A DNA stretch of 64,000 nucleotides, from positions 1-64,000 of the forward strand of contig CANNCA010000008.1 in assembly GCA_947503005.1 (NCBI GenBank). Direction: 5' to 3'. Origin of the DNA: an uncultured Flavobacteriaceae bacterium (GTDB lineage: Bacteria; Bacteroidota; Bacteroidia; Flavobacteriales; Flavobacteriaceae). Below, piece by piece: positions 1 to 64,000 of this stretch. The notes below the pieces were generated by a model. The model saw only the letters and a program-made list of their open reading frames with translations. It was not told the origin of the DNA and ran no database searches. The position numbers and the translations under genes are program-made. Numbering within the stretch: position 1 is the first letter of the stretch; each line of letters opens with the position of its first letter.

Positions 1-3000
1 TCGTCATTGAAGGGTACCAACAAAACGACATACCTGAAGATACGGGAGAGGAACATGTGGTCGTACTCTCGGCCAAGGACAACGAAAGGTTAAAAGTGTA
101 TGGAAAAGAGCTATATAACTATGTTCTTGGACACATCAACCATCATGATTCGCAAATACCTTCTAAACTATTCGAAAATCACAAATTCGATAAGGAAATT
201 AGGGAAAGAATCGGAGTCATTATTGATATTAACCCGGATGAAATAAATGATAATGTAAATTTTACAGAATACGGTATAGACAGGATACACCTCAACAAAC
301 TGTTACAAGAATTAAATGCGAGTTGGAATATATCCATATCCCCTTCAATTCTGGGACCAGATATTAGTACACTTAATGGATTCAAAGAAAAGGTTTACGA
401 AGAATATGCAGGACAAATAAAAACCTTCTATGGCATAAAACATAGCATTTCAGAATACAACCCTACCTTAAATTTAAGTGACTTATCCTATACTTTGCAA
501 AAAGGTCGTGAACCAATGGACAGCAGGTTGGCTATCGTAGCCTCCAATCTAAATGAGTTTACTACAAAACTAAAATTGTGGCTGGAAAAAAAGGTTGATA
601 TACCAAAAACTTATTGTGGCTCTATTTCTGAAGTTTCCAAGGATATGCAGCAATTGCTAAGCGGGGAAATGGGAACAGCTTTTGCGAATGCGGCTATAAA
701 AGATAAAGAATGGGAAAGAATCGGACAACTATGGGTGTCAGGAATATCTATCGATTGGGATATATTATATTCTAATAAAAAAAGAAGGAGATTAAATTTG
801 CCAACCTATCCTTTTGGAAAAAATAGGTATTGGGTAAAACCAACGCAGGGAATAGTAAATACTTCAAGAAAAAACACGCTAACTCCTCTTATAGATAGTA
901 ACGAATCCTCTTTGCAGGGAATCTACTTTGAAAAAGTACTTTTTCAAAAGGAGTATTTTTTAAGAGATCACGTTGTTCATGGAAAAAAGGTGCTACCGGG
1001 AGTAGTTTATCTGGAGATGGCAAGAATGGCAGGGGAATTAGCTTACAAGGATCAGAGAGTAGTAAAACTGCAAAATGTAACTTGGTCTCAGCCAGTTGTG
1101 GTCAACGAGTTTTCAAAAAAGTTGTCCGTACAATTCCGGACAAAAGAAAATCAAGTTACGTTCAAAATAAGTTCAGGGGAGAAGTTTGAGTTTTTACATG
1201 CCCAAGGGAAAATTGTCTATGGTGTAAATACCAAAACTGAAGAACAGCAAGACATTAACCTAATAAAGAAAAGACTGGATAATACGCTTGATAAGTCAGC
1301 TTTTTACAAAGTATACGAGGAGGAAGGATTTGCCTATGGCAGTAGTTTTACTCCCATATCCCATATATTCTATAGTTCTACCGAAGCGCTTTCTTACATT
1401 AAACTTCCAGAAGAGCAAGAAAAGGAGTTTTCAAAATATGAATTACATCCATCATTAATGGAAGGCGCATTGCAAACGGTGGGAATATTGGCAAATCAAA
1501 ATATGCGAGGTAGTAAGAAAACCTATATTCCGTTTAGTATAGGGGAATTGACATTATATGAGCGTTTGCCTAAGCAAATTCATGTTTACGCACGACAAAT
1601 TTTAACTGAGCAGCAAGTAAAGAAGTACAACTTACAAATCCTAGACTCAGAGGGTAGAGTCATAGTTGAGATAAAAGGATACATAGTAAGACCGTTCCAA
1701 TCCGAAACTAAACAACAACCTTCATTCGCCTTTTGGAAAAAAGATTGGGACGTACTTGATATCGATAAAACCATATTAGAAGAGCCGCATCAAAAGAGCG
1801 ATTTATTGTTGATTAGTGAAGGAGGACAGTATGTGGACGAATTGAAATCAAAATGCTCTGGTTTTAAAGTTCGCAATGCAGTTTGGAAGAATGAAGTCGA
1901 TTTTTCAGATCAAGAGCATTTTATTTTAAATAGGGAGAATCCTACTAAAAGTGTTGAGCTTCTGCTAAATACCCTTTTAGAAAATAATATACCAGATTAC
2001 ATATTATGGCTAGCTGACACGGATGCTAAAGAAAATCCATTCTATGCAGTATTTAGTTTCTGCAAAGGATTAATCTCAAAGGGTAAAAAGAAAATCAAAG
2101 TTATATATGGATATCATCGAGAAGAAAACAATACATGGTATAAACAAGTAAGTCTTGGTGCTTTTGGAAAATCAATACAACTTGAGCAAAGTCTTTTACA
2201 ATTTAAAATAATAGAATGGGACTCAATTTTGAAGATGCTAACAACGGTTCAAAAAGAGTTTTTATTGGATGATTTTCCAAATGAAATACGGTACCTGCAA
2301 GATAAAAGGAAGGTGAAAAAACTCAAAAAAGCTTCAATGAACCAGCAGCAGGGAACGGTATATAGAAAACAAGGCACTTACCTGATATCAGGTGGAACAG
2401 GTGGGATTGGGAAACAGATTGCCAAGTACATGGCTACAAATTACAAGGCTAACATTATCCTCATGGGGAGATTCGCAATAGATGATCAAAAACGGAATGA
2501 TATTGAAGTCATTAAAGAGTTGGGTGGAACGCCAATATATTTAGAATGTGATGTTGCAAATCATGATGAAGTCAAAGTTTTATTACAAAGTATAATCAAT
2601 GATTTTGGTCAATTGAATGGAATTTTTCATTGTGCAGGTGTAGTTAGTGATGCACTTATCATAAATAAGGATATAGAGCAAACAAGGGAGGTGCTTAAAA
2701 GCAAGGTAGTTGGTACAGAAGTTTTGGATCGGTTAACAAAAGATATGCGATTGGATTTCTTTACAATGTTCTCTTCTATATCGGCTGAGTTTGGAAATAT
2801 CGGGCAATGTGATTACTCCTATGCCAACAGTTTTTTAGATAACTATTCCAGTTACAGGAATGAGTTGGAGAAAAATGGATTACGGTTTGGGAAAACTTTA
2901 TCGATTAACTGGCCGTTATGGAAATCAGGAGGTATGCAAGTGAGTGCAGAACGGGAAGCATGGATGAAAAAAAATCTAGGGCTCCAACCCTTGGATGATA

Positions 3001-5843
3001 TAGAAGCCATGGAAGCTTTGGAACTAGCACTAAAATCAGATTTTTCCGAGCTAATGTTATTTCAGGGCGATCCTAATCAATTATTCCTATCACACAAAGC
3101 GAAAATAAGAACAACCACAAAAAAACCCCAAATCAACTCCACTAAGGGCAATGTTGATAATCACGGCATGGTGGAAACCGTCCAAAAACATATATTGGAA
3201 ATGGTAGCCGGAATATCACAGATCAAAATACTTGATTTGTCCTTGTCCGTCGGTATTCAAAACTATGGTTTCGATTCAATAACACTTACAGAACTTTCCA
3301 ACAAGATTAATGAGCGGTACGGTTTATTGACAACGCCAGCTATGTTCTTTGAAATCTCCGAGGTGTCAATCGAGCAACTAACTTCCTATCTGTATAAGGA
3401 ATATACGGATGAAATGCTTTCATATTTTGATGAAAGTAGTTCTAATCAGAGGGACGAGGATTTATCCGTTGATGATACGTCCGAACATTTTTTCAAGTTT
3501 GAGGAAATCGATACTTCTTCAACAATTAAGAGTAGTTATATTAACTCAATTGAGGATAATGTTAAGTTGAACGAACCGATAGCGGTAATTGGCATAAGTG
3601 CTGAACTACCACAGTCTGCAAACATCAACGAATTTTGGAAGCACCTAATTGATGAAGAAAATTTAATTCAAGAAATACCCATTAGTCGGTGGGACTGGAG
3701 AGATTTTTATGGTAATCCATTTGAAGAAAATAAAACTCAATGCAAGTGGGGAGGATTCATTAATGGAGTAGATCAATTTGATGCTTCCTTTTTCCATATT
3801 TCCCCAAATGAAAGTAAAATGATGGATCCTCAACAACGCTTATTGTTACAAAGTGTTTGGAAAACAATAGAGGATGCAGGATATAAGCCTAAGGATTTTG
3901 CAGGCACAGAGATGGGAGTGTTCGTAGGTGTAAGCAGTTCTGAATATGCCGAGTTGGTGGCGAGGACAAAAACAATGACAGACGTGCATGCTTCCACATC
4001 AAATGCACATTTTTTAATTCCCAATCGAGTATCATATTACTATGATTTCAAAGGCCCAAGCGAATCAATTGACACGGCATGTTCCAGTTCTACAGTTGCC
4101 ATTCATAATGCAGTCAAATCTATTCAAAATGGTATTTGTAAAACGGCAATAGTAGGCGGTGTGAATTTACTTTTGTCCCCTAGTAGCTATATCAATTTCA
4201 GCAAGGCCGGACTCCTTGGTAGTTCGGATAGGATAGCCACTTTTGACAAAGATGCAGATGGTTATATCCGAGGTGAGGGAATCGTTTCGGTATTGCTTAA
4301 ACCATTGAGCAAGGCAGAGAAAGATAAAGATCACATCTATGGTATAATAAAAGGTTGTTCTGTCAATCATAGTGGTAAGGGATATTCTTTCACTTCACCC
4401 AATGCCGAAGCACAAGCCGATGTAATGGTTCAGGCATATAAGAATGCAAAAGTATCACCGGATACTGTGAAATATATTGAAGCTCACGGTACCGGAACTT
4501 CCATTGGGGACTCTGTTGAACTTAATGCTTTGAAAAAAGCATTTGGGAAGTTGTATAATGAAGAGGGAAAACCAATGCCTAAAACACCTCAATGCGGTAT
4601 TGGTTCGGTAAAACCAAATATAGGTCATTTAGAAGCCGCGGCCGGTATGGCTTCCCTAATAAAAATATTGTTGGCTTTTCAAACGGGAAAAGTCCCTGCC
4701 ACAACGAACTTCCAAGAGTTAAACCCGCAAATCAGATTGGAGAATAGCCCATTTTATATTGTGGATAAGACAATGTCTTGGGAGCAAGATGAAGCCGGCC
4801 CTAGAAGAGCTAGCTTACACTGTTTTGGAGCAGGGGGGACTAATGCTCATCTAGTCCTAGAAGAATTTGTGCCCAAAAAAGCAGAAGAATTTGAAAAACT
4901 TGTGAGACTAATAGTTTTGTCCGCGAAAAATGAAGAGGTACTAGCGACTTATGTAAACAATTTATATGATTTTCTTTTAAAAAATAGAACATTACCAATG
5001 GACAGTATTGCCTATACCTTACAAGTCGGCCGCACTGCTATGGAAAAGAGGTTGGCAATTGTTGCGGAGGATATTGATGAGCTTTTATCTAAACTCAAAG
5101 GATTCCTGGAAGGGCAAAGGGATAGTTTTTACTCTTCTTTTGAAAGTAAAAAAGAAAGTTTAGACGAAGAAAATTTACCCGATACATTTCAAAGAAATGA
5201 CCTTGATAGGCTAGCAGAAATTTGGTGTTCCGGAACAGATATAAATTGGAAAATGTTATATCCAAATCCAAAGTCCAGACTTTCCTTGCCAACTTATCCC
5301 TTTGAAAAGAAATCATATTGGATAGGAGAAGTTCCAAAACCAGAGATGGATATAAAAACTTCCCATCAATCAGAAATACCACAACAAAAAAAGAATGGAT
5401 ATGCTTTGGAGAATAGTTCGGAGGAACAAATAATAACTGATTACTTCAAAGAGAAATTTGCACACCTTTTAGGAATGAACTTTGAAGAAATGGATGAAAA
5501 GATACCCTTTCATCTGTTAGGTTTCGATTCCATTATGGTTACCAAGTTAAAATATGATATAGAAAAAGAACTAGGGCAAACATTCCCTCTGACTTTGTTT
5601 GGAGACTGTTTTACCATTAATGCACTTACTGAGGCATTAATGACGGATTTAAATCTAGAACCCTTGAGAGACTCGATTTTGGAGAATCAAAGCATAGACG
5701 GTTCCACAAAAGAAGATGTTAAAAACGGCATTGATTGGAAAGAACAGAAAAATGTTATCAGGCATTTGTCAGAAACCGAATTGGACGAATTATACAAAGA
5801 ATTATTAGGTAAAGCGCAAATAACGGATAATGGAACCAATTAA
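1..5843 (+). CDS. trans-AT modular polyketide synthase (5' end outside window)
   Basis: The frame is open to the left edge. Codons from base 3 read into the first possible start (GTG at 57) with typical post-ketosynthase linker sequence ending HVVVLSAK, so the true start lies upstream. Visible order: post-KS linker interrupted by an ACP-like segment (about 187-420); linker end (LPTYPFGKNRYW, to 840); dehydratase (about 880-1700, HxxxGxxxxP with His at 969-971, but Glu at 1461-1463 where DxxxQ Asp is usual); ketoreductase (about 2370-3080, GGTGGIG, Ser/Tyr pair, Tyr at 2820-2822; VSDAL suggests B-type); ACP (GFDSI, Ser at 3276-3278); complete ketosynthase (about 3570-4880, Cys at 4080-4082, EAHGTGT, NIGHLE); second linker; final ACP (about 5430-5640, GFDSI). 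No acyltransferase is present, so malonyl loading must come in trans. The last module has no reductive domain. The next gene begins 69 bases later, presumably in one operon. Confidence 0.95.
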   Translation, partial: VIEGYQQNDIPEDTGEEHVVVLSAKDNERLKVYGKELYNYVLGHINHHDSQIPSKLFENHKFDKEIRERIGVIIDINPDEINDNVNFTEYGIDRIHLNKLLQELNASWNISISPSILGPDISTLNGFKEKVYEEYAGQIKTFYGIKHSISEYNPTLNLSDLSYTLQKGREPMDSRLAIVASNLNEFTTKLKLWLEKKVDIPKTYCGSISEVSKDMQQLLSGEMGTAFANAAIKDKEWERIGQLWVSGISIDWDILYSNKKRRRLNLPTYPFGKNRYWVKPTQGIVNTSRKNTLTPLIDSNESSLQGIYFEKVLFQKEYFLRDHVVHGKKVLPGVVYLEMARMAGELAYKDQRVVKLQNVTWSQPVVVNEFSKKLSVQFRTKENQVTFKISSGEKFEFLHAQGKIVYGVNTKTEEQQDINLIKKRLDNTLDKSAFYKVYEEEGFAYGSSFTPISHIFYSSTEALSYIKLPEEQEKEFSKYELHPSLMEGALQTVGILANQNMRGSKKTYIPFSIGELTLYERLPKQIHVYARQILTEQQVKKYNLQILDSEGRVIVEIKGYIVRPFQSETKQQPSFAFWKKDWDVLDIDKTILEEPHQKSDLLLISEGGQYVDELKSKCSGFKVRNAVWKNEVDFSDQEHFILNRENPTKSVELLLNTLLENNIPDYILWLADTDAKENPFYAVFSFCKGLISKGKKKIKVIYGYHREENNTWYKQVSLGAFGKSIQLEQSLLQFKIIEWDSILKMLTTVQKEFLLDDFPNEIRYLQDKRKVKKLKKASMNQQQGTVYRKQGTYLISGGTGGIGKQIAKYMATNYKANIILMGRFAIDDQKRNDIEVIKELGGTPIYLECDVANHDEVKVLLQSIINDFGQLNGIFHCAGVVSDALIINKDIEQTREVLKSKVVGTEVLDRLTKDMRLDFFTMFSSISAEFGNIGQCDYSYANSFLDNYSSYRNELEKNGLRFGKTLSINWPLWKSGGMQVSAEREAWMKKNLGLQPLDDIEAMEALELALKSDFSELMLFQGDPNQLFLSHKAKIRTTTKKPQINSTKGNVDNHGMVETVQKHILEMVAGISQIKILDLSLSVGIQNYGFDSITLTELSNKINERYGLLTTPAMFFEISEVSIEQLTSYLYKEYTDEMLSYFDESSSNQRDEDLSVDDTSEHFFKFEEIDTSSTIKSSYINSIEDNVKLNEPIAVIGISAELPQSANINEFWKHLIDEENLIQEIPISRWDWRDFYGNPFEENKTQCKWGGFINGVDQFDASFFHISPNESKMMDPQQRLLLQSVWKTIEDAGYKPKDFAGTEMGVFVGVSSSEYAELVARTKTMTDVHASTSNAHFLIPNRVSYYYDFKGPSESIDTACSSSTVAIHNAVKSIQNGICKTAIVGGVNLLLSPSSYINFSKAGLLGSSDRIATFDKDADGYIRGEGIVSVLLKPLSKAEKDKDHIYGIIKGCSVNHSGKGYSFTSPNAEAQADVMVQAYKNAKVSPDTVKYIEAHGTGTSIGDSVELNALKKAFGKLYNEEGKPMPKTPQCGIGSVKPNIGHLEAAAGMASLIKILLAFQTGKVPATTNFQELNPQIRLENSPFYIVDKTMSWEQDEAGPRRASLHCFGAGGTNAHLVLEEFVPKKAEEFEKLVRLIVLSAKNEEVLATYVNNLYDFLLKNRTLPMDSIAYTLQVGRTAMEKRLAIVAEDIDELLSKLKGFLEGQRDSFYSSFESKKESLDEENLPDTFQRNDLDRLAEIWCSGTDINWKMLYPNPKSRLSLPTYPFEKKSYWIGEVPKPEMDIKTSHQSEIPQQKKNGYALENSSEEQIITDYFKEKFAHLLGMNFEEMDEKIPFHLLGFDSIMVTKLKYDIEKELGQTFPLTLFGDCFTINALTEALMTDLNLEPLRDSILENQSIDGSTKEDVKNGIDWKEQKNVIRHLSETELDELYKELLGKAQITDNGTN

Positions 5844-5912
5844 TGATTCCTTGCTGTTTTTCGCATTAGCTAGGATTGTAAAAGAGGAATTAAGTCGCCA
5901 AAAAGAATAATT

Positions 5913-8900
5913 ATGAAACAAGAAAGTTTTTATAAAATGTCTACGGAAGAGAAAAAGGTTTTTCTCATAAAGGTTATGGAAAATCTTAAAAATGAAAAGG
6001 CGTCTACAAAAGACGATTTCCTAATAGGTCTTTCGAACGGTAATGTAAACCATGATGACGCTGAAAAATTTAAGCCCTTTCCTTTAAGCGATATACAGGA
6101 GTCATTTTATTCTGGTAGATTTTTAGGCAAGAAGAAGGATAATGTCGGATGTCATATTTACTGCGAATTTGAGGAATATGACCTCGACGTTACCAACCTT
6201 TTCAATGCCTGGGCCAGTTTGATAGAATATCACGAGATGCTGAGGATGGTGGTGTTGCACAATGCAACTCAAAAAGTGCAAAAAGAGGTAGAAATCCCAC
6301 CTTTTAAAATTTATGACCTGACAGAGAAAACTGAGGAAAAAGCCCATCAGATATTCAACAAGGTACGCCAGCGACTTTCTCATAAAGTATATGCCCCTGG
6401 ACAATGGCCATTATTTGAAATAGTTATTTCACGTTTTAAAATGGAGAAATATATTATTCATTTTAGCATTGATGAATGGTTGACTGATGGATTTAGTATG
6501 AGCATATTATTAAAACAATGGTACAATTTGTATAAGGATAATTCGTATGAATTACCAATAATAAATTATTCATTTCGTGAGTATGTATTGAATAGCAAGT
6601 TAATGGAGTTGGATTCAAAATTTCAAAAAGACATTGAGTACTGGAAGGCGATACCAATCTTTAATGGACCCGATTTACCCTATTCGCAGCCGATGGCAGA
6701 AAAACCTGAGGGCCAGAATTGCTACTTCAGAAAACGATACCATAGGGTGCTTGAAGCAGAGTATTGGAATTCTTTAAAAAGAAAGTGCCTAGAGGCGCAT
6801 ATCAGCCCAACTACGTTACTATTAACTGTTTTTTCTGACCTGCTGTCCATACATAGCAAAAAGGAGCGATTTTCAATAATATTAACACTTTTCAATCGTA
6901 TGCCCCTACACCAAGATGTGGATAAAATTGTTGGTCCTTTTATATCCACGCAATTTTTCGATATCGAAAGAAATTTAGAAGAGAACACTTATGTTAAGGC
7001 AAAAAATTATCAAAAAAAACTGTGGAGTCATTTGGACCATGGCTCCGTAAGTGGTATAAGAATTCTGAGAGAAAGAAAAGACAAATCTTCAAATATAGAT
7101 TTACAGGTTCCAATTGTTTTTACCAGTATGATTAACAAATCAGGTTCAGAGGGTAAGGGAAGTTGGTTAGAGAAAATGAATTATTCCATATCTCAAACAC
7201 CTCAGGTTTATTTAGATCATCAAGTATACGAATATCAAGATGCTTTACATCTAAACTGGGATGCGGTGGAAGAGGCCTTTCAACCTGGTATTTTGAGTAC
7301 TATGATAGATTCCTATTATGAATTGCTCAGAAATTTGGCGTTGAATTCAGATTACAGTCCAATCTCTGCCACAAAGAATGGGTATCCATCTTTACCGGAA
7401 AAGAAAGAAATTATCGGCGTTAAGGATTCCTTTACATTGACTCCCTTGCAAAAGTCCTACTATTTAAGTAAAAAAATGGGAGATAGCGCTCTTATCTATC
7501 AGGAATTTGAAATAAGCAACTTCTCTATTATTGATTTGGAACAGGCGTGGCAAAAAGTTATTTCCCATCATGAAATGTTACAAGTTGTTATTTCTGAAAA
7601 AGGTAATTTTCAAAAACGGGTTGACTTACCAAGATTTAGAATTGACGTAAAGGATTTTAGCCATGATACTAAAGAGGTACAACATATCAGACTTGAAGAA
7701 ATTAGAGATAAATACCGTCGAAAGCGTTTTGACTACAGGGAGTATCCATGGTATTCTCTTTCTTTAAGCGTTTTAGGAGCAACAAAAGCCATTCTTCACA
7801 TCTGTATTGATGGGATTGTAGCAGACGGTACCAGTATTGGCTTATTGTATCGTCAGTTGTTTGATTTGTATCAGCACCCTTCAAAAACATTAGTAAAGAA
7901 TGATTACTCATACTCAGATTATAGAGATTCGGTGGAAACATCCAAAATAGGACCTGAGTACGCTAAAGCGATAACATCTTGGACAACTAAATTTAAAAAT
8001 TTGGCCTCTGGCCCTAAGTTGCCTAAATCAAGTTTTCCTTCGAAGTCCAAAAAACATTTACGGTTAAAAGGACAGCTAGAGGACTGGGTATCATTAAAGG
8101 AAACAACCCGAGCTTTAGGGGTCACTGAGGACGCTTTACTATTTACGTTATATGCTGTTGCCCTAGCTGAGTTCTGTGAGGAGAATCTCTTTTCAATTAT
8201 TTATGTTGATTGGGAAAGGTTACCTATGTCAAAAGATATAATGGAGCTAGTCGGAGATTTCACTTTCCTAAGTTGGGTAGAAGTGAATACTAGTATTGGA
8301 TCTTTAGAGGAGTTGGTACGTTATAACCATAATCAGATTCAAAAGGAAAAAGAACTAAAACCTTTTTGCGGATTAGAGGTAATGGGGAAAATACTTTTAC
8401 AAAAAGAAAGGAACTTTTCCTTTCCCGTGGTATATACAAATGTCATCTATCCGCAAGATTTCGATAATCAAGATACCATTCAACCGGGATATGGTTTTTC
8501 CCAGACACCACATGTCTTGATTGATAACATGAGTTATGAAAAGAATGGGATCCTATATTATTCATGGGATGTGCCACTAGATACTTTTCCCAAAGGATGG
8601 ATTGAAAAGGTATTTAGTTCTTATCAAAGATTGTTGTCAATTGTTGTGAAAACAGGAGATTGGAGATCTTTGGATGTTCTGGAGTTGACAATGCCTGACT
8701 ATACCAATACTAAATTGAAAACTATCGAAAACCAAATGGTGGTTGCTAATGATGAAGACCTTGTTACATCAACTCTAGAACCTCTGGGATTGGACAAGAA
8801 AACAATTCACGGTCAATTCGAAACACAAGCGGCTTTGTTTCCCACAAGAACATCGATAGTTTTTGAACAAGAGCACCTTTCATATAAAGAGTTAAATGAG

Positions 8901-11900
8901 CGCTCAAATAAACTAGCACGTTATTTACAGAAAATTGGTGCAGGACCAGAAAAAAAGATTGTGATCTTTTTAGAGCGCTCAGTGGAAATGTTAGTCTCGA
9001 TTTTAGGTGTTTTAAAAAGTGGTGCTGCCTACGTCCCCTTGGACATAACACTTCCAAAAGAAAGATTAAGCTTGATTGTGGATGATTCTGACCCCTTGAT
9101 TATAATTTGTCAAAAAGAAAATACTTCGAAATTACCTGAAAATAACAGTGAAATTGTTGAATTAGGTAGGGAGTGGGAACTAATTGAACTAGAGAGTGAG
9201 GAAAATGTATGTTCCAATGCGATTGGTTCTAACCTAGCATATATTATCTATACTTCTGGAACTACCGGAAGACCAAAGGGTACTCTTGTTTGCCATTACA
9301 ATGTTGTGCGATTGTTTTCAGCGACCCATGGTTGGTATCAATTCAATGAAGAAGATGTATGGACGCTTTTTCACTCTTTTACTTTTGACTTTTCGGTTTG
9401 GGAAATTTTTGGAGCGTTATTTTATGGGGGTAAATTAATAATAGTTCCTTATGCAGTTAGTCGCTCGTTCAAGCGGTTCTACAACTTACTTTGTGAAGAA
9501 AAAGTGACAGTATTGAACCAAACACCAACAGCTTTCCGACAATTGAATAGAGTAGAAGAGCAATTGAAAGAAGCTCCCCAGTTATCATTGAGATATGTAA
9601 TATTTGGTGGGGAAATGTTAAATTTTGCCAACCTCAAGGATTGGTTCCAAAGACATGGAGATCAGAGGCCAAAGTTGATAAATATGTATGGAATAACAGA
9701 AACAACCGTTCATGTTACCTACAGGCCATTAACTAAAGAAGATGTTTATAGAAAGGAAAGCGTTATTGGCGTTCCGATTCCAGATTTGAGTGTCCAAATA
9801 CTAGATGCTAACCAAAGACCAGTAGCCAGAGGATTTGACGGGGAAATGTACGTAGGGGGTTTAGGTGTTACAAGAGGGTACCTAAATCGAACTGAATTGA
9901 ATAAGGAACGATTTATTGAGGATTCTTATTCCGGTTTACCAGGGGGGAAACTGTATCGAACAGGCGATTTGGGTAAAATACTGGATAATGGAGAAATAGT
10001 CTATTTGGGAAGAATAGATTCACAGGTAAAAGTTAGAGGGTTTCGGATAGAATTGAAGGACATAGAGAATACTTTGATCAAGCACCCAGTGGTAAAGGAA
10101 GCCACCGTATGTGTTCAGGATGCCGGTACAGAAAATCCACTTTTGGTTGCCTACGTCATCCCTAATAAAGATGATCTATTTTCGGAAAAGGAAATACGAA
10201 AATTTTCACGCACTATACTTCCGGATTACATGGTACCAAATAATATCATTTCAATCGATGAATTTCCTTTAAATCATAATGGAAAACTGGATATAATGAG
10301 CTTGCCGTGGAAAAATGAAGCGGTTGATGATACTCTTAACGAAATTAAAGCCAAGGATAAAAGTCAAGACATACTGTCAATTATTGGGGAAATATTGAAT
10401 AACAAAGACATTCGGTTAGAAGATGATATATTCGATTTGGGAGCTACTTCTCTAAGTCTAATTCTATTAAGTCAGCATATAGAACAATATTTTGGGAAAG
10501 AAATACGGATGGAGTTTTTTCTAGAAAGGACTAAAATTATCGATATCGTGAATTTTCTAAAATCGTCAGATGATACAATAGAAAATAAAGAGAACTTGGA
10601 CAAACGACCGTTGTCATTTGAGCCTCCAGGCATTAATACTAAGGATAGGGATAGTAGTAAAAAAAGTCCCGTATTAACTCAGACAGTGGCAATTTTCAAG
10701 AAAATTTTACAAATAGAAGAGGTAGTTTCTACTGATGATATTTTTGATTTAGGGAGCACATCATTGACGCTCATTTTTGCAATCGAAGAGATAGAAAACC
10801 AAATGGGGGTCAGTCTACCCATGGAGTTATTTTTGGAAACAACAACCATTAAAGGTATCGCAAATAACATAAACCAATTATTGCTGGGCCTGAAATCAAT
10901 TCCTGAATATGTTGATAACGAAGAAAAGGGCAACATATTTAATGATCTTTCTATAGAAGGGCCAAACGGCATCATTCAGCTTCAAAAGTATCAAATAGAC
11001 CCTTTGCATTTCATTTTTGGAAAGCCACAATACGAGTTCCTTAAGGAAAGGATACCATTCTCGTTGTTTTCTCAACTCTTATCTTTGTTAAGATCAAACA
11101 AATTAGGCGACCGATATAGCTATCTGTATCCTTCCGCAGGTGGAAAGAATTCTATACAGACCTACCTTTATACAATTGACGGCAGTATAGAGGATGTGAG
11201 TGGAGGGTTATATTATTATAACCCCGTAGAACATCAACTGTATTTGGTAAATGGCGATGCTGTATTTCCAGATGAAATTCATCATCAGATGAATAAGGAC
11301 TCGGTTGAATCATCTGCATTTCAACTATTTTTTGTAGCCCAACTCAATGCTATGAAACCCATATATATGGACTATAGCCAGGAGCTTGTCACATTGGAAA
11401 TAGGTTATATGACTCAATTGTTACTTAGTAGACAAGCAGAGTTTGGATTCGGGCTGTTGCCTGTACAGGGAGTTGATTATCTTAGTATTTTAAAGGATTT
11501 TTATCCAGATGATGGTCATGTTATCTTGGGGTGTTTTTTAGGAGGATTGGTAGATTATGAACATTATGAGAAAACACCGAATTTACGAAATGTTACTATT
11601 CAGGGGAGAAATCGGAAAGCTCAATATAATAATCTGGATTCGCATTTTAAAAGCAGACCTGATTATAGGAGTTTTGAAAGTGTAAGAGAAATACAAAGAG
11701 CAAAACAGTTCAAACCGCTATCGCCAGAAGAACAGAAAATGTTAGCGAAAAGAGAGTTACATCTAAGAAACTTTCCAGATCACGCTATAAAAGTACCCCT
11801 CCTAGACCATAGTTTCGCAATAGAAGAATATAAAACCCGTTCTTCCAAGCGACAATTTGTGGACGCAAAAATTCCTGGTACAGATTTCTCTAAGTTCATG

Positions 11901-13934
11901 CAGTTGATTAGAGGAATGGATATTGCCAGTGGCTGCACTCTTAAACTTTATTCTTCGGTAGGGACATTATATAGTGTTAAAACTTATTTATATATAAGAA
12001 AAGGGGCAATTGAGAATATTGAAGAGGGATTATACCATTATAAGTCTGATGCACATGTTTTGAAGAAAATTAAGGAAAGATTGTCTGTTCCTTTGGAACA
12101 ATGTCACACACCTTTCAATTTAATTACGTGTCGTAAAGCTTCATTTTTCATATTCTTTGTGGTGGACACAGATAGGGTTGAACAGGCTTATGGACCAATG
12201 GCTTTGGATTTTGTTTTTAAGGAAGCTGGGCACATCGGTCAGCTACTAATGGACCATCAATCTGAATGTAATATTGGAGTAATGCCGGTAGGAGGTATGG
12301 TCTTCGACAAGGTAAAAGAAGATTTTGGACTTGGCCCATCTCAACAAATGCTACATAGCTTAATGGGCGGTAAGGTAGACTACGATTCTCATAGAAATAC
12401 AAAACTGAATATTTACTCACCAGAGCCCCCTGCATATCTAAATTTGAATGATATTTCAAGCTTCTATAAAAAGGAGGATTCGTTATCAGAGGCATCATTT
12501 TCCATGGAAGCATCCATTAACGAGGAAACACCGGATAGTTCCAGCGGAATCCATCCATTGTCTTATGGGCAACGCTCACTTTGGTTTATTTATAAGAATG
12601 CTCCAGGGAGTTATGCATACAATAGTGGATTTCATGTACAAATAGAATCTCAAATAAACGATGATAAATTAAAGGAAGCGATACAAATTCTAGTAAACCG
12701 TCATGAAATGCTACGGGTTAATTTTGTCGAAAAGGATGGGAGCCCGTTTCAAATTATTCAGCCGGAATTAACTATTGAGCCAAAAATTATTGATGCCACT
12801 GGATGGGAGAAAAGCGAGGTAATAGAGAAGATAGAATTGGAATATAAAGTACCCTTTGATTTGGAAAATGGGCCTGTAATGAAGATGTACGTTTATCATA
12901 TATCGCCAGAATGTCATTTTTTATTTCTAAATCTACATCATATAGTAACGGATTTTTATTCAACAAGTATGCTTATACAGGAACTCTTAGATACATATTC
13001 CTCTTTAGTAAAAGGAGATGAATTAGATGTCGATGAGGCAACTTCAAATACAACATATTTGGATTTTGTCTATTGGCAAAAAAAGATGCTAGATGGGGAA
13101 CAAGGAAAAAAACTCTTGGAGCAATGGAAGGAAATGATCGGAACCTGTACCCCAGAAATGAAACTACCAACTGACTTTGAACGACCTTTGATATCCTCCA
13201 ATAGGGGAGGCACTGTGCCTTTTCAACTGGATAAGGACCTATATATTAAGTACAAGAATCTAGCAAAAAGGGAAAAATGCACTTTGTTCATGGTTTTTCT
13301 TTCGACATTTTGTGTTTTGCTGGCTAAATATGCGTTGCGTGACAATGTGGTTTTAGGAACTTTGGTAACGGCCCGTGGAAATGCAAATTTTAATCGGACT
13401 TTAGGGTATTTTATTAATCCTGTAGTACTTAGTATGAAGATGAACAACGATAATAACTTTATAGATCTTTTGAAAAATGTGAAAAGAAGAATTCTGATGA
13501 TTATAAAAAATCAAGACTATCCTTTTCCCTTGTTGGTGGAAAAATTGCGGCCTAAAAGAAACGCTAATGTTTCTCCTTTGTTTCAAGTAACCTTCCAGTT
13601 CTTAAACTCACAAATACAGGACAGTTATAGTGATGAGGCGAAATGGTATAACGAAAGTTTAAAATTAAAATCTTTTGAGATGCTTAGCCAAGAAGGTCAA
13701 TTTGATTTAGAACTGGAAATGTTCGAAGGTATTGAAACAATTAAAGGGAAATGGATGTACAATTCTGATTTGTTTTCAGATACAACAGTAAATCAAATAA
13801 GCGTTCATTTTACTAGTGTATTGCACCAAATTCTGGAGAATCCAAATCAACCTTTAAAGCAAATATCTATTCTTACGCCCAAAGAAATGGTTAAAAAGAA
13901 AGATTTAGAAAAGAAATTTGACTTTAACTTATGA
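5913..13934 (+). CDS. NRPS Cy-Cy-A(Thr)-PCP-PCP-Ox-Ox-C
   Basis: A 2673-residue nonribosomal peptide synthetase. Two heterocyclization domains come first (about 6070-7340 and 7420-8690), each with DxxxxDxxS in place of HHxxxDG (DEWLTDGFS at 6471-6497; DGIVADGTS at 7808-7834). The adenylation domain (about 8780-10320) has YTSGTTGRPKG, FDFSVWE and NMYGITETTVH. The specificity residues I read are D-F-W-N-I-G-M-V-H plus the A10 Lys, identical to the classical threonine code. Two carrier domains follow (DLGATSL and DLGSTSL, about 10360-10890), then two nitroreductase-fold oxidase segments (about 10970-11580 and 11800-12390), then a condensation domain (about 12540-13900, HHIVTD followed by F rather than the usual G). 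Inferred role: take the polyketide, add Thr, cyclise to methyloxazoline, oxidise to 5-methyloxazole, and condense with the amino acid on the next synthetase. Domain calls are strong; the product is inferred. Confidence 0.95.
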   Translation: MKQESFYKMSTEEKKVFLIKVMENLKNEKASTKDDFLIGLSNGNVNHDDAEKFKPFPLSDIQESFYSGRFLGKKKDNVGCHIYCEFEEYDLDVTNLFNAWASLIEYHEMLRMVVLHNATQKVQKEVEIPPFKIYDLTEKTEEKAHQIFNKVRQRLSHKVYAPGQWPLFEIVISRFKMEKYIIHFSIDEWLTDGFSMSILLKQWYNLYKDNSYELPIINYSFREYVLNSKLMELDSKFQKDIEYWKAIPIFNGPDLPYSQPMAEKPEGQNCYFRKRYHRVLEAEYWNSLKRKCLEAHISPTTLLLTVFSDLLSIHSKKERFSIILTLFNRMPLHQDVDKIVGPFISTQFFDIERNLEENTYVKAKNYQKKLWSHLDHGSVSGIRILRERKDKSSNIDLQVPIVFTSMINKSGSEGKGSWLEKMNYSISQTPQVYLDHQVYEYQDALHLNWDAVEEAFQPGILSTMIDSYYELLRNLALNSDYSPISATKNGYPSLPEKKEIIGVKDSFTLTPLQKSYYLSKKMGDSALIYQEFEISNFSIIDLEQAWQKVISHHEMLQVVISEKGNFQKRVDLPRFRIDVKDFSHDTKEVQHIRLEEIRDKYRRKRFDYREYPWYSLSLSVLGATKAILHICIDGIVADGTSIGLLYRQLFDLYQHPSKTLVKNDYSYSDYRDSVETSKIGPEYAKAITSWTTKFKNLASGPKLPKSSFPSKSKKHLRLKGQLEDWVSLKETTRALGVTEDALLFTLYAVALAEFCEENLFSIIYVDWERLPMSKDIMELVGDFTFLSWVEVNTSIGSLEELVRYNHNQIQKEKELKPFCGLEVMGKILLQKERNFSFPVVYTNVIYPQDFDNQDTIQPGYGFSQTPHVLIDNMSYEKNGILYYSWDVPLDTFPKGWIEKVFSSYQRLLSIVVKTGDWRSLDVLELTMPDYTNTKLKTIENQMVVANDEDLVTSTLEPLGLDKKTIHGQFETQAALFPTRTSIVFEQEHLSYKELNERSNKLARYLQKIGAGPEKKIVIFLERSVEMLVSILGVLKSGAAYVPLDITLPKERLSLIVDDSDPLIIICQKENTSKLPENNSEIVELGREWELIELESEENVCSNAIGSNLAYIIYTSGTTGRPKGTLVCHYNVVRLFSATHGWYQFNEEDVWTLFHSFTFDFSVWEIFGALFYGGKLIIVPYAVSRSFKRFYNLLCEEKVTVLNQTPTAFRQLNRVEEQLKEAPQLSLRYVIFGGEMLNFANLKDWFQRHGDQRPKLINMYGITETTVHVTYRPLTKEDVYRKESVIGVPIPDLSVQILDANQRPVARGFDGEMYVGGLGVTRGYLNRTELNKERFIEDSYSGLPGGKLYRTGDLGKILDNGEIVYLGRIDSQVKVRGFRIELKDIENTLIKHPVVKEATVCVQDAGTENPLLVAYVIPNKDDLFSEKEIRKFSRTILPDYMVPNNIISIDEFPLNHNGKLDIMSLPWKNEAVDDTLNEIKAKDKSQDILSIIGEILNNKDIRLEDDIFDLGATSLSLILLSQHIEQYFGKEIRMEFFLERTKIIDIVNFLKSSDDTIENKENLDKRPLSFEPPGINTKDRDSSKKSPVLTQTVAIFKKILQIEEVVSTDDIFDLGSTSLTLIFAIEEIENQMGVSLPMELFLETTTIKGIANNINQLLLGLKSIPEYVDNEEKGNIFNDLSIEGPNGIIQLQKYQIDPLHFIFGKPQYEFLKERIPFSLFSQLLSLLRSNKLGDRYSYLYPSAGGKNSIQTYLYTIDGSIEDVSGGLYYYNPVEHQLYLVNGDAVFPDEIHHQMNKDSVESSAFQLFFVAQLNAMKPIYMDYSQELVTLEIGYMTQLLLSRQAEFGFGLLPVQGVDYLSILKDFYPDDGHVILGCFLGGLVDYEHYEKTPNLRNVTIQGRNRKAQYNNLDSHFKSRPDYRSFESVREIQRAKQFKPLSPEEQKMLAKRELHLRNFPDHAIKVPLLDHSFAIEEYKTRSSKRQFVDAKIPGTDFSKFMQLIRGMDIASGCTLKLYSSVGTLYSVKTYLYIRKGAIENIEEGLYHYKSDAHVLKKIKERLSVPLEQCHTPFNLITCRKASFFIFFVVDTDRVEQAYGPMALDFVFKEAGHIGQLLMDHQSECNIGVMPVGGMVFDKVKEDFGLGPSQQMLHSLMGGKVDYDSHRNTKLNIYSPEPPAYLNLNDISSFYKKEDSLSEASFSMEASINEETPDSSSGIHPLSYGQRSLWFIYKNAPGSYAYNSGFHVQIESQINDDKLKEAIQILVNRHEMLRVNFVEKDGSPFQIIQPELTIEPKIIDATGWEKSEVIEKIELEYKVPFDLENGPVMKMYVYHISPECHFLFLNLHHIVTDFYSTSMLIQELLDTYSSLVKGDELDVDEATSNTTYLDFVYWQKKMLDGEQGKKLLEQWKEMIGTCTPEMKLPTDFERPLISSNRGGTVPFQLDKDLYIKYKNLAKREKCTLFMVFLSTFCVLLAKYALRDNVVLGTLVTARGNANFNRTLGYFINPVVLSMKMNNDNNFIDLLKNVKRRILMIIKNQDYPFPLLVEKLRPKRNANVSPLFQVTFQFLNSQIQDSYSDEAKWYNESLKLKSFEMLSQEGQFDLELEMFEGIETIKGKWMYNSDLFSDTTVNQISVHFTSVLHQILENPNQPLKQISILTPKEMVKKKDLEKKFDFNL

Positions 13935-14199
13935 TAAGGAAGTTTTTTATTTCATAGTTCAGGCAAAAATGCCATTCCTTAATGGACAACATAGAAAATT
14001 AGCACCGCCTTCCTATTCGTAGTATCTACTTAAGTAAATAAATAACGCGGAAAATTTCTGAAATCATAGCTCTGATCTGATTAGCATATGCTGTTCGGAC
14101 AATATACACCTATATAAATATTTTACAATTATAGTATGAAATTCAATGTAAAAGGAGTTTACAGCAAGCTCTAAGTTTTATTAATCTTAAATCCTCATT

Positions 14200-15492
14200 A
14201 TGATGAACACTACAAAAGAGATAAAGTCAACGGAAATATTCGAAAATTTCGAATCTAATGTCCGCAGTTATTGCAGAAGTTTCCCAGAGTTCTTTAATCG
14301 AGCAAAGGGCCCTTTTTTATACAACCGGGAAGGAAAAGAATATATCGATTTCCTAATGGGTGCAGGGGCTCTGAATTATGGTCACAATAATGACTTCATC
14401 AAAGAGCAGGTCTTGAACTATATTGAAAAAGATGGTGTGATACAAGGGTTGGATATGTACACAAATGCTAAAGAAGGGTTTATTTCATATATGCAAGAAA
14501 CAGTGTTAGGTCCTAAGGATATGGACTTTAAGTTTATGTTCTGCGGGCCAACAGGAACCAATGCTATTGAAGCGGCTTTAAAATTGGCCAGAAAATATAC
14601 CAAACGAAATGGAGTTTTTGCCTTCATGGGAGGTTATCATGGAATGACCCTGGGAAGTTTGGCAGTAACAAGTAATTCTTTGCATAGAAATGCATCTGGT
14701 GTAAGTTTGGACAACGTAACGTTTATACCATATGAGGATGGTTATTTGAAAAACTTTGATAGCATTGAGTATATAGAAGCTTTATTGAACGATAGTCATT
14801 CCGGTATTGAGAAACCAGCCGCAATTATTCTCGAAACTATACAGGCCGAAGGAGGGGTTTATGTCTCTTCTATAGCTTGGCTCAAGGCAATACGATCTTT
14901 ATGTGACGCTCATGGAATTTTATTAATATGTGATGAAATTCAGGTTGGTTGTGGACGAGCGGGAGACTTTTTTTCTTTTGAACGGGCCGGAATTCAACCA
15001 GATATTATTGCTCTATCCAAGTCCATTAGTGGCTATGGGTTTCCATTGTCAATGCTTTTATTCAAACCAGAGTTTGATATTTGGGAACCGGCGGAACATA
15101 ATGGTACTTTTAGAGGGCACCAATTATCATTTGTTGGGGGTAAAGCAGCATTGGAATTCTATCATAAATTTTATATAAATGAACAAGTTGGAAACAACTC
15201 AGTTTTAATAGAGAACTTTTTTTACGATGAAATTATTCCTATGGATAGCCGGATAATTATAAGAGGACTAGGAATGATATGGGGGATTGATTTTGGAAAA
15301 TTCAAAGAGGGATTGACAAATAAAATTACAGAAAGCTGTTTTGAAAAAGGTCTAGTGATTGAATCCGCCGGTCGGGGAAGTACTGTCATAAAATTGTTGC
15401 CAGCTTTGACAATAGATATTGAGACACTATCCAAAGGACTAACAATTCTTAAGGAGTCCATAAGTGAACATCTAATGCAAAGGAATGAGTAA
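14200..15492 (+). CDS. class III aminotransferase, diaminobutyrate-2-oxoglutarate transaminase (EctB-like)
   Basis: A 430-residue PLP enzyme matching the EctB-type family throughout: FNRAKGPFLYN, GAGALNYGHNN, FCGPTGTNAIEAALKLARK, DEIQVGCGRAGDFFSFE and NGTFRGHQLSF. The Schiff-base lysine is K274 in LSKSISG. The family converts aspartate semialdehyde plus glutamate to L-2,4-diaminobutyrate. No ectA or ectC gene accompanies it. It sits between two NRPS genes, and the downstream A domain carries a diaminobutyrate-like code, so its likely job is precursor supply for the cluster rather than ectoine synthesis. It starts 265 bases after the NRPS, so it may have its own promoter. ATG ATG at 14200 gives a normal N terminus. 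Confidence 0.88.
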   Translation: MMNTTKEIKSTEIFENFESNVRSYCRSFPEFFNRAKGPFLYNREGKEYIDFLMGAGALNYGHNNDFIKEQVLNYIEKDGVIQGLDMYTNAKEGFISYMQETVLGPKDMDFKFMFCGPTGTNAIEAALKLARKYTKRNGVFAFMGGYHGMTLGSLAVTSNSLHRNASGVSLDNVTFIPYEDGYLKNFDSIEYIEALLNDSHSGIEKPAAIILETIQAEGGVYVSSIAWLKAIRSLCDAHGILLICDEIQVGCGRAGDFFSFERAGIQPDIIALSKSISGYGFPLSMLLFKPEFDIWEPAEHNGTFRGHQLSFVGGKAALEFYHKFYINEQVGNNSVLIENFFYDEIIPMDSRIIIRGLGMIWGIDFGKFKEGLTNKITESCFEKGLVIESAGRGSTVIKLLPALTIDIETLSKGLTILKESISEHLMQRNE

Positions 15493-15604
15493 AGCAAAAA
15501 GTGTTGTTACATCTTTTTCGACCCATTTTTAAATTTGAAAGCGATTTCTACGGTATTCAAATAAAAACAATACCATTCTACTAATATATTATTCTATATA
15601 AAAT

Positions 15605-18600
15605 ATGAAAGGCAGCAACTCTTTGGCTCATAGGGTATATTGGAAACATTTAATTGCAAATAGTTCTATACCGTTTGAACTAACTAAAGATTTTGTTACA
15701 TCAAGCGAAATCAATCAATTTGATAGTATTCCTATTCTTTTGAATAAAAAGACTTCTGATGAATTACGATATTTTGGTAAGGATAAAGATCTGAGCATCT
15801 TTACAATATTGCTGGCCTGCACAAACCTGATGTTCGGTAAGTATGGTAACAGAAGTGATGTTCTACTTTTTGTTCCATCATTGGGCTCGGCCCCCAAACC
15901 TGAAATATTACCCTTAAGCTGTAGTATAGATGATCAGTGGAGTTTTAAAGAATTGGTAGTGCAAACCCAAAACGACCTAATAGGTGTTTATACACATCAG
16001 GAATTTGAAGGTAAACCACCGTTCGAAAAATCTACGATTCTAGTCTCGATGGATGAGATACACGAGATTTATAATGATTGCAATGCTGAAGTAGTTTTTC
16101 AATTTTTTGTGGACGATTCGAAAATAAGGGGTAACCTGAAATTCAAAACTGGATTGTTCAGAAAAGACATTATAAGAAAACTTTCTCAGCAGTTTTCATA
16201 TCTCATAAGTGAGCTATTAGAGAACAGATCTAGACCTTTACATGAGTTGAATTACGTTTCGATGGAAGAGAAAAGAGCATTACGTAATTTTAACAGATTT
16301 TACAGTGTTTACCCTAAAGAAAATACTATAGCGGAACTTTTTCAAGAAACTGTTATAAAATACCCTGAAAATATCGCCCTTATAGAAAAAGGGAACGAAC
16401 TGAGTTATCTTTCCTTAAACAAAAAATCAAATCAAATAGCTCATTTTCTAAGAGAGGTAGGGGTGAAACCCAATGATTTCGTTGGTGTTTTTATGGAAAG
16501 GGGAATAGACTTTGTGGTCTCTGTCATTGGAGTGCTCAAGTCAGGAGCAGCTTATTTGCCGGTAGACCCAGTTTATCCGAGTGACCGAATAGAATATATG
16601 GTTAGGGACAGCAAGATGTCCACAGTTTTGACTAAGAGTCGTTACATCAATGGCATAAGTCGGAAGGAAGCAGAAAATAACCTAGAACGGATTCTTGTCT
16701 TGGATGGAAATTCAGAACCGTCAGAATTATTGAGTGGACAAAAAGTAAGTATTTTTCGAGAGGAGGATCTTCTCCAAAGGTCCATGGACGACCCCTCTAC
16801 CGTTAGTAGGAGTGAGGATCTTGCTTATATGATTTATACATCCGGCTCCACAGGAAGACCAAAGGGAGCAATGATACGCAACGACGGTGCCCTAAATCAC
16901 ATGTATGCAGAATTTGAATTGTTAAACTTTACGGAGCATACTCGGTTTTTGCAATCGGCGCCCTCCTCTTCGGATATTTCTGTTTGGCAAATGATTGGTC
17001 CATTGTTAACAGGAGGTACTTCAGTGATTGTAGGGACTGATATAGTTAGTGATCCAGAAGAATTATTTAAAGTAATCAAATCCCAGAATATAAGTTTGAT
17101 AGAACTGGTACCAATAGTTTTCAATGGATTGATGGAGTACGCAGTCACGTTGGATAAAAGGGAACAAAAGCTTCCAAGTCTATCGTGCGCTATGGTTACG
17201 GGAGAAGAAGCAAAAGTTAGTTTGGTAAATAGATGGCTAGAACTTTATCAAAATGTTCCAATTGTAAATGCCTATGGTCCGACGGAAGCTGCAGATGATA
17301 TATGTCAGGAAGCTATTAAGGAGCCACTTGACAACAACTTGATAAGGGTGCCAATTGGAAAACCAATATCTAATATGCATATTTATATTTTAGACCAAGA
17401 GCAAAGGGAGCTTCCTATTGGCTTTCCAGGAGAAATTTGCGTTTCAGGCGTTGGCGTTGGGTCTGGGTATTGGGAAAATAAAGAAAAGACCAAATTGTCC
17501 TTTATTACGAATCCTTTTACAACCGATCCTGAACATAATGTTCTTTACAAAACGGGAGACTTAGGTCGCTTTTTGCCAGATGGTACTATTGAGTTTTTGG
17601 AAAGAATAGACAGACAGATAAAAATAAGAGGTTTTCGGATTGAACCAGGTGAAATTGAGGCCGTTTTGATTAAGTATAAAGATATAGATGAAGTTTTCAT
17701 TGTAGATCAAATCCACGATAATAACAAACTGCTTGTAGCCTATTACAAGGCAAAGAAGGAAATAGATAATAGTGTTTTAAAAACTTATCTAAAAGAGTTC
17801 TTCTCCCAACATATGATACCCAATGTGTTCATTCTGTTGGAAGATATTCCCTTATTGCCAAATGGTAAGGTAGACAAGAAAAGACTTGTTTTCACCAAAG
17901 ATAATCTACAATCCACGATTCAATATGTTAAGCCAAGTACCAATTCGGAGCGTAAAATCGAAGGGATTTGGGAAAAGTTGTTAAAATTAGATAAGATCGG
18001 TGTTAATGATAACTTTTTTGACTTAGGCGGACATTCTTTTCTAGTCATTAAATTGATCAATGAGGTGGAGAGTGCTTTTGGGGTGAAAATAGCCCTGGCA
18101 AATTTCCTAACAGAACCTACTATTTTAAATCTAGCAAGATTGGTAGAGGAAAATGACTATGATTTTGAGGCCAATTCTAGTGATCTTAAAGAAAATATAT
18201 TACAAGATATTCTTGTTTCGGACAAATTGATAACGGGATGGGTGGATTTTTCGAATGTTTTTCTTACTGGAGCCACCGGGATTTTAGGAGTGAATCTATT
18301 GTACGAGCTGTTAAAAACAACTAAGGCGGATATTTACTGTTTGGTTAGAGCAAAGTCTAAAGTTGAGGGGTTAGAACGCTTAATAAATAAATTGAAAACT
18401 CATCGATTATGGGATATGAGTTTTAAAGAAAGACTAAAACCTGTAATCGGTGATTTGGAGGAAAGTCGATTTGGACTGGAATCTGACCTTTATCAGAACT
18501 TGTCCTCCAAATTGGATGTAATATTTCATAATGGAGCCATGGTGAATTTCGCTTATCCCTATTCCGCCTTAAAAAGGGCGAATATTGATGGAACAAAGGA

Positions 18601-19459
18601 AATCCTTGCTCTTGCTACCTTAAATAAATTAAAGCCGGTTCATTATGTTTCTAGCCTATCCGTCTTTGATAATTATAAATACGGCCCCACTATTTCAGAA
18701 AATAGCGAGTTGCTTTTGGACGATTCGTTGTTGAAAGATTTAGGATACACACAAACGAAATGGGTGGCAGATAGAGTAATGAATGAGGCACGTAAAAAAG
18801 GTGTGCCTATAAACATTTATCGCCCAGATACTATTTCAGGGAATAGCAAAACAGGAATTTGGAACACGACCGATTTTGCTTGTAAATCATTACGCAATAT
18901 GGCTTTAGTAAGCATTATTCCCAAAATCCCATTGAAATTCAACTGGATTCCTGTTGATTATGTTAGTCGGACAATAGTACACTTGGCAAGAAAACCACAA
19001 GGAATCAACAAAAACTATCATGTTGTTTCCCCTCATTATTTAAAAATGAATGATATCATAAAATGGATTCGTCCTTTGGGATATGAGGTTACTAAGTTAT
19101 CGTTTGGTAGCTGGAAAAGACAGATGCTGAATTTACAAAATAAAAATAAAGAATTGGATGAAATTACAGAAGAGATTTTTGAAGCAGCGAAGAACTACAA
19201 TCCAAAAAAAGTGCATCGATTTTCTCAACAAAATACCATTAATGCATTAGAAGGAACGAATATTTACTGTCCACCAATAGACAAGGATTTAGTGAAAAAG
19301 TATTTTGAATACTTTGAAGACTCCGGATTTCTATCTTTAAAAGACGTGGTACCTTACAAAGATGTAAAAAGCAAAGGGTATAAGTTTTTCTATAATATTT
19401 TTCGAACTAAGAAGGAATATCAAGGAAAGCTTATTGAAAATAGTAAAGTTGGCAACTGA
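15605..19459 (+). CDS. terminal NRPS: partial C - A (Dab-like) - PCP - thioester reductase
   Basis: 1284 residues. The first about 230 residues resemble only the C-terminal lobe of a condensation domain and lack HHxxxDG; the working C domain is presumably the one ending the preceding NRPS. The A domain (about 16320-17900) has YTSGSTGRPKG, SDISVWQ and NAYGPTEAADDI, giving specificity residues D-I-W-E-M-T-A-D-D plus the A10 Lys (LPNGKVD). As I recall it, this is one residue from codes reported for 2,4-diaminobutyrate. The PCP has DLGGHSF (about 17940-18150). A C-terminal reductase (about 18240-19330) has TGATGILG and YTQTK (YxxxK), as in short-chain-dehydrogenase-type thioester reductases. Release as an aldehyde (or alcohol) is therefore expected rather than hydrolysis. 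It lies 112 bases after the aminotransferase. Confidence 0.93.
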   Translation: MKGSNSLAHRVYWKHLIANSSIPFELTKDFVTSSEINQFDSIPILLNKKTSDELRYFGKDKDLSIFTILLACTNLMFGKYGNRSDVLLFVPSLGSAPKPEILPLSCSIDDQWSFKELVVQTQNDLIGVYTHQEFEGKPPFEKSTILVSMDEIHEIYNDCNAEVVFQFFVDDSKIRGNLKFKTGLFRKDIIRKLSQQFSYLISELLENRSRPLHELNYVSMEEKRALRNFNRFYSVYPKENTIAELFQETVIKYPENIALIEKGNELSYLSLNKKSNQIAHFLREVGVKPNDFVGVFMERGIDFVVSVIGVLKSGAAYLPVDPVYPSDRIEYMVRDSKMSTVLTKSRYINGISRKEAENNLERILVLDGNSEPSELLSGQKVSIFREEDLLQRSMDDPSTVSRSEDLAYMIYTSGSTGRPKGAMIRNDGALNHMYAEFELLNFTEHTRFLQSAPSSSDISVWQMIGPLLTGGTSVIVGTDIVSDPEELFKVIKSQNISLIELVPIVFNGLMEYAVTLDKREQKLPSLSCAMVTGEEAKVSLVNRWLELYQNVPIVNAYGPTEAADDICQEAIKEPLDNNLIRVPIGKPISNMHIYILDQEQRELPIGFPGEICVSGVGVGSGYWENKEKTKLSFITNPFTTDPEHNVLYKTGDLGRFLPDGTIEFLERIDRQIKIRGFRIEPGEIEAVLIKYKDIDEVFIVDQIHDNNKLLVAYYKAKKEIDNSVLKTYLKEFFSQHMIPNVFILLEDIPLLPNGKVDKKRLVFTKDNLQSTIQYVKPSTNSERKIEGIWEKLLKLDKIGVNDNFFDLGGHSFLVIKLINEVESAFGVKIALANFLTEPTILNLARLVEENDYDFEANSSDLKENILQDILVSDKLITGWVDFSNVFLTGATGILGVNLLYELLKTTKADIYCLVRAKSKVEGLERLINKLKTHRLWDMSFKERLKPVIGDLEESRFGLESDLYQNLSSKLDVIFHNGAMVNFAYPYSALKRANIDGTKEILALATLNKLKPVHYVSSLSVFDNYKYGPTISENSELLLDDSLLKDLGYTQTKWVADRVMNEARKKGVPINIYRPDTISGNSKTGIWNTTDFACKSLRNMALVSIIPKIPLKFNWIPVDYVSRTIVHLARKPQGINKNYHVVSPHYLKMNDIIKWIRPLGYEVTKLSFGSWKRQMLNLQNKNKELDEITEEIFEAAKNYNPKKVHRFSQQNTINALEGTNIYCPPIDKDLVKKYFEYFEDSGFLSLKDVVPYKDVKSKGYKFFYNIFRTKKEYQGKLIENSKVGN

Positions 19460-19525
19460 TAATCGAGTGCCTGTTTTAACGGTGCTATTTGTTAAAATTA
19501 AGTTTAATTTAAAATCTACGAACAA

Positions 19526-19786
19526 ATGAAAACCTCGGAACAAATTTTTGAAGTGATACTAGGTAACTTAAAAATTATAGATCCAGACCTATGCGACAAG
19601 GAAATCAATCGAAAATCAAAACTCTCACCTTTGGGTTTGGATTCAATAGGTAGGGCAGAATTAATTGAGATGACAAAAGAAAGTTTGGGGTTAGAAATTC
19701 CAAGACATGAATTACATTCTGCAAGTAATTTAGGAGAACTGGCCGACTGCTTCGTAAATCAATTGAAATTCCGTGGCAGGGAATAA
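19526..19786 (+). CDS. stand-alone acyl carrier protein (beta-branching donor-ACP type)
   Basis: 86 residues with a phosphopantetheine motif GLDSIGRAEL. The downstream segment (EMTKESLGLEIPRHEL, then NLGELADCF) resembles the donor ACPs of HMG-synthase cassettes in trans-AT clusters, such as AcpK of bacillaene. Such ACPs carry acetyl groups made by a decarboxylating KS and hand them to an HMG-CoA-synthase-like enzyme that branches a beta-keto polyketide. The partner enzymes (HMGS, two ECH, KS) are not in the window and would have to lie upstream. The ACPs visible here lack the Trp that marks acceptor ACPs. A general accessory ACP remains possible. Confidence 0.85.
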   Translation: MKTSEQIFEVILGNLKIIDPDLCDKEINRKSKLSPLGLDSIGRAELIEMTKESLGLEIPRHELHSASNLGELADCFVNQLKFRGRE

Positions 19787-19915
19787 AGTTGAAATAGACC
19801 AAGTATTCTACTAAAATTCAGCTTTTCAATTAGTAATTTGATTGGGATGGAGCATTGAGAATAGTTTGTAAATAATCATTTTGTCCTATAGGACTAAGTC
19901 TGTCCAAATCGGATT

Positions 19916-20656
19916 GTGTTATACAATTACAAATGCTTTCGTTCTATTTGTCCCATAAATAAAAACTCCATCAGATTGGACTCTAACTATACTAAAACTT
20001 ATACCATTAAATCTTCTAGGAATAATTTCATCAATTATTCCTATTTGATTCAATCTTTATCACGGAATTCAGTAGTAGCAATAGATCCAGCGTGGGATTT
20101 AAAGTCTTTTATTAACATTTTGAGAAAGGAAAATTTGCAACTAGAGGCAATTTTACTAACCCATTCTCATATTGACCACATAAATTTAGTAGAAAATCTT
20201 ACCGAATTATACAATTGCAAAGTGTTAATAACAAAAAGGGAGGCTTTATACTACAACTTCAATTGTAGAAATATTCAATATCTAACAGAGGAAGAACCGA
20301 TCTATATTGGAGGGATGAATATAGATGTGTTATTCTCTTCCGGACATACGAAAGGGGGCTGTTCATATATTATCGATAATAATGCTTTTACCGGGGATAC
20401 ATTGTTCATAGAAGGTTGTGGTATTTGTGATACTGATGGAGGTAGTGTGTATGAAATGTATTATACACTGCAAAAAATGAAGAGAGTGTTTAAAGGAGGG
20501 ACCAAGATTTTTCCTGGACATAGGTATGGAAAACCTGTAGGACTGACATTTAATGAGGTCAAGAAGATAAATGTGTATCTACAAATTGAGGACTTTGGGC
20601 TTTTCAAAAAATTCAGAATGCGAGAGAAACAACATAATTTAATGAATTTTATTTAG
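19916..20656 (+). CDS. MBL-fold metallohydrolase, PksB/BaeB-like
   Basis: 246 residues with the zinc motif THSHIDH (H83, H85, D87, H88), a later GHTKGG, and GDTLFIEGCGICDTDGG, a segment characteristic of the PksB/BaeB glyoxalase-II-like hydrolases of trans-AT PKS clusters. The family is thought to hydrolyse acyl groups from stalled carrier proteins (editing). The only near start in frame is GTG at 19916, 129 bases after the ACP gene. The first 30 residues are poorly conserved in feel, so the start is uncertain. Its place among PKS/NRPS genes supports a trans-acting editing role. Confidence 0.88.
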   Translation: MLYNYKCFRSICPINKNSIRLDSNYTKTYTIKSSRNNFINYSYLIQSLSRNSVVAIDPAWDLKSFINILRKENLQLEAILLTHSHIDHINLVENLTELYNCKVLITKREALYYNFNCRNIQYLTEEEPIYIGGMNIDVLFSSGHTKGGCSYIIDNNAFTGDTLFIEGCGICDTDGGSVYEMYYTLQKMKRVFKGGTKIFPGHRYGKPVGLTFNEVKKINVYLQIEDFGLFKKFRMREKQHNLMNFI

Positions 20657-20964
20657 TTTTTTCACCAATCCACCACACTCATACAAAAACATCTCAAGTT
20701 TCGGAGAATTGAATAAGGCTAAAAGAAATTTTTGATTTATGGTCTATTGTTTAATACAATATATATCAGAATTGACTTTACATTTTTTTGAAATAGTTAT
20801 TCTGAGTTGTTGATTTTCACTATGGCAAAAGTATTTTGTTCGATTTTCTAAAATTGTTTGCGGAGTTGAACCGTGTTAATTACAATTGGAAGCTTCAGGA
20901 AAATTAATTTCTTATCCACTGCATATTTTCGATAACTAACTTTCGAAAGGATATACTCTTTCTT
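20657..20964. other. intergenic spacer
   Basis: AT-rich gap between the PksB-like gene and the PPTase. I see no coding frame, tRNA or strong hairpin. A PPTase promoter is expected here but no exact TAnnTTTG element stands out. Confidence 0.5.
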
Positions 20965-21639
20965 ATGAATTTAAAAGATTTTCAATTGATAAATGTTAAA
21001 TATACCTCTATAAAAGAAAGTGAGCATAGTCATTTGCTAAAAGAATTTTTGCCAAAGTTCTCCACCCAATTCCAAGGTAAAATTTCGGCCTTTAGGAGAT
21101 GGCAGGATGCTCAATTATCACTCTTAGGAAGAATAATGTTGGTCCGCGGATTTGAAGAAATGAATGAATATTTTGATGAGCAAAGAATAAAATATACAAA
21201 GTACAATAAGCCTTATCTAGAAAATCAAAGACTGAAATTTAATGTTTCTCATTCAGGGGATATTGTTATTTGCGCAATTACTCATGCCTGTGAGATAGGG
21301 ATTGATATTGAAAACATTCACAAAGTTCAAATAAAAAATTTCAAGTCTCAAATGACGGAAAATGAGTGGACTAATATTTGTTTGTCAAAAAACCCTGAGA
21401 CTGCTTTTTTCTGTTACTGGACTCAAAAAGAAGCAGTTGTAAAGGCTCATGGTATGGGCCTTCAAGTTCCGTTAAACTCTTTTGAAATAGTTGATGACCG
21501 GACAATGATTAAAGGCGAAAATTTTCTTGTTAAAGAAATCAAGCTTACGAATGCCTATAAATGTCATTTAGCCTTCAAGGACTTGAAGCACAAAGTTATT
21601 CCACAGATTCAAAAAATAGACCCATTTCTTTTTAGTTAA
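20965..21639 (+). CDS. 4'-phosphopantetheinyl transferase, Sfp-type
   Basis: 224 residues. FNVSHSGD, GIDIE (G112 to E116) and WTQKEAVVKAHGMGL (W152, K155, E156) are the Mg/CoA-binding signatures of Sfp-type transferases. It would attach phosphopantetheine to the Ser of the ACP and PCP domains of this cluster. The length is normal. The gene follows a 308-base spacer in which I see no gene, so it may be transcribed separately from the PksB-like gene. Confidence 0.93.
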   Translation: MNLKDFQLINVKYTSIKESEHSHLLKEFLPKFSTQFQGKISAFRRWQDAQLSLLGRIMLVRGFEEMNEYFDEQRIKYTKYNKPYLENQRLKFNVSHSGDIVICAITHACEIGIDIENIHKVQIKNFKSQMTENEWTNICLSKNPETAFFCYWTQKEAVVKAHGMGLQVPLNSFEIVDDRTMIKGENFLVKEIKLTNAYKCHLAFKDLKHKVIPQIQKIDPFLFS

Positions 21640-21889
21640 GATCAGAACAAAGGCGATAAAAAGCATTTTTCACTAAAATTTAAAAGCCTCAGAAAACGCC
21701 ACCTCTTACATAAATTGAAGGATTATGGCCGTGCTATTTATTCTTTTAATTCATGATTATAGTTGAACACTTACATCCAGAAATCGGCATTAATGGGATA
21801 TGAGATTGAGATGCTAATAAAGCGAGGTTAAGTCATACGTAGTCGATTCTAAAACGCATAATTAATTTTTTAACATTTAAAATAGACAT

Positions 21890-22663
21890 ATGAGCACAAT
21901 TAAAAAATTTCTAATCAGCAGGGTATCGTATTATAAACGGTTGGGATCAAACGGCCCTATTATCTTATCAAATTCGTTAATAAATTTTGTATCACAATGT
22001 GCCAAAATTTCAAGAGATAAATATACTTTGATAACAGACCTTTTTCATACAAGAATACCTCGAACGGTATTTAGAAAAATTAGCCATTTGGCCCCCTTTT
22101 TACTACTACTTTGTTTCAATGCTAATTTTACGCGTGGACAAAGCAAACAGGAGTCAAAATATGTTTTGGAAAAAGACGAAGCTCCTATAAAGGGGGTTAA
22201 ATTTATTGACCAGTCAATTTGGTATCCCCAACCAAACAATGCTTCTTATTTAACTGTTAAATGGCGTTGGGAGAATTCAGTAGATTTAGGTGGTTATATG
22301 GGCTTGGAAAAGTATAAAGGTGCCTATCAAAATATTGTTTTTTCTGAATGGAGTGCAACTGATGCTAAAGGTGCCAATTGCAAGAAAATTGATGATACAA
22401 AGACTGGTTACAGCTGTTTTTTGCCAATTAAGCTAAAACTCAATAAATCTTATAGCTATAATCTTTGGAGATTAGAGACTACATCTGATGGACAGTGGTG
22501 GGGTAGTTGGCTTGTAGAAACCAATGATGAGGGTATTTCAAAAAAATACTTTGTTGGAAAGATTAAGACTTCTCTCAAGCATCAAAATATAAATGAGGCC
22601 TCTATTGTGAAAGCCGAAGAGTATTGGGGCAAGGCTGCAGGGCAGGGAAATGAAATACCCTAG
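21890..22663 (+). CDS. hypothetical exported or membrane-anchored protein, possibly DUF3472-like
   Basis: 257 residues, not confidently recognised. A hydrophobic segment (HLAPFLLLLCFNANF, about residues 66-80) follows an unusually long basic N-terminal stretch. The C-terminal part has GGYMGLEKYKG, NIVFSEWS and GQWWGSWLVET, a pattern of aromatic beta-strand segments reminiscent of DUF3472 (YxGxQ ... FSxW). There is no internal Met close to the hydrophobic segment, so either the export signal is preceded by 60 residues or the segment is a single membrane anchor. It follows the PPTase in the same direction. A link to the natural product (self-protection, surface delivery) is possible but unsupported. 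Confidence 0.6.
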   Translation: MSTIKKFLISRVSYYKRLGSNGPIILSNSLINFVSQCAKISRDKYTLITDLFHTRIPRTVFRKISHLAPFLLLLCFNANFTRGQSKQESKYVLEKDEAPIKGVKFIDQSIWYPQPNNASYLTVKWRWENSVDLGGYMGLEKYKGAYQNIVFSEWSATDAKGANCKKIDDTKTGYSCFLPIKLKLNKSYSYNLWRLETTSDGQWWGSWLVETNDEGISKKYFVGKIKTSLKHQNINEASIVKAEEYWGKAAGQGNEIP

Positions 22664-22748
22664 CTATTAAAGGATTACTTCTATACAAAACCGATTAAAA
22701 AGCGAGTGTCAAAAATTAAATTTTGATTAATAAAAATTACATCTTGTT

Positions 22749-23696
22749 ATGACAAATCAGAACCTTAAAAGACTCCCATCATTTTACGAAATTGAAACTA
22801 TAATAAATGAAATCAACCGGGCGGACCTAAAGCTAGTATCATATAATAAGTTAGTTGCAAAGTTAAGAATGATTCAATTCATTCCATTTCCAACCGTTTT
22901 GGTGAAAAAAGAAGATTATATAGAACGTGGTAGGGTTAATAGCCCAGGTGAAGTTTTTACATGTGAAAAAGAACTATCATATCGTACTGATTATGAAAAT
23001 ATAAAGTATTATGGTCGTGCAAATGTTCCTCATGATTCCCTATTCTATGGGGCCTATAAATCACATATAATAGAAAGGCCCGAAATGATCGAGCTATTCG
23101 AGATTGATGAAATGTTAAGAAACGCCGTAAAGGTAAATATTGATCCAAATGATTTTGTAATAACAGTTGGGAAATGGAGGGTTAAGAAAGAATTTGAAGT
23201 GGTAGACCTTGTCAGAACGGAAAAAGTTGAGCAGCATTTTATAAGTAATAAGAAACATGAATTACAATATTTTCTTAATCAAGAAAATGATACTGCAGAA
23301 ACTAATGCGGAGTTTGAACTGGTATTGGATTTTTTTGGTAGTCAATTTGCTAAAAAAGAAATTAATAGCAGTGAGGATTATATGATTTCCGCCGCATACA
23401 CCAATTCTGTGTTAAACTGGAGGGGACTTTCGGGTTTAAAATATTCAAGTGTTAAATCCGATTTTGGATGGGACAATATAGCTTTAAGCCCAAAAGCTGT
23501 AGATAATTTTTTAGAATTGGAGTTTAGCGCTATGTATCGGGTTATTAAAAGTAAGGGGCAATCCAAAATAGTACCCCTTAAATATGCTTCTAACTTTGGC
23601 CCTTTAAACTCTAAATTTAATTGGTGTGACTATAAAAGGAAACCCATGGAAATAATTGACAACGTAACAATGGCCGGACCACAATGGCAGAAATAA
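22749..23696 (+). CDS. hypothetical protein, possible RES-like domain
   Basis: 315 residues, no signal peptide or membrane segment. The middle shows RVNSPGEVF, YYGRANVPHDSLFYGAY and VITVGKWRVKKEFEVVDLV, then SVLNWRGLSGLKYSSV. The R...N.P...FYG and aromatic pattern faintly resembles RES-family proteins (toxins acting on NAD), but I cannot identify the catalytic residues. It is transcribed with the preceding hypothetical gene (85-base gap). No antitoxin-like small gene adjoins it, so a toxin role is not supported by context. It is the last gene before the integrase-associated segment. Confidence 0.6.
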   Translation: MTNQNLKRLPSFYEIETIINEINRADLKLVSYNKLVAKLRMIQFIPFPTVLVKKEDYIERGRVNSPGEVFTCEKELSYRTDYENIKYYGRANVPHDSLFYGAYKSHIIERPEMIELFEIDEMLRNAVKVNIDPNDFVITVGKWRVKKEFEVVDLVRTEKVEQHFISNKKHELQYFLNQENDTAETNAEFELVLDFFGSQFAKKEINSSEDYMISAAYTNSVLNWRGLSGLKYSSVKSDFGWDNIALSPKAVDNFLELEFSAMYRVIKSKGQSKIVPLKYASNFGPLNSKFNWCDYKRKPMEIIDNVTMAGPQWQK

Positions 23697-23972
23697 TTTT
23701 GAAATCGTCTAGCGATTGAAATCGGACCTATATTGGTAGTTTTTTGGAAGAGATATCTAGTATACTAAAGTGACTACCTAATAAAGGTATTTGATTGTTA
23801 TTTTTCTTCTACAATGAAATTTGGTTTGATTTGTTTCGGTTTATTTTACCTTTCTTATCTTTAAGATACGAAAGCGTCAAAACGCTGTGATAGGTGTCCT
23901 TTTGGGTGTCCTACCCTGAAAATACAATTGTAAAATATTGATTTACAAGGGAACAGGTTGGGATTTCAGATC

Positions 23973-23985
23973 CTGCCACCCCGAC
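23973..23985 (+). repeat. candidate attachment site copy A (tRNA-Pro-like 3' end)
   Basis: CTGCCACCCCGAC, extended leftward to ATCCTGCCACCCCGAC, resembles the T-arm/acceptor end of a tRNA-Pro, but no tRNA body precedes it. An identical 13-mer lies at 32537-32549. The tyrosine integrase starts 215 bases to the right. Confidence 0.45.
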
Positions 23986-24007
23986 GAACCACCTTTTGGT
24001 GGATATT

Positions 24008-24041
24008 AAATCCTGCTAATCTATTGATTTGCAGGGTTTTT
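24008..24041 (+). terminator. terminator-like hairpin
   Basis: AAATCCTGC pairs with GCAGGGTTT (one G-T) around a 14-base loop and runs into a T-rich tract. It could end transcription from the upstream genes. Confidence 0.45.
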
Positions 24042-24199
24042 CATTTTCCTTGCATTCATATGATATCGTTTAAAACCACCTTTCTGGTGTGCAATTCGGT
24101 GTGCAAAGTGGTACGCAATTTGTTGTAAATTTAAATAGCATTTAGTCCATTTAGATCTAGTCTTTAGACAAAAGATGTTTAACTAAAAAGACTCGAAAC

Positions 24200-25459
24200 A
24201 TGCGTACAGATAGCACTTTAGGAGTGATTTTCTTCACTAGGAAAAAACGGAATAATCCCAAAATATTGGATATTTATGTCCGAATTACGGTTAATAAGGA
24301 ACGCTCTGAATTTAGCATAAAGCGGGACATTGCGGTGTGCAATTGGGATATTTTCAAGTGTAGGGCCAAAGAAACCGACCAAAACTTGATTTTACTCAAC
24401 ACGTATTTAGATGACGTATATGCCGAAGTTCTCAATGCCCACAAGCAATTACACTCCGAAAGAAAGATAATTACAGCTAAGGCGATTAAGCTAAGGTACT
24501 TCGGAGAGGACGAAGAACGAATGACCTTGATGAAGGCCGTTAAATATCATAATGCCAATATCAACAATGCCCTAAAACCTGGTTCCCTTAAGAATTACTT
24601 TTCTACGGAGAAATATCTACAGCAATTTCTGCAAGAGCGATTAAAGACTGATGATATCTATTTGATTCACTTGAATTATAAATTCATTGTCAACTTCGAA
24701 AATTACATCCGGACTTATAAACCCAAAAAAGCAAGAAGAACTTGTTCGAATAATGGCGTGATGAAGCATCTTGAAAGACTAATGAAAATTACCAATCTAG
24801 CCCTTAAAATGGAATGGTTGGAGAAAGACCCTTTTCGAAACTTCAAACTCCGCTATATTAAAAATGAGCGGGACTATCTTACGGAAAGAGAGTTGGATTT
24901 AATCGAAGCAACTTCCTTTATCAGCCTAGGTTTAAATCGAGTTAAAGATATATTTCTGTTCAGTTGTTATACAGGTCTTTCCTATATCGATATTAAAGAA
25001 TTGCACCCCAATCAGATTCTCATTGGAATTGATGGTAATCTGTGGATACATACCAAAAGGGCAAAAACAAATGAGTCGGTTAAAATTCCTCTTCTAGAAC
25101 GGGCAAAGGAAATTCTGGATAAATACAAGGAAGAAATGGAACTAACAGGTGAACTTCTTCCGGTTTATAGTAATCAAAAGACCAATAAGAATTTAAAAGA
25201 GATTGCAAAAGCTTGTGGTATTCACAAGAATATAACGTTCCATGTGGCTCGTCACACCTTTGCAACAACAATAACGCTTTCTAATGGAGTGCCGATCGAA
25301 ACGGTGTCAAAGCTTTTAGGTCACACCAAACTATCGACCACCCAAATCTACGCTAGGGTGTTACAGAAGAAGGTAGGGGAGGACATGCAAAATCTGATGA
25401 ATCTCTTTGAAGCAAAAAAGAATCAAAGAAGTGAAGCCCCCAAGTCTTACCAAAACTAA
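24200..25459 (+). CDS. site-specific tyrosine recombinase/integrase
   Basis: 419 residues. The catalytic domain shows HTKRAKTNE (Lys), HVARHTF (H-x-x-R), LLGHTKLSTTQIYARV (His and nucleophile Tyr). The first catalytic Arg (normally TGLR) is Ser in CYTGLSYIDI, as in the IntDOT-type integrases of Bacteroidetes mobile elements. An N-terminal arm-binding segment and SAM-like core domain (MKAVKYHNANINNAL ... YFSTEKYLQQF) precede it. The gene lies 215 bases from candidate attachment copy A and has no conjugation or mobilisation partner here, so it probably marks a small integrated island or a remnant. Confidence 0.93.
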   Translation: MRTDSTLGVIFFTRKKRNNPKILDIYVRITVNKERSEFSIKRDIAVCNWDIFKCRAKETDQNLILLNTYLDDVYAEVLNAHKQLHSERKIITAKAIKLRYFGEDEERMTLMKAVKYHNANINNALKPGSLKNYFSTEKYLQQFLQERLKTDDIYLIHLNYKFIVNFENYIRTYKPKKARRTCSNNGVMKHLERLMKITNLALKMEWLEKDPFRNFKLRYIKNERDYLTERELDLIEATSFISLGLNRVKDIFLFSCYTGLSYIDIKELHPNQILIGIDGNLWIHTKRAKTNESVKIPLLERAKEILDKYKEEMELTGELLPVYSNQKTNKNLKEIAKACGIHKNITFHVARHTFATTITLSNGVPIETVSKLLGHTKLSTTQIYARVLQKKVGEDMQNLMNLFEAKKNQRSEAPKSYQN

Positions 25460-26022
25460 AAAGCGCATGGTTCCTGTTGGGTTTTTGTAGCGTCCCGATA
25501 GGTAAGCGTCAAGCAAAAATCCAATAGGGCGCAACCTACTTTTTTCTTATATAGTACATTTTGAAAGTATTCAAAGTTTAGCAGCGAAGCGGATAAAGTT
25601 TGAATAGCAAGAGGGCAACACGCTAAAGCGATGTTGCGAGTTTGTGTTTATTTTTTATATATCTGAAAATGAGTGGTTTAGAACCTCATTTTTATCAATT
25701 ACTGAAAACGGATGATATAAAATATTACTGTAAAAACGGTGGAAACCCCAGTAAACATTGAAAAAGTTTACTGTAAAACCTACTTTATACCTCGCAAGCA
25801 GATTAGTTTGGTAAGGATTTGGGACTTGCAGCACGAAACTTTGTTTCGCTTGCTCTGTTCTTGGTCCAATACATCTTTTCTCTTTTGCGACCAAGGGCCT
25901 TTAATCTAAAGGACCTTCGGGAGAAAAAGCAAGATTGTCATGACAATGACACATCTTGAATTAAACGAAATTGAAATTTCATTTAATGTTATTAGTCTAA
26001 ATAAACGTGGATTTATTGTAAA
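25460..26022. other. intergenic region downstream of integrase
   Basis: No convincing gene; a 79-codon minus-strand frame looks like chance. Contains inverted-repeat fragments (for example CAACACGCTAAAGCG..GTTGCG near 25617-25639) and a perfect 14-base palindrome ATTGTCATGACAAT at 25934-25947. Confidence 0.45.
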
Positions 26023-26538
26023 TCAATCGGGTCCTTGAACCAATGCCATCATAGCTCTCACATCAAATGTAACACCTCCCATTGGATCACCATTTGTATC
26101 AAATGAATTAATTAGAAATTTGACATCGTGAAAACTTCCTTGGCCAGTTGGCATCTGAGGAATTCCGCGAGCGCTTAGAATCGCAGCCCTAGATTTGGAA
26201 GTTGCAACGACATTGAATGGTGGATAATAAAAATTAGATGTATCTCTAATGTAAGCTACCAGTTCGGACATTAATATTTGAGCCTTCCCTTCATGGTTTG
26301 TACGTGCAGTGAATCCGATATCCATCGTGGTAGTACCTGTAGAGTATAAATTATCACCCAAAAGTGTAGAACGATAGACTTTAACCCCAGGGGATAATTT
26401 ATAGAGTGAAACATTATAAGTTGTTTCAATAAACACCCCTTCCGTTTCCAATTCTTCTATTGTAAGATCGTGATGAAAGAAACTAAGTAAATTTGATTCT
26501 TTTTCTGAAAGACCTTCTTTTCCATCTTTGTTCGTCAT
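26023..26538 (-). CDS. hypothetical protein
   Basis: 171 residues, not recognised. No signal peptide or membrane segment. The N terminus is charged (KDGKEGLSEKESN); the rest is beta-rich with TTTMDIGFTARTNHEG and GGVTFDVRAMMALVQGPD at the C terminus. It stands alone, opposite in direction to the integrase, with non-coding DNA on both sides. It may be cargo of the integrated segment. Intact frame and coding-like composition support it being real. Confidence 0.6.
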   Translation of the reverse strand: MTNKDGKEGLSEKESNLLSFFHHDLTIEELETEGVFIETTYNVSLYKLSPGVKVYRSTLLGDNLYSTGTTTMDIGFTARTNHEGKAQILMSELVAYIRDTSNFYYPPFNVVATSKSRAAILSARGIPQMPTGQGSFHDVKFLINSFDTNGDPMGGVTFDVRAMMALVQGPD

Positions 26539-27110
26539 AATAGTGAAATTAATGATTAGTAATTATTAAGACTAAAGATGTTATTTTTTGCTCGATAAGA
26601 AGGTAATATATGTGTATTGCGTAAGAAATAACGTATAATTGGCTGGTTTATGTATGATTTTTAGAAATCTAACCATTCATTTTTACAGATTTGTTAAGCC
26701 TCCTCAAATGATGTTAGACTAATTGTAAAAATAAACTTTCTTTAACTTCAGGAATTGGGAATCAGAAGCTAGTACACTTAAACTACCCCTATATTCATTA
26801 AAATGAAGTTATACTGATTTTTTGGAAAGTTTAGGAATAGGTATGGGAAAATGGACTTTTAAATAGAGAGCTGAAAAGTCTATAGAGACGTGGGTTTACA
26901 TGTTACTTGGTTATAGGCACTAAAACTTAGAGTAGTCTAAAGATAAATGCAATCTTTTGTTTTAGGCCATTGATATGGTTGTTTTTCAACTTACATCCCC
27001 ACCGGAATCCATTGTTATAAAATCATTGACATAAAACTGCCGGTACAGAATTGAACGGTACCGGCAGTAAAATGAAAGGTTATTGACTCTTATTTCTTCA
27101 TCCTGATTAG
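26539..27110. other. intergenic spacer
   Basis: AT-rich, no gene seen. Its right part holds the terminator hairpin of the lipoprotein gene (27036-27068). Confidence 0.5.
27036..27068 (-). terminator. Rho-independent terminator of the lipoprotein gene
   Basis: ACTGCCGGTAC and GTACCGGCAGT form a perfect 11-base stem with an 11-base loop. Read on the minus strand it is followed by TTTTATG, 42 bases after the stop of the lipoprotein gene. Confidence 0.8.
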
Positions 27111-28178
27111 TCAGTCACAATGACCAGGCCCAATTTCTCCTTTATTATATGCATCTAACGTATCATTTATTGATAAAAATTGTTGGCGCAGCTCGTCGCC
27201 TCCCGATAATTGAGATATTTCAGCAGGTGTATTTGTTGAAAAGAGATCAAGTCCTAAAGCAAGGGCTGCATCTACTTCATCAGGTGTAGAAGCCCCATTG
27301 GCCACGTTCAGTGAGGCAGCAATAAATTGATGTGCGGCCTGATAGTACGAATTTCCTTTTGGTGCCGTTTTTAATACCTGTTGCCAAGTTTGACCACTTA
27401 GGTAAAATACATCATCTCGATTATAAGGGATGGGCCATGGGCCTTTCTTGGTATTTTTCCAAAAGCCTTGGGTCAGGGAACAACCCTCTTCTACTTCCTC
27501 TTCCACATTGATACAAAAATTATCTACGGCCCCTGAACCATCCAAGGTGACAATCAATACTTCAACTCCCAAGGCATTAACTGCTACTGCTTGATCGGTA
27601 CCATCGGCAATGGATCCAATCGCACCGCTGGCAATTAAAACACCATCACTATCATATGCTTCATAAGCTCCCCCTTCTTCGGTGTCGATAGCATTAAATT
27701 CCAGTACATCAACAACTCCTGTAGCAAATCCTGAAAAGTCAAATGTAAAAATACCTCCGGGCACGCTGTCATCATCTGGATCATCTGAATCGAGATCTTC
27801 TGAAATAATCAAGACATTCATATAATCGGCACCAGGTATGACCAAGTCAGTATCATCTCCCGTAGGATTGTCGGTATCAAATATCATGGCATGATTTACA
27901 TCGGGCCGGAGAGGATCAAGGTTTTCACCATACACGTCAATAGTACCAGGCACTACCGCACCGGAGACCCCATTTCCAGAGGAAAGGGCACCCACAATGG
28001 TTCCTGCCTGCAATGGCTGAAAATCAATCACCGCATCGCAGCCATCCAGGTTAGCTACAAGCTTTGTCGCTTGTTCCAGTTGCAAATCTTCGCCGTTACT
28101 TTCTATTTCACAGCTGGCGAGAATAACCAATAGGCCCAGCATTAGAATGAAGGGCGTACTAAATTTTGAATTCTTCAT
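27111..28178 (-). CDS. secreted lipoprotein with C-terminal SLTQGFWK-type domain
   Basis: 355 residues. An N-terminal signal with lipobox (LLVILASC, Cys at about residue 23) indicates lipid anchoring. The middle is acidic and Asp/Gly-rich (SEDLDSDDPDDDS), beta-strand-like and suggestive of a calcium-influenced extracellular module. The C-terminal part begins CSLTQGFWKNTKKGPWP and continues for about 120 residues, a module found at the end of various bacterial surface proteins whose function I do not know. Four C-terminal-half cysteines include one two residues from the end. It stands as a single gene with its own terminator in the accessory segment. Confidence 0.82.
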   Translation of the reverse strand: MKNSKFSTPFILMLGLLVILASCEIESNGEDLQLEQATKLVANLDGCDAVIDFQPLQAGTIVGALSSGNGVSGAVVPGTIDVYGENLDPLRPDVNHAMIFDTDNPTGDDTDLVIPGADYMNVLIISEDLDSDDPDDDSVPGGIFTFDFSGFATGVVDVLEFNAIDTEEGGAYEAYDSDGVLIASGAIGSIADGTDQAVAVNALGVEVLIVTLDGSGAVDNFCINVEEEVEEGCSLTQGFWKNTKKGPWPIPYNRDDVFYLSGQTWQQVLKTAPKGNSYYQAAHQFIAASLNVANGASTPDEVDAALALGLDLFSTNTPAEISQLSGGDELRQQFLSINDTLDAYNKGEIGPGHCD

Positions 28179-28939
28179 TGGATTTGGTTTTAAATTTATA
28201 ATTAATGAATATTTATTAATTCAAAGGCACAAATGAGATAAGAATAATATTTAAAAGTACTTAATAATCAACAAGTTAACAAAAATAATCAAGTCCACAT
28301 CCGGAGATTGCAGAAAAATGTATCAACTGTTAGAATAGATCGGTAAATGGTACGAAAAGGTTTGTAATTTGTAACAAATATATATTATCGAAGTAAAATA
28401 TATTGATTTTGGATGTCTTTCATATCCATCATTTTTATACATATACAATTAGTTTTTGTATGTATATTTCAGGACGGGTCATTTAGAAAGAATCCTAAAG
28501 AGTGTAATTATAGAAGCCTTTTTTGAACTTTGAACGCAATTTTGAAAGTTCAATTATGGGTGGGATTTTATGAACCTTGGCGAATCTAGTACTGTCCTGA
28601 AAAATGTTCGTTTAAATGGGCAATGAAATGAAAATCTTTTTTCAGTTTTAACGGCCATTCTAAAGTAGCACCTACAAAAATAATGAAACTAGTAATCTCC
28701 CGCATCACAAGCCTAATAGGTGTTCTTAAGTGTAGGAAACTACAGGTTTCAGGGTTTAAACCCTAGAAACTGCTGTGTACGCAACAATTGTTTTGTTTCG
28801 GCCTAATTAGGGCTAATTTTGTAGTTACAGTAGGTAGTGCCTTAAAATAAGAATATCTACCCCTGTAAAAAAGGTTTGACTTTACTTAAGAAAAAGTACC
28901 GAATTGGTAAGTCTCAAATATTAAGGATAACCTTTAAAA
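28179..28939. other. long intergenic region between divergent surface-protein genes
   Basis: 761 bases, AT-rich, no coding frame. A TATTTTTG element on the minus strand at 28287-28280 could be the -7 element of the lipoprotein gene. A large palindrome lies at 28743-28772. No FNR-like box is seen. Confidence 0.5.
28743..28772. promoter_or_regulatory. large palindrome upstream of the surface-protein gene
   Basis: The perfect 14-base palindrome AGGGTTTAAACCCT (28751-28764) is flanked by CAGGTTTC and GAAACTG arms that pair with a one-base asymmetry. It lies about 170 bases before the 28940 start. It could be an operator for a dimeric regulator or an RNA hairpin. Confidence 0.5.
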
Positions 28940-31900
28940 ATGTTTAAACACTTAACCATCAAAAAAGGAGACAAATTATTTCTGATCATTCTTAGCGTTT
29001 TGCTGGGAATGGCAGCACTTAACGCCCAAACCGGCGTGGGCGCCAATTTTGGAATAGAGGCCGACTCATATTCTGGGGATGCTACCTCAGGTGTAACCAC
29101 CGACGACTGGTTTTACAACAGTATTTCGGGCGCAGGGGTAATCGATGAGGCCACCGCCATAAGTAACGGGTATGCCGCCCAGTTGTCTGCAGGAAACAAT
29201 ATTGCCTTTGACCTACGTCAAAGCATTCCAAACTATGCGACCAATGCAGGGTACATTTGGTACAGTGCTAGGTATGGCAGGGATTTCACCAACCAATCGT
29301 CAAATGACCTAACAACATTTACAGGGGGTAAAAATGGTGATAATCCCAATACGGCATGGGGTACTGCGGCGGGATCCGTTCCTTCTAAGACGGATATCGT
29401 CGATATGGCGGTCCATATGCGGAGAAATGGAATCAACGTAACCGATGACCTTTGGGTAGACCTGATGATATCGACACTCTCTTCTTCTGGCAACCATTTT
29501 GTCGACTTTGAGCTCTTTGTTTCGGAAATTGCGGCAACTGGGAGTGGTTTTGCGAATGCAGGCAGTCAAGAAGGGCATACCGCCTGGGTCTTTGATGCCA
29601 GTGGCAATGTTACTACAATCGGTGATATGGTCATTGGATTTTCCTATAGTGGGGGCGGTGTTTCCGGGTTGGAGGTCAGATTATGGGTAGACCGGTCTAT
29701 CTTTAGCCCAGGAAATTCACCAGGTGGCACTTCTACATTTACGTGGGGTTCCAATATCGACGGAGGAAGTACGTATGGCTATGGTCAAATTGTCGTCCCG
29801 CCAGGTGCCCTTCTCAATCATGTAAATACAAGTTCTACTGCGGCACCACCTTGGGGCACTACCAATACCAGTGGCTATACCACAAATTATGGTTCAGGTT
29901 TTTTTGCCGAGGTCGGTATCAATTTTACCCAATTAGGATTTGATCCCCGTGCACTGTTCGGAAGCGGTGCGGCCTGTGATTCCCCTTTTAGTGCAATTAT
30001 GTCAAAATCAAGGACTTCCTCTTCGTTTACTTCCTCCCTAAAAGATTTTTCCGGTCCCTATGATTTTTTGGGAAGCGCGGCCGGAACAGCCATCAATACA
30101 GCCATAGTTGACCCCGGTGATTTCGATACCTGTACCGCGGCCGAAACTCGGACCTTGCAAGCGGAATTTGTTTCAACGACGGCAGAATATACCTGGTATT
30201 CCCTGACCCCGGGAGTTGTTTTTCCTGCAAATGGGCTTAATCAAATAACCGGGGTGGGCCTAGACAATGTACTCATCGATACACCAGGTGATTACCAATT
30301 GGGTATAGCGCCTTTACTTGGATGTACTCCTGTAACAGATCCCGATGACATATTGGGCGTGAATGCTAGTCCTTGTGCTTTCACCGATACCTATTCAACC
30401 GCTAAAAATGTTACGCTCAATGTACCGTTGGCCACTGGTCTACTTGCAAACGACCTTGATGATGATACCGGGGATACCCTTTCCATAATTACTATACCAG
30501 TAAGTGGTCCCTCAAACGGGATACTCACTTTGGCCGCAGATGGTAGCTTTACCTATGTGCCCAACCTTGACTTTGTTGGTGCGGATACTTTTACCTATCA
30601 GGTCTGTGATTCTTTCTCGCTTTGTGATACGGCTACCGCCACCATCACTATATCGGATGACAGTGATGGGGACGGTATTCCCGACCGAACGGATTTAGAC
30701 GACGATAACGACGGAATTCCTGATGCCAATGAACTAAATACGGTCATCAACAATTCTCAACCTCCGTGTGGCGGGGAGACTGTTTTGGATTTTAGTACTG
30801 CTGCGGTACTGGTATCCGGAACGGCCCTACAACAAGGCGCCGTATACCGGATTGCCAACGTTACCACTAATACCGACGCTCTGGTAACCATTGTCCAGAC
30901 GGTAAATGCCACAGTTGCGAACATTGATAACAATTCTGCCGACCCCGCTTCGTTCAAACCGCAAACCGCATTTAATTTTCCAAATATAGGAGACCAAGGA
31001 TATATCGAGTACAACATTCAATTTGTAAATTCCGGCGGTTTTACTCCGGTGGTCTTAACCAAATTTTTTATGAATTTTAATGATATCGATGGCGGCTCGA
31101 ATTACGGCGAACAAAATTGGGCGGACAATCCTTCGTCATACACCATCTCCAATCCCACAGATTTGACGATGTCGAATGATGGCTCTTGGCTCTTGGGGAC
31201 AGCGGGATTGACAGATTACCCCGGGGCCGGAAACGGTAACCCACAGGCCAACTTTAGTGTCAATTACAATTCAAAATCAGAAATGTCGATTCGGGTCGGT
31301 GCCGTAGCACGCATCGCGGGGGCTACAGCTTCCGGCAGGCAACATGCCATAGAATTCAATTGCATCACGAATTATGTGAATCCCGTTACCTATGGGATTG
31401 ATACGGATTCAGATGGAATTGCCAATCATTTAGACTTGGATGCCGATAATGATGGTATCTATGATGCGGTTGAAGGCGGTCATGATCGAATACACAATAA
31501 TGGGGTCCTTGTAAGTACCTTTGGTGCAAATGGATTGGCCGATTTGGTTGAAACAGTACCAGAAAGTGGCACTATCAATTATTCGATAACCGATACCGAT
31601 GCTTCTCCACCGCCCAATTACCTTGATACGGATAGTGATAATGACGGATGTAGTGATGCCAATGAAGCCTATGGGGTTTCAAATGCCGACGGCGGTGATA
31701 ATGAATTCTATGGCACGGGAAGCCCACCCTTAGTCGATAGTCAAGGAAGGGTCACGGGTGCAACTTATCCAGTTCCAGCTGATGTTGGAAGCAACGGTAC
31801 TATGGATTACATTGAGGCAATAGACCCGACCATAGCGGTACAACCGCAGAATGCCACCGTCTGCCCTGGATGCGATACCACAATTACGGTTTCGGCTACC

Positions 31901-32164
31901 AATGGTGATGGCTACCAGTGGCAATTGTTTAACGGTTCAATTTGGGTGGATCTGACGGATTCAGGAATTTATAGCGGCACTACCACGGATACCCTTGTCA
32001 TAACCAATGCCGCACCATCCAACAATGGAAACCAGTACAGGGTTCTTGTAAATTCCGACGATTACATCTGTGGCCCTACTGTTTCCGATACGGCTATTTT
32101 GACCGTACGGGTAAATACGGTTATTACAAATAGAAGGATAACCTACCGTGTAAAAAAGAATTAA
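28940..32164 (+). CDS. large secreted surface protein with cadherin-like domain and thrombospondin type-3 repeats
   Basis: 1074 residues. Signal peptide (LFLIILSVLLGMAALNAQ). An N-terminal aromatic/Gly-rich region is followed by a cadherin-like/Big_9 module (NDLDDDTGDTL, GILTLAADGSFTYVP, DTFTYQVCD), TSP3-type calcium-binding repeats (DSDGDGIPDRTDLDDDNDG, then DTDSDGIANHLDLDADNDG), a beta-sandwich insert, another DTDSDNDGCSDANE repeat and a final Ig-like module. It ends VITNRRITYRVKKN without a recognisable type IX sorting domain or gliding-motility C terminus, so the anchoring mode is unclear. GC content is visibly higher than in neighbouring DNA. Likely adhesion or cell-surface matrix role; it may be cargo of the integrated segment. 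Confidence 0.88.
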   Translation: MFKHLTIKKGDKLFLIILSVLLGMAALNAQTGVGANFGIEADSYSGDATSGVTTDDWFYNSISGAGVIDEATAISNGYAAQLSAGNNIAFDLRQSIPNYATNAGYIWYSARYGRDFTNQSSNDLTTFTGGKNGDNPNTAWGTAAGSVPSKTDIVDMAVHMRRNGINVTDDLWVDLMISTLSSSGNHFVDFELFVSEIAATGSGFANAGSQEGHTAWVFDASGNVTTIGDMVIGFSYSGGGVSGLEVRLWVDRSIFSPGNSPGGTSTFTWGSNIDGGSTYGYGQIVVPPGALLNHVNTSSTAAPPWGTTNTSGYTTNYGSGFFAEVGINFTQLGFDPRALFGSGAACDSPFSAIMSKSRTSSSFTSSLKDFSGPYDFLGSAAGTAINTAIVDPGDFDTCTAAETRTLQAEFVSTTAEYTWYSLTPGVVFPANGLNQITGVGLDNVLIDTPGDYQLGIAPLLGCTPVTDPDDILGVNASPCAFTDTYSTAKNVTLNVPLATGLLANDLDDDTGDTLSIITIPVSGPSNGILTLAADGSFTYVPNLDFVGADTFTYQVCDSFSLCDTATATITISDDSDGDGIPDRTDLDDDNDGIPDANELNTVINNSQPPCGGETVLDFSTAAVLVSGTALQQGAVYRIANVTTNTDALVTIVQTVNATVANIDNNSADPASFKPQTAFNFPNIGDQGYIEYNIQFVNSGGFTPVVLTKFFMNFNDIDGGSNYGEQNWADNPSSYTISNPTDLTMSNDGSWLLGTAGLTDYPGAGNGNPQANFSVNYNSKSEMSIRVGAVARIAGATASGRQHAIEFNCITNYVNPVTYGIDTDSDGIANHLDLDADNDGIYDAVEGGHDRIHNNGVLVSTFGANGLADLVETVPESGTINYSITDTDASPPPNYLDTDSDNDGCSDANEAYGVSNADGGDNEFYGTGSPPLVDSQGRVTGATYPVPADVGSNGTMDYIEAIDPTIAVQPQNATVCPGCDTTITVSATNGDGYQWQLFNGSIWVDLTDSGIYSGTTTDTLVITNAAPSNNGNQYRVLVNSDDYICGPTVSDTAILTVRVNTVITNRRITYRVKKN

Positions 32165-32536
32165 AAAAAAGACTTTTATTGTTAGATATTAGACTTAATT
32201 AAGGGTTTTGAAATTAACACCCATCCTATATAATGGCCGTTTTACAGTTCCGCTTTTGCAAAAGCACTAATCTTCTACCATGGTGTTCTATTCGTGGTCT
32301 CTTTTAGTAATTTCGTTAATTCAACATTTTATGGGACACCTGCAGTTTACTTAAATGATAGTTAGATTTAATTTTTATTAACAAACATTGCTTCCAAATT
32401 GATATATACTTATTTTTATGAATATAAGATTGCATCATTTGTGTCTATTTGTATTATAAATTGCAAAGCGGTGTACAGCTTTAGATAAGCAAGGTAAAAT
32501 AATGAAAATCAAAGGTATACAATCCTTATTGTAGGA

Positions 32537-32549
32537 CTGCCACCCCGAC
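32537..32549 (+). repeat. candidate attachment site copy B
   Basis: CTGCCACCCCGAC, identical to 23973-23985 in the same orientation. It is followed immediately, like copy A, by a terminator-like hairpin. The interval A-B is 8.6 kb and holds the integrase and three accessory genes. Confidence 0.45.
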
Positions 32550-32550
32550 A

Positions 32551-32587
32551 AAATCCAGTTCATGTTTTGAACTGGATTTTTTGTTTT
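32551..32587 (+). terminator. terminator-like hairpin
   Basis: AAATCCAGTTCA pairs perfectly with TGAACTGGATTT around a short loop, followed by a T tract. It lies directly after attachment-like copy B, with no gene reading into it closer than 390 bases. Confidence 0.65.
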
Positions 32588-32962
32588 TAAATTATTTGCA
32601 ATCAGAAAACCCTTATTGTGTAGTGTTGTTAATTTAAGACGTACAAAGATTTCATCAAGAAACTTTTTTATTGCTGTTAGGTAACGGATGTATTTAAAGT
32701 TGGCTTTATACTCTTGGCATGAATAACATTATCAAATAAATTTTTGACAAAATCAGTAAAATGGTTTCACGTATCTATAATTTTATTACTTTTCATATGG
32801 TTGAGTAGATTTAAAGCATGCTGAAATTCTATTTAATATGTTTCATTTTAAGTAGTTGTAGTGATTTAAATGTTTTGCGAACTAAATGTGTTTCTATTAG
32901 TAGGACAAGGAGTTCAACTTATTTAAGAGTTGATTTTTGTTACATAAGATAAAGCTATTAGC

Positions 32963-33994
32963 ATGAGTGATAACTTGATGATTGCAAGTTCAAAATTAGT
33001 TTCTGCTCCTATATTTTTTGGAAATAATAGTACGAAACACCTAACCGTTCAAAGTATATCTGATAAAGAAGCAGATTTTGACGAATTGTTCCAAGGGAGT
33101 ATAGAACCTGTTGAAATAATAAATGGGGTGTCTACACTAATCTTTAATATCAAGTGCAAGAATGATATTGAGATTGAAATTCATGGGCTTCCCTCAAATA
33201 GAATAGAGCTTTTGTTTTGCCTTGAGGGGAATATTGCTTTCTCAAACGGACATGGAAAGGAAAAAAAAGCTGTAGGATTCCGTCAAAATGTAGTTGTCAA
33301 GAGGAATAAGAATAGTGATTCTATCATACATGTAGCTAAAGATGTTGAGTTACAAATGTCGTATTCTTTTTTGGATGGAGAGGAATTAGGAGCTGGCAAT
33401 TTAAATATTGCTTCACTTTCTGCGCTTTTTAAAGAGGTTACTGAAAACGTCGCTGTAGGTAGCATATATTATCACTTTGGAAGAGTTTGTGGGCGAACTG
33501 CGGATTTTGCCAGAAGTGTATTTGATTTGGAAGTTATCGGCACCAAACATCAGATTTACCAGCGTGCAGCTATCATGAACGTATTGGCATCGCAACTAGA
33601 AAGAGAATATACCGATACGATTGAGAGTGATCTGAACGCTCCTATATCTAGATACGAGTTGGATAAAGTCATAGCTACTATGACATTTATCGAAGACAAT
33701 TTGTCGGAAAATCTGCAAATTGACCGATTAAATCGGGTATCGGGCCTATCACCTTCGAAACTCCAAGCGGGTTTCAGGTATTTATATGATAAATCAGTCG
33801 CTAACTACATAACCAATGCCAGGATAGAGAAAGCCGCAGAATTGTTGCAGAACACAGACATGAACATCTCAGAAACCGTTTATGAGGTAGGATTATCGAG
33901 CCGTAGTTATTTTAGCAAAAAATTCTTGATCAGATATGGTATCTCACCGTCTATGCTCAAGAAGAAATACGCAACTCAACCTAGCCTAGCTTAG
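32963..33994 (+). CDS. AraC-family transcriptional regulator
   Basis: 343 residues. The C-terminal about 100 residues form the double helix-turn-helix: FIEDNLSENLQIDRLNRVSGLS, then KLQAGFRYLYDKSVANYI and ISETVYEVGLSSRSYFSKKF with the usual FxKxFxxxxGxSP ending. The N-terminal about 230 residues have a cupin-like beta pattern followed by RVCGRTADFARSVFDLE, which recalls siderophore-type AraC regulators such as PchR; a ligand is not evident. Only three bases separate its stop from the BLUF gene, so the pair is almost certainly co-transcribed. The regulator may act together with the light sensor. Direct targets are unknown. Confidence 0.9.
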   Translation: MSDNLMIASSKLVSAPIFFGNNSTKHLTVQSISDKEADFDELFQGSIEPVEIINGVSTLIFNIKCKNDIEIEIHGLPSNRIELLFCLEGNIAFSNGHGKEKKAVGFRQNVVVKRNKNSDSIIHVAKDVELQMSYSFLDGEELGAGNLNIASLSALFKEVTENVAVGSIYYHFGRVCGRTADFARSVFDLEVIGTKHQIYQRAAIMNVLASQLEREYTDTIESDLNAPISRYELDKVIATMTFIEDNLSENLQIDRLNRVSGLSPSKLQAGFRYLYDKSVANYITNARIEKAAELLQNTDMNISETVYEVGLSSRSYFSKKFLIRYGISPSMLKKKYATQPSLA

Positions 33995-33997
33995 ATT

Positions 33998-34414
33998 ATG
34001 CAAACAATTATATATAAGTCCAAAGCCATAGACAGCTTTACTAGGGAAGAAATCATTCGGATGCTTAATAGATCTAAAAGAAGAAACAAAAAGCACGGAG
34101 TCACGGGCTGCATCTTTTATCATAATAATCATTTCATACAGCTTATAGAGGGTGAAGAGAACGAAATTCATCAGTTGTACGATAACATAAAAGAAGACGA
34201 CCGCCATTCACAAGTAGAACTGCTTTTGGAAAAGAAAAGCAATGAAAGATCTATGCTTGATTGGTCAATGGCTTATTACGATTTATCTGGAAAATTGGCT
34301 GAACAAGGCCACAGGAGGCTACTGCTAGAATCACTATTTGTGGAAAATCTTACAAACTCGAATCAAGACGTTGTCGAGTTCTTAAAAAGCGAAATAACCA
34401 AACTCATTGGGTAG
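33998..34414 (+). CDS. BLUF-domain blue-light photoreceptor
   Basis: 138 residues, essentially a single BLUF domain. Residues match the photocycle set with exact family spacing: Y6, N30, Q48, W89 and M91 correspond to Tyr21, Asn45, Gln63, Trp104 and Met106 of AppA (gaps 24, 18, 41, 2). FIQLIEGE and HGVTGC are hallmark segments. It should bind FAD and switch hydrogen bonding under blue light. No output domain is fused, so signalling must be by protein contact, most simply with the AraC regulator encoded three bases upstream. Confidence 0.93.
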   Translation: MQTIIYKSKAIDSFTREEIIRMLNRSKRRNKKHGVTGCIFYHNNHFIQLIEGEENEIHQLYDNIKEDDRHSQVELLLEKKSNERSMLDWSMAYYDLSGKLAEQGHRRLLLESLFVENLTNSNQDVVEFLKSEITKLIG

Positions 34415-34525
34415 GGTCACTATCGTCATTGTTTTACAATAGTACAGAAGAATTTTAAACTATAGACTTAAGGTAACGATTGAAATGATAGGTGTTTGCA
34501 TCATACGTAATAGTGCTATGCGAAA

Positions 34526-35629
34526 TTATTCTTGTGCCTTCTCTTTTTCTTCTTTTACTTTTTCGTTTTCATCCTCCACCTCGTTTTCTATTTGATCAAA
34601 TGCTTCTTTAAGCTGATTTTTCGTCGGAGCATCGAGCTTTTGTACATGACTGCCATCAGGTTCATAAGACAACTCACAGTAAAACGGAAAATGATCGGAA
34701 CCAAATTTGCCCCCCCGCTTAACTTCCTTTAATCGGAATTCAGGTGAAGAGAAAACATGATCAAGGGGCCACCTCATAATCCAGTTCTTGGCATTGTACG
34801 TACTGTAAAGTCCTCGCCCCTTTCTTAAATCTAGCAAGCCGCTAACGGCCTGAAATAGTGCGGTTGTTTCTGACCATGCCACATCATTAAAGTCTCCTAA
34901 CACAATTACTGGAAGGTTCGATTCTCTAGCAAGTTTTGCTATTTTCATCATCTCAGAATCCCTGTCCACCGAAGATGGATTGTGTTGCGGGGTAGGGGGA
35001 GCGGGATGTATTGCATAAATTTGAATGGTATTGTCTGTAGGTAGTATCAGCTCAGTATGAATACTAGGTATAGTATCCTCAACCATATATTTCACACTAT
35101 AATTGTTTAGTGGATAACGCGAATACAGGAGCATGCCATAGGTGTTGTCCAAAACCGCTTCTACGTTATATTTGTAATTTTTTGACAAATGGGGATGTAG
35201 CCTATTCCTCCAAATTACGTCTGTTTCGGTAAATACTAATAAATCAGGATTATGGTTTTCAATATCATTTTTCAGCAATTCCCACTCTTTGTTTTTCTGT
35301 AAGACATTTGCGGAGTAAATTTTTAAAGAGGGCGAATTTTGCTCTGTAGGATTTTGCACCTCGAATTTTGCAAACTTCGTGTAGGGATATATTTTTCCAG
35401 CTTGAAATAAAAAACAGGCAGTCAAGGCAATCACAAAAAGGTAATCTGACTTCTTATCCAGTTCGAATTTAAGAAAGTATGTCAACAAGGCTAACATGGT
35501 AAGTAGAGTTAGTTGAAGGTGTGGAAAATCAAAAACCCTGACAGACCAATTATCTACGGGAATAAAAGGAAATATAGTTAGTACAATAGCTGTCAAACCG
35601 AAAACACGTAGAAAAATTTTGAGATTCAT
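34526..35629 (-). CDS. membrane-anchored endonuclease/exonuclease/phosphatase family protein
   Basis: 367 residues. Three hydrophobic segments in the first about 95 residues (FGLTAIVLTIFPFI, LTLLTMLALLTYFL, LFVIALTACFLF) precede a periplasmic EEP domain: YSANVL, DLLVFTETD, IYAIHPAPP, VLGDFNDVAWS, LDHVFSS and GSDHFPF, which supply the metal-binding and catalytic residues. The family cleaves phosphodiesters (DNase or phospholipid/inositol phosphate substrates). The C terminus is a highly charged coil (EDENEKVKEEKEKAQE). Monocistronic, convergent with the BLUF gene. Confidence 0.88.
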   Translation of the reverse strand: MNLKIFLRVFGLTAIVLTIFPFIPVDNWSVRVFDFPHLQLTLLTMLALLTYFLKFELDKKSDYLFVIALTACFLFQAGKIYPYTKFAKFEVQNPTEQNSPSLKIYSANVLQKNKEWELLKNDIENHNPDLLVFTETDVIWRNRLHPHLSKNYKYNVEAVLDNTYGMLLYSRYPLNNYSVKYMVEDTIPSIHTELILPTDNTIQIYAIHPAPPTPQHNPSSVDRDSEMMKIAKLARESNLPVIVLGDFNDVAWSETTALFQAVSGLLDLRKGRGLYSTYNAKNWIMRWPLDHVFSSPEFRLKEVKRGGKFGSDHFPFYCELSYEPDGSHVQKLDAPTKNQLKEAFDQIENEVEDENEKVKEEKEKAQE

Positions 35630-36263
35630 TTTGAGTGTAGATTTAGGCCGACTTTGAGTTTATAAATATATATGATGCGTTATAGATAGTTTAAAAAGTC
35701 AATAAGATGTTTGCATATGAGCAATTACTAATGGCAGCCAACCTTAAATATGTACTTAGCCTTAGGTATTTATAAAGCGAATGTACAATGAATATAGCCA
35801 TAATACGTTTGTGCATTTCACAAGCATATTTCTTATTAAAATTGGCGTATTCACCATGAAAACGTTTATGAGTTAAAAATATGCCAATAATATCATTAAC
35901 AAAAAAGTCTTGCAGATAAATCATCAATAAAAAAGGGCTGGCGTTAAATTTGTTTTTGGTGTATCCTCAAATAACAAATAAATCTTACCGTAAAAATAGC
36001 TTCGCCTTTAATTTTAATGTAATTCGTTAGTTGTAATTACTTCATTCAGAAATATAAATTTCTCAGACATGCTTTTGAATATGGACACTACCAACCTAGA
36101 AAATTCCAAAAATACATTTCAATTTTTCAATTTAGAAATTAAGGTGTATGAGCGAAAGGTGTAATAAAAAAATTCTATGAGCATTTCCCCTGAAGTGTTA
36201 CAGCCCTCTAAGGAGATATTTAACTCATTCTCATTGGGGATTAAAATTAAATATTGATAGTAG
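35630..36263. other. intergenic spacer
   Basis: 634 bases, AT-rich. A 78-codon minus-strand frame (35691-35927) has no recognisable features and is not accepted as a gene. No FNR-like box seen. Confidence 0.5.
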
Positions 36264-37205
36264 TTAGTCACCGCGCTGATAAATATCTTTCATTATTAGC
36301 TCTTTGCCACTTTCGTTGGTAATCCGCAAGTCATAGCGGATTTGTATTCGGGTACCGACTGGTGCATAGTAGTAGATAACCCAAGCATCAGCTTCTTTCA
36401 CGCCGATACAGCCGTTTGAATATGCCTTGCCCAGTGTTTTGGGGTTCGTAGTCGGGTGTATCATCTGCCCGTTCCTTATTCCGTTGATTTCTGTTTCTAT
36501 CCAAGGTATTTGTGGCATGAGTGTAGTTCTTTCATCATCTCGTTTAGTTACATAAAATTGCTTGCAATTAACAGGATTGTAAAAATCAGGGTTCTTGACA
36601 TGTCTTATGATTTGGCCATTTCCCTTTATTGTTCTCAAATCAGTAACCCTATCACTCATGGCCAAATACCGCTCTCTGTTTTGTCCGACCCTAATAGGAA
36701 AAGTGAACAGCAGTGTGCTATCCTGATAAATTCGAAGTTTGAATTCTGGAATGTTTACGTCGATCCAGGTTTTTCCCATATCACCCAAAATGCGGTATGC
36801 AAATAAAGAATCAGGTATGATAAGGGTGTCTGCTGGCTTCAGCACAACCATCTCTTTCTGATCGTATACAAAAGAATCCCGCTGAATCATTCGGTAATAA
36901 TCTGTATTTGCCAAAGTATCGATTATCCATGGATTGGCTCGAACCAATATATGTTCTGATATAGGATAGGCGTTCACCGAATCATAGGCCACGGCCAACG
37001 AATCAACATAGTCAAAATAGTCCCTTATCCGAACCGTTTCGGGAATGATTATCCTTTTCGGAAATATCGTTTTTTTTAGGGGAACAGCTACAGTTTCAGC
37101 ATCATCAGGTGTATTTACCATTATGGTTTCGCGACAGCTGGAGATCACTATCATCATGAGAATTGCAAGAAAAGGAGTGCCGATAAACTTTATTTGTTTG
37201 GCCAT
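36264..37205 (-). CDS. L,D-transpeptidase (YkuD) lipoprotein
   Basis: 313 residues. Lipobox LMMIVISSC. The YkuD catalytic region reads MIHPTTNPKTLGKAYSNGCIGV, with the active-site Cys in SNGCIG, and upstream WIDVNIPEFKLRIYQD is the usual first strand of the domain. The family forms 3-3 peptidoglycan crosslinks or attaches proteins to peptidoglycan in the periplasm. The gene follows the small HMA-like gene by 21 bases on the same strand, so the two form an operon that diverges from the Mla operon across one FNR-like box. Confidence 0.9.
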   Translation of the reverse strand: MAKQIKFIGTPFLAILMMIVISSCRETIMVNTPDDAETVAVPLKKTIFPKRIIIPETVRIRDYFDYVDSLAVAYDSVNAYPISEHILVRANPWIIDTLANTDYYRMIQRDSFVYDQKEMVVLKPADTLIIPDSLFAYRILGDMGKTWIDVNIPEFKLRIYQDSTLLFTFPIRVGQNRERYLAMSDRVTDLRTIKGNGQIIRHVKNPDFYNPVNCKQFYVTKRDDERTTLMPQIPWIETEINGIRNGQMIHPTTNPKTLGKAYSNGCIGVKEADAWVIYYYAPVGTRIQIRYDLRITNESGKELIMKDIYQRGD

Positions 37206-37226
37206 TGGTTCGAGTGCTACTAAATA

Positions 37227-37466
37227 TCAAAAGGGTTTTCTTGGGCTATCAAAACGATGGGTATTATTGATGATAGCATAGCCAAGTTCATGAAGTTCTC
37301 TTTGTACCAACTCCAAATCCCCTTCCGTTAGGTATTCAAAAGATACGCTGGCTGTCTCCGGTTGCACTGAAACATTCCAGACGTTTTCCAAGGTTTTCAG
37401 ATTTTCAAGGATTAACTTTTTATTTATTCCCGATGTTCGGTATTGCAATTCAAAAGTTGTTTTCAT
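37227..37466 (-). CDS. small HMA-like (ferredoxin-fold) protein without CxxC
   Basis: 79 residues. The pattern of strand-helix-strand (TTFELQYRTSG, ILENLKTLENVWNVSV, TASVSFEYLTEGDLELVQRELHELGY) resembles heavy-metal-associated domains. The usual metal-binding CxxC after the first strand is absent (RTSGINKK), so metal binding is unlikely. Operon with the L,D-transpeptidase. On its side of the FNR-like box at 37560 a weak AAATTTTG element (37537-37530) lies 32 bases from the box centre. Confidence 0.7.
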   Translation of the reverse strand: MKTTFELQYRTSGINKKLILENLKTLENVWNVSVQPETASVSFEYLTEGDLELVQRELHELGYAIINNTHRFDSPRKPF

Positions 37467-37559
37467 GACTCACTATTTAGTTTCGAAATTAGGGTAGCAA
37501 AGTGAAACTTGAAATGAGGAAAGTCATATCAAAATTTAAGTTGTATCAGGTTTATAAGA

Positions 37560-37571
37560 TGACCATCGTCA
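37560..37571 (+). promoter_or_regulatory. FNR/CRP-like box 1 with mlaE promoter
   Basis: TGACCATCGTCA; exact -7 element TACATTTG at 37595-37602, centres 33 bases apart, 25 bases before the ATG of the permease gene. Confidence 0.75.
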
Positions 37572-37626
37572 TTTTATGTACTATAAAATGCCGTTACATT
37601 TGAAATAGGTTCATAGCACTTCATAA

Positions 37627-38409
37627 ATGGAACTGGCATTACAGGCTAAAAAAAACATCAAGCATTTTTTTACCGAAATCGGAGAACTCTCCCATTTCGC
37701 AGGTCGTTTTTTTAGGGAGTTTTTAAAGCCTCCCTTCGAATTCAAAGAGCTTTTGCGACAATGTTATCAAGTAGGCAACCGATCTTTGGTTTTGGTATTG
37801 GTCACGGGTTTCATTATCGGCTTGGTATTGACCTTGCAATCGAGGCCAACACTCATACAATTCGGTGCGGTTTCAATGATGCCGAATATGGTAGGTATTT
37901 CGATAGTGAGAGAGATTGGTCCGGTAATCACGGCTTTGATATGTGCAGGTCGAATTGCCTCTGGCATTGGCGCTGAACTTGGATCCATGAAAGTAACAGA
38001 GCAAATTGATGCCATGGAGGTTTCCGGCACCAATCCCTTTAAATATTTAGTCGTTACCAGAATTTTGGCAACTACTTTAATGCTGCCTTTATTGGTTGTT
38101 TTTGGAGATTTAGTCGCGTTATACGGTTCCGCTTTAGTAGAAAACCTAAAGGGCGATGTATCCTTTCAACTCTATTTCAATACTGTTTTTGATGCACTCT
38201 CGTATGGCGACTTGGTACCAGCAACTGTAAAATCTTTCTTTTTCGGTTTTGTTATTGGGTTGGTAGGTTGTTATAAGGGATACCATTCTAAAAAAGGAAC
38301 CGCCGGTGTTGGCATTGCCGCCAATACAGCAGTGGTCATGGCATCGCTATTGGTATTTGTGGTGGATTTTATAGCCGTTTTCGTGTCCGATATTTTTTAT
38401 GAACTATGA
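37627..38409 (+). CDS. MlaE-family ABC transporter permease
   Basis: 260 residues, polytopic. FIIGLVLTLQSRPTL, MVGISIVREIGPVITALICAGRIASGIGAELGSMKVTEQIDAMEV is the family signature region (stated here as consecutive motifs GPVITAL, AGR, GAELG, EQIDAM). With the ATPase (10-base overlap) and MCE protein it forms an Mla-type phospholipid transport system between inner and outer membrane. Single FNR-like promoter upstream. Confidence 0.93.
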   Translation: MELALQAKKNIKHFFTEIGELSHFAGRFFREFLKPPFEFKELLRQCYQVGNRSLVLVLVTGFIIGLVLTLQSRPTLIQFGAVSMMPNMVGISIVREIGPVITALICAGRIASGIGAELGSMKVTEQIDAMEVSGTNPFKYLVVTRILATTLMLPLLVVFGDLVALYGSALVENLKGDVSFQLYFNTVFDALSYGDLVPATVKSFFFGFVIGLVGCYKGYHSKKGTAGVGIAANTAVVMASLLVFVVDFIAVFVSDIFYEL

Positions 38410-39193
38410 TATGGAACTTAAGGAAAAAATAGCAGCTCAGAATAGTCAGTCGGTGCAGAAAAAAGTGGTGATTGATCTAAGGGACTTGCGCAAAAGTTTT
38501 GGGGATAACCATGTTCTGAACGGATTCAATATGAGACTGTATGAAGGTGAAAACTTGGTGGTTATGGGGAAATCGGGCTCTGGAAAATCAGTTATGATAA
38601 AATGTCTGGTAGGCCTAATGCAACCTGATAGCGGTTATATTGAGGTTTTGGGGAAGGAAATCAAAACTTTAGATCGGGAGACTTTGGATATTTTACGGTC
38701 CGATATAGGATTCCTATTTCAGGGAAGTGCCCTATATGATTCGATGACCGTTCGCGAGAATTTGGAATTTCCCTTGAGAAGACACAAAGAAAGAATGGGT
38801 CAAAATGCAGATACAGAACCTTTAGTACTGGAAGTTCTGGAAAATGTTGGTCTGGCCCACGCTATCGACCTCATGCCTGAAGAACTTTCAGGGGGAATGA
38901 AAAGGCGCATTGCGCTAGCACGAACCATTATTTTAAAACCAAAAATCATTCTCTACGATGAGCCGACCAGCGGATTGGATCCTATAACATCCAAAGAAAT
39001 TATTGAACTCATGCGAAGTATTCAAAAAAAATATGGTACCTCATCTTTGATCATTACGCATGATGTTGATTGTGCCCGTGTGGTATCAGAACGTATGGTT
39101 TTATTGGTTGATGGAATAAATTATGCAGAGGGTACCTACACGGAATTGTCCTCATCAAACGATCCGAAAGTGGAAGCTTTCTTTAAAAAATAA
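38399..39193 (+). CDS. MlaF-family ABC transporter ATP-binding protein
   Basis: 264 residues. Walker A GKSGSGKS, signature LSGGMKRRIALART, Walker B KIILYDEPTSGLD and switch ITHD are all present. It energises the permease encoded immediately upstream; the two genes overlap by 11 bases. An internal Met (MELKEK, 4 residues in) is an alternative start. Intact and of normal length for MlaF. Confidence 0.94.
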   Translation: MNYDMELKEKIAAQNSQSVQKKVVIDLRDLRKSFGDNHVLNGFNMRLYEGENLVVMGKSGSGKSVMIKCLVGLMQPDSGYIEVLGKEIKTLDRETLDILRSDIGFLFQGSALYDSMTVRENLEFPLRRHKERMGQNADTEPLVLEVLENVGLAHAIDLMPEELSGGMKRRIALARTIILKPKIILYDEPTSGLDPITSKEIIELMRSIQKKYGTSSLIITHDVDCARVVSERMVLLVDGINYAEGTYTELSSSNDPKVEAFFKK

Positions 39194-39196
39194 ACC

Positions 39197-40183
39197 ATGG
39201 CAAAAGCAAAGTTGGAAAATCTGAAATTAGGTTTGTTTGTAGTTCTAGGAACGATATTGTTGCTCGTAGCAGCTTATCTCATTGGAAACAGGCAAAATAT
39301 GTTCGAAAAAACATTTCCCGTAACTGCAGTATTTAAAAACGCAAGTGGTCTACAGAATGGGAACAACGTACGTTTCTCTGGGATTAATGTTGGCACTGTC
39401 AATAAAATTGAGATGGTCAATGATACGACAATAAGAGTGCATATGATCATTGCTGAAAAAATACAGCGGCATATTAAGAGAGATGCCGTTGCGACCATAG
39501 GATCAGACGGATTGGTAGGAAATATGCTTATCAACATTATACCAGGAGAAGGAAATGCACCCTTGATCCAAGCTGGAGACGAACTTGAGACGTACAGCAA
39601 AGTGGCCACGCAAGACATGATGAATACCTTGAATACAACCAATGAAAATGCGGCCCTTTTGACCGCCGATCTCTTGAAAGTGAGCCGGTCATTGACGCAA
39701 GGAGAAGGAACTTTCGGTAGATTGCTCAATGATACGGTGATGGCTGCCGATTTGCAACAGACCCTTGCCAATCTTAAAAATACTAGCAATCAGGCGAATT
39801 CCACGTTCTATGAACTAAACAAAATTATTAGAAGTATCAACTTTGAAGAAAGCACAGCAGGTGTGTTACTAAGTGATTCCCTTTCCGCAAGAAAAATGCA
39901 AAATGTTATTGCCAATCTAGAATCTTCGAGCATCGAAATTGAAAAGATGGCTAGAGATTTGAATTCCGTTGTTGGCGAAATGAAAGAGGGTAGTGGTGCT
40001 ATCAGCTTTTTGGCCACGGATACCCTTTTTGTAAATCAATTGGAAAACACCATGCGAAATGTAGATCAAGGGGTAGAACGGTTCAATGAAAACATGGAAG
40101 CCCTGAAGCATAACTTTTTAACCAGGGGATACTTTAAAAAACAAGAAAGACAAGAAAAGAAAGAAGCACGGGAAAATGAATAA
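39197..40183 (+). CDS. MlaD-type MCE-domain protein
   Basis: 328 residues. One N-terminal membrane segment (LGLFVVLGTILLLVAAYLIG), then a single MCE domain (FPVTAVFKNASGLQNGNNVRFSGINVGTV, residues about 38-115), then a long helical/coiled region and a charged Lys/Glu-rich tail. Such proteins are the substrate-binding ring of Mla transporters, anchored in the inner membrane and facing the periplasm. Three bases separate it from the ATPase gene. Confidence 0.93.
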   Translation: MAKAKLENLKLGLFVVLGTILLLVAAYLIGNRQNMFEKTFPVTAVFKNASGLQNGNNVRFSGINVGTVNKIEMVNDTTIRVHMIIAEKIQRHIKRDAVATIGSDGLVGNMLINIIPGEGNAPLIQAGDELETYSKVATQDMMNTLNTTNENAALLTADLLKVSRSLTQGEGTFGRLLNDTVMAADLQQTLANLKNTSNQANSTFYELNKIIRSINFEESTAGVLLSDSLSARKMQNVIANLESSSIEIEKMARDLNSVVGEMKEGSGAISFLATDTLFVNQLENTMRNVDQGVERFNENMEALKHNFLTRGYFKKQERQEKKEARENE

Positions 40184-40994
40184 GACCGTCAAGCCCATTG
40201 TATTTTTAATAGCTATGCTTACCGTTATTTCGTGTGGGATAAGTATAACGAACAATGATATTTATCAGGATGGAGATTGGGCCAATGCACAATGGTTGGG
40301 CCAAGATTTAGTTACTGTTTTCATTGCCGTGCCAATGTTATTGGTATCATACGTTCAGGCTATTTCAAAAAAAAGATGGAAATGGAATATGGTTTTGGCA
40401 GGTATCCTTTTTTATTTCGTTTACACCTATGCCTTCTTCGTGATTGTAGCAAAACTTACTTTTTTGTACCTCTTTCATTTACCGATTTTCGGACTTTCAG
40501 TTATCGGATTGTTTACTACACTTTTGAATTTATTCCATAAAGAGTATAAAATAGAAAGTCGAAATATTTGGACGAAAAGAGGTGTTATCTGTTTTTTACT
40601 GCTCATCGCTACTATGCTTTCCTTTCTTTGGCTTTCGGACATCATATCGCACTTAACCATCCCCAATTACCTATCTGATACACCAAACGGAGAACCTCCA
40701 TTAATCGTTTATTCTCTAGATTTGGGTATAGTTGTGCCGTTAATGCTCATTGCTGCATTTGGTTATTTGAAGAATACTCAATACGGATTCAAGCTGACCG
40801 GTGTACTGCTAACGAAATCGGCCACTATTGGTTTTGCATTGATGGGGATGTCACTTAGCATGTATCTTCAAGATCTTAACCCAGATTATTTTTTAATAGC
40901 ACTTTGGTGCTTTATTGGAATATTGGGATCGATTTTGACCGTAAGTTTTTTAAGAAAGCTCAAAATAAAATTAAACAATGTTTCCATCTTCTAA
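40176..40994 (+). CDS. hypothetical polytopic membrane protein in the Mla operon
   Basis: 272 residues, about seven hydrophobic segments (for example VTVFIAVPMLLVSYV, MVLAGILFYFVYTYAFFVIV, VVPLMLIAAFGYL). The first segment ends TVISCG, which imitates a lipobox but is probably a membrane helix. It overlaps the MCE gene by 8 bases, so translation is coupled; its 3' end overlaps the convergent TerB gene by 24 bases. Function unknown; possibly an accessory to lipid transport, or simply a co-regulated gene. Confidence 0.8.
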   Translation: MNKTVKPIVFLIAMLTVISCGISITNNDIYQDGDWANAQWLGQDLVTVFIAVPMLLVSYVQAISKKRWKWNMVLAGILFYFVYTYAFFVIVAKLTFLYLFHLPIFGLSVIGLFTTLLNLFHKEYKIESRNIWTKRGVICFLLLIATMLSFLWLSDIISHLTIPNYLSDTPNGEPPLIVYSLDLGIVVPLMLIAAFGYLKNTQYGFKLTGVLLTKSATIGFALMGMSLSMYLQDLNPDYFLIALWCFIGILGSILTVSFLRKLKIKLNNVSIF

Positions 40995-41384
40995 TTTAGT
41001 GTCGCCACCGAAGACTTTGATACACTTTTCAATTTCTTTTTGGGCCCTATCACTTGTAAAGCCCAGTCCAATTGCATATTTAAATACCAATTCTCTTTCC
41101 TCATCATCGAATTCATTGTCGGCATAAATCATACTGAACAAATCCTCAAGTCGTTCTATACGTTCTTCAAGGGTATATGGAGGAATCAATGGGTATTTTT
41201 GAGGGTTTTTAAGAATAGCTTTAGCATCTTCCTCCGAAACGTCAAGCTTAAAGGCAAAACGCTCCAAAACCTTTTTTTCTTGAGGATTGATAGGGCCATC
41301 AACCGAAGCTAATTTTACAATTGCTGCGAAGTGTGCTAAATTACTTTTATGCTCACCTGATTCATACGCGTCTAAAATGGACAT
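40971..41384 (-). CDS. TerB-family protein
   Basis: 137 residues, all-helical. IVKLASVDGPINPQEKKVLERFA and SMIYADNEFDDEERELVFKYA are the two TerB half-repeats with Asp-rich metal-type loops. The family is named for tellurite resistance but most single-domain members have unknown roles, often at the membrane or in stress responses. FNR-like box 2 and a TACCTTTC -7 element precede it. Confidence 0.85.
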   Translation of the reverse strand: MSILDAYESGEHKSNLAHFAAIVKLASVDGPINPQEKKVLERFAFKLDVSEEDAKAILKNPQKYPLIPPYTLEERIERLEDLFSMIYADNEFDDEERELVFKYAIGLGFTSDRAQKEIEKCIKVFGGDTKLEDGNIV

Positions 41385-41693
41385 TTTTATAATTTTTTAG
41401 GTATTAATACTTTTTATTTCAATGAAAGGGAAAGGTACTTCCCTAAGTGGGTTTTACCAATGACACTTATCAGTTTCATCCGATTTTTTTCAATTGTAAT
41501 GGGTCCTTTTTTTCATTAAGCATTTACTGGATCATTATGGTAAGCAAAATGAACCTTATTATCGACAGGGTATTCTAAATGACCTGCACCAGTTGTTAAC
41601 TAGAAACAGGTTGTTCATACTTAGTATCAATGACATGAGAGAAGCTTGGGAAAAAAATCGAAAAAAAATTGCTTACTGTATACTTCCAACTGC
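41385..41693. other. intergenic region holding the TerB promoter
   Basis: Contains FNR-like box 2 and its -7 element; the rest (to the AI-2E stop at 41694) shows no gene. A 72-codon plus-strand frame overlapping the transporter is rejected. Confidence 0.5.
41461..41472 (-). promoter_or_regulatory. FNR/CRP-like box 2 with TerB promoter
   Basis: TGACACTTATCA; minus-strand -7 element TACCTTTC at 41437-41430 (one mismatch), centres exactly 33 bases apart, 77 bases before the TerB start. Confidence 0.7.
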
Positions 41694-42832
41694 CTACTTC
41701 CTTTTCCTCTCCCTTTCCTCGAAAAAAACATCAAAAAATCGGTGTTCTCTGCTATCAAAATCTTCAAGAAAAACATTTGACTTCCTTGAAAGCCCATCCT
41801 CCATTAGATAGCTAAGTGGTGTCAGCACATCAAAACTTCTAAATACCTCCTTTGAAATTGCTAAAACTGGAAGCGCCAATATCATACCCGAAATGCCCCA
41901 GATAAATCCTCCAAGAAAGAGTCCCATAATAATGAACAAGGGGTTGACCTTGATGCTCGAACCCATGACATTGGGCGAAATCACATTGCCCTCCAATTGC
42001 TGGATGATAATATACCATATCAAAACCGCCAAAGGTTGCCATAAGGAATCGGAAACCATCAGCATGTACGTAATGGGCAGAACGGCACCTATCGAGGTAC
42101 CCACGTAGGGAATGATTTCTAAAAAGCCCGCCAAAAATCCCCAAAAAAAGGGATAAGGAACCCCGATTAGCCACAGACCCGATCCAATGAGTACCCCTAG
42201 GATAACGATAATCAGCCCTTGCCCGATCATGTAGCGCTTGGCCAATTTTTGTAGTTGTACGAAAAGTTGTTCCGTTGTTTCCCGATACTTCGGATTTACT
42301 TGCGACAGGAAAAAGTTCTTGAAGGCCGTTCGGTACAGTAGAAAAAAATAGGTGATCAAAACAATCAACACCATATTTGCAAGAATGGTAGTGCCCGATT
42401 GAAAACTGTCCTGCAAAAGACCGACGGGAATATCAACTGCCGAAAGCAAATTTTCAGATACCCAGTTCGCCGAAGTTTCGGGATTTAAGTTAAACTGTTG
42501 ATTGAGCCAATCCATAAATTGGTTTGCAACATTGCTTAGCTTTTCCCGTATCGATGGTAAATCGCTGAACAAAATACGCGATTGATTAAAAAAGAAAAAT
42601 AGTACTGCAAATAATGGTACAACGGCAACAAGGTAGGCCACCAAGATAGAAATGATCCTGTTGTGTAATTTCCCCTCGAAAAAAGCCACGATGGGCATTA
42701 ACATCAGGGCAAAAAAAAACTAAATAGCAACGGAATAAGTATAATCCGGCCTTCCATGAGCAAATAAACTAGCAAGGCCGTTACGCCAAAAAAATAAAAA
42801 ACATTGGGCAGGTTGATGGTATATCTTTTCAT
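41694..42832 (-). pseudogene. AI-2E family transporter, frameshifted in a homopolymer
   Basis: The downstream frame (from an internal ATG at 42704) encodes 336 residues of an AI-2E/PerM-type membrane transporter: GQGLIIVILGVLIGSGLWLIG, PYPFFWGFLAGFLEIIPYVG, NVMGSSIKVNPLFIIMG. The missing N terminus is encoded just upstream in another frame, starting MKRYTINLPNVFYFFG at ATG 42832, and runs to LLFSFF before meeting a run of nine T (plus-strand A9 at 42711-42719). One added base restores SFFFALMLMP and a 379-residue full-length protein. A perfectly placed promoter (box 3) supports 42832 as the true start. The gene could be truly inactive, phase-variable, or a sequencing error. Confidence 0.88.
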
Positions 42833-42879
42833 TGCAAATGAATCTTTTCAAAAATAAGACGGCTTTAAAGTTTATGGAA

Positions 42880-42891
42880 TGACGAATATCA
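42880..42891 (-). promoter_or_regulatory. FNR/CRP-like box 3 with AI-2E transporter promoter
   Basis: TGACGAATATCA; exact minus-strand -7 element TATTTTTG at 42856-42849, centres 33 bases apart, placing the transcription start about 13 bases before ATG 42832. Confidence 0.75.
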
Positions 42892-42947
42892 GTAGGTATA
42901 AAATCTTTGAACGGTTTTTTTGGTTTTCTAAATTTTTTGTATTCTTC

Positions 42948-43541
42948 TTATCTATTTTTGTCTTTTAGCCTTCGCTCATCCTTCAATGCCCAGTAAATTC
43001 CTTTAACATCCTTGACCCAAAAATCGTAAATGAAAATCAATGTAATTTCTTCAATTGTTTCTATTACTCCTATGACAATCATCAGATAAAATAGAACATA
43101 ATGAGGGCCAAAGAACAAGGTAAATAGGATGAAGGTGGCTTGTACGATTGCTGAGGTTTTGGCCAAATAGGTATGGAATGCCGTCGTCTTTCCATATTTA
43201 GCAAAGGCTAGTATCATCTGAATAATGTACGGAACAAAGGCAATACCAATCAGTACCAAATTGGCTTTTATAAAACTTTTCTCAAATATCCATAATCCGA
43301 TAAGGGCCATGATAAAGGTCAATTGGTCACCCATAGAATCGAGCTGTGAGCCCCTTGCGCTGCAAAGCTTTAGTTTGCGCGCCAGAAAACCATCGATAGC
43401 ATCGGTGGCGTAGCTAATTAAGAGAAACCACGAAAAAAGTTCCCGCTCTTTCAACCATAGTAAAACCACTAGTAAGGGAACGGCCGCAATGCGATAGAAT
43501 GAGAACCAATCAGCTATATTATAATTTTTGAAGGTGAGCAT
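42948..43541 (-). CDS. CDP-alcohol phosphatidyltransferase family protein
   Basis: 197 residues, membrane protein. The family motif D-x2-D-G-x2-A-R-x8-G-x3-D-x3-D is complete: DAIDGFLARK then G-SQLDSMGD. Members move a phosphatidyl group from CDP-diacylglycerol to an alcohol (as in phosphatidylglycerophosphate synthase). The substrate alcohol cannot be told. It starts 4 bases after the stop of the preceding gene, so the two are an operon. Confidence 0.9.
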   Translation of the reverse strand: MLTFKNYNIADWFSFYRIAAVPLLVVLLWLKERELFSWFLLISYATDAIDGFLARKLKLCSARGSQLDSMGDQLTFIMALIGLWIFEKSFIKANLVLIGIAFVPYIIQMILAFAKYGKTTAFHTYLAKTSAIVQATFILFTLFFGPHYVLFYLMIVIGVIETIEEITLIFIYDFWVKDVKGIYWALKDERRLKDKNR

Positions 43542-43545
43542 CGCA

Positions 43546-44064
43546 CTATTCGACTTTCAATAATGGATTCAGTCGGTTGAAAATGTTTTCGACCACATGT
43601 GGCGCATCATCCATTTTAGATTCTCCGGTAATGGCATCCACTCCTTCCATTTTTGCGGTTCCAGGCCCGGAAGTTGTCAGAACTACAATTTTGTCTCGAT
43701 GAGCTAATGTCCTTTCTATGAAGGTCGCAACCTCGGCCGGAGGTTTTTCGTACTCCCAAGTATGCATGACCAAAATAGCCCTATAATCAGTTGGGGCAAC
43801 TTCGTTCAAAGCAGAAATATCGATGACTTTTATAAAGACCGAATCAGATTTGTAGTAGTCAACTATCGCCTGGGTCACTGTATTTTTGAAATCACTGCCT
43901 TGAGTGGCAAGCAGTAATTTTTTCTCTAGATTTGGAGAATTTACTTCATATGTTTGGGCCGTTTCCATCGAATATTTGTTCTTGTACCAAAGTGCAAACA
44001 AAAAGAAAATTGCCAGTAGGGTGATAAGTGTGCCTACTACGACTTTATACCATTTTATTTTCAT
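43546..44064 (-). CDS. membrane-anchored flavodoxin-fold-like protein, unknown
   Basis: 172 residues. One N-terminal anchor (VVVGTLITLLAIFFLFALWY) followed by an alpha/beta domain with alternating strands KLLLATQGSDFKNTVTQAIVDYY, VFIKVIDISAL, YRAILVMHTWEY and KIVVLTTSGPG. The layout recalls a flavodoxin-like fold, but the phosphate-binding loop is not canonical. First gene of the pair with the phosphatidyltransferase. No FNR-like box seen upstream. Confidence 0.75.
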   Translation of the reverse strand: MKIKWYKVVVGTLITLLAIFFLFALWYKNKYSMETAQTYEVNSPNLEKKLLLATQGSDFKNTVTQAIVDYYKSDSVFIKVIDISALNEVAPTDYRAILVMHTWEYEKPPAEVATFIERTLAHRDKIVVLTTSGPGTAKMEGVDAITGESKMDDAPHVVENIFNRLNPLLKVE

Positions 44065-44246
44065 GATTATTTTTTATTAGTTTGAAATTACAATCCCGCT
44101 ATGCTTCGTTTCATCTTAGAACCTTTAGGGTATCAATACGACATGGATAATTTTTTCAATGTTCCAAGTGCGATTCGATTCGTTGTTTGATTGTTGCCTT
44201 TTTTGGCATGTGGTGGGAGTGATACCATTCCATATATATTTTTATT

Positions 44247-44534
44247 CTAGCCATGCAATTTCTGGTGGGTATCTAAATGATGCGCCAGCATTTTTTCTAA
44301 GCTCTCCAAATAGTCTTGCAACACACTCGCATCAATTTTGGGGTGTGAACTGTCTGGGACAGTCATCGGATTTTCGTCCAAAAATCGGTACAATTCCGGA
44401 TGATAGGATTCTATCCTGTTAGTCAGTTCGGTTATCTCATGCAATAATGTCTTCGAACTTTTCATTTCAGTCGGAATTAACTTTTTGAAAATAATTGACT
44501 TGAGGTTAAATTCTGAATTTGCCCATTGCATCAA
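44247..44534 (-). CDS. small helical hypothetical protein
   Basis: 95 residues from ATG 44534; a later Met (44465, MKSSKTLLHEI) is an alternative. Helical with LLHEITELTNRIESYHPELYRFLDE and a C-terminal SLEKMLAHHLDTH. Not recognised. A minus-strand promoter (FNR-like box 4 with TAGCTTTA) would start transcription about 14 bases before 44534, favouring the longer form. Confidence 0.65.
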   Translation of the reverse strand: MMQWANSEFNLKSIIFKKLIPTEMKSSKTLLHEITELTNRIESYHPELYRFLDENPMTVPDSSHPKIDASVLQDYLESLEKMLAHHLDTHQKLHG

Positions 44535-44582
44535 TCTTAAGTTTTATTGATTAAAGCTATGGATTCGTAGTGCTATCTGAAA

Positions 44583-44594
44583 TGATCTTGATCA
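44583..44594 (-). promoter_or_regulatory. FNR/CRP-like box 4 with promoter of the small helical gene
   Basis: TGATCTTGATCA; minus-strand -7-like TAGCTTTA at 44559-44552, centres exactly 33 bases apart. Confidence 0.65.
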
Positions 44595-44614
44595 GTTGAA
44601 AAGGGCTATTGAAA

Positions 44615-44626
44615 TGACTTGAATCA
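44615..44626 (+). promoter_or_regulatory. FNR/CRP-like box 5 before the phosphoribosyltransferase gene
   Basis: TGACTTGAATCA, 32 bases from box 4. On the plus side only a weak TATTTTAT lies at the expected place (34 bases). Probably serves the divergent phosphoribosyltransferase. Confidence 0.55.
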
Positions 44627-44785
44627 TTGCAAGGCAGGCGTACGATTATTTATTTTATACGCCTCTAGAACTAGAGAAATCATTCAGAAAACCTTGTTAC
44701 CCTGATTGATACCAATAGTATTCTTGTAACAAAGGAGAACAAGATAAAAATCGTTGAATAACGACGAGGAAATAAACACAAAAAA

Positions 44786-45418
44786 ATGACAATGTTCAAA
44801 GATAGAATCGATGCTGGTAGGCAACTGGCGGAAAAATTGACAATTTACAAGGATCAAGAAAATGTACTGATTTTGGCCATACCCCGCGGTGGATTACCCT
44901 TGGGCGCCATCATCGCAAAGTCTTTAAATGCACCGTTAGATGTGGCCCTTTCAAAGAAAATAGGCCACCCTTACAACAAAGAATATGCGATTGGAGCGGT
45001 AAGTCTGGAAAGTACAATACTAGATAATGCGATAGGGGTGACCAAGGGTTATATTGAAGAAGAAACAAAACGCATTCGCAAAAAACTCAAAAAGAGATAT
45101 GAACAATATTATAGCAATCGTTCTCCTATGAATGTGAAAGATAAAATCGTCATTATCGTTGATGACGGCATTGCAACAGGGAATACTGTCTTGGCCACTG
45201 CTGAGTTGGTAGTTGGTCAAAAGGCAAAAGAAGTAATTGTAGCCATTCCGGTCGCACCTAAATCCACTCGAGACAGTTTAAAGAGCTCGTCATACATCGA
45301 TGACGTAATTTGCTTGCAGACCCCATCAAATTTTCAAGCCGTAGGGCAGTTTTATATGGAATTCCCTCAGATTACCGATGAAGAGGCCATTAAGATATTA
45401 AATAGTGGTATCGCTTGA
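44786..45418 (+). CDS. phosphoribosyltransferase-domain protein
   Basis: 210 residues. PRPP-binding signature VIIVDDGIATGNT, early PRGGLPLGAIIAKSL and flexible-loop region with KRIRKKLKKRYEQYY. The family subgroup (sometimes fused to hydrolases) is not a classical nucleotide-salvage enzyme; related stand-alone genes occur in hypoxia/dormancy gene sets such as that of Mycobacterium. An alternative start at the third codon (MFKDRI) is possible. Divergent from the small helical gene across boxes 4 and 5. Confidence 0.88.
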   Translation: MTMFKDRIDAGRQLAEKLTIYKDQENVLILAIPRGGLPLGAIIAKSLNAPLDVALSKKIGHPYNKEYAIGAVSLESTILDNAIGVTKGYIEEETKRIRKKLKKRYEQYYSNRSPMNVKDKIVIIVDDGIATGNTVLATAELVVGQKAKEVIVAIPVAPKSTRDSLKSSSYIDDVICLQTPSNFQAVGQFYMEFPQITDEEAIKILNSGIA

Positions 45419-45572
45419 CAGTGACCCCCATTTTTTATCATTTTGTGGTTAAAGAGATAGTAGGGTCTTAAAAAAAAAAATGTTGCTAGTTTAAAGTATT
45501 ACCAAAGAATGAGCACCGTATAAAAACCAAAGCTTTTCCACGGTGCCCAATAACCAACCAACTAAAAAAAAA

Positions 45573-45779
45573 CTATTCCTCCATAATGCCAAAGGTGACC
45601 TTGGCATTTACACGATATTCTGAAATTTGATTGTTATCGACTTTTACCTGCATATCCTTTATATAAACAGATTTTATGTTTTTTATCGTTTTTGATGCTT
45701 CATCGATAACGTTTTTGACGGCATCTTCAAAACTCTTAGTGGAGTTACCCAATAGCTCTATTACTTTTAATACTGACAT
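45573..45779 (-). CDS. dodecin family flavin-binding protein
   Basis: 68 residues from ATG 45779 (MSVLKVIELLGNSTKSFEDAV); a longer frame to 45809 adds ten residues not seen in dodecins. The small beta-alpha-beta-beta pattern with SVYIKDMQVKVDNNQISEYRVNAKVTFGI matches dodecins, which form dodecamers that bind and protect flavins. It follows the PepSY-like gene by 36 bases on the same strand and so likely shares its FNR-like promoter. Confidence 0.9.
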   Translation of the reverse strand: MSVLKVIELLGNSTKSFEDAVKNVIDEASKTIKNIKSVYIKDMQVKVDNNQISEYRVNAKVTFGIMEE

Positions 45780-45815
45780 AATTTTTACAATGTTTATAGT
45801 CCAAATCAATTCCTC

Positions 45816-46325
45816 TTAAATAAATTCTCCCTTTTCATTAAGTTTTACTCGTAGAACCTTATCTCCATTTTCCAACTTAAGTTTGTAGGTTTTCTTGGCA
45901 CCCTTACCGTCTTTATAATTGACTAAATAAACATCTTTGGTGATGGTCCATTCAGGAAATCGGTCCAAAACTGCTGTTTTAACCGAAGTCGGCAAATTGA
46001 TGTCTTTGAACTTTTCAGCAGTTCTTATGAGTTTACCGTCCTTGTCATAAGCTGCCAAGATTTTGCCCTCAGGAATAAAAAAGGTTATGTTGTAGAGGTC
46101 ATAATCATCTTGATAAAAATCGGAATCCTTAATGTTATATGAGGCTACTTTGCGCTCCAATAACTGAACAGGTACCGATGCCACTTCCATGGTATTTACA
46201 TCGTTCAAATACTTGTAATTGGTGGCATAAACTGTGACTTCAGATAGATTTTCTGTCTTTACTATCTGTGAAAAAGCTTGGGTGGTCAACCCAAATGCTA
46301 ATAGACCTAATACTATTTTTTTCAT
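45816..46325 (-). CDS. secreted PepSY-like protein
   Basis: 169 residues. Signal peptide (IVLGLLAFGLTTQAFSQ). The rest resembles periplasmic PepSY-like/BLIP-fold proteins of Bacteroidetes: LPTSVKTAVLDRFPEWTITKDVYLVNY and a C-terminal KVLRVKLNEKGEFI typical of a repeated beta-hairpin. Function unknown; such proteins are often induced by stress. Promoter with FNR-like box 6 and exact TAGTTTTG -7 element upstream; dodecin downstream. Confidence 0.82.
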   Translation of the reverse strand: MKKIVLGLLAFGLTTQAFSQIVKTENLSEVTVYATNYKYLNDVNTMEVASVPVQLLERKVASYNIKDSDFYQDDYDLYNITFFIPEGKILAAYDKDGKLIRTAEKFKDINLPTSVKTAVLDRFPEWTITKDVYLVNYKDGKGAKKTYKLKLENGDKVLRVKLNEKGEFI

Positions 46326-46797
46326 GACTTTAGTTTTTAAATATGAATTAAGTAATAAGATAAACTTAGGCTTATCGAGTCAAAACTACATATGTTAACA
46401 AGTACCGACAATGACTTGGGTCAGTTTGGGAAGTTTACCTTAGGTTCGCTATTCTTTACCTCAAAAATCTAATGGGTGCTGCCTTTAGGTTATTTGGTCT
46501 GCTGGGTTTGCCGGCTTGCTCCATTTCAAAATGATTTGTTGGCTCTTAGTTTCTTCAGATCATCTATGGCCTTTTTCTTTAGTACAAATTCAGGTCTGGT
46601 GCCATACGATTATCTCAAGGTACATTTAGGTAGCACAAATTTGATTTCCATCTTGACAAAAAACTGAACACCGCAAATTTCCTTGACGATTTATTGCTGC
46701 GGATCTTTTCTGTTTTCCGGGAGAAGGTCGCATTGGACCTGAAACTGTAGTTACGTCACTTTGAAATAACCATTGAATAACTTCAACTAGGTTCATT
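46326..46797. other. intergenic region with PepSY-dodecin promoter
   Basis: Holds FNR-like box 6 and its -7 element in the left part. No accepted gene; an 82-codon minus-strand frame at 46626-46874 is rejected. Confidence 0.5.
46412..46423 (-). promoter_or_regulatory. FNR/CRP-like box 6 with PepSY-dodecin promoter
   Basis: TGACTTGGGTCA; exact minus-strand -7 element TAGTTTTG at 46388-46381, centres 33 bases apart. Confidence 0.78.
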
Positions 46798-47895
46798 TTA
46801 GTTCTGACTGGATGCTGGCTGTGGTTTAAAGAGAACAAACTCACCAATGTTTTCCATATCAATTGCACCGACAAGTTTTTTGTTATCGGTTACGGGGAAG
46901 AAACGCTTTTTCTCTTTGCCCATAAGTAGGATTACTTTATGTATTTCATCATATAGCGCGACGGTCTTAAAGGAAGTATCCATAATGTCTTTGACCATTA
47001 ACATGGGTTTTTGAGCATACTTGATAATATCTTTCTGCAATAAAACACCGACGATTTCATTGTTTTCCATGACCACAAAATCTTTTTCTGTTCCTGATAG
47101 TATGATATCTACTACCTTATTTAAGGTATCTGTAGGACTCAATAGTGTAATTTTCGTCAACATAGCTTCTTCGACCTTCCGACCTTTTAGGATAGACTCT
47201 TGTTTTACCATCCGATTTTCGCCATAGGCACCGATGAATATGAAAAATGCAATCAATATCAAAAACGGATTGAAGAGGAGACCTAAGATGAAAAAAAGAA
47301 CGGCCATGACCTGACCCAAATTTGCGGCAATATCGGTAGCTTTTACACGATCCATTTTGCTTGACAACAATGCACGTAGCACACGGCCACCATCCATGGG
47401 AAATGCCGGTATTAAATTAAAGACTACCAACATGATATTGGCAATAAAAAGAGAGAAAAGAATAGTCTGGAGGTTTGGAGCGTAGAGCACTTTTTCCAAA
47501 GTCTCCGTATCCATACTAAAATAGTCTCGTACCGGCACCACCAGAAACAAAAGGAAAGCAATGACCACATTTACCGCTGGTCCGGCTAGTGCTACCATGA
47601 ATTCTTGATGTGGTTTTTCCGGCATTTTTTCCAATGAAGCGACCCCACCGATTGGCAATAGCGTAATTTTTTGTGTATTGATTTTGTAACGTTTCGCCAT
47701 TAATGCATGCCCCAATTCGTGAAGCACTACACAAAGAAAAAGAACAAGAATAAGAACAATGTTTAATAAGGCAGAATTGAAGTTTCCCCCTCGTTGCATA
47801 TCTAAAAACACTACCCAGGTCAACAAAAGAGTAAATGTCCAGTGGACTTCTATTTTTATCCCTGAGATACTCCCTAAACGCAGTACACCATTCAT
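46798..47895 (-). CDS. site-2-type M50 zinc metalloprotease with CBS domains
   Basis: 365 residues from ATG 47895 (MNGVLRLGSISG). The frame extends to 47913, but the predicted -7 element (47918-47911) overlaps that earlier start, so 47895 is preferred. Zinc motif HELGHALMAKRY and the third-ligand region NLIPAFPMDGGRVLRALL lie in a polytopic membrane domain; two CBS repeats (EEAMLTKITLLSPTDTLNKV and VKDIMDTSFKTVALYDEIHKV) follow. CBS-M50 proteases cleave within membranes and may sense adenine nucleotides. A homologous type is part of the mycobacterial dormancy regulon. Controlled by bidirectional box 7. Confidence 0.92.
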   Translation of the reverse strand: MNGVLRLGSISGIKIEVHWTFTLLLTWVVFLDMQRGGNFNSALLNIVLILVLFLCVVLHELGHALMAKRYKINTQKITLLPIGGVASLEKMPEKPHQEFMVALAGPAVNVVIAFLLFLVVPVRDYFSMDTETLEKVLYAPNLQTILFSLFIANIMLVVFNLIPAFPMDGGRVLRALLSSKMDRVKATDIAANLGQVMAVLFFILGLLFNPFLILIAFFIFIGAYGENRMVKQESILKGRKVEEAMLTKITLLSPTDTLNKVVDIILSGTEKDFVVMENNEIVGVLLQKDIIKYAQKPMLMVKDIMDTSFKTVALYDEIHKVILLMGKEKKRFFPVTDNKKLVGAIDMENIGEFVLFKPQPASSQN

Positions 47896-47941
47896 TCCTG
47901 AAAATTTAATCAAAAGTATCAGGCAATCGATTCGGTTGCAA

Positions 47942-47953
47942 TGACCAAAATCA
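47942..47953. promoter_or_regulatory. bidirectional FNR/CRP-like box 7
   Basis: TGACCAAAATCA. Exact -7 elements on both sides: minus TACTTTTG at 47918-47911 and plus TACATTTG at 47977-47984, each centred exactly 33 bases from the box centre. It fixes the starts of both divergent genes. Confidence 0.82.
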
Positions 47954-48002
47954 TTTCACCTCGTTGTTTTGTAAAGTACATTTGGTTTCAAATTCAGTAC
48001 TA

Positions 48003-48389
48003 ATGGAAATATCCTTTTTTTTGGCAAAGTTTTGGGGTTTTTACCTTATCATTTTCTTTTTGGTTTTAAGTTTCAACCCGCAGCGTATACGTGATATTTT
48101 CGAGTATTTAAAGGATCCCAAGTTTGCTTTGATTACTGCTTTTGTGGCGATTATTGTTGGACTTTTAAACCTACTCTTCCATAATATCTGGACAAATAAT
48201 TGGCCCATAATCATAACGTTGTTAGGATGGGGGTCGCTTTTTATCGGGATTGCCCTTTTCACTTTTCCCCAACGTATGGCTACTGCTTTACAAATGGAGA
48301 ACGTGAAACTGGTTCAGGTCATTTATGTGTTACTGTTTCTAATTGGGATTTTCCTATTGAATATGGGTTTCGGAGTGGTGCCTTTTTGA
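48003..48389 (+). CDS. small integral membrane protein
   Basis: 128 residues starting ATG 48003 (MEISFFLAKFWG); the frame opens at 47964, but that Met would precede the predicted transcript start of box 7. Four hydrophobic segments (FYLIIFFLVLSF, FALITAFVAIIVGLLNLLF, IIITLLGWGSLFIGIALFTF, VIYVLLFLIGIFLLNMGFG). Function unknown. A 56-base gap leads to the flavin-binding-type gene, so they may be one operon. Confidence 0.8.
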   Translation: MEISFFLAKFWGFYLIIFFLVLSFNPQRIRDIFEYLKDPKFALITAFVAIIVGLLNLLFHNIWTNNWPIIITLLGWGSLFIGIALFTFPQRMATALQMENVKLVQVIYVLLFLIGIFLLNMGFGVVPF

Positions 48390-48445
48390 AAATCCAAAGC
48401 ATTATTGACAAATTTCGGCCCGAAAAATATTGAAATGAAAATATC

Positions 48446-48907
48446 ATGATAAAAAATTTAAATCAAAAGGAATGTGTTGAGCTGCTCAGCAATAACTACA
48501 TCGGTAGGTTGGCTTTCATAGTAGGGAAAACTCCTTATATTATTCCCATTACCTATTATTACTACGACCAGGGTGATAATAGTATCATCAGTTATTCGTT
48601 GGAGGGTCATAAAATAGATGCTATGCGAAAGAATCAATCCGTGTCTGTTGAAGTCGATGAAATTGAATCGATAAGTCGATGGAAATCGGTTTTGGTACAT
48701 GGTCAATTTGAAGAACTTAAAGGTATTGATGCCAAAAGTCAGCTTCATGAATTTTCTCAAGGTGTAAAGGATGTTATTGACCGCAAAGAAGAAAGAAAAC
48801 TTCAATTTATTCATGAGTTTTCTAGCAAACTGGGTGCCGATGGGTCTTCACCAATAGTATACCGCATTAAAATAAGCGAGATTACAGGAAAGTTTCGCGA
48901 GGAGTGA
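48446..48907 (+). CDS. pyridoxamine 5'-phosphate oxidase-like flavin-binding protein
   Basis: 153 residues. The N-terminal LNQKECVELLSNNYIGRLAF and VEVDEIESISRWKSVLVHGQFEEL belong to the PNPOx-like split-barrel family (nitroimidazole-resistance/flavin-nucleotide-binding type). Likely an FMN- or F420-type flavin reductase acting on small electrophiles, substrate unknown. The stop codon lies inside FNR-like box 8, which belongs to the PEP synthase promoter. Confidence 0.88.
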   Translation: MIKNLNQKECVELLSNNYIGRLAFIVGKTPYIIPITYYYYDQGDNSIISYSLEGHKIDAMRKNQSVSVEVDEIESISRWKSVLVHGQFEELKGIDAKSQLHEFSQGVKDVIDRKEERKLQFIHEFSSKLGADGSSPIVYRIKISEITGKFREE

Positions 48908-48916
48908 TTTAAATCA
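48905..48916 (+). promoter_or_regulatory. FNR/CRP-like box 8 with PEP synthase promoter
   Basis: TGATTTAAATCA, a perfect palindrome; -7-like GAATTTTG at 48940-48947 (one mismatch), centres exactly 33 bases apart. Transcription would start near 48952. Confidence 0.75.
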
Positions 48917-48966
48917 TTGTGAGCCACTCCAAATCGAATGAATTTTGCTTCTCAAATTCTACAATC

Positions 48967-51369
48967 ATGCAAAATTACATTAAACATTTTGACGAAATCG
49001 GCATTGAAGATGTTCCCCAAGTTGGTGGCAAAAATGCCTCTTTGGGTGAAATGTTTCAAAAATTAACTTCCCAAGGAGTTAACGTGCCGAACGGGTTTGC
49101 AACCACATCAAAAGCTTTTTGGCAATTTTTAAATGAGAATTTTCTTCGTAATCAATTGCAAGAGGTCTTGTCCGAATTGGATACCGAAAACTACTCCAAC
49201 TTGAGCACCATTGGAGAGAAAGCTAGAAAGTTGATTTTAGAGGGCACACTATCCAAAGAATTCTCTCAAAAAATCACTGAGGCCTACAAAGGTTTATGTA
49301 ATACCGGTAATTGTGCGTTGGCTATTCGTAGCAGCGCTACTGCCGAAGACCTTCCTGATGCTAGTTTTGCTGGCCAACACGATACTTTTTTGAATGTGGA
49401 GGGCGAAGCAGCTGTGCTTGAATCGGTCAAGAAATGTTTTGCCTCGTTGTATACTAATCGTGCCATTAAATATCGAGATGACAAGGGTTTCAAACATTCT
49501 GAAGTAGCACTTTCAGTAGGAATACAGAGAATGGTAAGGTCTGACAAAAGTTGCTCAGGGGTAGGGTTTACGATAGAGCCCGAATCCGGTTTTGAAAATG
49601 TCATCTTGCTGTCCGGTGTTTGGGGTCTGGGCGAAAATATTGTACAAGGGGCTGTTAATCCAGATGAATTTTATGTCTTCAAACCTACTTTGGAGCAAGG
49701 AAAATTTCCCATCATCCAGAAAAAAATGGGCGACAAGAAGTTGACAATGGTCTATTCAAGAATCCAATCAAGACATCCCATAGAAAATATCAATACCCCA
49801 AAAGCAAAGCAACAGCAATTTGTATTGTCTAATGAGGAAGTGATAACCTTAGCAAAATGGTCATTGCTCATCGAAAAGCACTACCAAAAACCAATGGATA
49901 TCGAATGGGCAAAAGATGGATTAACCGATGAACTTTTCATCATTCAAGCACGACCCGAAACGGTGCACCATAGCAAGAATAAAAACGTTCACATTGAATA
50001 CAAACTACAGCAAAAAGGAACAGTATTGGCAACTGGAAACGCAGTAGGCTCCAAAATAAAAGTAGGTATTCCCGCCCTTCTGAAATCCCCAAAAGAAGCC
50101 GTGGGGCTCACCACTAATCATATCATAGTTACAGATACCATTACACCAGATTGGGATCCATTATTGAAGCAAGTAGGGGGCATCATTACGAACAAAGGAG
50201 GAAGAACAAGCCACGCGGCAATAGTTGCACGTGAATTGGGTGTACCCGCAATAGTAGGATGTGGAAATGCTACCGATAGTATTAAAAATGGTAATACTAT
50301 CACGCTATGTTGTTCCGAGGGAAAGACGGGTTACATTTATGAAGGTGAACTTGCTTTTGTAAAGAAAGAAATTGATTTTTCAAACATAAGAATGCCCGAC
50401 ACCGAGGCTAAAATGATTTTGGCAGACCCAGAAAATGCGTTTCAATTGTCGTTCTATCCGAATAATGGAGTAGGGCTACTGAGGATGGAATTTATCATCA
50501 CACACTCCGTAAAAATACATCCGATGGCCCTGGTACAATTCGATGCAATAAAGGATGAAAGTATCAAAAAACAAATCAACAAATTGTCTCATGGCTATGC
50601 CCGTAAACGTGATTACTTCATTGATCAGCTTTCCCAAGGCATCGCCACCATTGCGGCTGCATTTTATCCGAAGGAAGTCATTGTTCGGTTGAGTGATTTC
50701 AAGACCAACGAGTATGCTAACCTTATCGGAGGAAAGGATTTTGAGCCAGACGAAGAAAATCCAATGTTGGGATTTCGGGGTGCTTCAAGATACTATAGCG
50801 ATTTGTACAAGGAAGGATTTGCCCTCGAATGTGCCGCCATCAAAAAAGTGCGTGAAACCATGGGTCTTGATAACCTTAAAGTAATGGTACCATTCTGCAG
50901 AACTTTGGAGGAGGGAAAAAAAGTGATAGGGATTATGGAAGAAAATGGATTAAAACGGGGCGAAAATGGACTTGAAGTATATACCATGGTTGAGATTCCT
51001 AGCAATGTGGTCTTGGCAGAAGAATTCTCGGAAATCTTTGATGGCTTCTCCATCGGCTCCAACGACCTTACGCAACTTACTTTAGGTATAGATCGCGATT
51101 CGGAAATCATGGGTAATTTGTTCGATGAAAACGACCCCGCCGCCAAAAGGATGATTGCGATGGCCATAGCAGCTGCAAAAAGAACGGGTACAAAAATTGG
51201 ACTGTGCGGACAGGCGCCTAGTGACTTTCCTGAGTATGCAAAGTTTTTGGTAAACGAGGGTATTGATTCCATTTCCTTTAATCCAGATGCACTGTTGCAG
51301 GGTATTGAGAATATCAACAAAGCAGAAGAAAGTTTTGTGACTTTAGGGCAGCCTATTAGTGCTAATTGA
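48967..51369 (+). CDS. ppsA: phosphoenolpyruvate synthase
   Basis: 800 residues from ATG 48967 (MQNYIKHFDEIGI); an in-frame GTG at 48919 lies before the predicted transcript start and is not used. N-terminal ATP-binding domain (VGGKNASLGEMF, RSSATAEDLPDASFAGQHDT), phosphohistidine swivel GGRTSHAAIVARELGVPA, and C-terminal PEP-binding barrel ending IGSNDLTQLTLGIDRDS and GLCGQAPS with the catalytic Cys. It makes PEP from pyruvate and ATP for gluconeogenesis. The PfkB-type kinase follows by 37 bases, so glycolytic and gluconeogenic steps are co-transcribed. Confidence 0.95.
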   Translation: MQNYIKHFDEIGIEDVPQVGGKNASLGEMFQKLTSQGVNVPNGFATTSKAFWQFLNENFLRNQLQEVLSELDTENYSNLSTIGEKARKLILEGTLSKEFSQKITEAYKGLCNTGNCALAIRSSATAEDLPDASFAGQHDTFLNVEGEAAVLESVKKCFASLYTNRAIKYRDDKGFKHSEVALSVGIQRMVRSDKSCSGVGFTIEPESGFENVILLSGVWGLGENIVQGAVNPDEFYVFKPTLEQGKFPIIQKKMGDKKLTMVYSRIQSRHPIENINTPKAKQQQFVLSNEEVITLAKWSLLIEKHYQKPMDIEWAKDGLTDELFIIQARPETVHHSKNKNVHIEYKLQQKGTVLATGNAVGSKIKVGIPALLKSPKEAVGLTTNHIIVTDTITPDWDPLLKQVGGIITNKGGRTSHAAIVARELGVPAIVGCGNATDSIKNGNTITLCCSEGKTGYIYEGELAFVKKEIDFSNIRMPDTEAKMILADPENAFQLSFYPNNGVGLLRMEFIITHSVKIHPMALVQFDAIKDESIKKQINKLSHGYARKRDYFIDQLSQGIATIAAAFYPKEVIVRLSDFKTNEYANLIGGKDFEPDEENPMLGFRGASRYYSDLYKEGFALECAAIKKVRETMGLDNLKVMVPFCRTLEEGKKVIGIMEENGLKRGENGLEVYTMVEIPSNVVLAEEFSEIFDGFSIGSNDLTQLTLGIDRDSEIMGNLFDENDPAAKRMIAMAIAAAKRTGTKIGLCGQAPSDFPEYAKFLVNEGIDSISFNPDALLQGIENINKAEESFVTLGQPISAN

Positions 51370-51406
51370 GTGTGGACCGTTTTTATTTTTATAAACCATC
51401 GATCAA

Positions 51407-52354
51407 ATGAACAAAATTATCACTCTTACCATGAACCCCGTAGTAGACAAGGATACTTCTGTAGCTGGGGTCACTCCTAACAAAAAATTGCGGTGTGTAT
51501 CGCCTACGTATTACGCGGGAGGTGGTGGCATCAACGTATCACGTGCGCTGAAAAAACTAGGTGGAAGTTCGCTCTGTATGTACGTGGCAGGCGGCCCCCC
51601 GGGCGCACATTTACATCAATTGATATTGGAGGAAGGTATTGAACAAAAGGTGGTTTCAATTGAGGGATGGACGCGTGAAAACCTTTCCGTGACCGATACT
51701 TTAACCAATTTACAATATCGTTTTGGAGTTCCAGGTCCGAATGTAACTAAGGAGGAGTGGCATGAAGTAATTAAATTAGTTGAAGAAAATGTGCAGAAAG
51801 GTGATTATCTGGTGGCTAGCGGAAAACTTCCATTGGGAATCCCCCATGATTTTTATGTACAAGTTTCTGAAATCGTTACAAAAAACCAAGCGCGGTTAAT
51901 TCTTGATACTTCTGGAGATGCATTGTTACCAAGTATGAAAGCGGACATCTTTCTGATGAAGCCCAATTTGGCAGAGTTAAGCATCTTGTGCGGTGTAGAT
52001 ACCATTTCAGTCTTGGATTTGGAACCCTTGGCAGAAAAGTTTTTAAAAAAATATTCAGTTAAAATACTTGTGGTTTCTTTGGGTGCCAAAGGAGCTTTAT
52101 TAGCCACACAAAACCAAATGGAGCATATAGCCGCACCAACAGTACACCAAAAAAGTACAATTGGGGCAGGGGATAGCATGGTCGCTGGTATGATTCTTAG
52201 TCTCACACAAGGCAAATCGTATACTGAAATGGTAAGATATGGCGTCGCTTGTGGTACTGCGGCGACCATACACCCTGGTACGCAGCTTTGTAAGAAAGAA
52301 GATGTTGATAAATTGTATAAGTGGATTTCATCGCAAAATGTTAAAAAACAATGA
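51407..52354 (+). CDS. PfkB-family sugar-phosphate kinase (1-/6-phosphofructokinase type)
   Basis: 315 residues. MNKIITLTMNPVVDKD, GGGGINVSRALKKLGG and the anion-hole/base motif STIGAGDSMVAGM are hallmark segments of phosphofructokinase B, 1-phosphofructokinase and tagatose-6-phosphate kinase. The substrate cannot be settled from sequence; E. coli PfkB (6-phosphofructokinase II) is the closest in feel. Operon with PEP synthase under box 8. A similar kinase is part of the mycobacterial hypoxia regulon. Confidence 0.92.
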   Translation: MNKIITLTMNPVVDKDTSVAGVTPNKKLRCVSPTYYAGGGGINVSRALKKLGGSSLCMYVAGGPPGAHLHQLILEEGIEQKVVSIEGWTRENLSVTDTLTNLQYRFGVPGPNVTKEEWHEVIKLVEENVQKGDYLVASGKLPLGIPHDFYVQVSEIVTKNQARLILDTSGDALLPSMKADIFLMKPNLAELSILCGVDTISVLDLEPLAEKFLKKYSVKILVVSLGAKGALLATQNQMEHIAAPTVHQKSTIGAGDSMVAGMILSLTQGKSYTEMVRYGVACGTAATIHPGTQLCKKEDVDKLYKWISSQNVKKQ

Positions 52355-52367
52355 AAAGTATCGAAAC

Positions 52368-52379
52368 TGACCTAGGTCA
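52368..52379 (+). promoter_or_regulatory. FNR/CRP-like box 9 with small RNA 1 promoter
   Basis: TGACCTAGGTCA, perfect palindrome; -7-like TATTTTAG at 52403-52410 (one mismatch), centres exactly 33 bases apart. Confidence 0.75.
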
Positions 52380-52414
52380 TTTTAGACCTTAAATAGTCCA
52401 TGTATTTTAGCCCT

Positions 52415-52637
52415 ATCAATTATAACAATAGTGTTCTTTGAAATAAAATTTTGAGTTGGGTCTTGGATCGGGGAAAACCAAGCCCAAGAATAAAGAAGCC
52501 ATTATGGATATTCTTTATACCATTTGAATCGCGAAAGGTTTAGTAATAAGCAAAGAGGCGATCAGTGTAAGCGGTTATAGGATTAAAGTAGCAGCTTCTA
52601 GGAAACCGGGATATTTCGGTATCTCGGTTTCTTTCTT
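52415..52637 (+). ncRNA. structured small RNA, copy 1
   Basis: About 223 bases with no coding frame. Predicted start is 5 bases after the -7 element. A boxA-like GTTCTTTGAAA (52433-52443) is followed by a hairpin (52456-52487, TTGGGTCTTGG with CCAAGCCCAA, loop containing GATCGGGG), conserved ACCATTTGAATCGCGAA, conserved GATCAGTGTAAGCGGT, and a 12-pair terminator hairpin (52602-52631) with a T-rich tail. All blocks recur in the same order in copy 2. Family not recognised. Confidence 0.75.
52602..52637 (+). terminator. terminator of small RNA 1
   Basis: GAAACCGGGATA pairs with TATCTCGGTTTC (one G-T) around TTTCGG, followed by TTTCTT. Confidence 0.82.
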
Positions 52638-52654
52638 AAAAAAATACCCCAAAC

Positions 52655-52666
52655 TGACCGAGGTCA
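52655..52666 (+). promoter_or_regulatory. FNR/CRP-like box 10 with small RNA 2 promoter
   Basis: TGACCGAGGTCA; exact -7 element TAGCTTTG at 52690-52697, centres 33 bases apart. Confidence 0.8.
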
Positions 52667-52701
52667 TTTTCGAATCACTAAACGCATCGTAGCTTTGTGA
52701 T

Positions 52702-52929
52702 ATGATTAACTAAAGTCGTTCTTTAACATTATAAAATATCAAAGTGGATTTTAGATCGTGGGGATATGAAAATCCATAAAATAGGAAGCCGTTGAGGGCA
52801 CCCATTACACCATTTGAATTGCGAACGGATCTAGTGATAGATTCTATTAGGGATCAGTGTAAGCGGTCATTGGGCAGAATCGATTGTTTCTTTGGAAACC
52901 GGGATGCTTCGGTACCCCGGTTTCTTTTT
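52702..52929 (+). ncRNA. structured small RNA, copy 2
   Basis: About 228 bases, paralogous to copy 1. A boxA-like GTTCTTTAACA (52718-52728) is close to the E. coli rRNA boxA. The first hairpin (52745-52776, TGGATTTT with AAAATCCA, loop with GATCGTGGGGA) has a stem sequence different from copy 1 but still paired, i.e. compensatory change. Conserved ACCATTTGAATTGCGAA and GATCAGTGTAAGCGGT blocks follow, then a terminator hairpin. No open frame. Confidence 0.77.
52895..52929 (+). terminator. terminator of small RNA 2
   Basis: GAAACCGGG pairs with CCCGGTTTC (stem also includes TG/TA near the CTTCGG loop), followed by TTTTT. Confidence 0.85.
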
Positions 52930-53070
52930 AAAAATCCAGGCTTCTAAGCAGCAATGCCTTAGCGGTCATACAAATAGTGTCGAACAACAATTTTTGAAAC
53001 CCAGGTAAATACGTAGCTAGTACGTTTCCGCTTGGTGCACTTCGAAAATAAATGATTTGATACTATCTTA

Positions 53071-53104
53071 AAAGGACTGGCATACGCACGTATGCCAGTC
53101 CTTT
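53071..53104. terminator. long perfect hairpin
   Basis: AAAGGACTGGCATACG and CGTATGCCAGTCCTTT are perfect complements separated by two bases. Likely a terminator (short T tail on both strands) or a structured RNA element. Confidence 0.6.
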
Positions 53105-53261
53105 CTAAAGACATTTATTAGAAAAAGGCTTTTATTGTTGCAAGGCGATAAGAGCCCGAAAGGTTCGAGTTGTTTTATGCCAAGGTCGGCCCTATATCAT
53201 TTTAGCGATAAGATGACTCAAGGATAGATCAGAAGTAAAAAATGAATCGAACCCTTCAAAG

Positions 53262-53297
53262 GAAACAGGAGACCTATGGCCTCCTGTTTCTGTTTTT
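53262..53297 (+). terminator. Rho-independent terminator before the DUF302 gene
   Basis: GAAACAGGAG pairs with CTCCTGTTTC; the tail is TGTTTTTT. It ends 28 bases before the DUF302 ATG, so that gene must use read-through or a very close promoter. Confidence 0.75.
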
Positions 53298-53324
53298 TCA
53301 AATATTTTAATTAACAATAGTCCT

Positions 53325-53717
53325 ATGGAATACTACTATAATATAACAATTGGTAATGTCTCTTTTGACGAAGCAGTCGAAAAAACAAAAGAAGCCCTTC
53401 AAAAAGAAGGTTTTGGCGTACTAACTGAGATCGATATGAAAGCTACCCTAAAGAAAAAACTGGGTGCTGATTTCCACAATTATAAAATATTAGGTGCCTG
53501 CAATGCACCTTTTGCCCACAAAGCATTACAAGCGGAAGACAAGATTGGTACTATGTTGCCGTGTAACGTAATTGTTCAAGAAAAAGAAGACGGAGTTATT
53601 GAAATCGCTGCTGTAAATCCAATTGCGTCTATGCAAGCGGTCAAAAATGAAGATCTTGGCAGTATTGCCAAAGATGTGGCGGATAAATTGGGGAAGGTCA
53701 TCGATAGTATAGAATGA
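53325..53717 (+). CDS. DUF302 family protein
   Basis: 130 residues. FDEAVEKTKEALQKEGFGVLTEIDMKATLKKKLG, YKILGACNAPFAHKALQAEDKIGTMLPCNVIVQE (as separate motifs GFGVLTEID, LGACNA, GTMLPCNVIV) are typical of DUF302, a small alpha/beta family of unknown role often found near redox and sulfur genes. It follows a strong terminator closely, which suggests attenuation or a compact promoter. Convergent with the GerW-type gene. Confidence 0.88.
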   Translation: MEYYYNITIGNVSFDEAVEKTKEALQKEGFGVLTEIDMKATLKKKLGADFHNYKILGACNAPFAHKALQAEDKIGTMLPCNVIVQEKEDGVIEIAAVNPIASMQAVKNEDLGSIAKDVADKLGKVIDSIE

Positions 53718-53811
53718 TGTCTGCTCTTAATTCTAGTTTAAAATTGCATCCATAAAAAAGACCGGACAGGTCAGTTTTATCCCATCCGGACCCTAAAATC
53801 AATTACATGGT

Positions 53812-54186
53812 CTATACCATTTCCTCTTCTTTTTGCTTGGTTTTATTTTTGGCCAACTTCTCGATTAAATCTGGCACTTTTTCAAAAGCAGCGGCCAGTC
53901 CTTGGGTTTTTCCAGCTGCTAAAAAAGATATTTCTTCGCCCTTGCTAACTAAAAAGCCGATAGGCTCTATGCCCACTCCAGCGCCTACTCCGCCACCTTG
54001 ACCTTTACCCTTCTTGGGTTCGGCACCTTCGCCGGCACCTGAACCGAAGCCCATGCCCACTTTGATAACCGGTACACAATTGAATTCTCCCAGTACAAAT
54101 TGCTCGCCAACAACAGTCTCTGTTTTGGCTTCTGACTTGATAAAATCCGTTACTTTTCCTAATAATTCTTCAAAATGTAGTTCCAT
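53812..54186 (-). CDS. GerW/YtfJ family protein
   Basis: 124 residues. VVGEQFVLGEFNCVPVIKVGMGFGSG and VGAGVGIEPIGFLVSKG with a Gly-rich loop between match the GerW/YtfJ family, known as sporulation-associated in Bacilli but widespread in non-sporeformers with unknown function. The charged C terminus (KNKTKQKEEEMV) is helical. It is translated 12 bases after the DUF2953-like gene, a pairing also seen in Firmicutes. Confidence 0.88.
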   Translation of the reverse strand: MELHFEELLGKVTDFIKSEAKTETVVGEQFVLGEFNCVPVIKVGMGFGSGAGEGAEPKKGKGQGGGVGAGVGIEPIGFLVSKGEEISFLAAGKTQGLAAAFEKVPDLIEKLAKNKTKQKEEEMV

Positions 54187-54198
54187 GATATGTTTGTT

Positions 54199-54699
54199 TT
54201 AAAAGTTAATGAATGCTCCTATAATCCGTATTGGCCTATTTTGAATGTGTAGCACCAATTGATTCCTTCCCTGAAAGTTTATATTGAAACCACCCATCCG
54301 ATAGTTCAAAAACGCAAATAGTGGATAGAGTTTTGCGTTCGAAATACAATTGCCCGTATCTATGTTCAATAGAAATCTTTTTACCTTGAATGTTTTCAAA
54401 AGCCGCCAACCTGTTCTAAAACTCATCCTTTTTCGCTTCTCCTTCACTTGTACTTCTTTCGATCTCTTACCCTTTTTCGAATCGAATTTTCTTAAGGGAT
54501 AGAAGCTAAAATCCATAAAGAATACCTTAAATCGAACTTGTATGAGTTCCTCCTCATCACCTTGTAAACTTGCCTTCGCCAAACCCCATAGTTGTATGTA
54601 GTATAGGTTCTTGATTGTATCTATGCATAATACGATGGGCATCAACAACAAATAGACGACCATTAGCAAAAGGAGACTAAAAAAAATGACCCAAAACAC
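54199..54699 (-). CDS. DUF2953-like membrane protein
   Basis: 166 residues with one N-terminal membrane segment (VIFFSLLLLMVVYLLLMPIVL). The remainder is basic and beta-rich, ending NIDTGNCISNAKLYPLFAFLNYRMGGFNINFQGRN, which resembles DUF2953 proteins. Neighbouring YtfJ supports that assignment. FNR-like box 11 lies 47 bases upstream; the -7 element there is weak (TTCCTTTA at 54722-54715). Confidence 0.72.
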   Translation of the reverse strand: MFWVIFFSLLLLMVVYLLLMPIVLCIDTIKNLYYIQLWGLAKASLQGDEEELIQVRFKVFFMDFSFYPLRKFDSKKGKRSKEVQVKEKRKRMSFRTGWRLLKTFKVKRFLLNIDTGNCISNAKLYPLFAFLNYRMGGFNINFQGRNQLVLHIQNRPIRIIGAFINF

Positions 54700-54745
54700 C
54701 TGATTAGTTTTAAGTAAAGGAAGTTATAATGGCAGTCCACGACAA

Positions 54746-54757
54746 TGACTTGGGTCA
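54746..54757. promoter_or_regulatory. FNR/CRP-like box 11 between divergent genes
   Basis: TGACTTGGGTCA, identical core to box 6. At 33 bases on the minus side lies TTCCTTTA (two mismatches), on the plus side TAACTGAT (three). The box is convincing, the promoters less so. Confidence 0.62.
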
Positions 54758-54897
54758 TGATTGAAAAATTTCATATGCTGTAACTGATAACAATCATTCC
54801 ACAACTTCCGAAACAGTTTTATTTTGTTTAGACTAGCTGACAAATAATATTGAAGTTTCGGAACTGAATATTTGGAAGCAAGCTTGAAGATTTCAAA

Positions 54898-55557
54898 ATG
54901 TCAGTTAAACCTATCGTTCCCAGCGCCTACGTACTACTTTTGCCTATTGCAGGTATGGGGCTCTTTGTAATTCTTTACATTATTGCCGCTATGCAATACC
55001 CCGGAGGTTCTTGGGCCGCTCCACAGCATGATGGCTTTAGCTTTTGGAACAATTACCTATGTGACCTTTTAGATCACGATGCCATTAACGGCGAATTGAA
55101 TTCGGCTCGTTATTTTGCCCGAGCGGCATTGGGCATATTGTGTGCTGGTCTCCTTTTGCTTTGGTATTACCTCCCCAACTTTTTTAGTTTGGAAAGTAAG
55201 AACAAAACCATAATGTGGATTACGGGAATTATGGCTTTTATAGCAACAACATTTTTGACATCAGGCACTCATGATATTACGGTTCGCATTGCAGGAGCTT
55301 TTGGGGTTATTGCATTTATCACCTGCTTTATCGAACTCTTTAAGGCCGGTCATTACAAACTTTTTACATTCGGCATACTATGTTTGGCCGTATTTTTAAT
55401 GAACTACTACATCTATGAAACGGGTATTTTCATAAGAATGCTGCCCATAATTCAGAAGATAACTTTTGGTTGTTGTATACTATGGTTCTTTATTTTGGAT
55501 ATGTCTTTCTATAAAAAGATTAAATCTGAAGAAAATAAGGAAAATACCCCCAAATGA
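54898..55557 (+). CDS. polytopic membrane protein, DUF998-like
   Basis: 219 residues, about six membrane segments (YVLLLPIAGMGLFVILYIIAAM, AALGILCAGLLLLWYY, IMWITGIMAFIATTFL and others). The loop NNYLCDLLDHDAING after the first helix is reminiscent of DUF998/YwaF-type proteins. No catalytic residues are obvious. Divergent from the DUF2953-like gene with box 11 between them. Confidence 0.75.
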   Translation: MSVKPIVPSAYVLLLPIAGMGLFVILYIIAAMQYPGGSWAAPQHDGFSFWNNYLCDLLDHDAINGELNSARYFARAALGILCAGLLLLWYYLPNFFSLESKNKTIMWITGIMAFIATTFLTSGTHDITVRIAGAFGVIAFITCFIELFKAGHYKLFTFGILCLAVFLMNYYIYETGIFIRMLPIIQKITFGCCILWFFILDMSFYKKIKSEENKENTPK

Positions 55558-55796
55558 GATAATTTGAGAGCTATGGAAACAACAGGTTTTTTGGATGAAT
55601 TTAGCTGCGTCATTTTTTTGCGCTGAGGTGGATTTTTCGTAACTTTAAGAGAACGGGTTTGTACCCAAAAGAAAGCTGAAACACCCTATTGTAGTTAAAA
55701 TATCAAACTATAATTATTTTCCGAATAAGGCTTCCCCACAATTTATAACAGGCCTTACTAAGAGATTACATGAATCCTTAATCCAAATATAAAGCT

Positions 55797-56531
55797 ATGA
55801 ACCCGATATTTTTATTTAGCATCATCTTAGGTCTGTTTCTTCTAGCGGGAATACGAATCGTTTTCGAGTATAAAAGAGCCTTGAAATTCCGTTTTGGAAA
55901 GTATATTACAACATTGAAACCAGGGTTTCGTTGGATCATACCGTTGGTTGAGACCATTCAGGTCGTTGATATAAGAGTGATTACGATCAATATAGTTTCA
56001 CAAGAGGTCATGACCGAGGATAACGTGCCCTGCAGTATCGACGGGGTAGTTTTCTTCAAGATAACCGATCCTGAAAAAGCCGTATTAGAGGTAGAGGAAT
56101 TCTCCTTTGCGATTACCCAACTAGCCCAAGCTGCTCTGCGGGATGTCTGCGGTAAGGTTGAACTGGATACCATTCTTTCCAAAAGGGAGGAAATTGGGAA
56201 AAACATCAAAAGTATTGTGGAGACCGAGACTCATCATTGGGGCATAGTGATCATCGATGTGAAAATAAAAGACATTCAATTGCCCGAAAATATGCGTAGG
56301 ATGATGGCTAACCAAGCAGAGGCGGAACGTTCAAGAAGAGCACGAATCATTCTTGCAGAAGCCGAGAATCAGGCCGCCGCTAAATTGCTTGAAGCGGGTC
56401 TACAAATAGACAAATCGCCGTCGGCCATCAAATTGCGATTGTATCAGACGTTGTCGAATATTGCGGCTGAAAAGAATTCGACCATACTATTTCCGTTTCC
56501 GGAAGAAGTTTTGCCCCGTAATAAGAAATAA
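55797..56531 (+). CDS. SPFH-domain slipin/stomatin-like protein
   Basis: 244 residues. One N-terminal membrane segment (IFLFSIILGLFLLAGIRIVF) followed by an SPFH/prohibitin-homology domain: VVDIRVITINIVSQEVMTEDNVPCSIDGVVFFKITDPEKAV, then RDVCGKVELDTILSKREEIG and the helical tail QAEAERSRRARIILAEAENQAAAKLLEAG. Slipins form membrane microdomain scaffolds. The usual partner NfeD gene is not adjacent. No FNR-like box upstream. Confidence 0.92.
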   Translation: MNPIFLFSIILGLFLLAGIRIVFEYKRALKFRFGKYITTLKPGFRWIIPLVETIQVVDIRVITINIVSQEVMTEDNVPCSIDGVVFFKITDPEKAVLEVEEFSFAITQLAQAALRDVCGKVELDTILSKREEIGKNIKSIVETETHHWGIVIIDVKIKDIQLPENMRRMMANQAEAERSRRARIILAEAENQAAAKLLEAGLQIDKSPSAIKLRLYQTLSNIAAEKNSTILFPFPEEVLPRNKK

Positions 56532-56572
56532 TGTTTTAATGCAATGCTTTTATAAAGTCAGGTCTAGAGTTA

Positions 56573-59083
56573 CTATACATTACTTTTAGCCTTTATTCTA
56601 TTCCTCCATTTTACAATCTCGTACCACACTACAAAAAGAAATCCTGTAACAACACTGTTGGCCACTTGGGAAAAATTGAGTTTTTCAAATTCAAAGAATT
56701 CGGTCAACGGGTTTACAAAAAGTAATAAGGCCGTTATAACAATTGTTACACCAATAATAAGAGGAACAAGGTTGTTCTTATACCGTAAAGTGACCCACAT
56801 CGAATAGTAAAAAGAGCGGTTGACCAGGGTCAAAAAAATATTGGCCGAAATCAACGTTGTGAAAACCATCGCCCTTGTTACAGGTTCGTTGTAGCCTTGC
56901 CCTACGGAGTATTGATAGATTAGCAGCCCTCCGATAGTAATCATCAATCCTTGTAAAATACTTGTTATCAGTTCTTTCCAATTGAAAAATGTCGCAGTAA
57001 AGGGTCTGGGTTTTTGAACCATGGTATTTTTTTCCATAGGCTCATTTTCGTAAATGATGGAACAGGTGGGCCCCATGATCAATTCCAAAAGAATGACGTG
57101 CACTGGGGAAAATATATTGGGGTAGATCCATCTCAAGGCCAAAGGAAGAAACACCATCAGAATGATGGGGATATGGATAGATATCACATACTGTATCGCT
57201 TTCTTGAGGTTGGTATAGATTTTTCGCCCCATGGCAACGGCATCGACCATTTTAGAAAGATCATCTTCCAATAAGATCAAAGAGGCCGATTGTTTGGCTA
57301 TCTCTGTTCCTCTTTTCCCCATTGCTACGCCGATATGCGCTGCTTTGAGGGCAGGCCCATCGTTCACTCCGTCTCCAGTCATCGCCACAATTTCCCCTTT
57401 ATTCTTTAAAGCATTGATGACCTTTAATTTTGCATCGGGAAACATTCTGGTAAAAATTTGATAGTTGTCTACCGCTTTCTGAACATCTTCATCTTTCAAA
57501 GCCATAAAATCGGCACCTTCCAAAAGTTGGTCACTTTGTTTAAAATTAATTTGCTCTGCTATCGCTTTGGTGGTAATGGCATTGTCACCTGTAATTATTT
57601 TCACTGCTACCCCTGCCTTTTGGAATGCTTCAAAAACGGATTGAATATTTTCTTTGGGAGGATCATAAAAAGCGACGATACCCTTAAACTGAAAACGAAA
57701 GTGCTGTTGCTCCTTCGGATAGTCATTGCCTTCAAGATGTGCTTCCCCAACGCCTAAAAGACGATATCCGTCTTTGGCCAGAGTATTTATCGCAACTCTC
57801 AATTGTTGCTTTTCGGTTTCGGAAAAATTGGAAATGGATAAAAAGGCTTCTGGTGCGCCTTTTGCCGCAATGATGCGATTGCCCTTGGAATCCTCAAAAA
57901 GATGAGTCATCATTGGGGGCTTTCCTCCTAATGGATATTCATGTACCATTTTAAATTTAGGTCTTTCGTCTTCATCGAAAATACGTGTATATGTTTTGTG
58001 CAAGGCAATTTCCATAGGGTCAAAGGGGATAGGTTCACTGGCCCACATCGCTAAACGAATAAGCTCTTTTTGGTCGGTATCTAAAGAGCCATTAGGACTA
58101 GAAATTTGTTGGGACTTCATGACAAAAAGCTTTGCCAGATCCATTTCATTTTTCGTAATAGTGCCGGTTTTGTCAACACAGATAACGGTGGCACTACCCA
58201 AAGTTTCTACTGTTTTCATCTGTTTCACCACGATGCCCATTTTCATCAATCGCCATGCACCCAAGGCCATAAAAGTGGTAAAAGCGACGGGAATTTCCTC
58301 TGGTAGAATACTCATAGCCAGGGTAAGTGCCTTTAACAAACTATCAAGAACATTTATAGAATTGTAATAGTTAATGCCCCACACAATCAAGAAAACGATA
58401 ACCCCAATAGCGGCCATTTTCTTTACAAAGCTGTTGATCTGAATCTCAAGCGGTGTTTTTTCATCTTTAATATCTTCAAGGCTTTGACCTATTTTTCCCA
58501 ATTGGGTCATATTGCCAATGGAGGTAACTTCAGCGATGGCCAGGCCACTTACTACGGTGGTACCACGGTAAATATTATTCTCTTTCTTTGCTTTGTCTTT
58601 GTAAACTGAGAGGGATTCCCCAGTTAGAATGGATTCATCCACCGAAAAATCATTGGAATGTATAATGGTACCGTCAGCGGGAATGGTGGTGCCTTCTTCT
58701 ACCATAAGACTATCGCCCACGACAACTTCCTCGATTGCAATTTCCTGCACTTCTCCGTTTCTGATTACGTTGCAATGTGGTTGGCTGAGAACCTTTAATT
58801 TTTCAAGGGCATTCCTACTTCGTGAATCTTGATATAGTGAAATTGCGGAAACCAGTAAGATGGCGGCAGCCAGAAAAATACCATCGCCAATATCACCAAC
58901 AATAAAGTATATGGATGCGGTAACCAACAAAAGTAGGACCATCGGCTCGGTCAACAAACTTTTGATGACATTCAGAAATGCATTTTCCTTTTTGTAATCA
59001 AGTTCATTTCGCCCGTACGTTTTCCTCGATTGAAGGACTTTATCCGAGGTTAATCCCTGAACATCAAAATTCTGTACGGACAT
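56573..59083 (-). CDS. cation-transporting P-type ATPase (P2-like)
   Basis: 836 residues. Actuator TGES, phosphorylation motif CVDKTGTITKNE, hinge MTGDGVNDGPALKAAHIGVAM and ten-helix layout. The helix-4 motif is PEEIPVAF, i.e. PEEIP where calcium pumps have PEGLP, so the transported ion is uncertain (calcium or another divalent cation). Length matches bacterial P2-type pumps. No exact FNR box; a symmetric TAACCCATGTTA lies upstream but was not accepted. Confidence 0.92.
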   Translation of the reverse strand: MSVQNFDVQGLTSDKVLQSRKTYGRNELDYKKENAFLNVIKSLLTEPMVLLLLVTASIYFIVGDIGDGIFLAAAILLVSAISLYQDSRSRNALEKLKVLSQPHCNVIRNGEVQEIAIEEVVVGDSLMVEEGTTIPADGTIIHSNDFSVDESILTGESLSVYKDKAKKENNIYRGTTVVSGLAIAEVTSIGNMTQLGKIGQSLEDIKDEKTPLEIQINSFVKKMAAIGVIVFLIVWGINYYNSINVLDSLLKALTLAMSILPEEIPVAFTTFMALGAWRLMKMGIVVKQMKTVETLGSATVICVDKTGTITKNEMDLAKLFVMKSQQISSPNGSLDTDQKELIRLAMWASEPIPFDPMEIALHKTYTRIFDEDERPKFKMVHEYPLGGKPPMMTHLFEDSKGNRIIAAKGAPEAFLSISNFSETEKQQLRVAINTLAKDGYRLLGVGEAHLEGNDYPKEQQHFRFQFKGIVAFYDPPKENIQSVFEAFQKAGVAVKIITGDNAITTKAIAEQINFKQSDQLLEGADFMALKDEDVQKAVDNYQIFTRMFPDAKLKVINALKNKGEIVAMTGDGVNDGPALKAAHIGVAMGKRGTEIAKQSASLILLEDDLSKMVDAVAMGRKIYTNLKKAIQYVISIHIPIILMVFLPLALRWIYPNIFSPVHVILLELIMGPTCSIIYENEPMEKNTMVQKPRPFTATFFNWKELITSILQGLMITIGGLLIYQYSVGQGYNEPVTRAMVFTTLISANIFLTLVNRSFYYSMWVTLRYKNNLVPLIIGVTIVITALLLFVNPLTEFFEFEKLNFSQVANSVVTGFLFVVWYEIVKWRNRIKAKSNV

Positions 59084-59185
59084 CTTAAATTAGTGAATTG
59101 AAGGAAATTGTTCCAAGTTATTTCTACGCCGGCCTAACCCATGTTAAACCAATTTAGCAATAAAATCTTACACTGTTAAATTGAA

Positions 59186-59656
59186 TTATGGAGCAACACG
59201 GTAATCCTTTTTAGTGCTGGGTAAATGAGTTACCACAATGATCAAAACACCGAGCATGGAATATACAAAGTGAAGGATATCCCAACTTTTTATAAAAAAA
59301 AGCTGCATGTTAATCCATAGCACCAATAATAATCCTAGATAATAAGAGAACGTCCATGACCAGTGATGGTCTTTTAAGAGATTCAGTCGATTTGCAAATT
59401 TGAAGTTCGGTTTTTTCAAGAGGCCGTAAACAATGAGTATCGGAAAAATTCCAAGTATGGAAAACAAGAACAAGCCAGGAATTAGAAAATCGGAAAAAGG
59501 TGAAGGTTCTAACATATTCAAGGGTACACCAAGTGTTGCGCCTGAAGGGTCCAATATCATCATCAAACCAGAAGGTATTGCGCTGATCATTTGAAAACAG
59601 ACCAGAAATATTAGAAGAAATGTTGAGATGGATTTTTTCATTTTTTCAGCTTCCAT
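59186..59656 (-). CDS. small polytopic membrane protein
   Basis: 156 residues; start at 59656 or, more naturally, at MKKSIST (59641). Four hydrophobic segments, the first resembling a signal peptide (ISTFLLIFLVCFQMISAIPSG). Not recognised. It overlaps the DinB gene by 11 bases if the longer start is used, so they are co-transcribed. Confidence 0.78.
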   Translation of the reverse strand: MEAEKMKKSISTFLLIFLVCFQMISAIPSGLMMILDPSGATLGVPLNMLEPSPFSDFLIPGLFLFSILGIFPILIVYGLLKKPNFKFANRLNLLKDHHWSWTFSYYLGLLLVLWINMQLFFIKSWDILHFVYSMLGVLIIVVTHLPSTKKDYRVAP

Positions 59657-60101
59657 ATTTTACTAAAATTGCCATTTGCCCCGCATGATGGTTGGTATGC
59701 GATATGATTCTCCCGAATGCCTCCGCTTTGGTCTTGGTACCGAATTCTTTGGTGGTGATCGTTGTTTCCCAGTCGGCATCGTTTTGTTGTTCAACAATCA
59801 ATTTTAAAGTTTGAAATGAGTGGTCGACATATTCTCTTAGTGCAAGGAGGTCAGTCCATTCACCAGTATCTTTTTGTGCAATTACGGTTTTGGCAATTAC
59901 TTTGACTTCGTTGCCCCCAAAAACATTTTTTGCGAATAGCAACTCTACGTCGCCAATATGCCTGATCAAGAATCCCACACTGTTCACTGATGGCGGCAGT
60001 TTCTTTTTCAAATCTTCTTTTGTAAGCTTTGATAATTGATCTGAAAACCGTGTTCTGGCTTCTTGCCATAGTTCTATAAATAGGTGTGTTTTTGTTTTCA
60101 T
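59646..60101 (-). CDS. DinB-family protein
   Basis: 151 residues. Four-helix DinB fold with metal-ligand histidines in LIRHIGDVE and SHTNHHAGQMAIL, as in DinB/YfiT-type putative metal-dependent thiol transferases or hydrolases (unrelated to DNA polymerase IV). Substrate unknown. First gene of the pair with the downstream membrane protein. An overlapping frame to 60186 is a shadow. Confidence 0.87.
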   Translation of the reverse strand: MKTKTHLFIELWQEARTRFSDQLSKLTKEDLKKKLPPSVNSVGFLIRHIGDVELLFAKNVFGGNEVKVIAKTVIAQKDTGEWTDLLALREYVDHSFQTLKLIVEQQNDADWETTITTKEFGTKTKAEAFGRIISHTNHHAGQMAILVKYGS

Positions 60102-60240
60102 TTTCTTCTATTGCCGCAATGAATGAGCAAGTAATCAATAAAAAAATCAGTAAGGAATGATATAGGTCATGGTCTGTAAGCTTCATGGGTTATAAATTAG
60201 AGGGTGAAATCTTATGAATACGTACAAAAAATAAAATGAT

Positions 60241-60429
60241 ATGGAAACGTTAGGAAAAAATATTTGCCAAAGGTGTAGGAAGTCCATTCACCGTCTTGCC
60301 GATTTTGGCTCTTACTTAGACGGAACGATAAATACGGAATATTGCCACAATTGCTATTCACACGGCGTACTTGTAAATAACGAAATTATGTTGGTCAGTA
60401 AAATAGATAATAGCATGGCCACTCCTTAA
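60241..60429 (+). CDS. small zinc-ribbon protein
   Basis: 62 residues. Two cysteine pairs ICQRC and EYCHNCY with DGTINTEYC between fit the putative zinc-ribbon family (PF12674-like), often found in or next to transcription or stress regulators. The first pair is followed by RKSIHRLADFG rather than the usual GMPL. Divergent from the DinB gene. Confidence 0.75.
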   Translation: METLGKNICQRCRKSIHRLADFGSYLDGTINTEYCHNCYSHGVLVNNEIMLVSKIDNSMATP

Positions 60430-60503
60430 TAAAAAAGTTTGTAGGGTAGTTTACAACAAGTCAAACTAATCTAGTAACCTCATATCTAACACCCAAATAA
60501 GCT

Positions 60504-61232
60504 ATGACAACTGCCTCATTAAAGGAACAAAAAAACGCTCAACTTTCCTTCCAACAAATCTTGCAAGGTCTTGGAGGTATCGCTATTATAATCGCTTGCT
60601 ATCTTACTTTTTTTCTTAAACCTGTTCGGGATCGTTGGGGGCTGACCAAAAATGCAGCGCAGCGATTTTTCATCGGAGATTATTTAGTTAGAGAACCAAA
60701 AACAAAATTTGTACACGCTATTGAGATAAATGCCCCCGCAGAGTACGTATGGCCATGGATTGCGCAGATAGGTCAGGACCGTGGCGGATTTTATAGTTAT
60801 GAGCTATTAGAAAATATGTTCGGTATGAAAATCTTCAATGCCGATACAATTTTACCGGAATTTCAAAACCCTGAGCTGGGCGATTCAATTCCGTTTAGTC
60901 CAAATGAGGCCTACCCAATCGTTATCTGTGAAAAGGGAAAGGCTATGGCCATTGAACATTGCCTTAATTTAGATGACCAATCGGTTTACGATCCAGAAGT
61001 AACCACACCCAAAAATTATTTGCACCTCACTTGGCTTTGGTACGTTGAACCGCTATCAAAAAATCATTCTAGATTTATTTCAAGAAACAGAGTGACTTAC
61101 AGTGATTCACTAAAAAACGAGTTACTTTTTGGAGCGCTGGCCGAACCCATTGTTTTTGCTATGGATCGGAAAACGTGTTTCGGCATAAAGAAGCGGGCAG
61201 AACTTTTATACCAAGACTCCAATGGAAATTAA
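60504..61232 (+). CDS. SRPBCC-fold protein with N-terminal membrane segment
   Basis: 242 residues. One membrane segment (GIAIIIACYLTFFLKPV) then a START/SRPBCC-like domain: HAIEINAPAEYVWPWIAQIGQDRGGFYSYELLEN and a later RFISRNRVTY. Such proteins bind hydrophobic ligands; the ligand is unknown. Lies 74 bases after the zinc-ribbon gene on the same strand. Confidence 0.83.
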   Translation: MTTASLKEQKNAQLSFQQILQGLGGIAIIIACYLTFFLKPVRDRWGLTKNAAQRFFIGDYLVREPKTKFVHAIEINAPAEYVWPWIAQIGQDRGGFYSYELLENMFGMKIFNADTILPEFQNPELGDSIPFSPNEAYPIVICEKGKAMAIEHCLNLDDQSVYDPEVTTPKNYLHLTWLWYVEPLSKNHSRFISRNRVTYSDSLKNELLFGALAEPIVFAMDRKTCFGIKKRAELLYQDSNGN

Positions 61233-61293
61233 ATTTCTCAAAGTCTACTGATTCCAGTTAGCTTTTCTAAAATAGGCCTTAAAATAGTGTAAT

Positions 61294-62001
61294 TTAAAAC
61301 AAGAGTTCCAAGCGCAAAACGCCCCATACCACATGCCAAATTAAGTAATACAGTAGCCTAAGGGCATACATGCTGATGAAACCATACCGTTTGAATGTGA
61401 AGAGTTGGGTTATGTTAAACAGAAAGAGGTTGATCCAAACCGCCACCATAGCCCAGAGGGTGTAAGTCTCCATGAAAACAACCTGATATGTGGGCTCAAA
61501 GAGCGCCACAATCAGAATGTAGCGTAAAACTAACTTATTATAGAGGAATCTTTTAAAAATTAAAGTCGATCCGACCAAAAGCAATGTCATGGGCAGCACA
61601 TGAAATATAATCTCCACTAAAAATGCGATAATCGGATAAAACAATAACGATTCTGGAAAAAGGATATTCATATCCGCCGGGTACACGATATTGATATCGA
61701 TCAGAATTGCTACAAAAGCGAATAACAAGGTAAGTCCCGCATAAGGATACCCTTTTTTAGTGGGATACTTTTTATGAATTGTGAACCAATTTTTGGACAA
61801 CAGAAACGATAGTGTTAGAAATCCCAGAACAACACTTAACCCGATAGCTAAGAACGGATGGATTTCGCCTATAAATCGTTGAAAAAGTGAACTGTTTGAA
61901 TACAATAACAGAATTACGCCACATAATACCAGAACCATTAAAATTTTAAGGATCCTGAATTGTTTCCGATGGGCGAAAATCAAGTTTTTAATGTTAACCA
62001 T
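61294..62001 (-). CDS. polytopic membrane protein (CPBP-like layout)
   Basis: 235 residues, about seven membrane helices. Segments FLVEIIFHVLPMTLLLVG, ALFEPTYQVVF and RLLYYLIWHVVWGVLRLELLF recall CPBP/CAAX-protease-like membrane proteins, but the EExxxR catalytic motif is not intact, so activity is doubtful. Preceded by FNR-like box 12 with a TATCTTTC -7 element. Confidence 0.75.
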   Translation of the reverse strand: MVNIKNLIFAHRKQFRILKILMVLVLCGVILLLYSNSSLFQRFIGEIHPFLAIGLSVVLGFLTLSFLLSKNWFTIHKKYPTKKGYPYAGLTLLFAFVAILIDINIVYPADMNILFPESLLFYPIIAFLVEIIFHVLPMTLLLVGSTLIFKRFLYNKLVLRYILIVALFEPTYQVVFMETYTLWAMVAVWINLFLFNITQLFTFKRYGFISMYALRLLYYLIWHVVWGVLRLELLF

Positions 62002-62094
62002 GATTTAGTGGTGAGAAGTGAGCATCAAATTTCTACGAAATCAATATTCTTAGTCTTTTGCCTGAAAGATATTTAATGAAACTACGCTAGTATA

Positions 62095-62106
62095 TGACAG
62101 TAGTCA
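62095..62106 (-). promoter_or_regulatory. FNR/CRP-like box 12 with promoter of the CPBP-like gene
   Basis: TGACAGTAGTCA; minus-strand -7-like TATCTTTC at 62071-62064 (one mismatch), centres exactly 33 bases apart. Confidence 0.72.
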
Positions 62107-62179
62107 GTCAACTTAATTAGTTTGGGGGTGATAACTAGTTGGTATCCAAACAGTTTGAAGCAATAAAAGTTAACTAGAC

Positions 62180-62191
62180 TGATTTTGGTCA
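62180..62191 (+). promoter_or_regulatory. FNR/CRP-like box 13 with flavoprotein promoter
   Basis: TGATTTTGGTCA; plus-strand -7-like TATTTTCG at 62215-62222 (one mismatch), centres exactly 33 bases apart, about 120 bases before the ATG. Confidence 0.7.
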
Positions 62192-62341
62192 TTTCATCAT
62201 AGTTATTTCGATAGTATTTTCGACCTGTAATTACATTTCATAGGAAAGTTTGTCCCATTCTTTCCAGTTCTCCCATTTTACATCAACTAGTTTCAAACTG
62301 GCAGCCTACTTAACCGTTGAATTTTTAATAAACAACCTGTC

Positions 62342-64000
62342 ATGAAATACAATACTATCGTTATCGGAGGAGGTCTAGCCGGATTAACTGCCGGAGCCAC
62401 CCTGTCAAAATTCGGAAAGAAGGTTTTACTTTTGGAACAACACCACAAACCCGGTGGCTGTGCCACTACCTTCAAGCGAGGAGAGTTCATTATCGAAGTC
62501 GGCCTGCATGAAATGAGCGGCATAGTGGAGAATGGCACGATTCCACAAATTTTCGAAATGCTCGATGTCGATCAAAAGGTCGACCTACTGAAAGTACCTG
62601 AATTCTATGCTGTCTACTCAGATCGGGGAAAATTCGTGTTCCCACACGGCTATGATGCAGTGACCAAGGCACTGATAAACAAATACCCGGAGGATGCAAA
62701 AGGCATCAAACGCTTCTTGAAGGTGCTCAAAGGAATTCGAAAGGAAGGGACCAATCAACCGCGTTCGTCATTGGTAAAGAAGCTCATCTATCCCTTGATG
62801 CCCCTGCTCTATCCCAATCTTGTTGAAGCCAGTCGGCATACGGTCGGATCCTGGCTGGATAAGTACATCACGAATGAAAATGCAAAGATCGATTTGGTAG
62901 CACACCTTGCCTATTGGGGTGATGACCCCTATACACTATCCATGTTCTATTATGGCATGCCCTTCTCCGGCTTCATCGAGAATGGCGGTCACTTCGTCAA
63001 AGGTGGTTCACAGCGGCTTTCTGACCATCTCGCCGCATATATTGAAAAACATGGAGGTACTGTTCTATTTGGGAAAAAGGCAGAAAAAATCGTCACTGAG
63101 AACGGCCGAGTGACGGGAGTCACCTTCCGGGATTATTTCAATAAAGACCTTGATCCTGTCACTGTTTCTTGTGACAATGCGGTAGCTAACTGCGCCATTC
63201 CCGTGGTACCTGCTATGCTGGACGAGCCCTTTGCCAGTTCGCTGAAAGAAAAGATCAGCGACAAAATCAATTCATGTTCTCTGCTCTGTATGTACCTCGG
63301 GTTCAATAAGGATGTGGAGGAATTCGGAGTGCAACATTATTCGAATGTCATCGAAGGCGAAGATGTGAGATCCTTGAAGGACGTCAAGCCCAACCACCAG
63401 GGCGATTGGAAAAAGCGAAGATTCATTTTTGTCGACTATGGTAAGGTAGATGCCCAATTGGCACCGCCAAACAAATCAGAAGGGGTAATCTGCACGGTCG
63501 ATTATGTTCAAGACTGGGAAAAATTGAACGATGAAGACTACAAGGCCAAGAAGGAAGAAGTGGCCCAGATACTCTTGGAACGATTGGAGAAACAGTTCCC
63601 TGGAATTCAGGATAGCATTCAATACTACGAGGTTTCTACATCAAAAACGATCCAACGATATACATCGAATCCCAGTGGATCGGTGTACGGTTACGCACAA
63701 ATCAAAGGACAAATCGGGGACATGCGATTCAGAAACAATTTCTTGATTCCCAATTTGTATTTCGCATCGGCATGGGCCTTTCCGGGAGGAGGATTCGAAG
63801 GAAGTATTACAGGGGGATTCTTAGCTGCATTACAGATGAATAAAGATAAAATCTGGTCAGTAGTTGATGATGAAAAAATCATTGACCAAAGAATCGTTCC
63901 ACTCGTTGAGCGTAAGGCAATCAATGAAAAGACAGTGGAATTGAGTTTTGAAAAACCAGCCGATGCTCTGTCCCCAAAAGGTAAGTACGCCTGTCTCAAT
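62342..64000 (+). CDS. FAD-dependent CrtI/carotenoid-isomerase-like oxidoreductase, apparently fused to a ferredoxin-reductase-type domain (3' end outside window)
   Basis: Open frame of 553 codons from ATG 62342, still open at the right edge. Starts with the dinucleotide-binding fold IVIGGGLAGLTAGATLSKFGKKVLLLEQ and GGCATTFKRGEF, then family landmarks FVKGGSQRLSDHLAAYIEKHGG and, near codon 475, YFASAWAFPGGGFEGSITGG. This is the phytoene-desaturase/carotenoid-isomerase-like family. From about codon 515, IVPLVERKAINEKTVELSFEKP looks like the first strands of a ferredoxin-NADP-reductase-type flavin domain, suggesting a two-flavoenzyme fusion. GC content is higher than in the left part of the window. 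FNR-like box 13 precedes it. Confidence 0.88.
   Translation, partial: MKYNTIVIGGGLAGLTAGATLSKFGKKVLLLEQHHKPGGCATTFKRGEFIIEVGLHEMSGIVENGTIPQIFEMLDVDQKVDLLKVPEFYAVYSDRGKFVFPHGYDAVTKALINKYPEDAKGIKRFLKVLKGIRKEGTNQPRSSLVKKLIYPLMPLLYPNLVEASRHTVGSWLDKYITNENAKIDLVAHLAYWGDDPYTLSMFYYGMPFSGFIENGGHFVKGGSQRLSDHLAAYIEKHGGTVLFGKKAEKIVTENGRVTGVTFRDYFNKDLDPVTVSCDNAVANCAIPVVPAMLDEPFASSLKEKISDKINSCSLLCMYLGFNKDVEEFGVQHYSNVIEGEDVRSLKDVKPNHQGDWKKRRFIFVDYGKVDAQLAPPNKSEGVICTVDYVQDWEKLNDEDYKAKKEEVAQILLERLEKQFPGIQDSIQYYEVSTSKTIQRYTSNPSGSVYGYAQIKGQIGDMRFRNNFLIPNLYFASAWAFPGGGFEGSITGGFLAALQMNKDKIWSVVDDEKIIDQRIVPLVERKAINEKTVELSFEKPADALSPKGKYACLN

Follow-up and report, generated by a model that had tools for sequence, protein, structure and literature searches.

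A fixed 33-base operator-promoter geometry points to a regulon of Crp/Fnr-type class II activators, with candidate receiver-CRP regulators, in a marine flavobacterial genome

Introduction

The class II promoters of Escherichia coli FNR and CRP have TGA half-sites with a 4-base spacer, and the activators a Crp-type helix with Glu and Arg; in the same bacterium, the promoter of the small RNA FnrS is under an FNR-type activator. DosR of Mycobacterium has a DNA-binding domain of the NarL type. Flavobacteria play a major part in breaking down marine biomass, and their survival of oxygen loss has been little studied.

Several described systems are close to the one reported here. The DosRS/DosT dormancy regulon of Mycobacterium ties a kinase and a response regulator to universal stress proteins (Usp), Hsp20 and PfkB (PMC4090907), and it includes a PPOX-family protein (PMC11876180). 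In Burkholderia cenocepacia, six Usp genes are clustered in the low-oxygen locus lxa, and the Crp/Fnr regulator Anr2 is needed for anoxic survival in strain H111, which has no lxa (PMC9104464). NmpRSTU of Myxococcus xanthus exerts two-component control over Usp, CBS, cbb3 oxidase and HemN genes (PMC11841059). Crp/Fnr-family regulators of the same phylum as our locus include HcpR, PgRsp and CrpPg of Porphyromonas gingivalis, of which HcpR responds to nitrosative stress (PMC12040651, in which the strings 'TAnnTTTG' and 'class II' have 0 occurrences in the main text).

Results

Boxes and -7 elements in the window

The stretch analysed (64,000 nucleotides, hereinafter the window) contains 28 matches to the palindrome TGAYN4RTCA versus a shuffle mean of 5.1, with 0 of 100 shuffles reaching 28; among them are all 13 palindromes listed in an earlier note on this DNA. 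Thirteen of the 28 lie inside an ORF of at least 90 aa; the other 15 lie in the 10,441 bp outside such ORFs. A match of at least 5/6 to TAnnTTTG at a gap of 23, equivalent to a centre distance of 33 bases, is present on at least one side of 12/15 non-ORF boxes versus 0/13 ORF boxes. Equal density in shuffled DNA and equal spacing in coding DNA, named in the earlier note among the grounds for abandoning its proposal, were not observed. Its statement that all boxes are intergenic is mostly right, the exception being box 48905, which is not strictly intergenic because its first three bases (TGA) form the stop codon of the PPOX gene before it (48446-48907). The twelve 33-base arrangements that it described are all correct, including six exact (6/6) ones at 37560 (+), 42880 (-), 46412 (-), 47942 (both sides) and 52655 (+). 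We detected two further 5/6 arrangements, one at 60158 (+), which it had missed, and another on the + side of box 42880; the latter match is a T-run with no nearby + strand gene. Boxes 44615 and 54746 show no -7 element at gap 23 on either strand. The arrangements and the genes that they face are as follows (G314 is another genome of the genus):

37560..37602, + strand: box TGACCATCGTCA, gap 23, TACATTTG (6/6); predicted promoter of mlaE-ABC-mlaD, ATG 24 nt past the -7 element; the G314 homologue has one too
41430..41472, - strand: box and TACCTTTC (5/6); predicted promoter of the TerB-like gene 40971-41384
42849..42891, - strand: box and TATTTTTG (6/6); predicted promoter of the AI-2E family gene 41694-42704
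44552..44594, - strand: box and TAGCTTTA (5/6); points at the 95-aa ORF 44247-44534, not at the phosphoribosyltransferase
44615..44626, no strand: box without a gap-23 -7 element, before the phosphoribosyltransferase 44786-45418
46381..46423, - strand: box TGACCCAAGTCA and TAGTTTTG (6/6); predicted promoter of the 169-aa gene 45816-46325, then dodecin 45582-45779
47911..47953, - strand: shared box, left side, TACTTTTG (6/6); predicted promoter of the M50 peptidase-CBS gene 46798-47913
47942..47984, + strand: shared box, right side, TACATTTG (6/6); predicted promoter of the ORF ending at 48389, ATG 18 nt downstream
48905..48947, + strand: box TGATTTAAATCA and GAATTTTG (5/6); predicted promoter of ppsA (ATG 19 nt downstream), then pfkB
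52368..52410, + strand: box TGACCTAGGTCA and TATTTTAG (5/6); predicted promoter of small RNA unit 1
52655..52697, + strand: box TGACCGAGGTCA and TAGCTTTG (6/6); predicted promoter of small RNA unit 2
54746..54796, no strand: adjacent boxes 54746 and 54785 by the GerW-like gene pair, with no gap-23 -7 element of at least 5/6
60158..60200, + strand: TGATATAGGTCA and TAAATTAG (5/6); 62-aa ORF 60241-60429, ATG 40 nt downstream
62064..62106, - strand: box and TATCTTTC (5/6); predicted promoter of the ORF 61294-62001
62180..62222, + strand: box and TATTTTCG (5/6); predicted promoter of the flavin amine oxidoreductase 62342-64171, ATG 119 nt downstream

The genes immediately following such predicted promoters include those for the Mla system, PpsA-PfkB, M50-CBS, universal stress proteins, Hsp20, a hibernation-factor-like protein, a ferritin-like protein, thioredoxin, a ROK kinase, cbb3 oxidase maturation proteins, and HemN-like and FNR-like proteins, together with tandem predicted small RNAs. 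Several of these associations recur in homologues: gap-23 promoters precede the PpsA homologues of loci L208, L209 and L211 and of G314, the partial G314 homologue of the 95-aa ORF (49% over 53 aa) and the G314 homologue of the 62-aa ORF (46% over 54 aa), and none was found upstream of the G314 homologue of the TerB-like gene. A survival-gene island would begin on its left with the window; within it, no own gap-23 promoter was detected for Pta-AckA or either P-type ATPase. Two targets proposed in the earlier note, the phosphoribosyltransferase and the GerW pair, were rejected as controlled through this geometry for want of a suitable -7 element: the arrangement at 44583 faces away from the former, box 44615 has no such element, and neither have the GerW boxes. 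The 169-aa protein labelled 'PepSY' in the earlier note matches no Pfam family at 1e-3, and the ORF ending at 48389 and ORF 61294-62001 also have no Pfam match. The frame of the AI-2E family gene is disrupted close to its start.

The spacing across the genome

Using pattern searches and extracted stretches, we recovered 442 boxes genome-wide versus 188 for the reversed pattern, and 43 box/TAnnTTTG pairs at gaps 13-33 versus 5 and 1 in the reversed control. Twenty-six of the 43 fall at gap 23, just one of 21 spacings (binomial p = 8e-24, taking the 21 gaps as equally likely). Seven pairs are in the window, 6 of them at gap 23; the genome scan proposed in the earlier note therefore finds the 33-base spacing dominant outside the window as well (20/36). 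A further count, allowing a -7 mismatch, covered C8, 60 kb of C2, 20 kb of C7 and six controls. On C8 it gave 31 arrangements at gap 23, of which 17 are outside the window, while the remaining gaps between 13 and 33 gave 0-3 each; C2:840-900k has 17 versus 0-1 at other gaps, and the six 20-kb control stretches have zero at gap 23. For all 34 of the non-window C8 and C2 arrangements, a gene is predicted to start on the same strand at -90 to 300 nt. In another set, of 131 arrangements, 11 lack a gene start between -90 and 400 nt, and the box of 7 lies inside an ORF of more than 120 aa.

Transcript mapping in F. psychrophilum places TAnnTTTG at -12 to -5 (PMC9723704). Together with the 33-base spacing, this would put the box centre at -41.5, where class II activators bind, the fixed distance being seen here and the start mapping coming from another species. 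A TGA-type palindromic operator lies upstream of a -7 element as in Crp/Fnr class II regulons, and the class II geometry claimed in the earlier note is strongly supported by the genome outside the window, the control gaps and the comparisons with other genomes described below (40 neighbourhoods and G314). At the sequence level we regard a regulon of Crp/Fnr-type class II activators, with its constant 33-base spacing, as strongly supported. The accessible parts of the literature searched, which took in few subscription journals, do not describe this spacing in Bacteroidota.

Candidate regulators

The earlier note placed the regulator gene outside the window and left its identity open. Three candidates were found elsewhere in the genome: a pair of receiver-CRP fusions (REC-cNMP-HTH_Crp), as opposed to plain FNR, and an FNR-like protein. 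The first fusion (C8:90321-91427) has a multi-PAS/GAF histidine kinase (C8:91424-95044) encoded immediately upstream; a second receiver-CRP/kinase pair, with a kinase of the PAS type, lies at C2:867401-869991; and the FNR-like protein (C8:190184-190885) adjoins cbb3 oxidase genes. The recognition helices of the three are alike (GTATETAIR, GMATETLIR and GTATESCIR). The phospho-Asp, T/S and Lys of response-regulator receivers, and the helix Glu and Arg, are present in 44/44 aligned fusions, and the phospho-Asp, Glu and Arg in 80/80 fusion loci of another collection, not all of them independent. The output domain of the fusion is HTH_Crp_2, and a same-strand kinase ORF lies at most 300 nt from 39/42 fusion genes, as it does in both pairs of this genome. 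In the accessible literature searched, again with few subscription journals, we found no description of a receiver-CRP regulator. The best model for the third candidate is NF008365 (Fnr), at 111.7 bits versus a cut-off of 228, and so it is called FNR-like only.

We judge it probable that dimeric Crp/Fnr-family class II activators, mainly the receiver-CRP fusion on C8, run the survival-gene island. The boxes would serve as operators of dimers reading the TGA half-site, with an activator centred at -41.5 contacting RNA polymerase on the Bacteroidota -7 element TAnnTTTG. C8:90321-91427 is the likeliest main activator and would be phosphorylated by the multi-PAS/GAF kinase next to it, and the C2 pair and the FNR-like protein probably read the same kind of site. 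From the gene content we infer low oxygen, or loss of respiration, as the likeliest signal. It is unlikely, though conceivable, that the geometry is real and the signal is redox, nitric oxide, starvation or light, or that the proteins repress: the kinases have PAS and GAF domains, and among the 25 family models listed for each only a general PAS domain model reaches its cut-off, but cbb3 genes and a HemN-like gene are among the predicted targets, and the fixed -41.5 is where class II activators bind, whereas repressor sites are usually variable in position.

Fusion neighbourhoods and the genus

Neighbourhoods of the fusion gene in other genomes show the same spacing: 40 of them contain 108 pairs at gap 23, with no other gap exceeding 11, 20 control stretches contain 2 versus 0-3, and 80 loci of another collection contain 111 versus at most 12; against the main reading, seven of the 40 have zero gap-23 pairs. 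Both boxes and TAnnTTTG are short and AT-rich, which would suit a chance pattern in AT-rich intergenic DNA; yet the excess at a single spacing in the genome, the 40 neighbourhoods and the 80 loci, and the lack of the arrangement at coding boxes of the window, make this an exceedingly improbable account, and we treat it as ruled out by the spacing controls. Usp, Hsp20, CcoNO and HemN homologues occur in 16, 10, 10 and 8 of the 40 neighbourhoods, respectively, versus 0/20 controls. Most genes of the window are uncommon or missing there, which counts against the main reading: MlaE is found in 4/40, PpsA in 3/40, and M50-CBS, PPOX and phosphoribosyltransferase in 2/40 each; TerB, AI-2E, PfkB, DUF302, YtfJ, SPFH and the flavoprotein are in 0/40.

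Within the genus, the six genomes with a fusion have 26, 29, 9, 8, 7 and 6 sites and the eight without have 0-5, a complete split by fusion presence (p = 0.0007 over 14 genomes, of which five are 57-85% complete, with incompleteness, shared ancestry and target-gene loss uncorrected). In G314, 12/17 genes with a promoter here also have one, versus 3/20 genes without (homologues below 35% identity excluded; contigs picked for holding exact sites); its box letters differ from those here, yet many of the same genes carry the promoter.

These counts bear on a second reading, in which the FNR-like protein controls all or nearly all boxes and the receiver-CRP/kinase pairs are merely targets or regulate otherwise. 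Its recognition helix is very similar, Cys 9, 12, 58 and 111 are present in 6/8 aligned FNR-like sequences (of the two without, one may be a fusion fragment), and gap-23 promoters precede its gene and the neighbouring cbb3 genes. Moreover, fusion-free genomes elsewhere have up to 17 (G202) and 28 sites (G271, outside the window's class), so the geometry appears general to Crp/Fnr activators, and FNR could account for part or even the whole of the window's sites. Against this, the sites cluster near the fusion gene, and G301, G302, G303 and G306, congeneric genomes with an FNR-type match and no fusion, have just 2-5 sites; we hold this reading to be rather unlikely. A blastp search for FNR-like ORFs of less than 330 aa found one in 48 stretches (L174), perhaps a cut fusion end.

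An extra C/G beside the half-site was considered as a mark of the C8-type fusion, telling receiver-CRP sites from FNR sites. It occurs in 25/52 and 27/58 half-sites of the first sets versus 1/60 without the fusion, the latter from 30 boxes in five (G021, G057, G170, G206 and G218) of 14 such family genomes (G202 was omitted, with 5/17 sites listed, as were the remainder, with none listed). The second set weakened it (17/70 versus 21/152, p = 0.08, not significant), and it is not relied on.

Comparison with described systems

Like E. coli FNR and CRP promoters, those predicted here have the same palindrome type, an inferred -41.5 centre and a Crp-type helix with Glu and Arg; unlike them, the -7 element is the Bacteroidota TAnnTTTG. 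The conserved outer TT of the FNR half-site is missing from the logo and two of three candidates have a receiver domain and, compared with CRP by eye, appear to be without the usual cAMP contacts. The DosR regulon likewise joins a kinase-regulator pair to Usp, Hsp20, PfkB and PPOX genes, but the output domain here is Crp-type (HTH_Crp_2), not NarL/LuxR-type. A clustered Usp locus and a Crp/Fnr regulator are shared with lxa/Anr2, from which phylum and promoter differ; a receiver-CRP fusion was not found in the available part of PMC9104464. NmpRSTU has similar target genes, but NmpR is NtrC-like, not Crp-like.

A shared promoter type precedes Usp, Hsp20, PfkB and related genes, and part of the predicted target set resembles the DosR/lxa low-oxygen survival genes. 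We lean, by a little, towards a branch across the window's Bacteroidota class in which histidine kinases would phosphorylate receiver-CRP fusions acting on FNR-type operators in class II position, driving a DosR-like survival programme that includes a structured small-RNA family made from such promoters. If so, a sequence rule would locate the flavobacterial low-oxygen/survival regulon in raw genomes, with its candidate regulators named and an apparently new small-RNA family tied to it, and a DosR/lxa-like gene set would be under a Crp-type response regulator, a class unlike that of mycobacteria or Myxococcus.

A predicted small RNA family

The two small RNAs that had been proposed are predicted members of a covarying RNA family, with the same promoter type upstream in relatives:

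52411..52640, + strand: predicted small RNA unit 1, ending in a hairpin and then a T run
52698..52936, + strand: predicted small RNA unit 2, paralogue of unit 1 (69% identity)

They may be likened to FnrS in their predicted promoter type, but form a tandem of units of about 230 nt, and an Rfam search of the window gave no match. The literature searched (accessible parts, few subscription journals) holds no description of this RNA; one F. psychrophilum study catalogues conserved small RNAs. The family is apparently new. The promoter test took 18/25 rows of the first searches (seven weak, antisense, overlapping or cut rows excluded) and 21/23 of a further search (the two excluded being the window's own units). 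Eighteen of 38 testable matches have no promoter and may be tandem copies or chance. A candidate third unit lies at 53171-53299 (23 bits).

Palindromic boxes at a fixed distance from the -7 element

Thirteen palindromes of the form TGAYN4RTCA (hereinafter boxes) had been claimed for the window, along with twelve arrangements, six of them exact, in which a TAnnTTTG-like -7 element stands 33 bases from the box centre to centre, i.e., with 23 bases between the two (gap 23). All thirteen boxes were recovered at their places and both figures for the arrangements are correct; an additional arrangement at 60158 was absent from the earlier note's list. The window contains 28 boxes versus 5.1 in shuffles, with 15 outside and 13 inside ORFs of at least 90 aa. 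Scoring the -7 element as present when at least five of the six letters of TAnnTTTG match at gap 23 on at least one side of the box, we found it for 12 of the 15 boxes outside ORFs and for none of the 13 inside, a check against coding sequence that upholds the spacing. The statement that the listed boxes are all between genes needs one amendment: the box at 48905 overlaps the preceding gene, whose stop codon supplies its first bases. The -7 element is followed by the nearest in-frame ATG after 15–62 nt in nine of the eleven window cases examined, and after 119 nt for the flavoprotein gene and 144 nt for the AI-2E family gene, whose reading frame is broken. This last gene is split (window 41694–42834, minus strand), with an ATG near 42834 and the remainder (41694–42704) in another frame; the break falls at a run of T and reflects either a fault in the assembly or a genuine frame change.

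Across the 4.58 Mb genome, in which the window constitutes bases 1–64000 of contig C8, 26 of the 43 box/TAnnTTTG pairs with gaps of 13 to 33 have gap 23 (reversed-pattern control over the same gaps: 5 and 1 pairs), and 20 of 36 do so when the seven window pairs are removed. Thirteen of these 26 pairs are on C8 and seven on contig C2. Permitting one mismatch in the -7 element, we counted 31 arrangements at gap 23 on C8 (17 outside the window) versus 0–3 per other gap, and 17 in C2:840-900k versus 0–1 per other gap, with none at gap 23 in six 20-kb controls. As mapping in Flavobacterium psychrophilum places TAnnTTTG at -12 to -5 (PMC9723704), the box centre would be at -41.5, which is the class II position. 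The geometry itself is confirmed, and its reading as of the class II activator type is strongly supported. Other Crp-like genes, too, have exact gap-23 arrangements that overlap their 3′ ends or lie shortly beyond them (C2:82239-82281, C2:92010-92052, and C6:63884-63926).

Genes behind the gap-23 promoters

Among the genes listed earlier as controlled, gap-23 promoters precede those for MlaE (then ABC and MlaD), a TerB-like protein, AI-2E, a 169-aa protein with dodecin, M50-CBS, PpsA (then PfkB), and the flavoprotein, a flavin amine oxidoreductase; several ORFs without a Pfam match and predicted small RNAs also follow such promoters. The proposed control of the phosphoribosyltransferase and of the GerW pair is not supported, the boxes at 44615 and 54746, respectively, being without a -7 element at gap 23. 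Outside the window, gap-23 promoters precede genes for several Usp proteins, Hsp20, MscS, patatin, thioredoxin, a ferritin-like protein, a ROK kinase, a metallo-beta-lactamase/rhodanese protein, a PEP-utilising enzyme, an S30AE (hibernation-type) protein, a HemN-like radical SAM protein (HemN_C slightly below cut-off), CcoI, and an FNR-like protein. The window would be the left end of a putative survival-gene island, in which no gap-23 promoter of their own was detected for the neighbouring Pta-AckA, two P-type cation ATPases, SPFH, and PPOX. Part of the gene content is like that of the DosR list (PMC4090907; PMC11876180), the lxa locus (PMC9104464), and the NmpR regulon (PMC11841059); the likeness is one of function, and the regulator is different in each. 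At its left end the window also carries a biosynthetic cluster (57–19459) of ORFs for polyketide synthases and non-ribosomal peptide synthetases, with ketoacyl synthase, KR, dehydratase, carrier, condensation, AMP-binding, and terminal reductase domains, and a nitroreductase-family domain between modules of its 2673-aa ORF.

Many of the promoters recur in G314, a member of the same genus: 12 of 17 homologues of island genes with a gap-23 promoter have one there, as against 3 of 20 homologues of genes without one (Fisher p=0.0009); since the G314 contigs were picked for holding sites, only this gene-by-gene contrast is informative. Of the five misses, the one for Hsp20 is situated at the end of a contig. 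Between the two species the letters of the boxes mostly differ and the palindrome is retained.

Candidate regulators and their linkage to the sites

The genome has fifteen places matching the cNMP-binding domain and eight matching the Crp-type HTH. Three Crp-type proteins adjoin dense site clusters:

C8:90321-91427, fusion of receiver, cNMP-type, and Crp-type HTH domains, 368 aa, adjoining a histidine kinase (1206 aa; several PAS domains and one GAF domain)
C2:867401-868453, fusion of the same three domains, 350 aa, adjoining a histidine kinase (512 aa; PAS domains)
C8:190184-190885, FNR-like protein, 233 aa, with its own gap-23 promoter

An MscS-like gene with a gap-23 promoter is followed by the C8 kinase and fusion. 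The divergent neighbour of the FNR-like gene encodes a metal P-type ATPase (interpreted as CcoI) and likewise has a gap-23 promoter; nearby are a FixG-like gene and one for a COX1-FixO fusion (cbb3 oxidase). The recognition helices of the three candidates read GTATETAIR, GMATETLIR, and GTATESCIR. Among the NCBIfam models listed for the two fusions (best 25 of 110 and best 25 of 100), none matches the receiver jointly with the HTH and none attains its cut-off; of the chains in solved structures (best 60 of 343), none extends over both parts of the C8 fusion. All 44 aligned fusions retain phospho-Asp, T/S, and Lys as well as Glu and Arg of the recognition helix. A stand-alone receiver protein encoded in the island (C8:87753-88130), possibly a phosphate sink or competitor, shares 45% identity with the receiver domain of the C8 fusion.

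Of 296 genomes sampled from the phylum, 43 carry fusions, every one of them labelled as the window's class. For 40 of the remaining 42 genomes, stretches of up to 20 kb around one fusion each contain 108 pairs with gap 23 and at most 11 with any other gap from 8 to 39, with at least one gap-23 pair in 33 of the 40; 20 control stretches gave 2 pairs at gap 23 and 0–3 at other gaps. These neighbourhoods hold homologues of Usp (16), Hsp20 (10), CcoNO (10), and HemN (8), none of which occurs in the controls. The genome_contigs collection has 209 stretches encoding a relative; the 80 kept, whose titles we take to be all Bacteroidota, are only in part independent of the other stretches and show 111 pairs at gap 23 versus at most 12 at any other gap, with at least one in 50 loci. 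Across 48 stretches (8 from the genus) we recorded 131 arrangements, with a gene start in range for 120 and the box in a long ORF for 7; among the next genes are homologues of universal stress proteins, the kinase, HemN, CcoI, CcoNO, PpsA, Hsp20, MlaE, and PPOX. Of 42 fusion genes in the stretches, 39 have a kinase ORF on the same strand no more than 300 nt away. This class-wide link of the sites to receiver-CRP/kinase pairs is newly added here, as are the candidate regulators.

In the genus, exact sites number 26, 29, 9, 8, 7, and 6 in the six genomes that carry the fusion and 3, 0, 3, 4, 2, 2, 5, and 0 in the eight that lack it (Mann-Whitney p=0.0007, ignoring shared ancestry and with five of the 14 genomes 57–85% complete). 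The contrast is smaller in the wider family (mean 11.9 in 16 with, 7.0 in 14 without; p=0.026, or 0.042 minus the window's own genome, again ignoring shared ancestry). Given its proximity, the pattern within the genus, and the linkage across the class, the C8 fusion is the probable regulator of the window, with appreciable room for another. Most window genes are rare or absent near fusions in other genomes. Further, G271, a genome outside the window's class with no fusion match at 1e-40, has 28 gap-23 sites and G202, also without the fusion, has 17; the geometry therefore belongs to Crp/Fnr activators of the phylum more generally. An extra C/G beside the half-site at first seemed specific to C8-type fusions; in a second set p was not below 0.05. 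The dominant regulator and the oxygen signal are candidate assignments, with a modest probability of another signal.

A predicted small-RNA family

The two small RNAs proposed earlier hold up as predicted tandem paralogues (alignment score 171 versus at most 47 in 100 shuffles):

52411–52640, predicted small RNA unit 1, directly after a gap-23 promoter, ending in a hairpin and T run
52698–52936, predicted small RNA unit 2, directly after a gap-23 promoter, ending in a hairpin and T run

Neither matches an Rfam family. A covariance model built from six copies (two from the window, four from G314) has matches, mostly weak, in 18 of 149 family genomes including the window's own. Of the 38 tested hits whose upstream stretch was long enough, 20 are preceded at 60–260 nt by an exact box with a gap-23 element (at least four of six letters), compared with 150 of 1950 random positions; for 17 of these the box starts 128–146 nt ahead of the model, and 11 of the 17 are outside the model set. 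Across 21 distinct sequences, changes on both sides are seen in 30 of the 35 pairs (shuffles: mean 19.4, with none of 500 reaching 30), and paired cells amount to 91.7% versus 35–56% when slid, a result favoured by the alignment being fitted to the model. We add a putative family of structured small RNAs, unmatched in Rfam and represented in other Flavobacteriaceae as well, whose transcription is predicted. A third unit may be present at 53171–53299.
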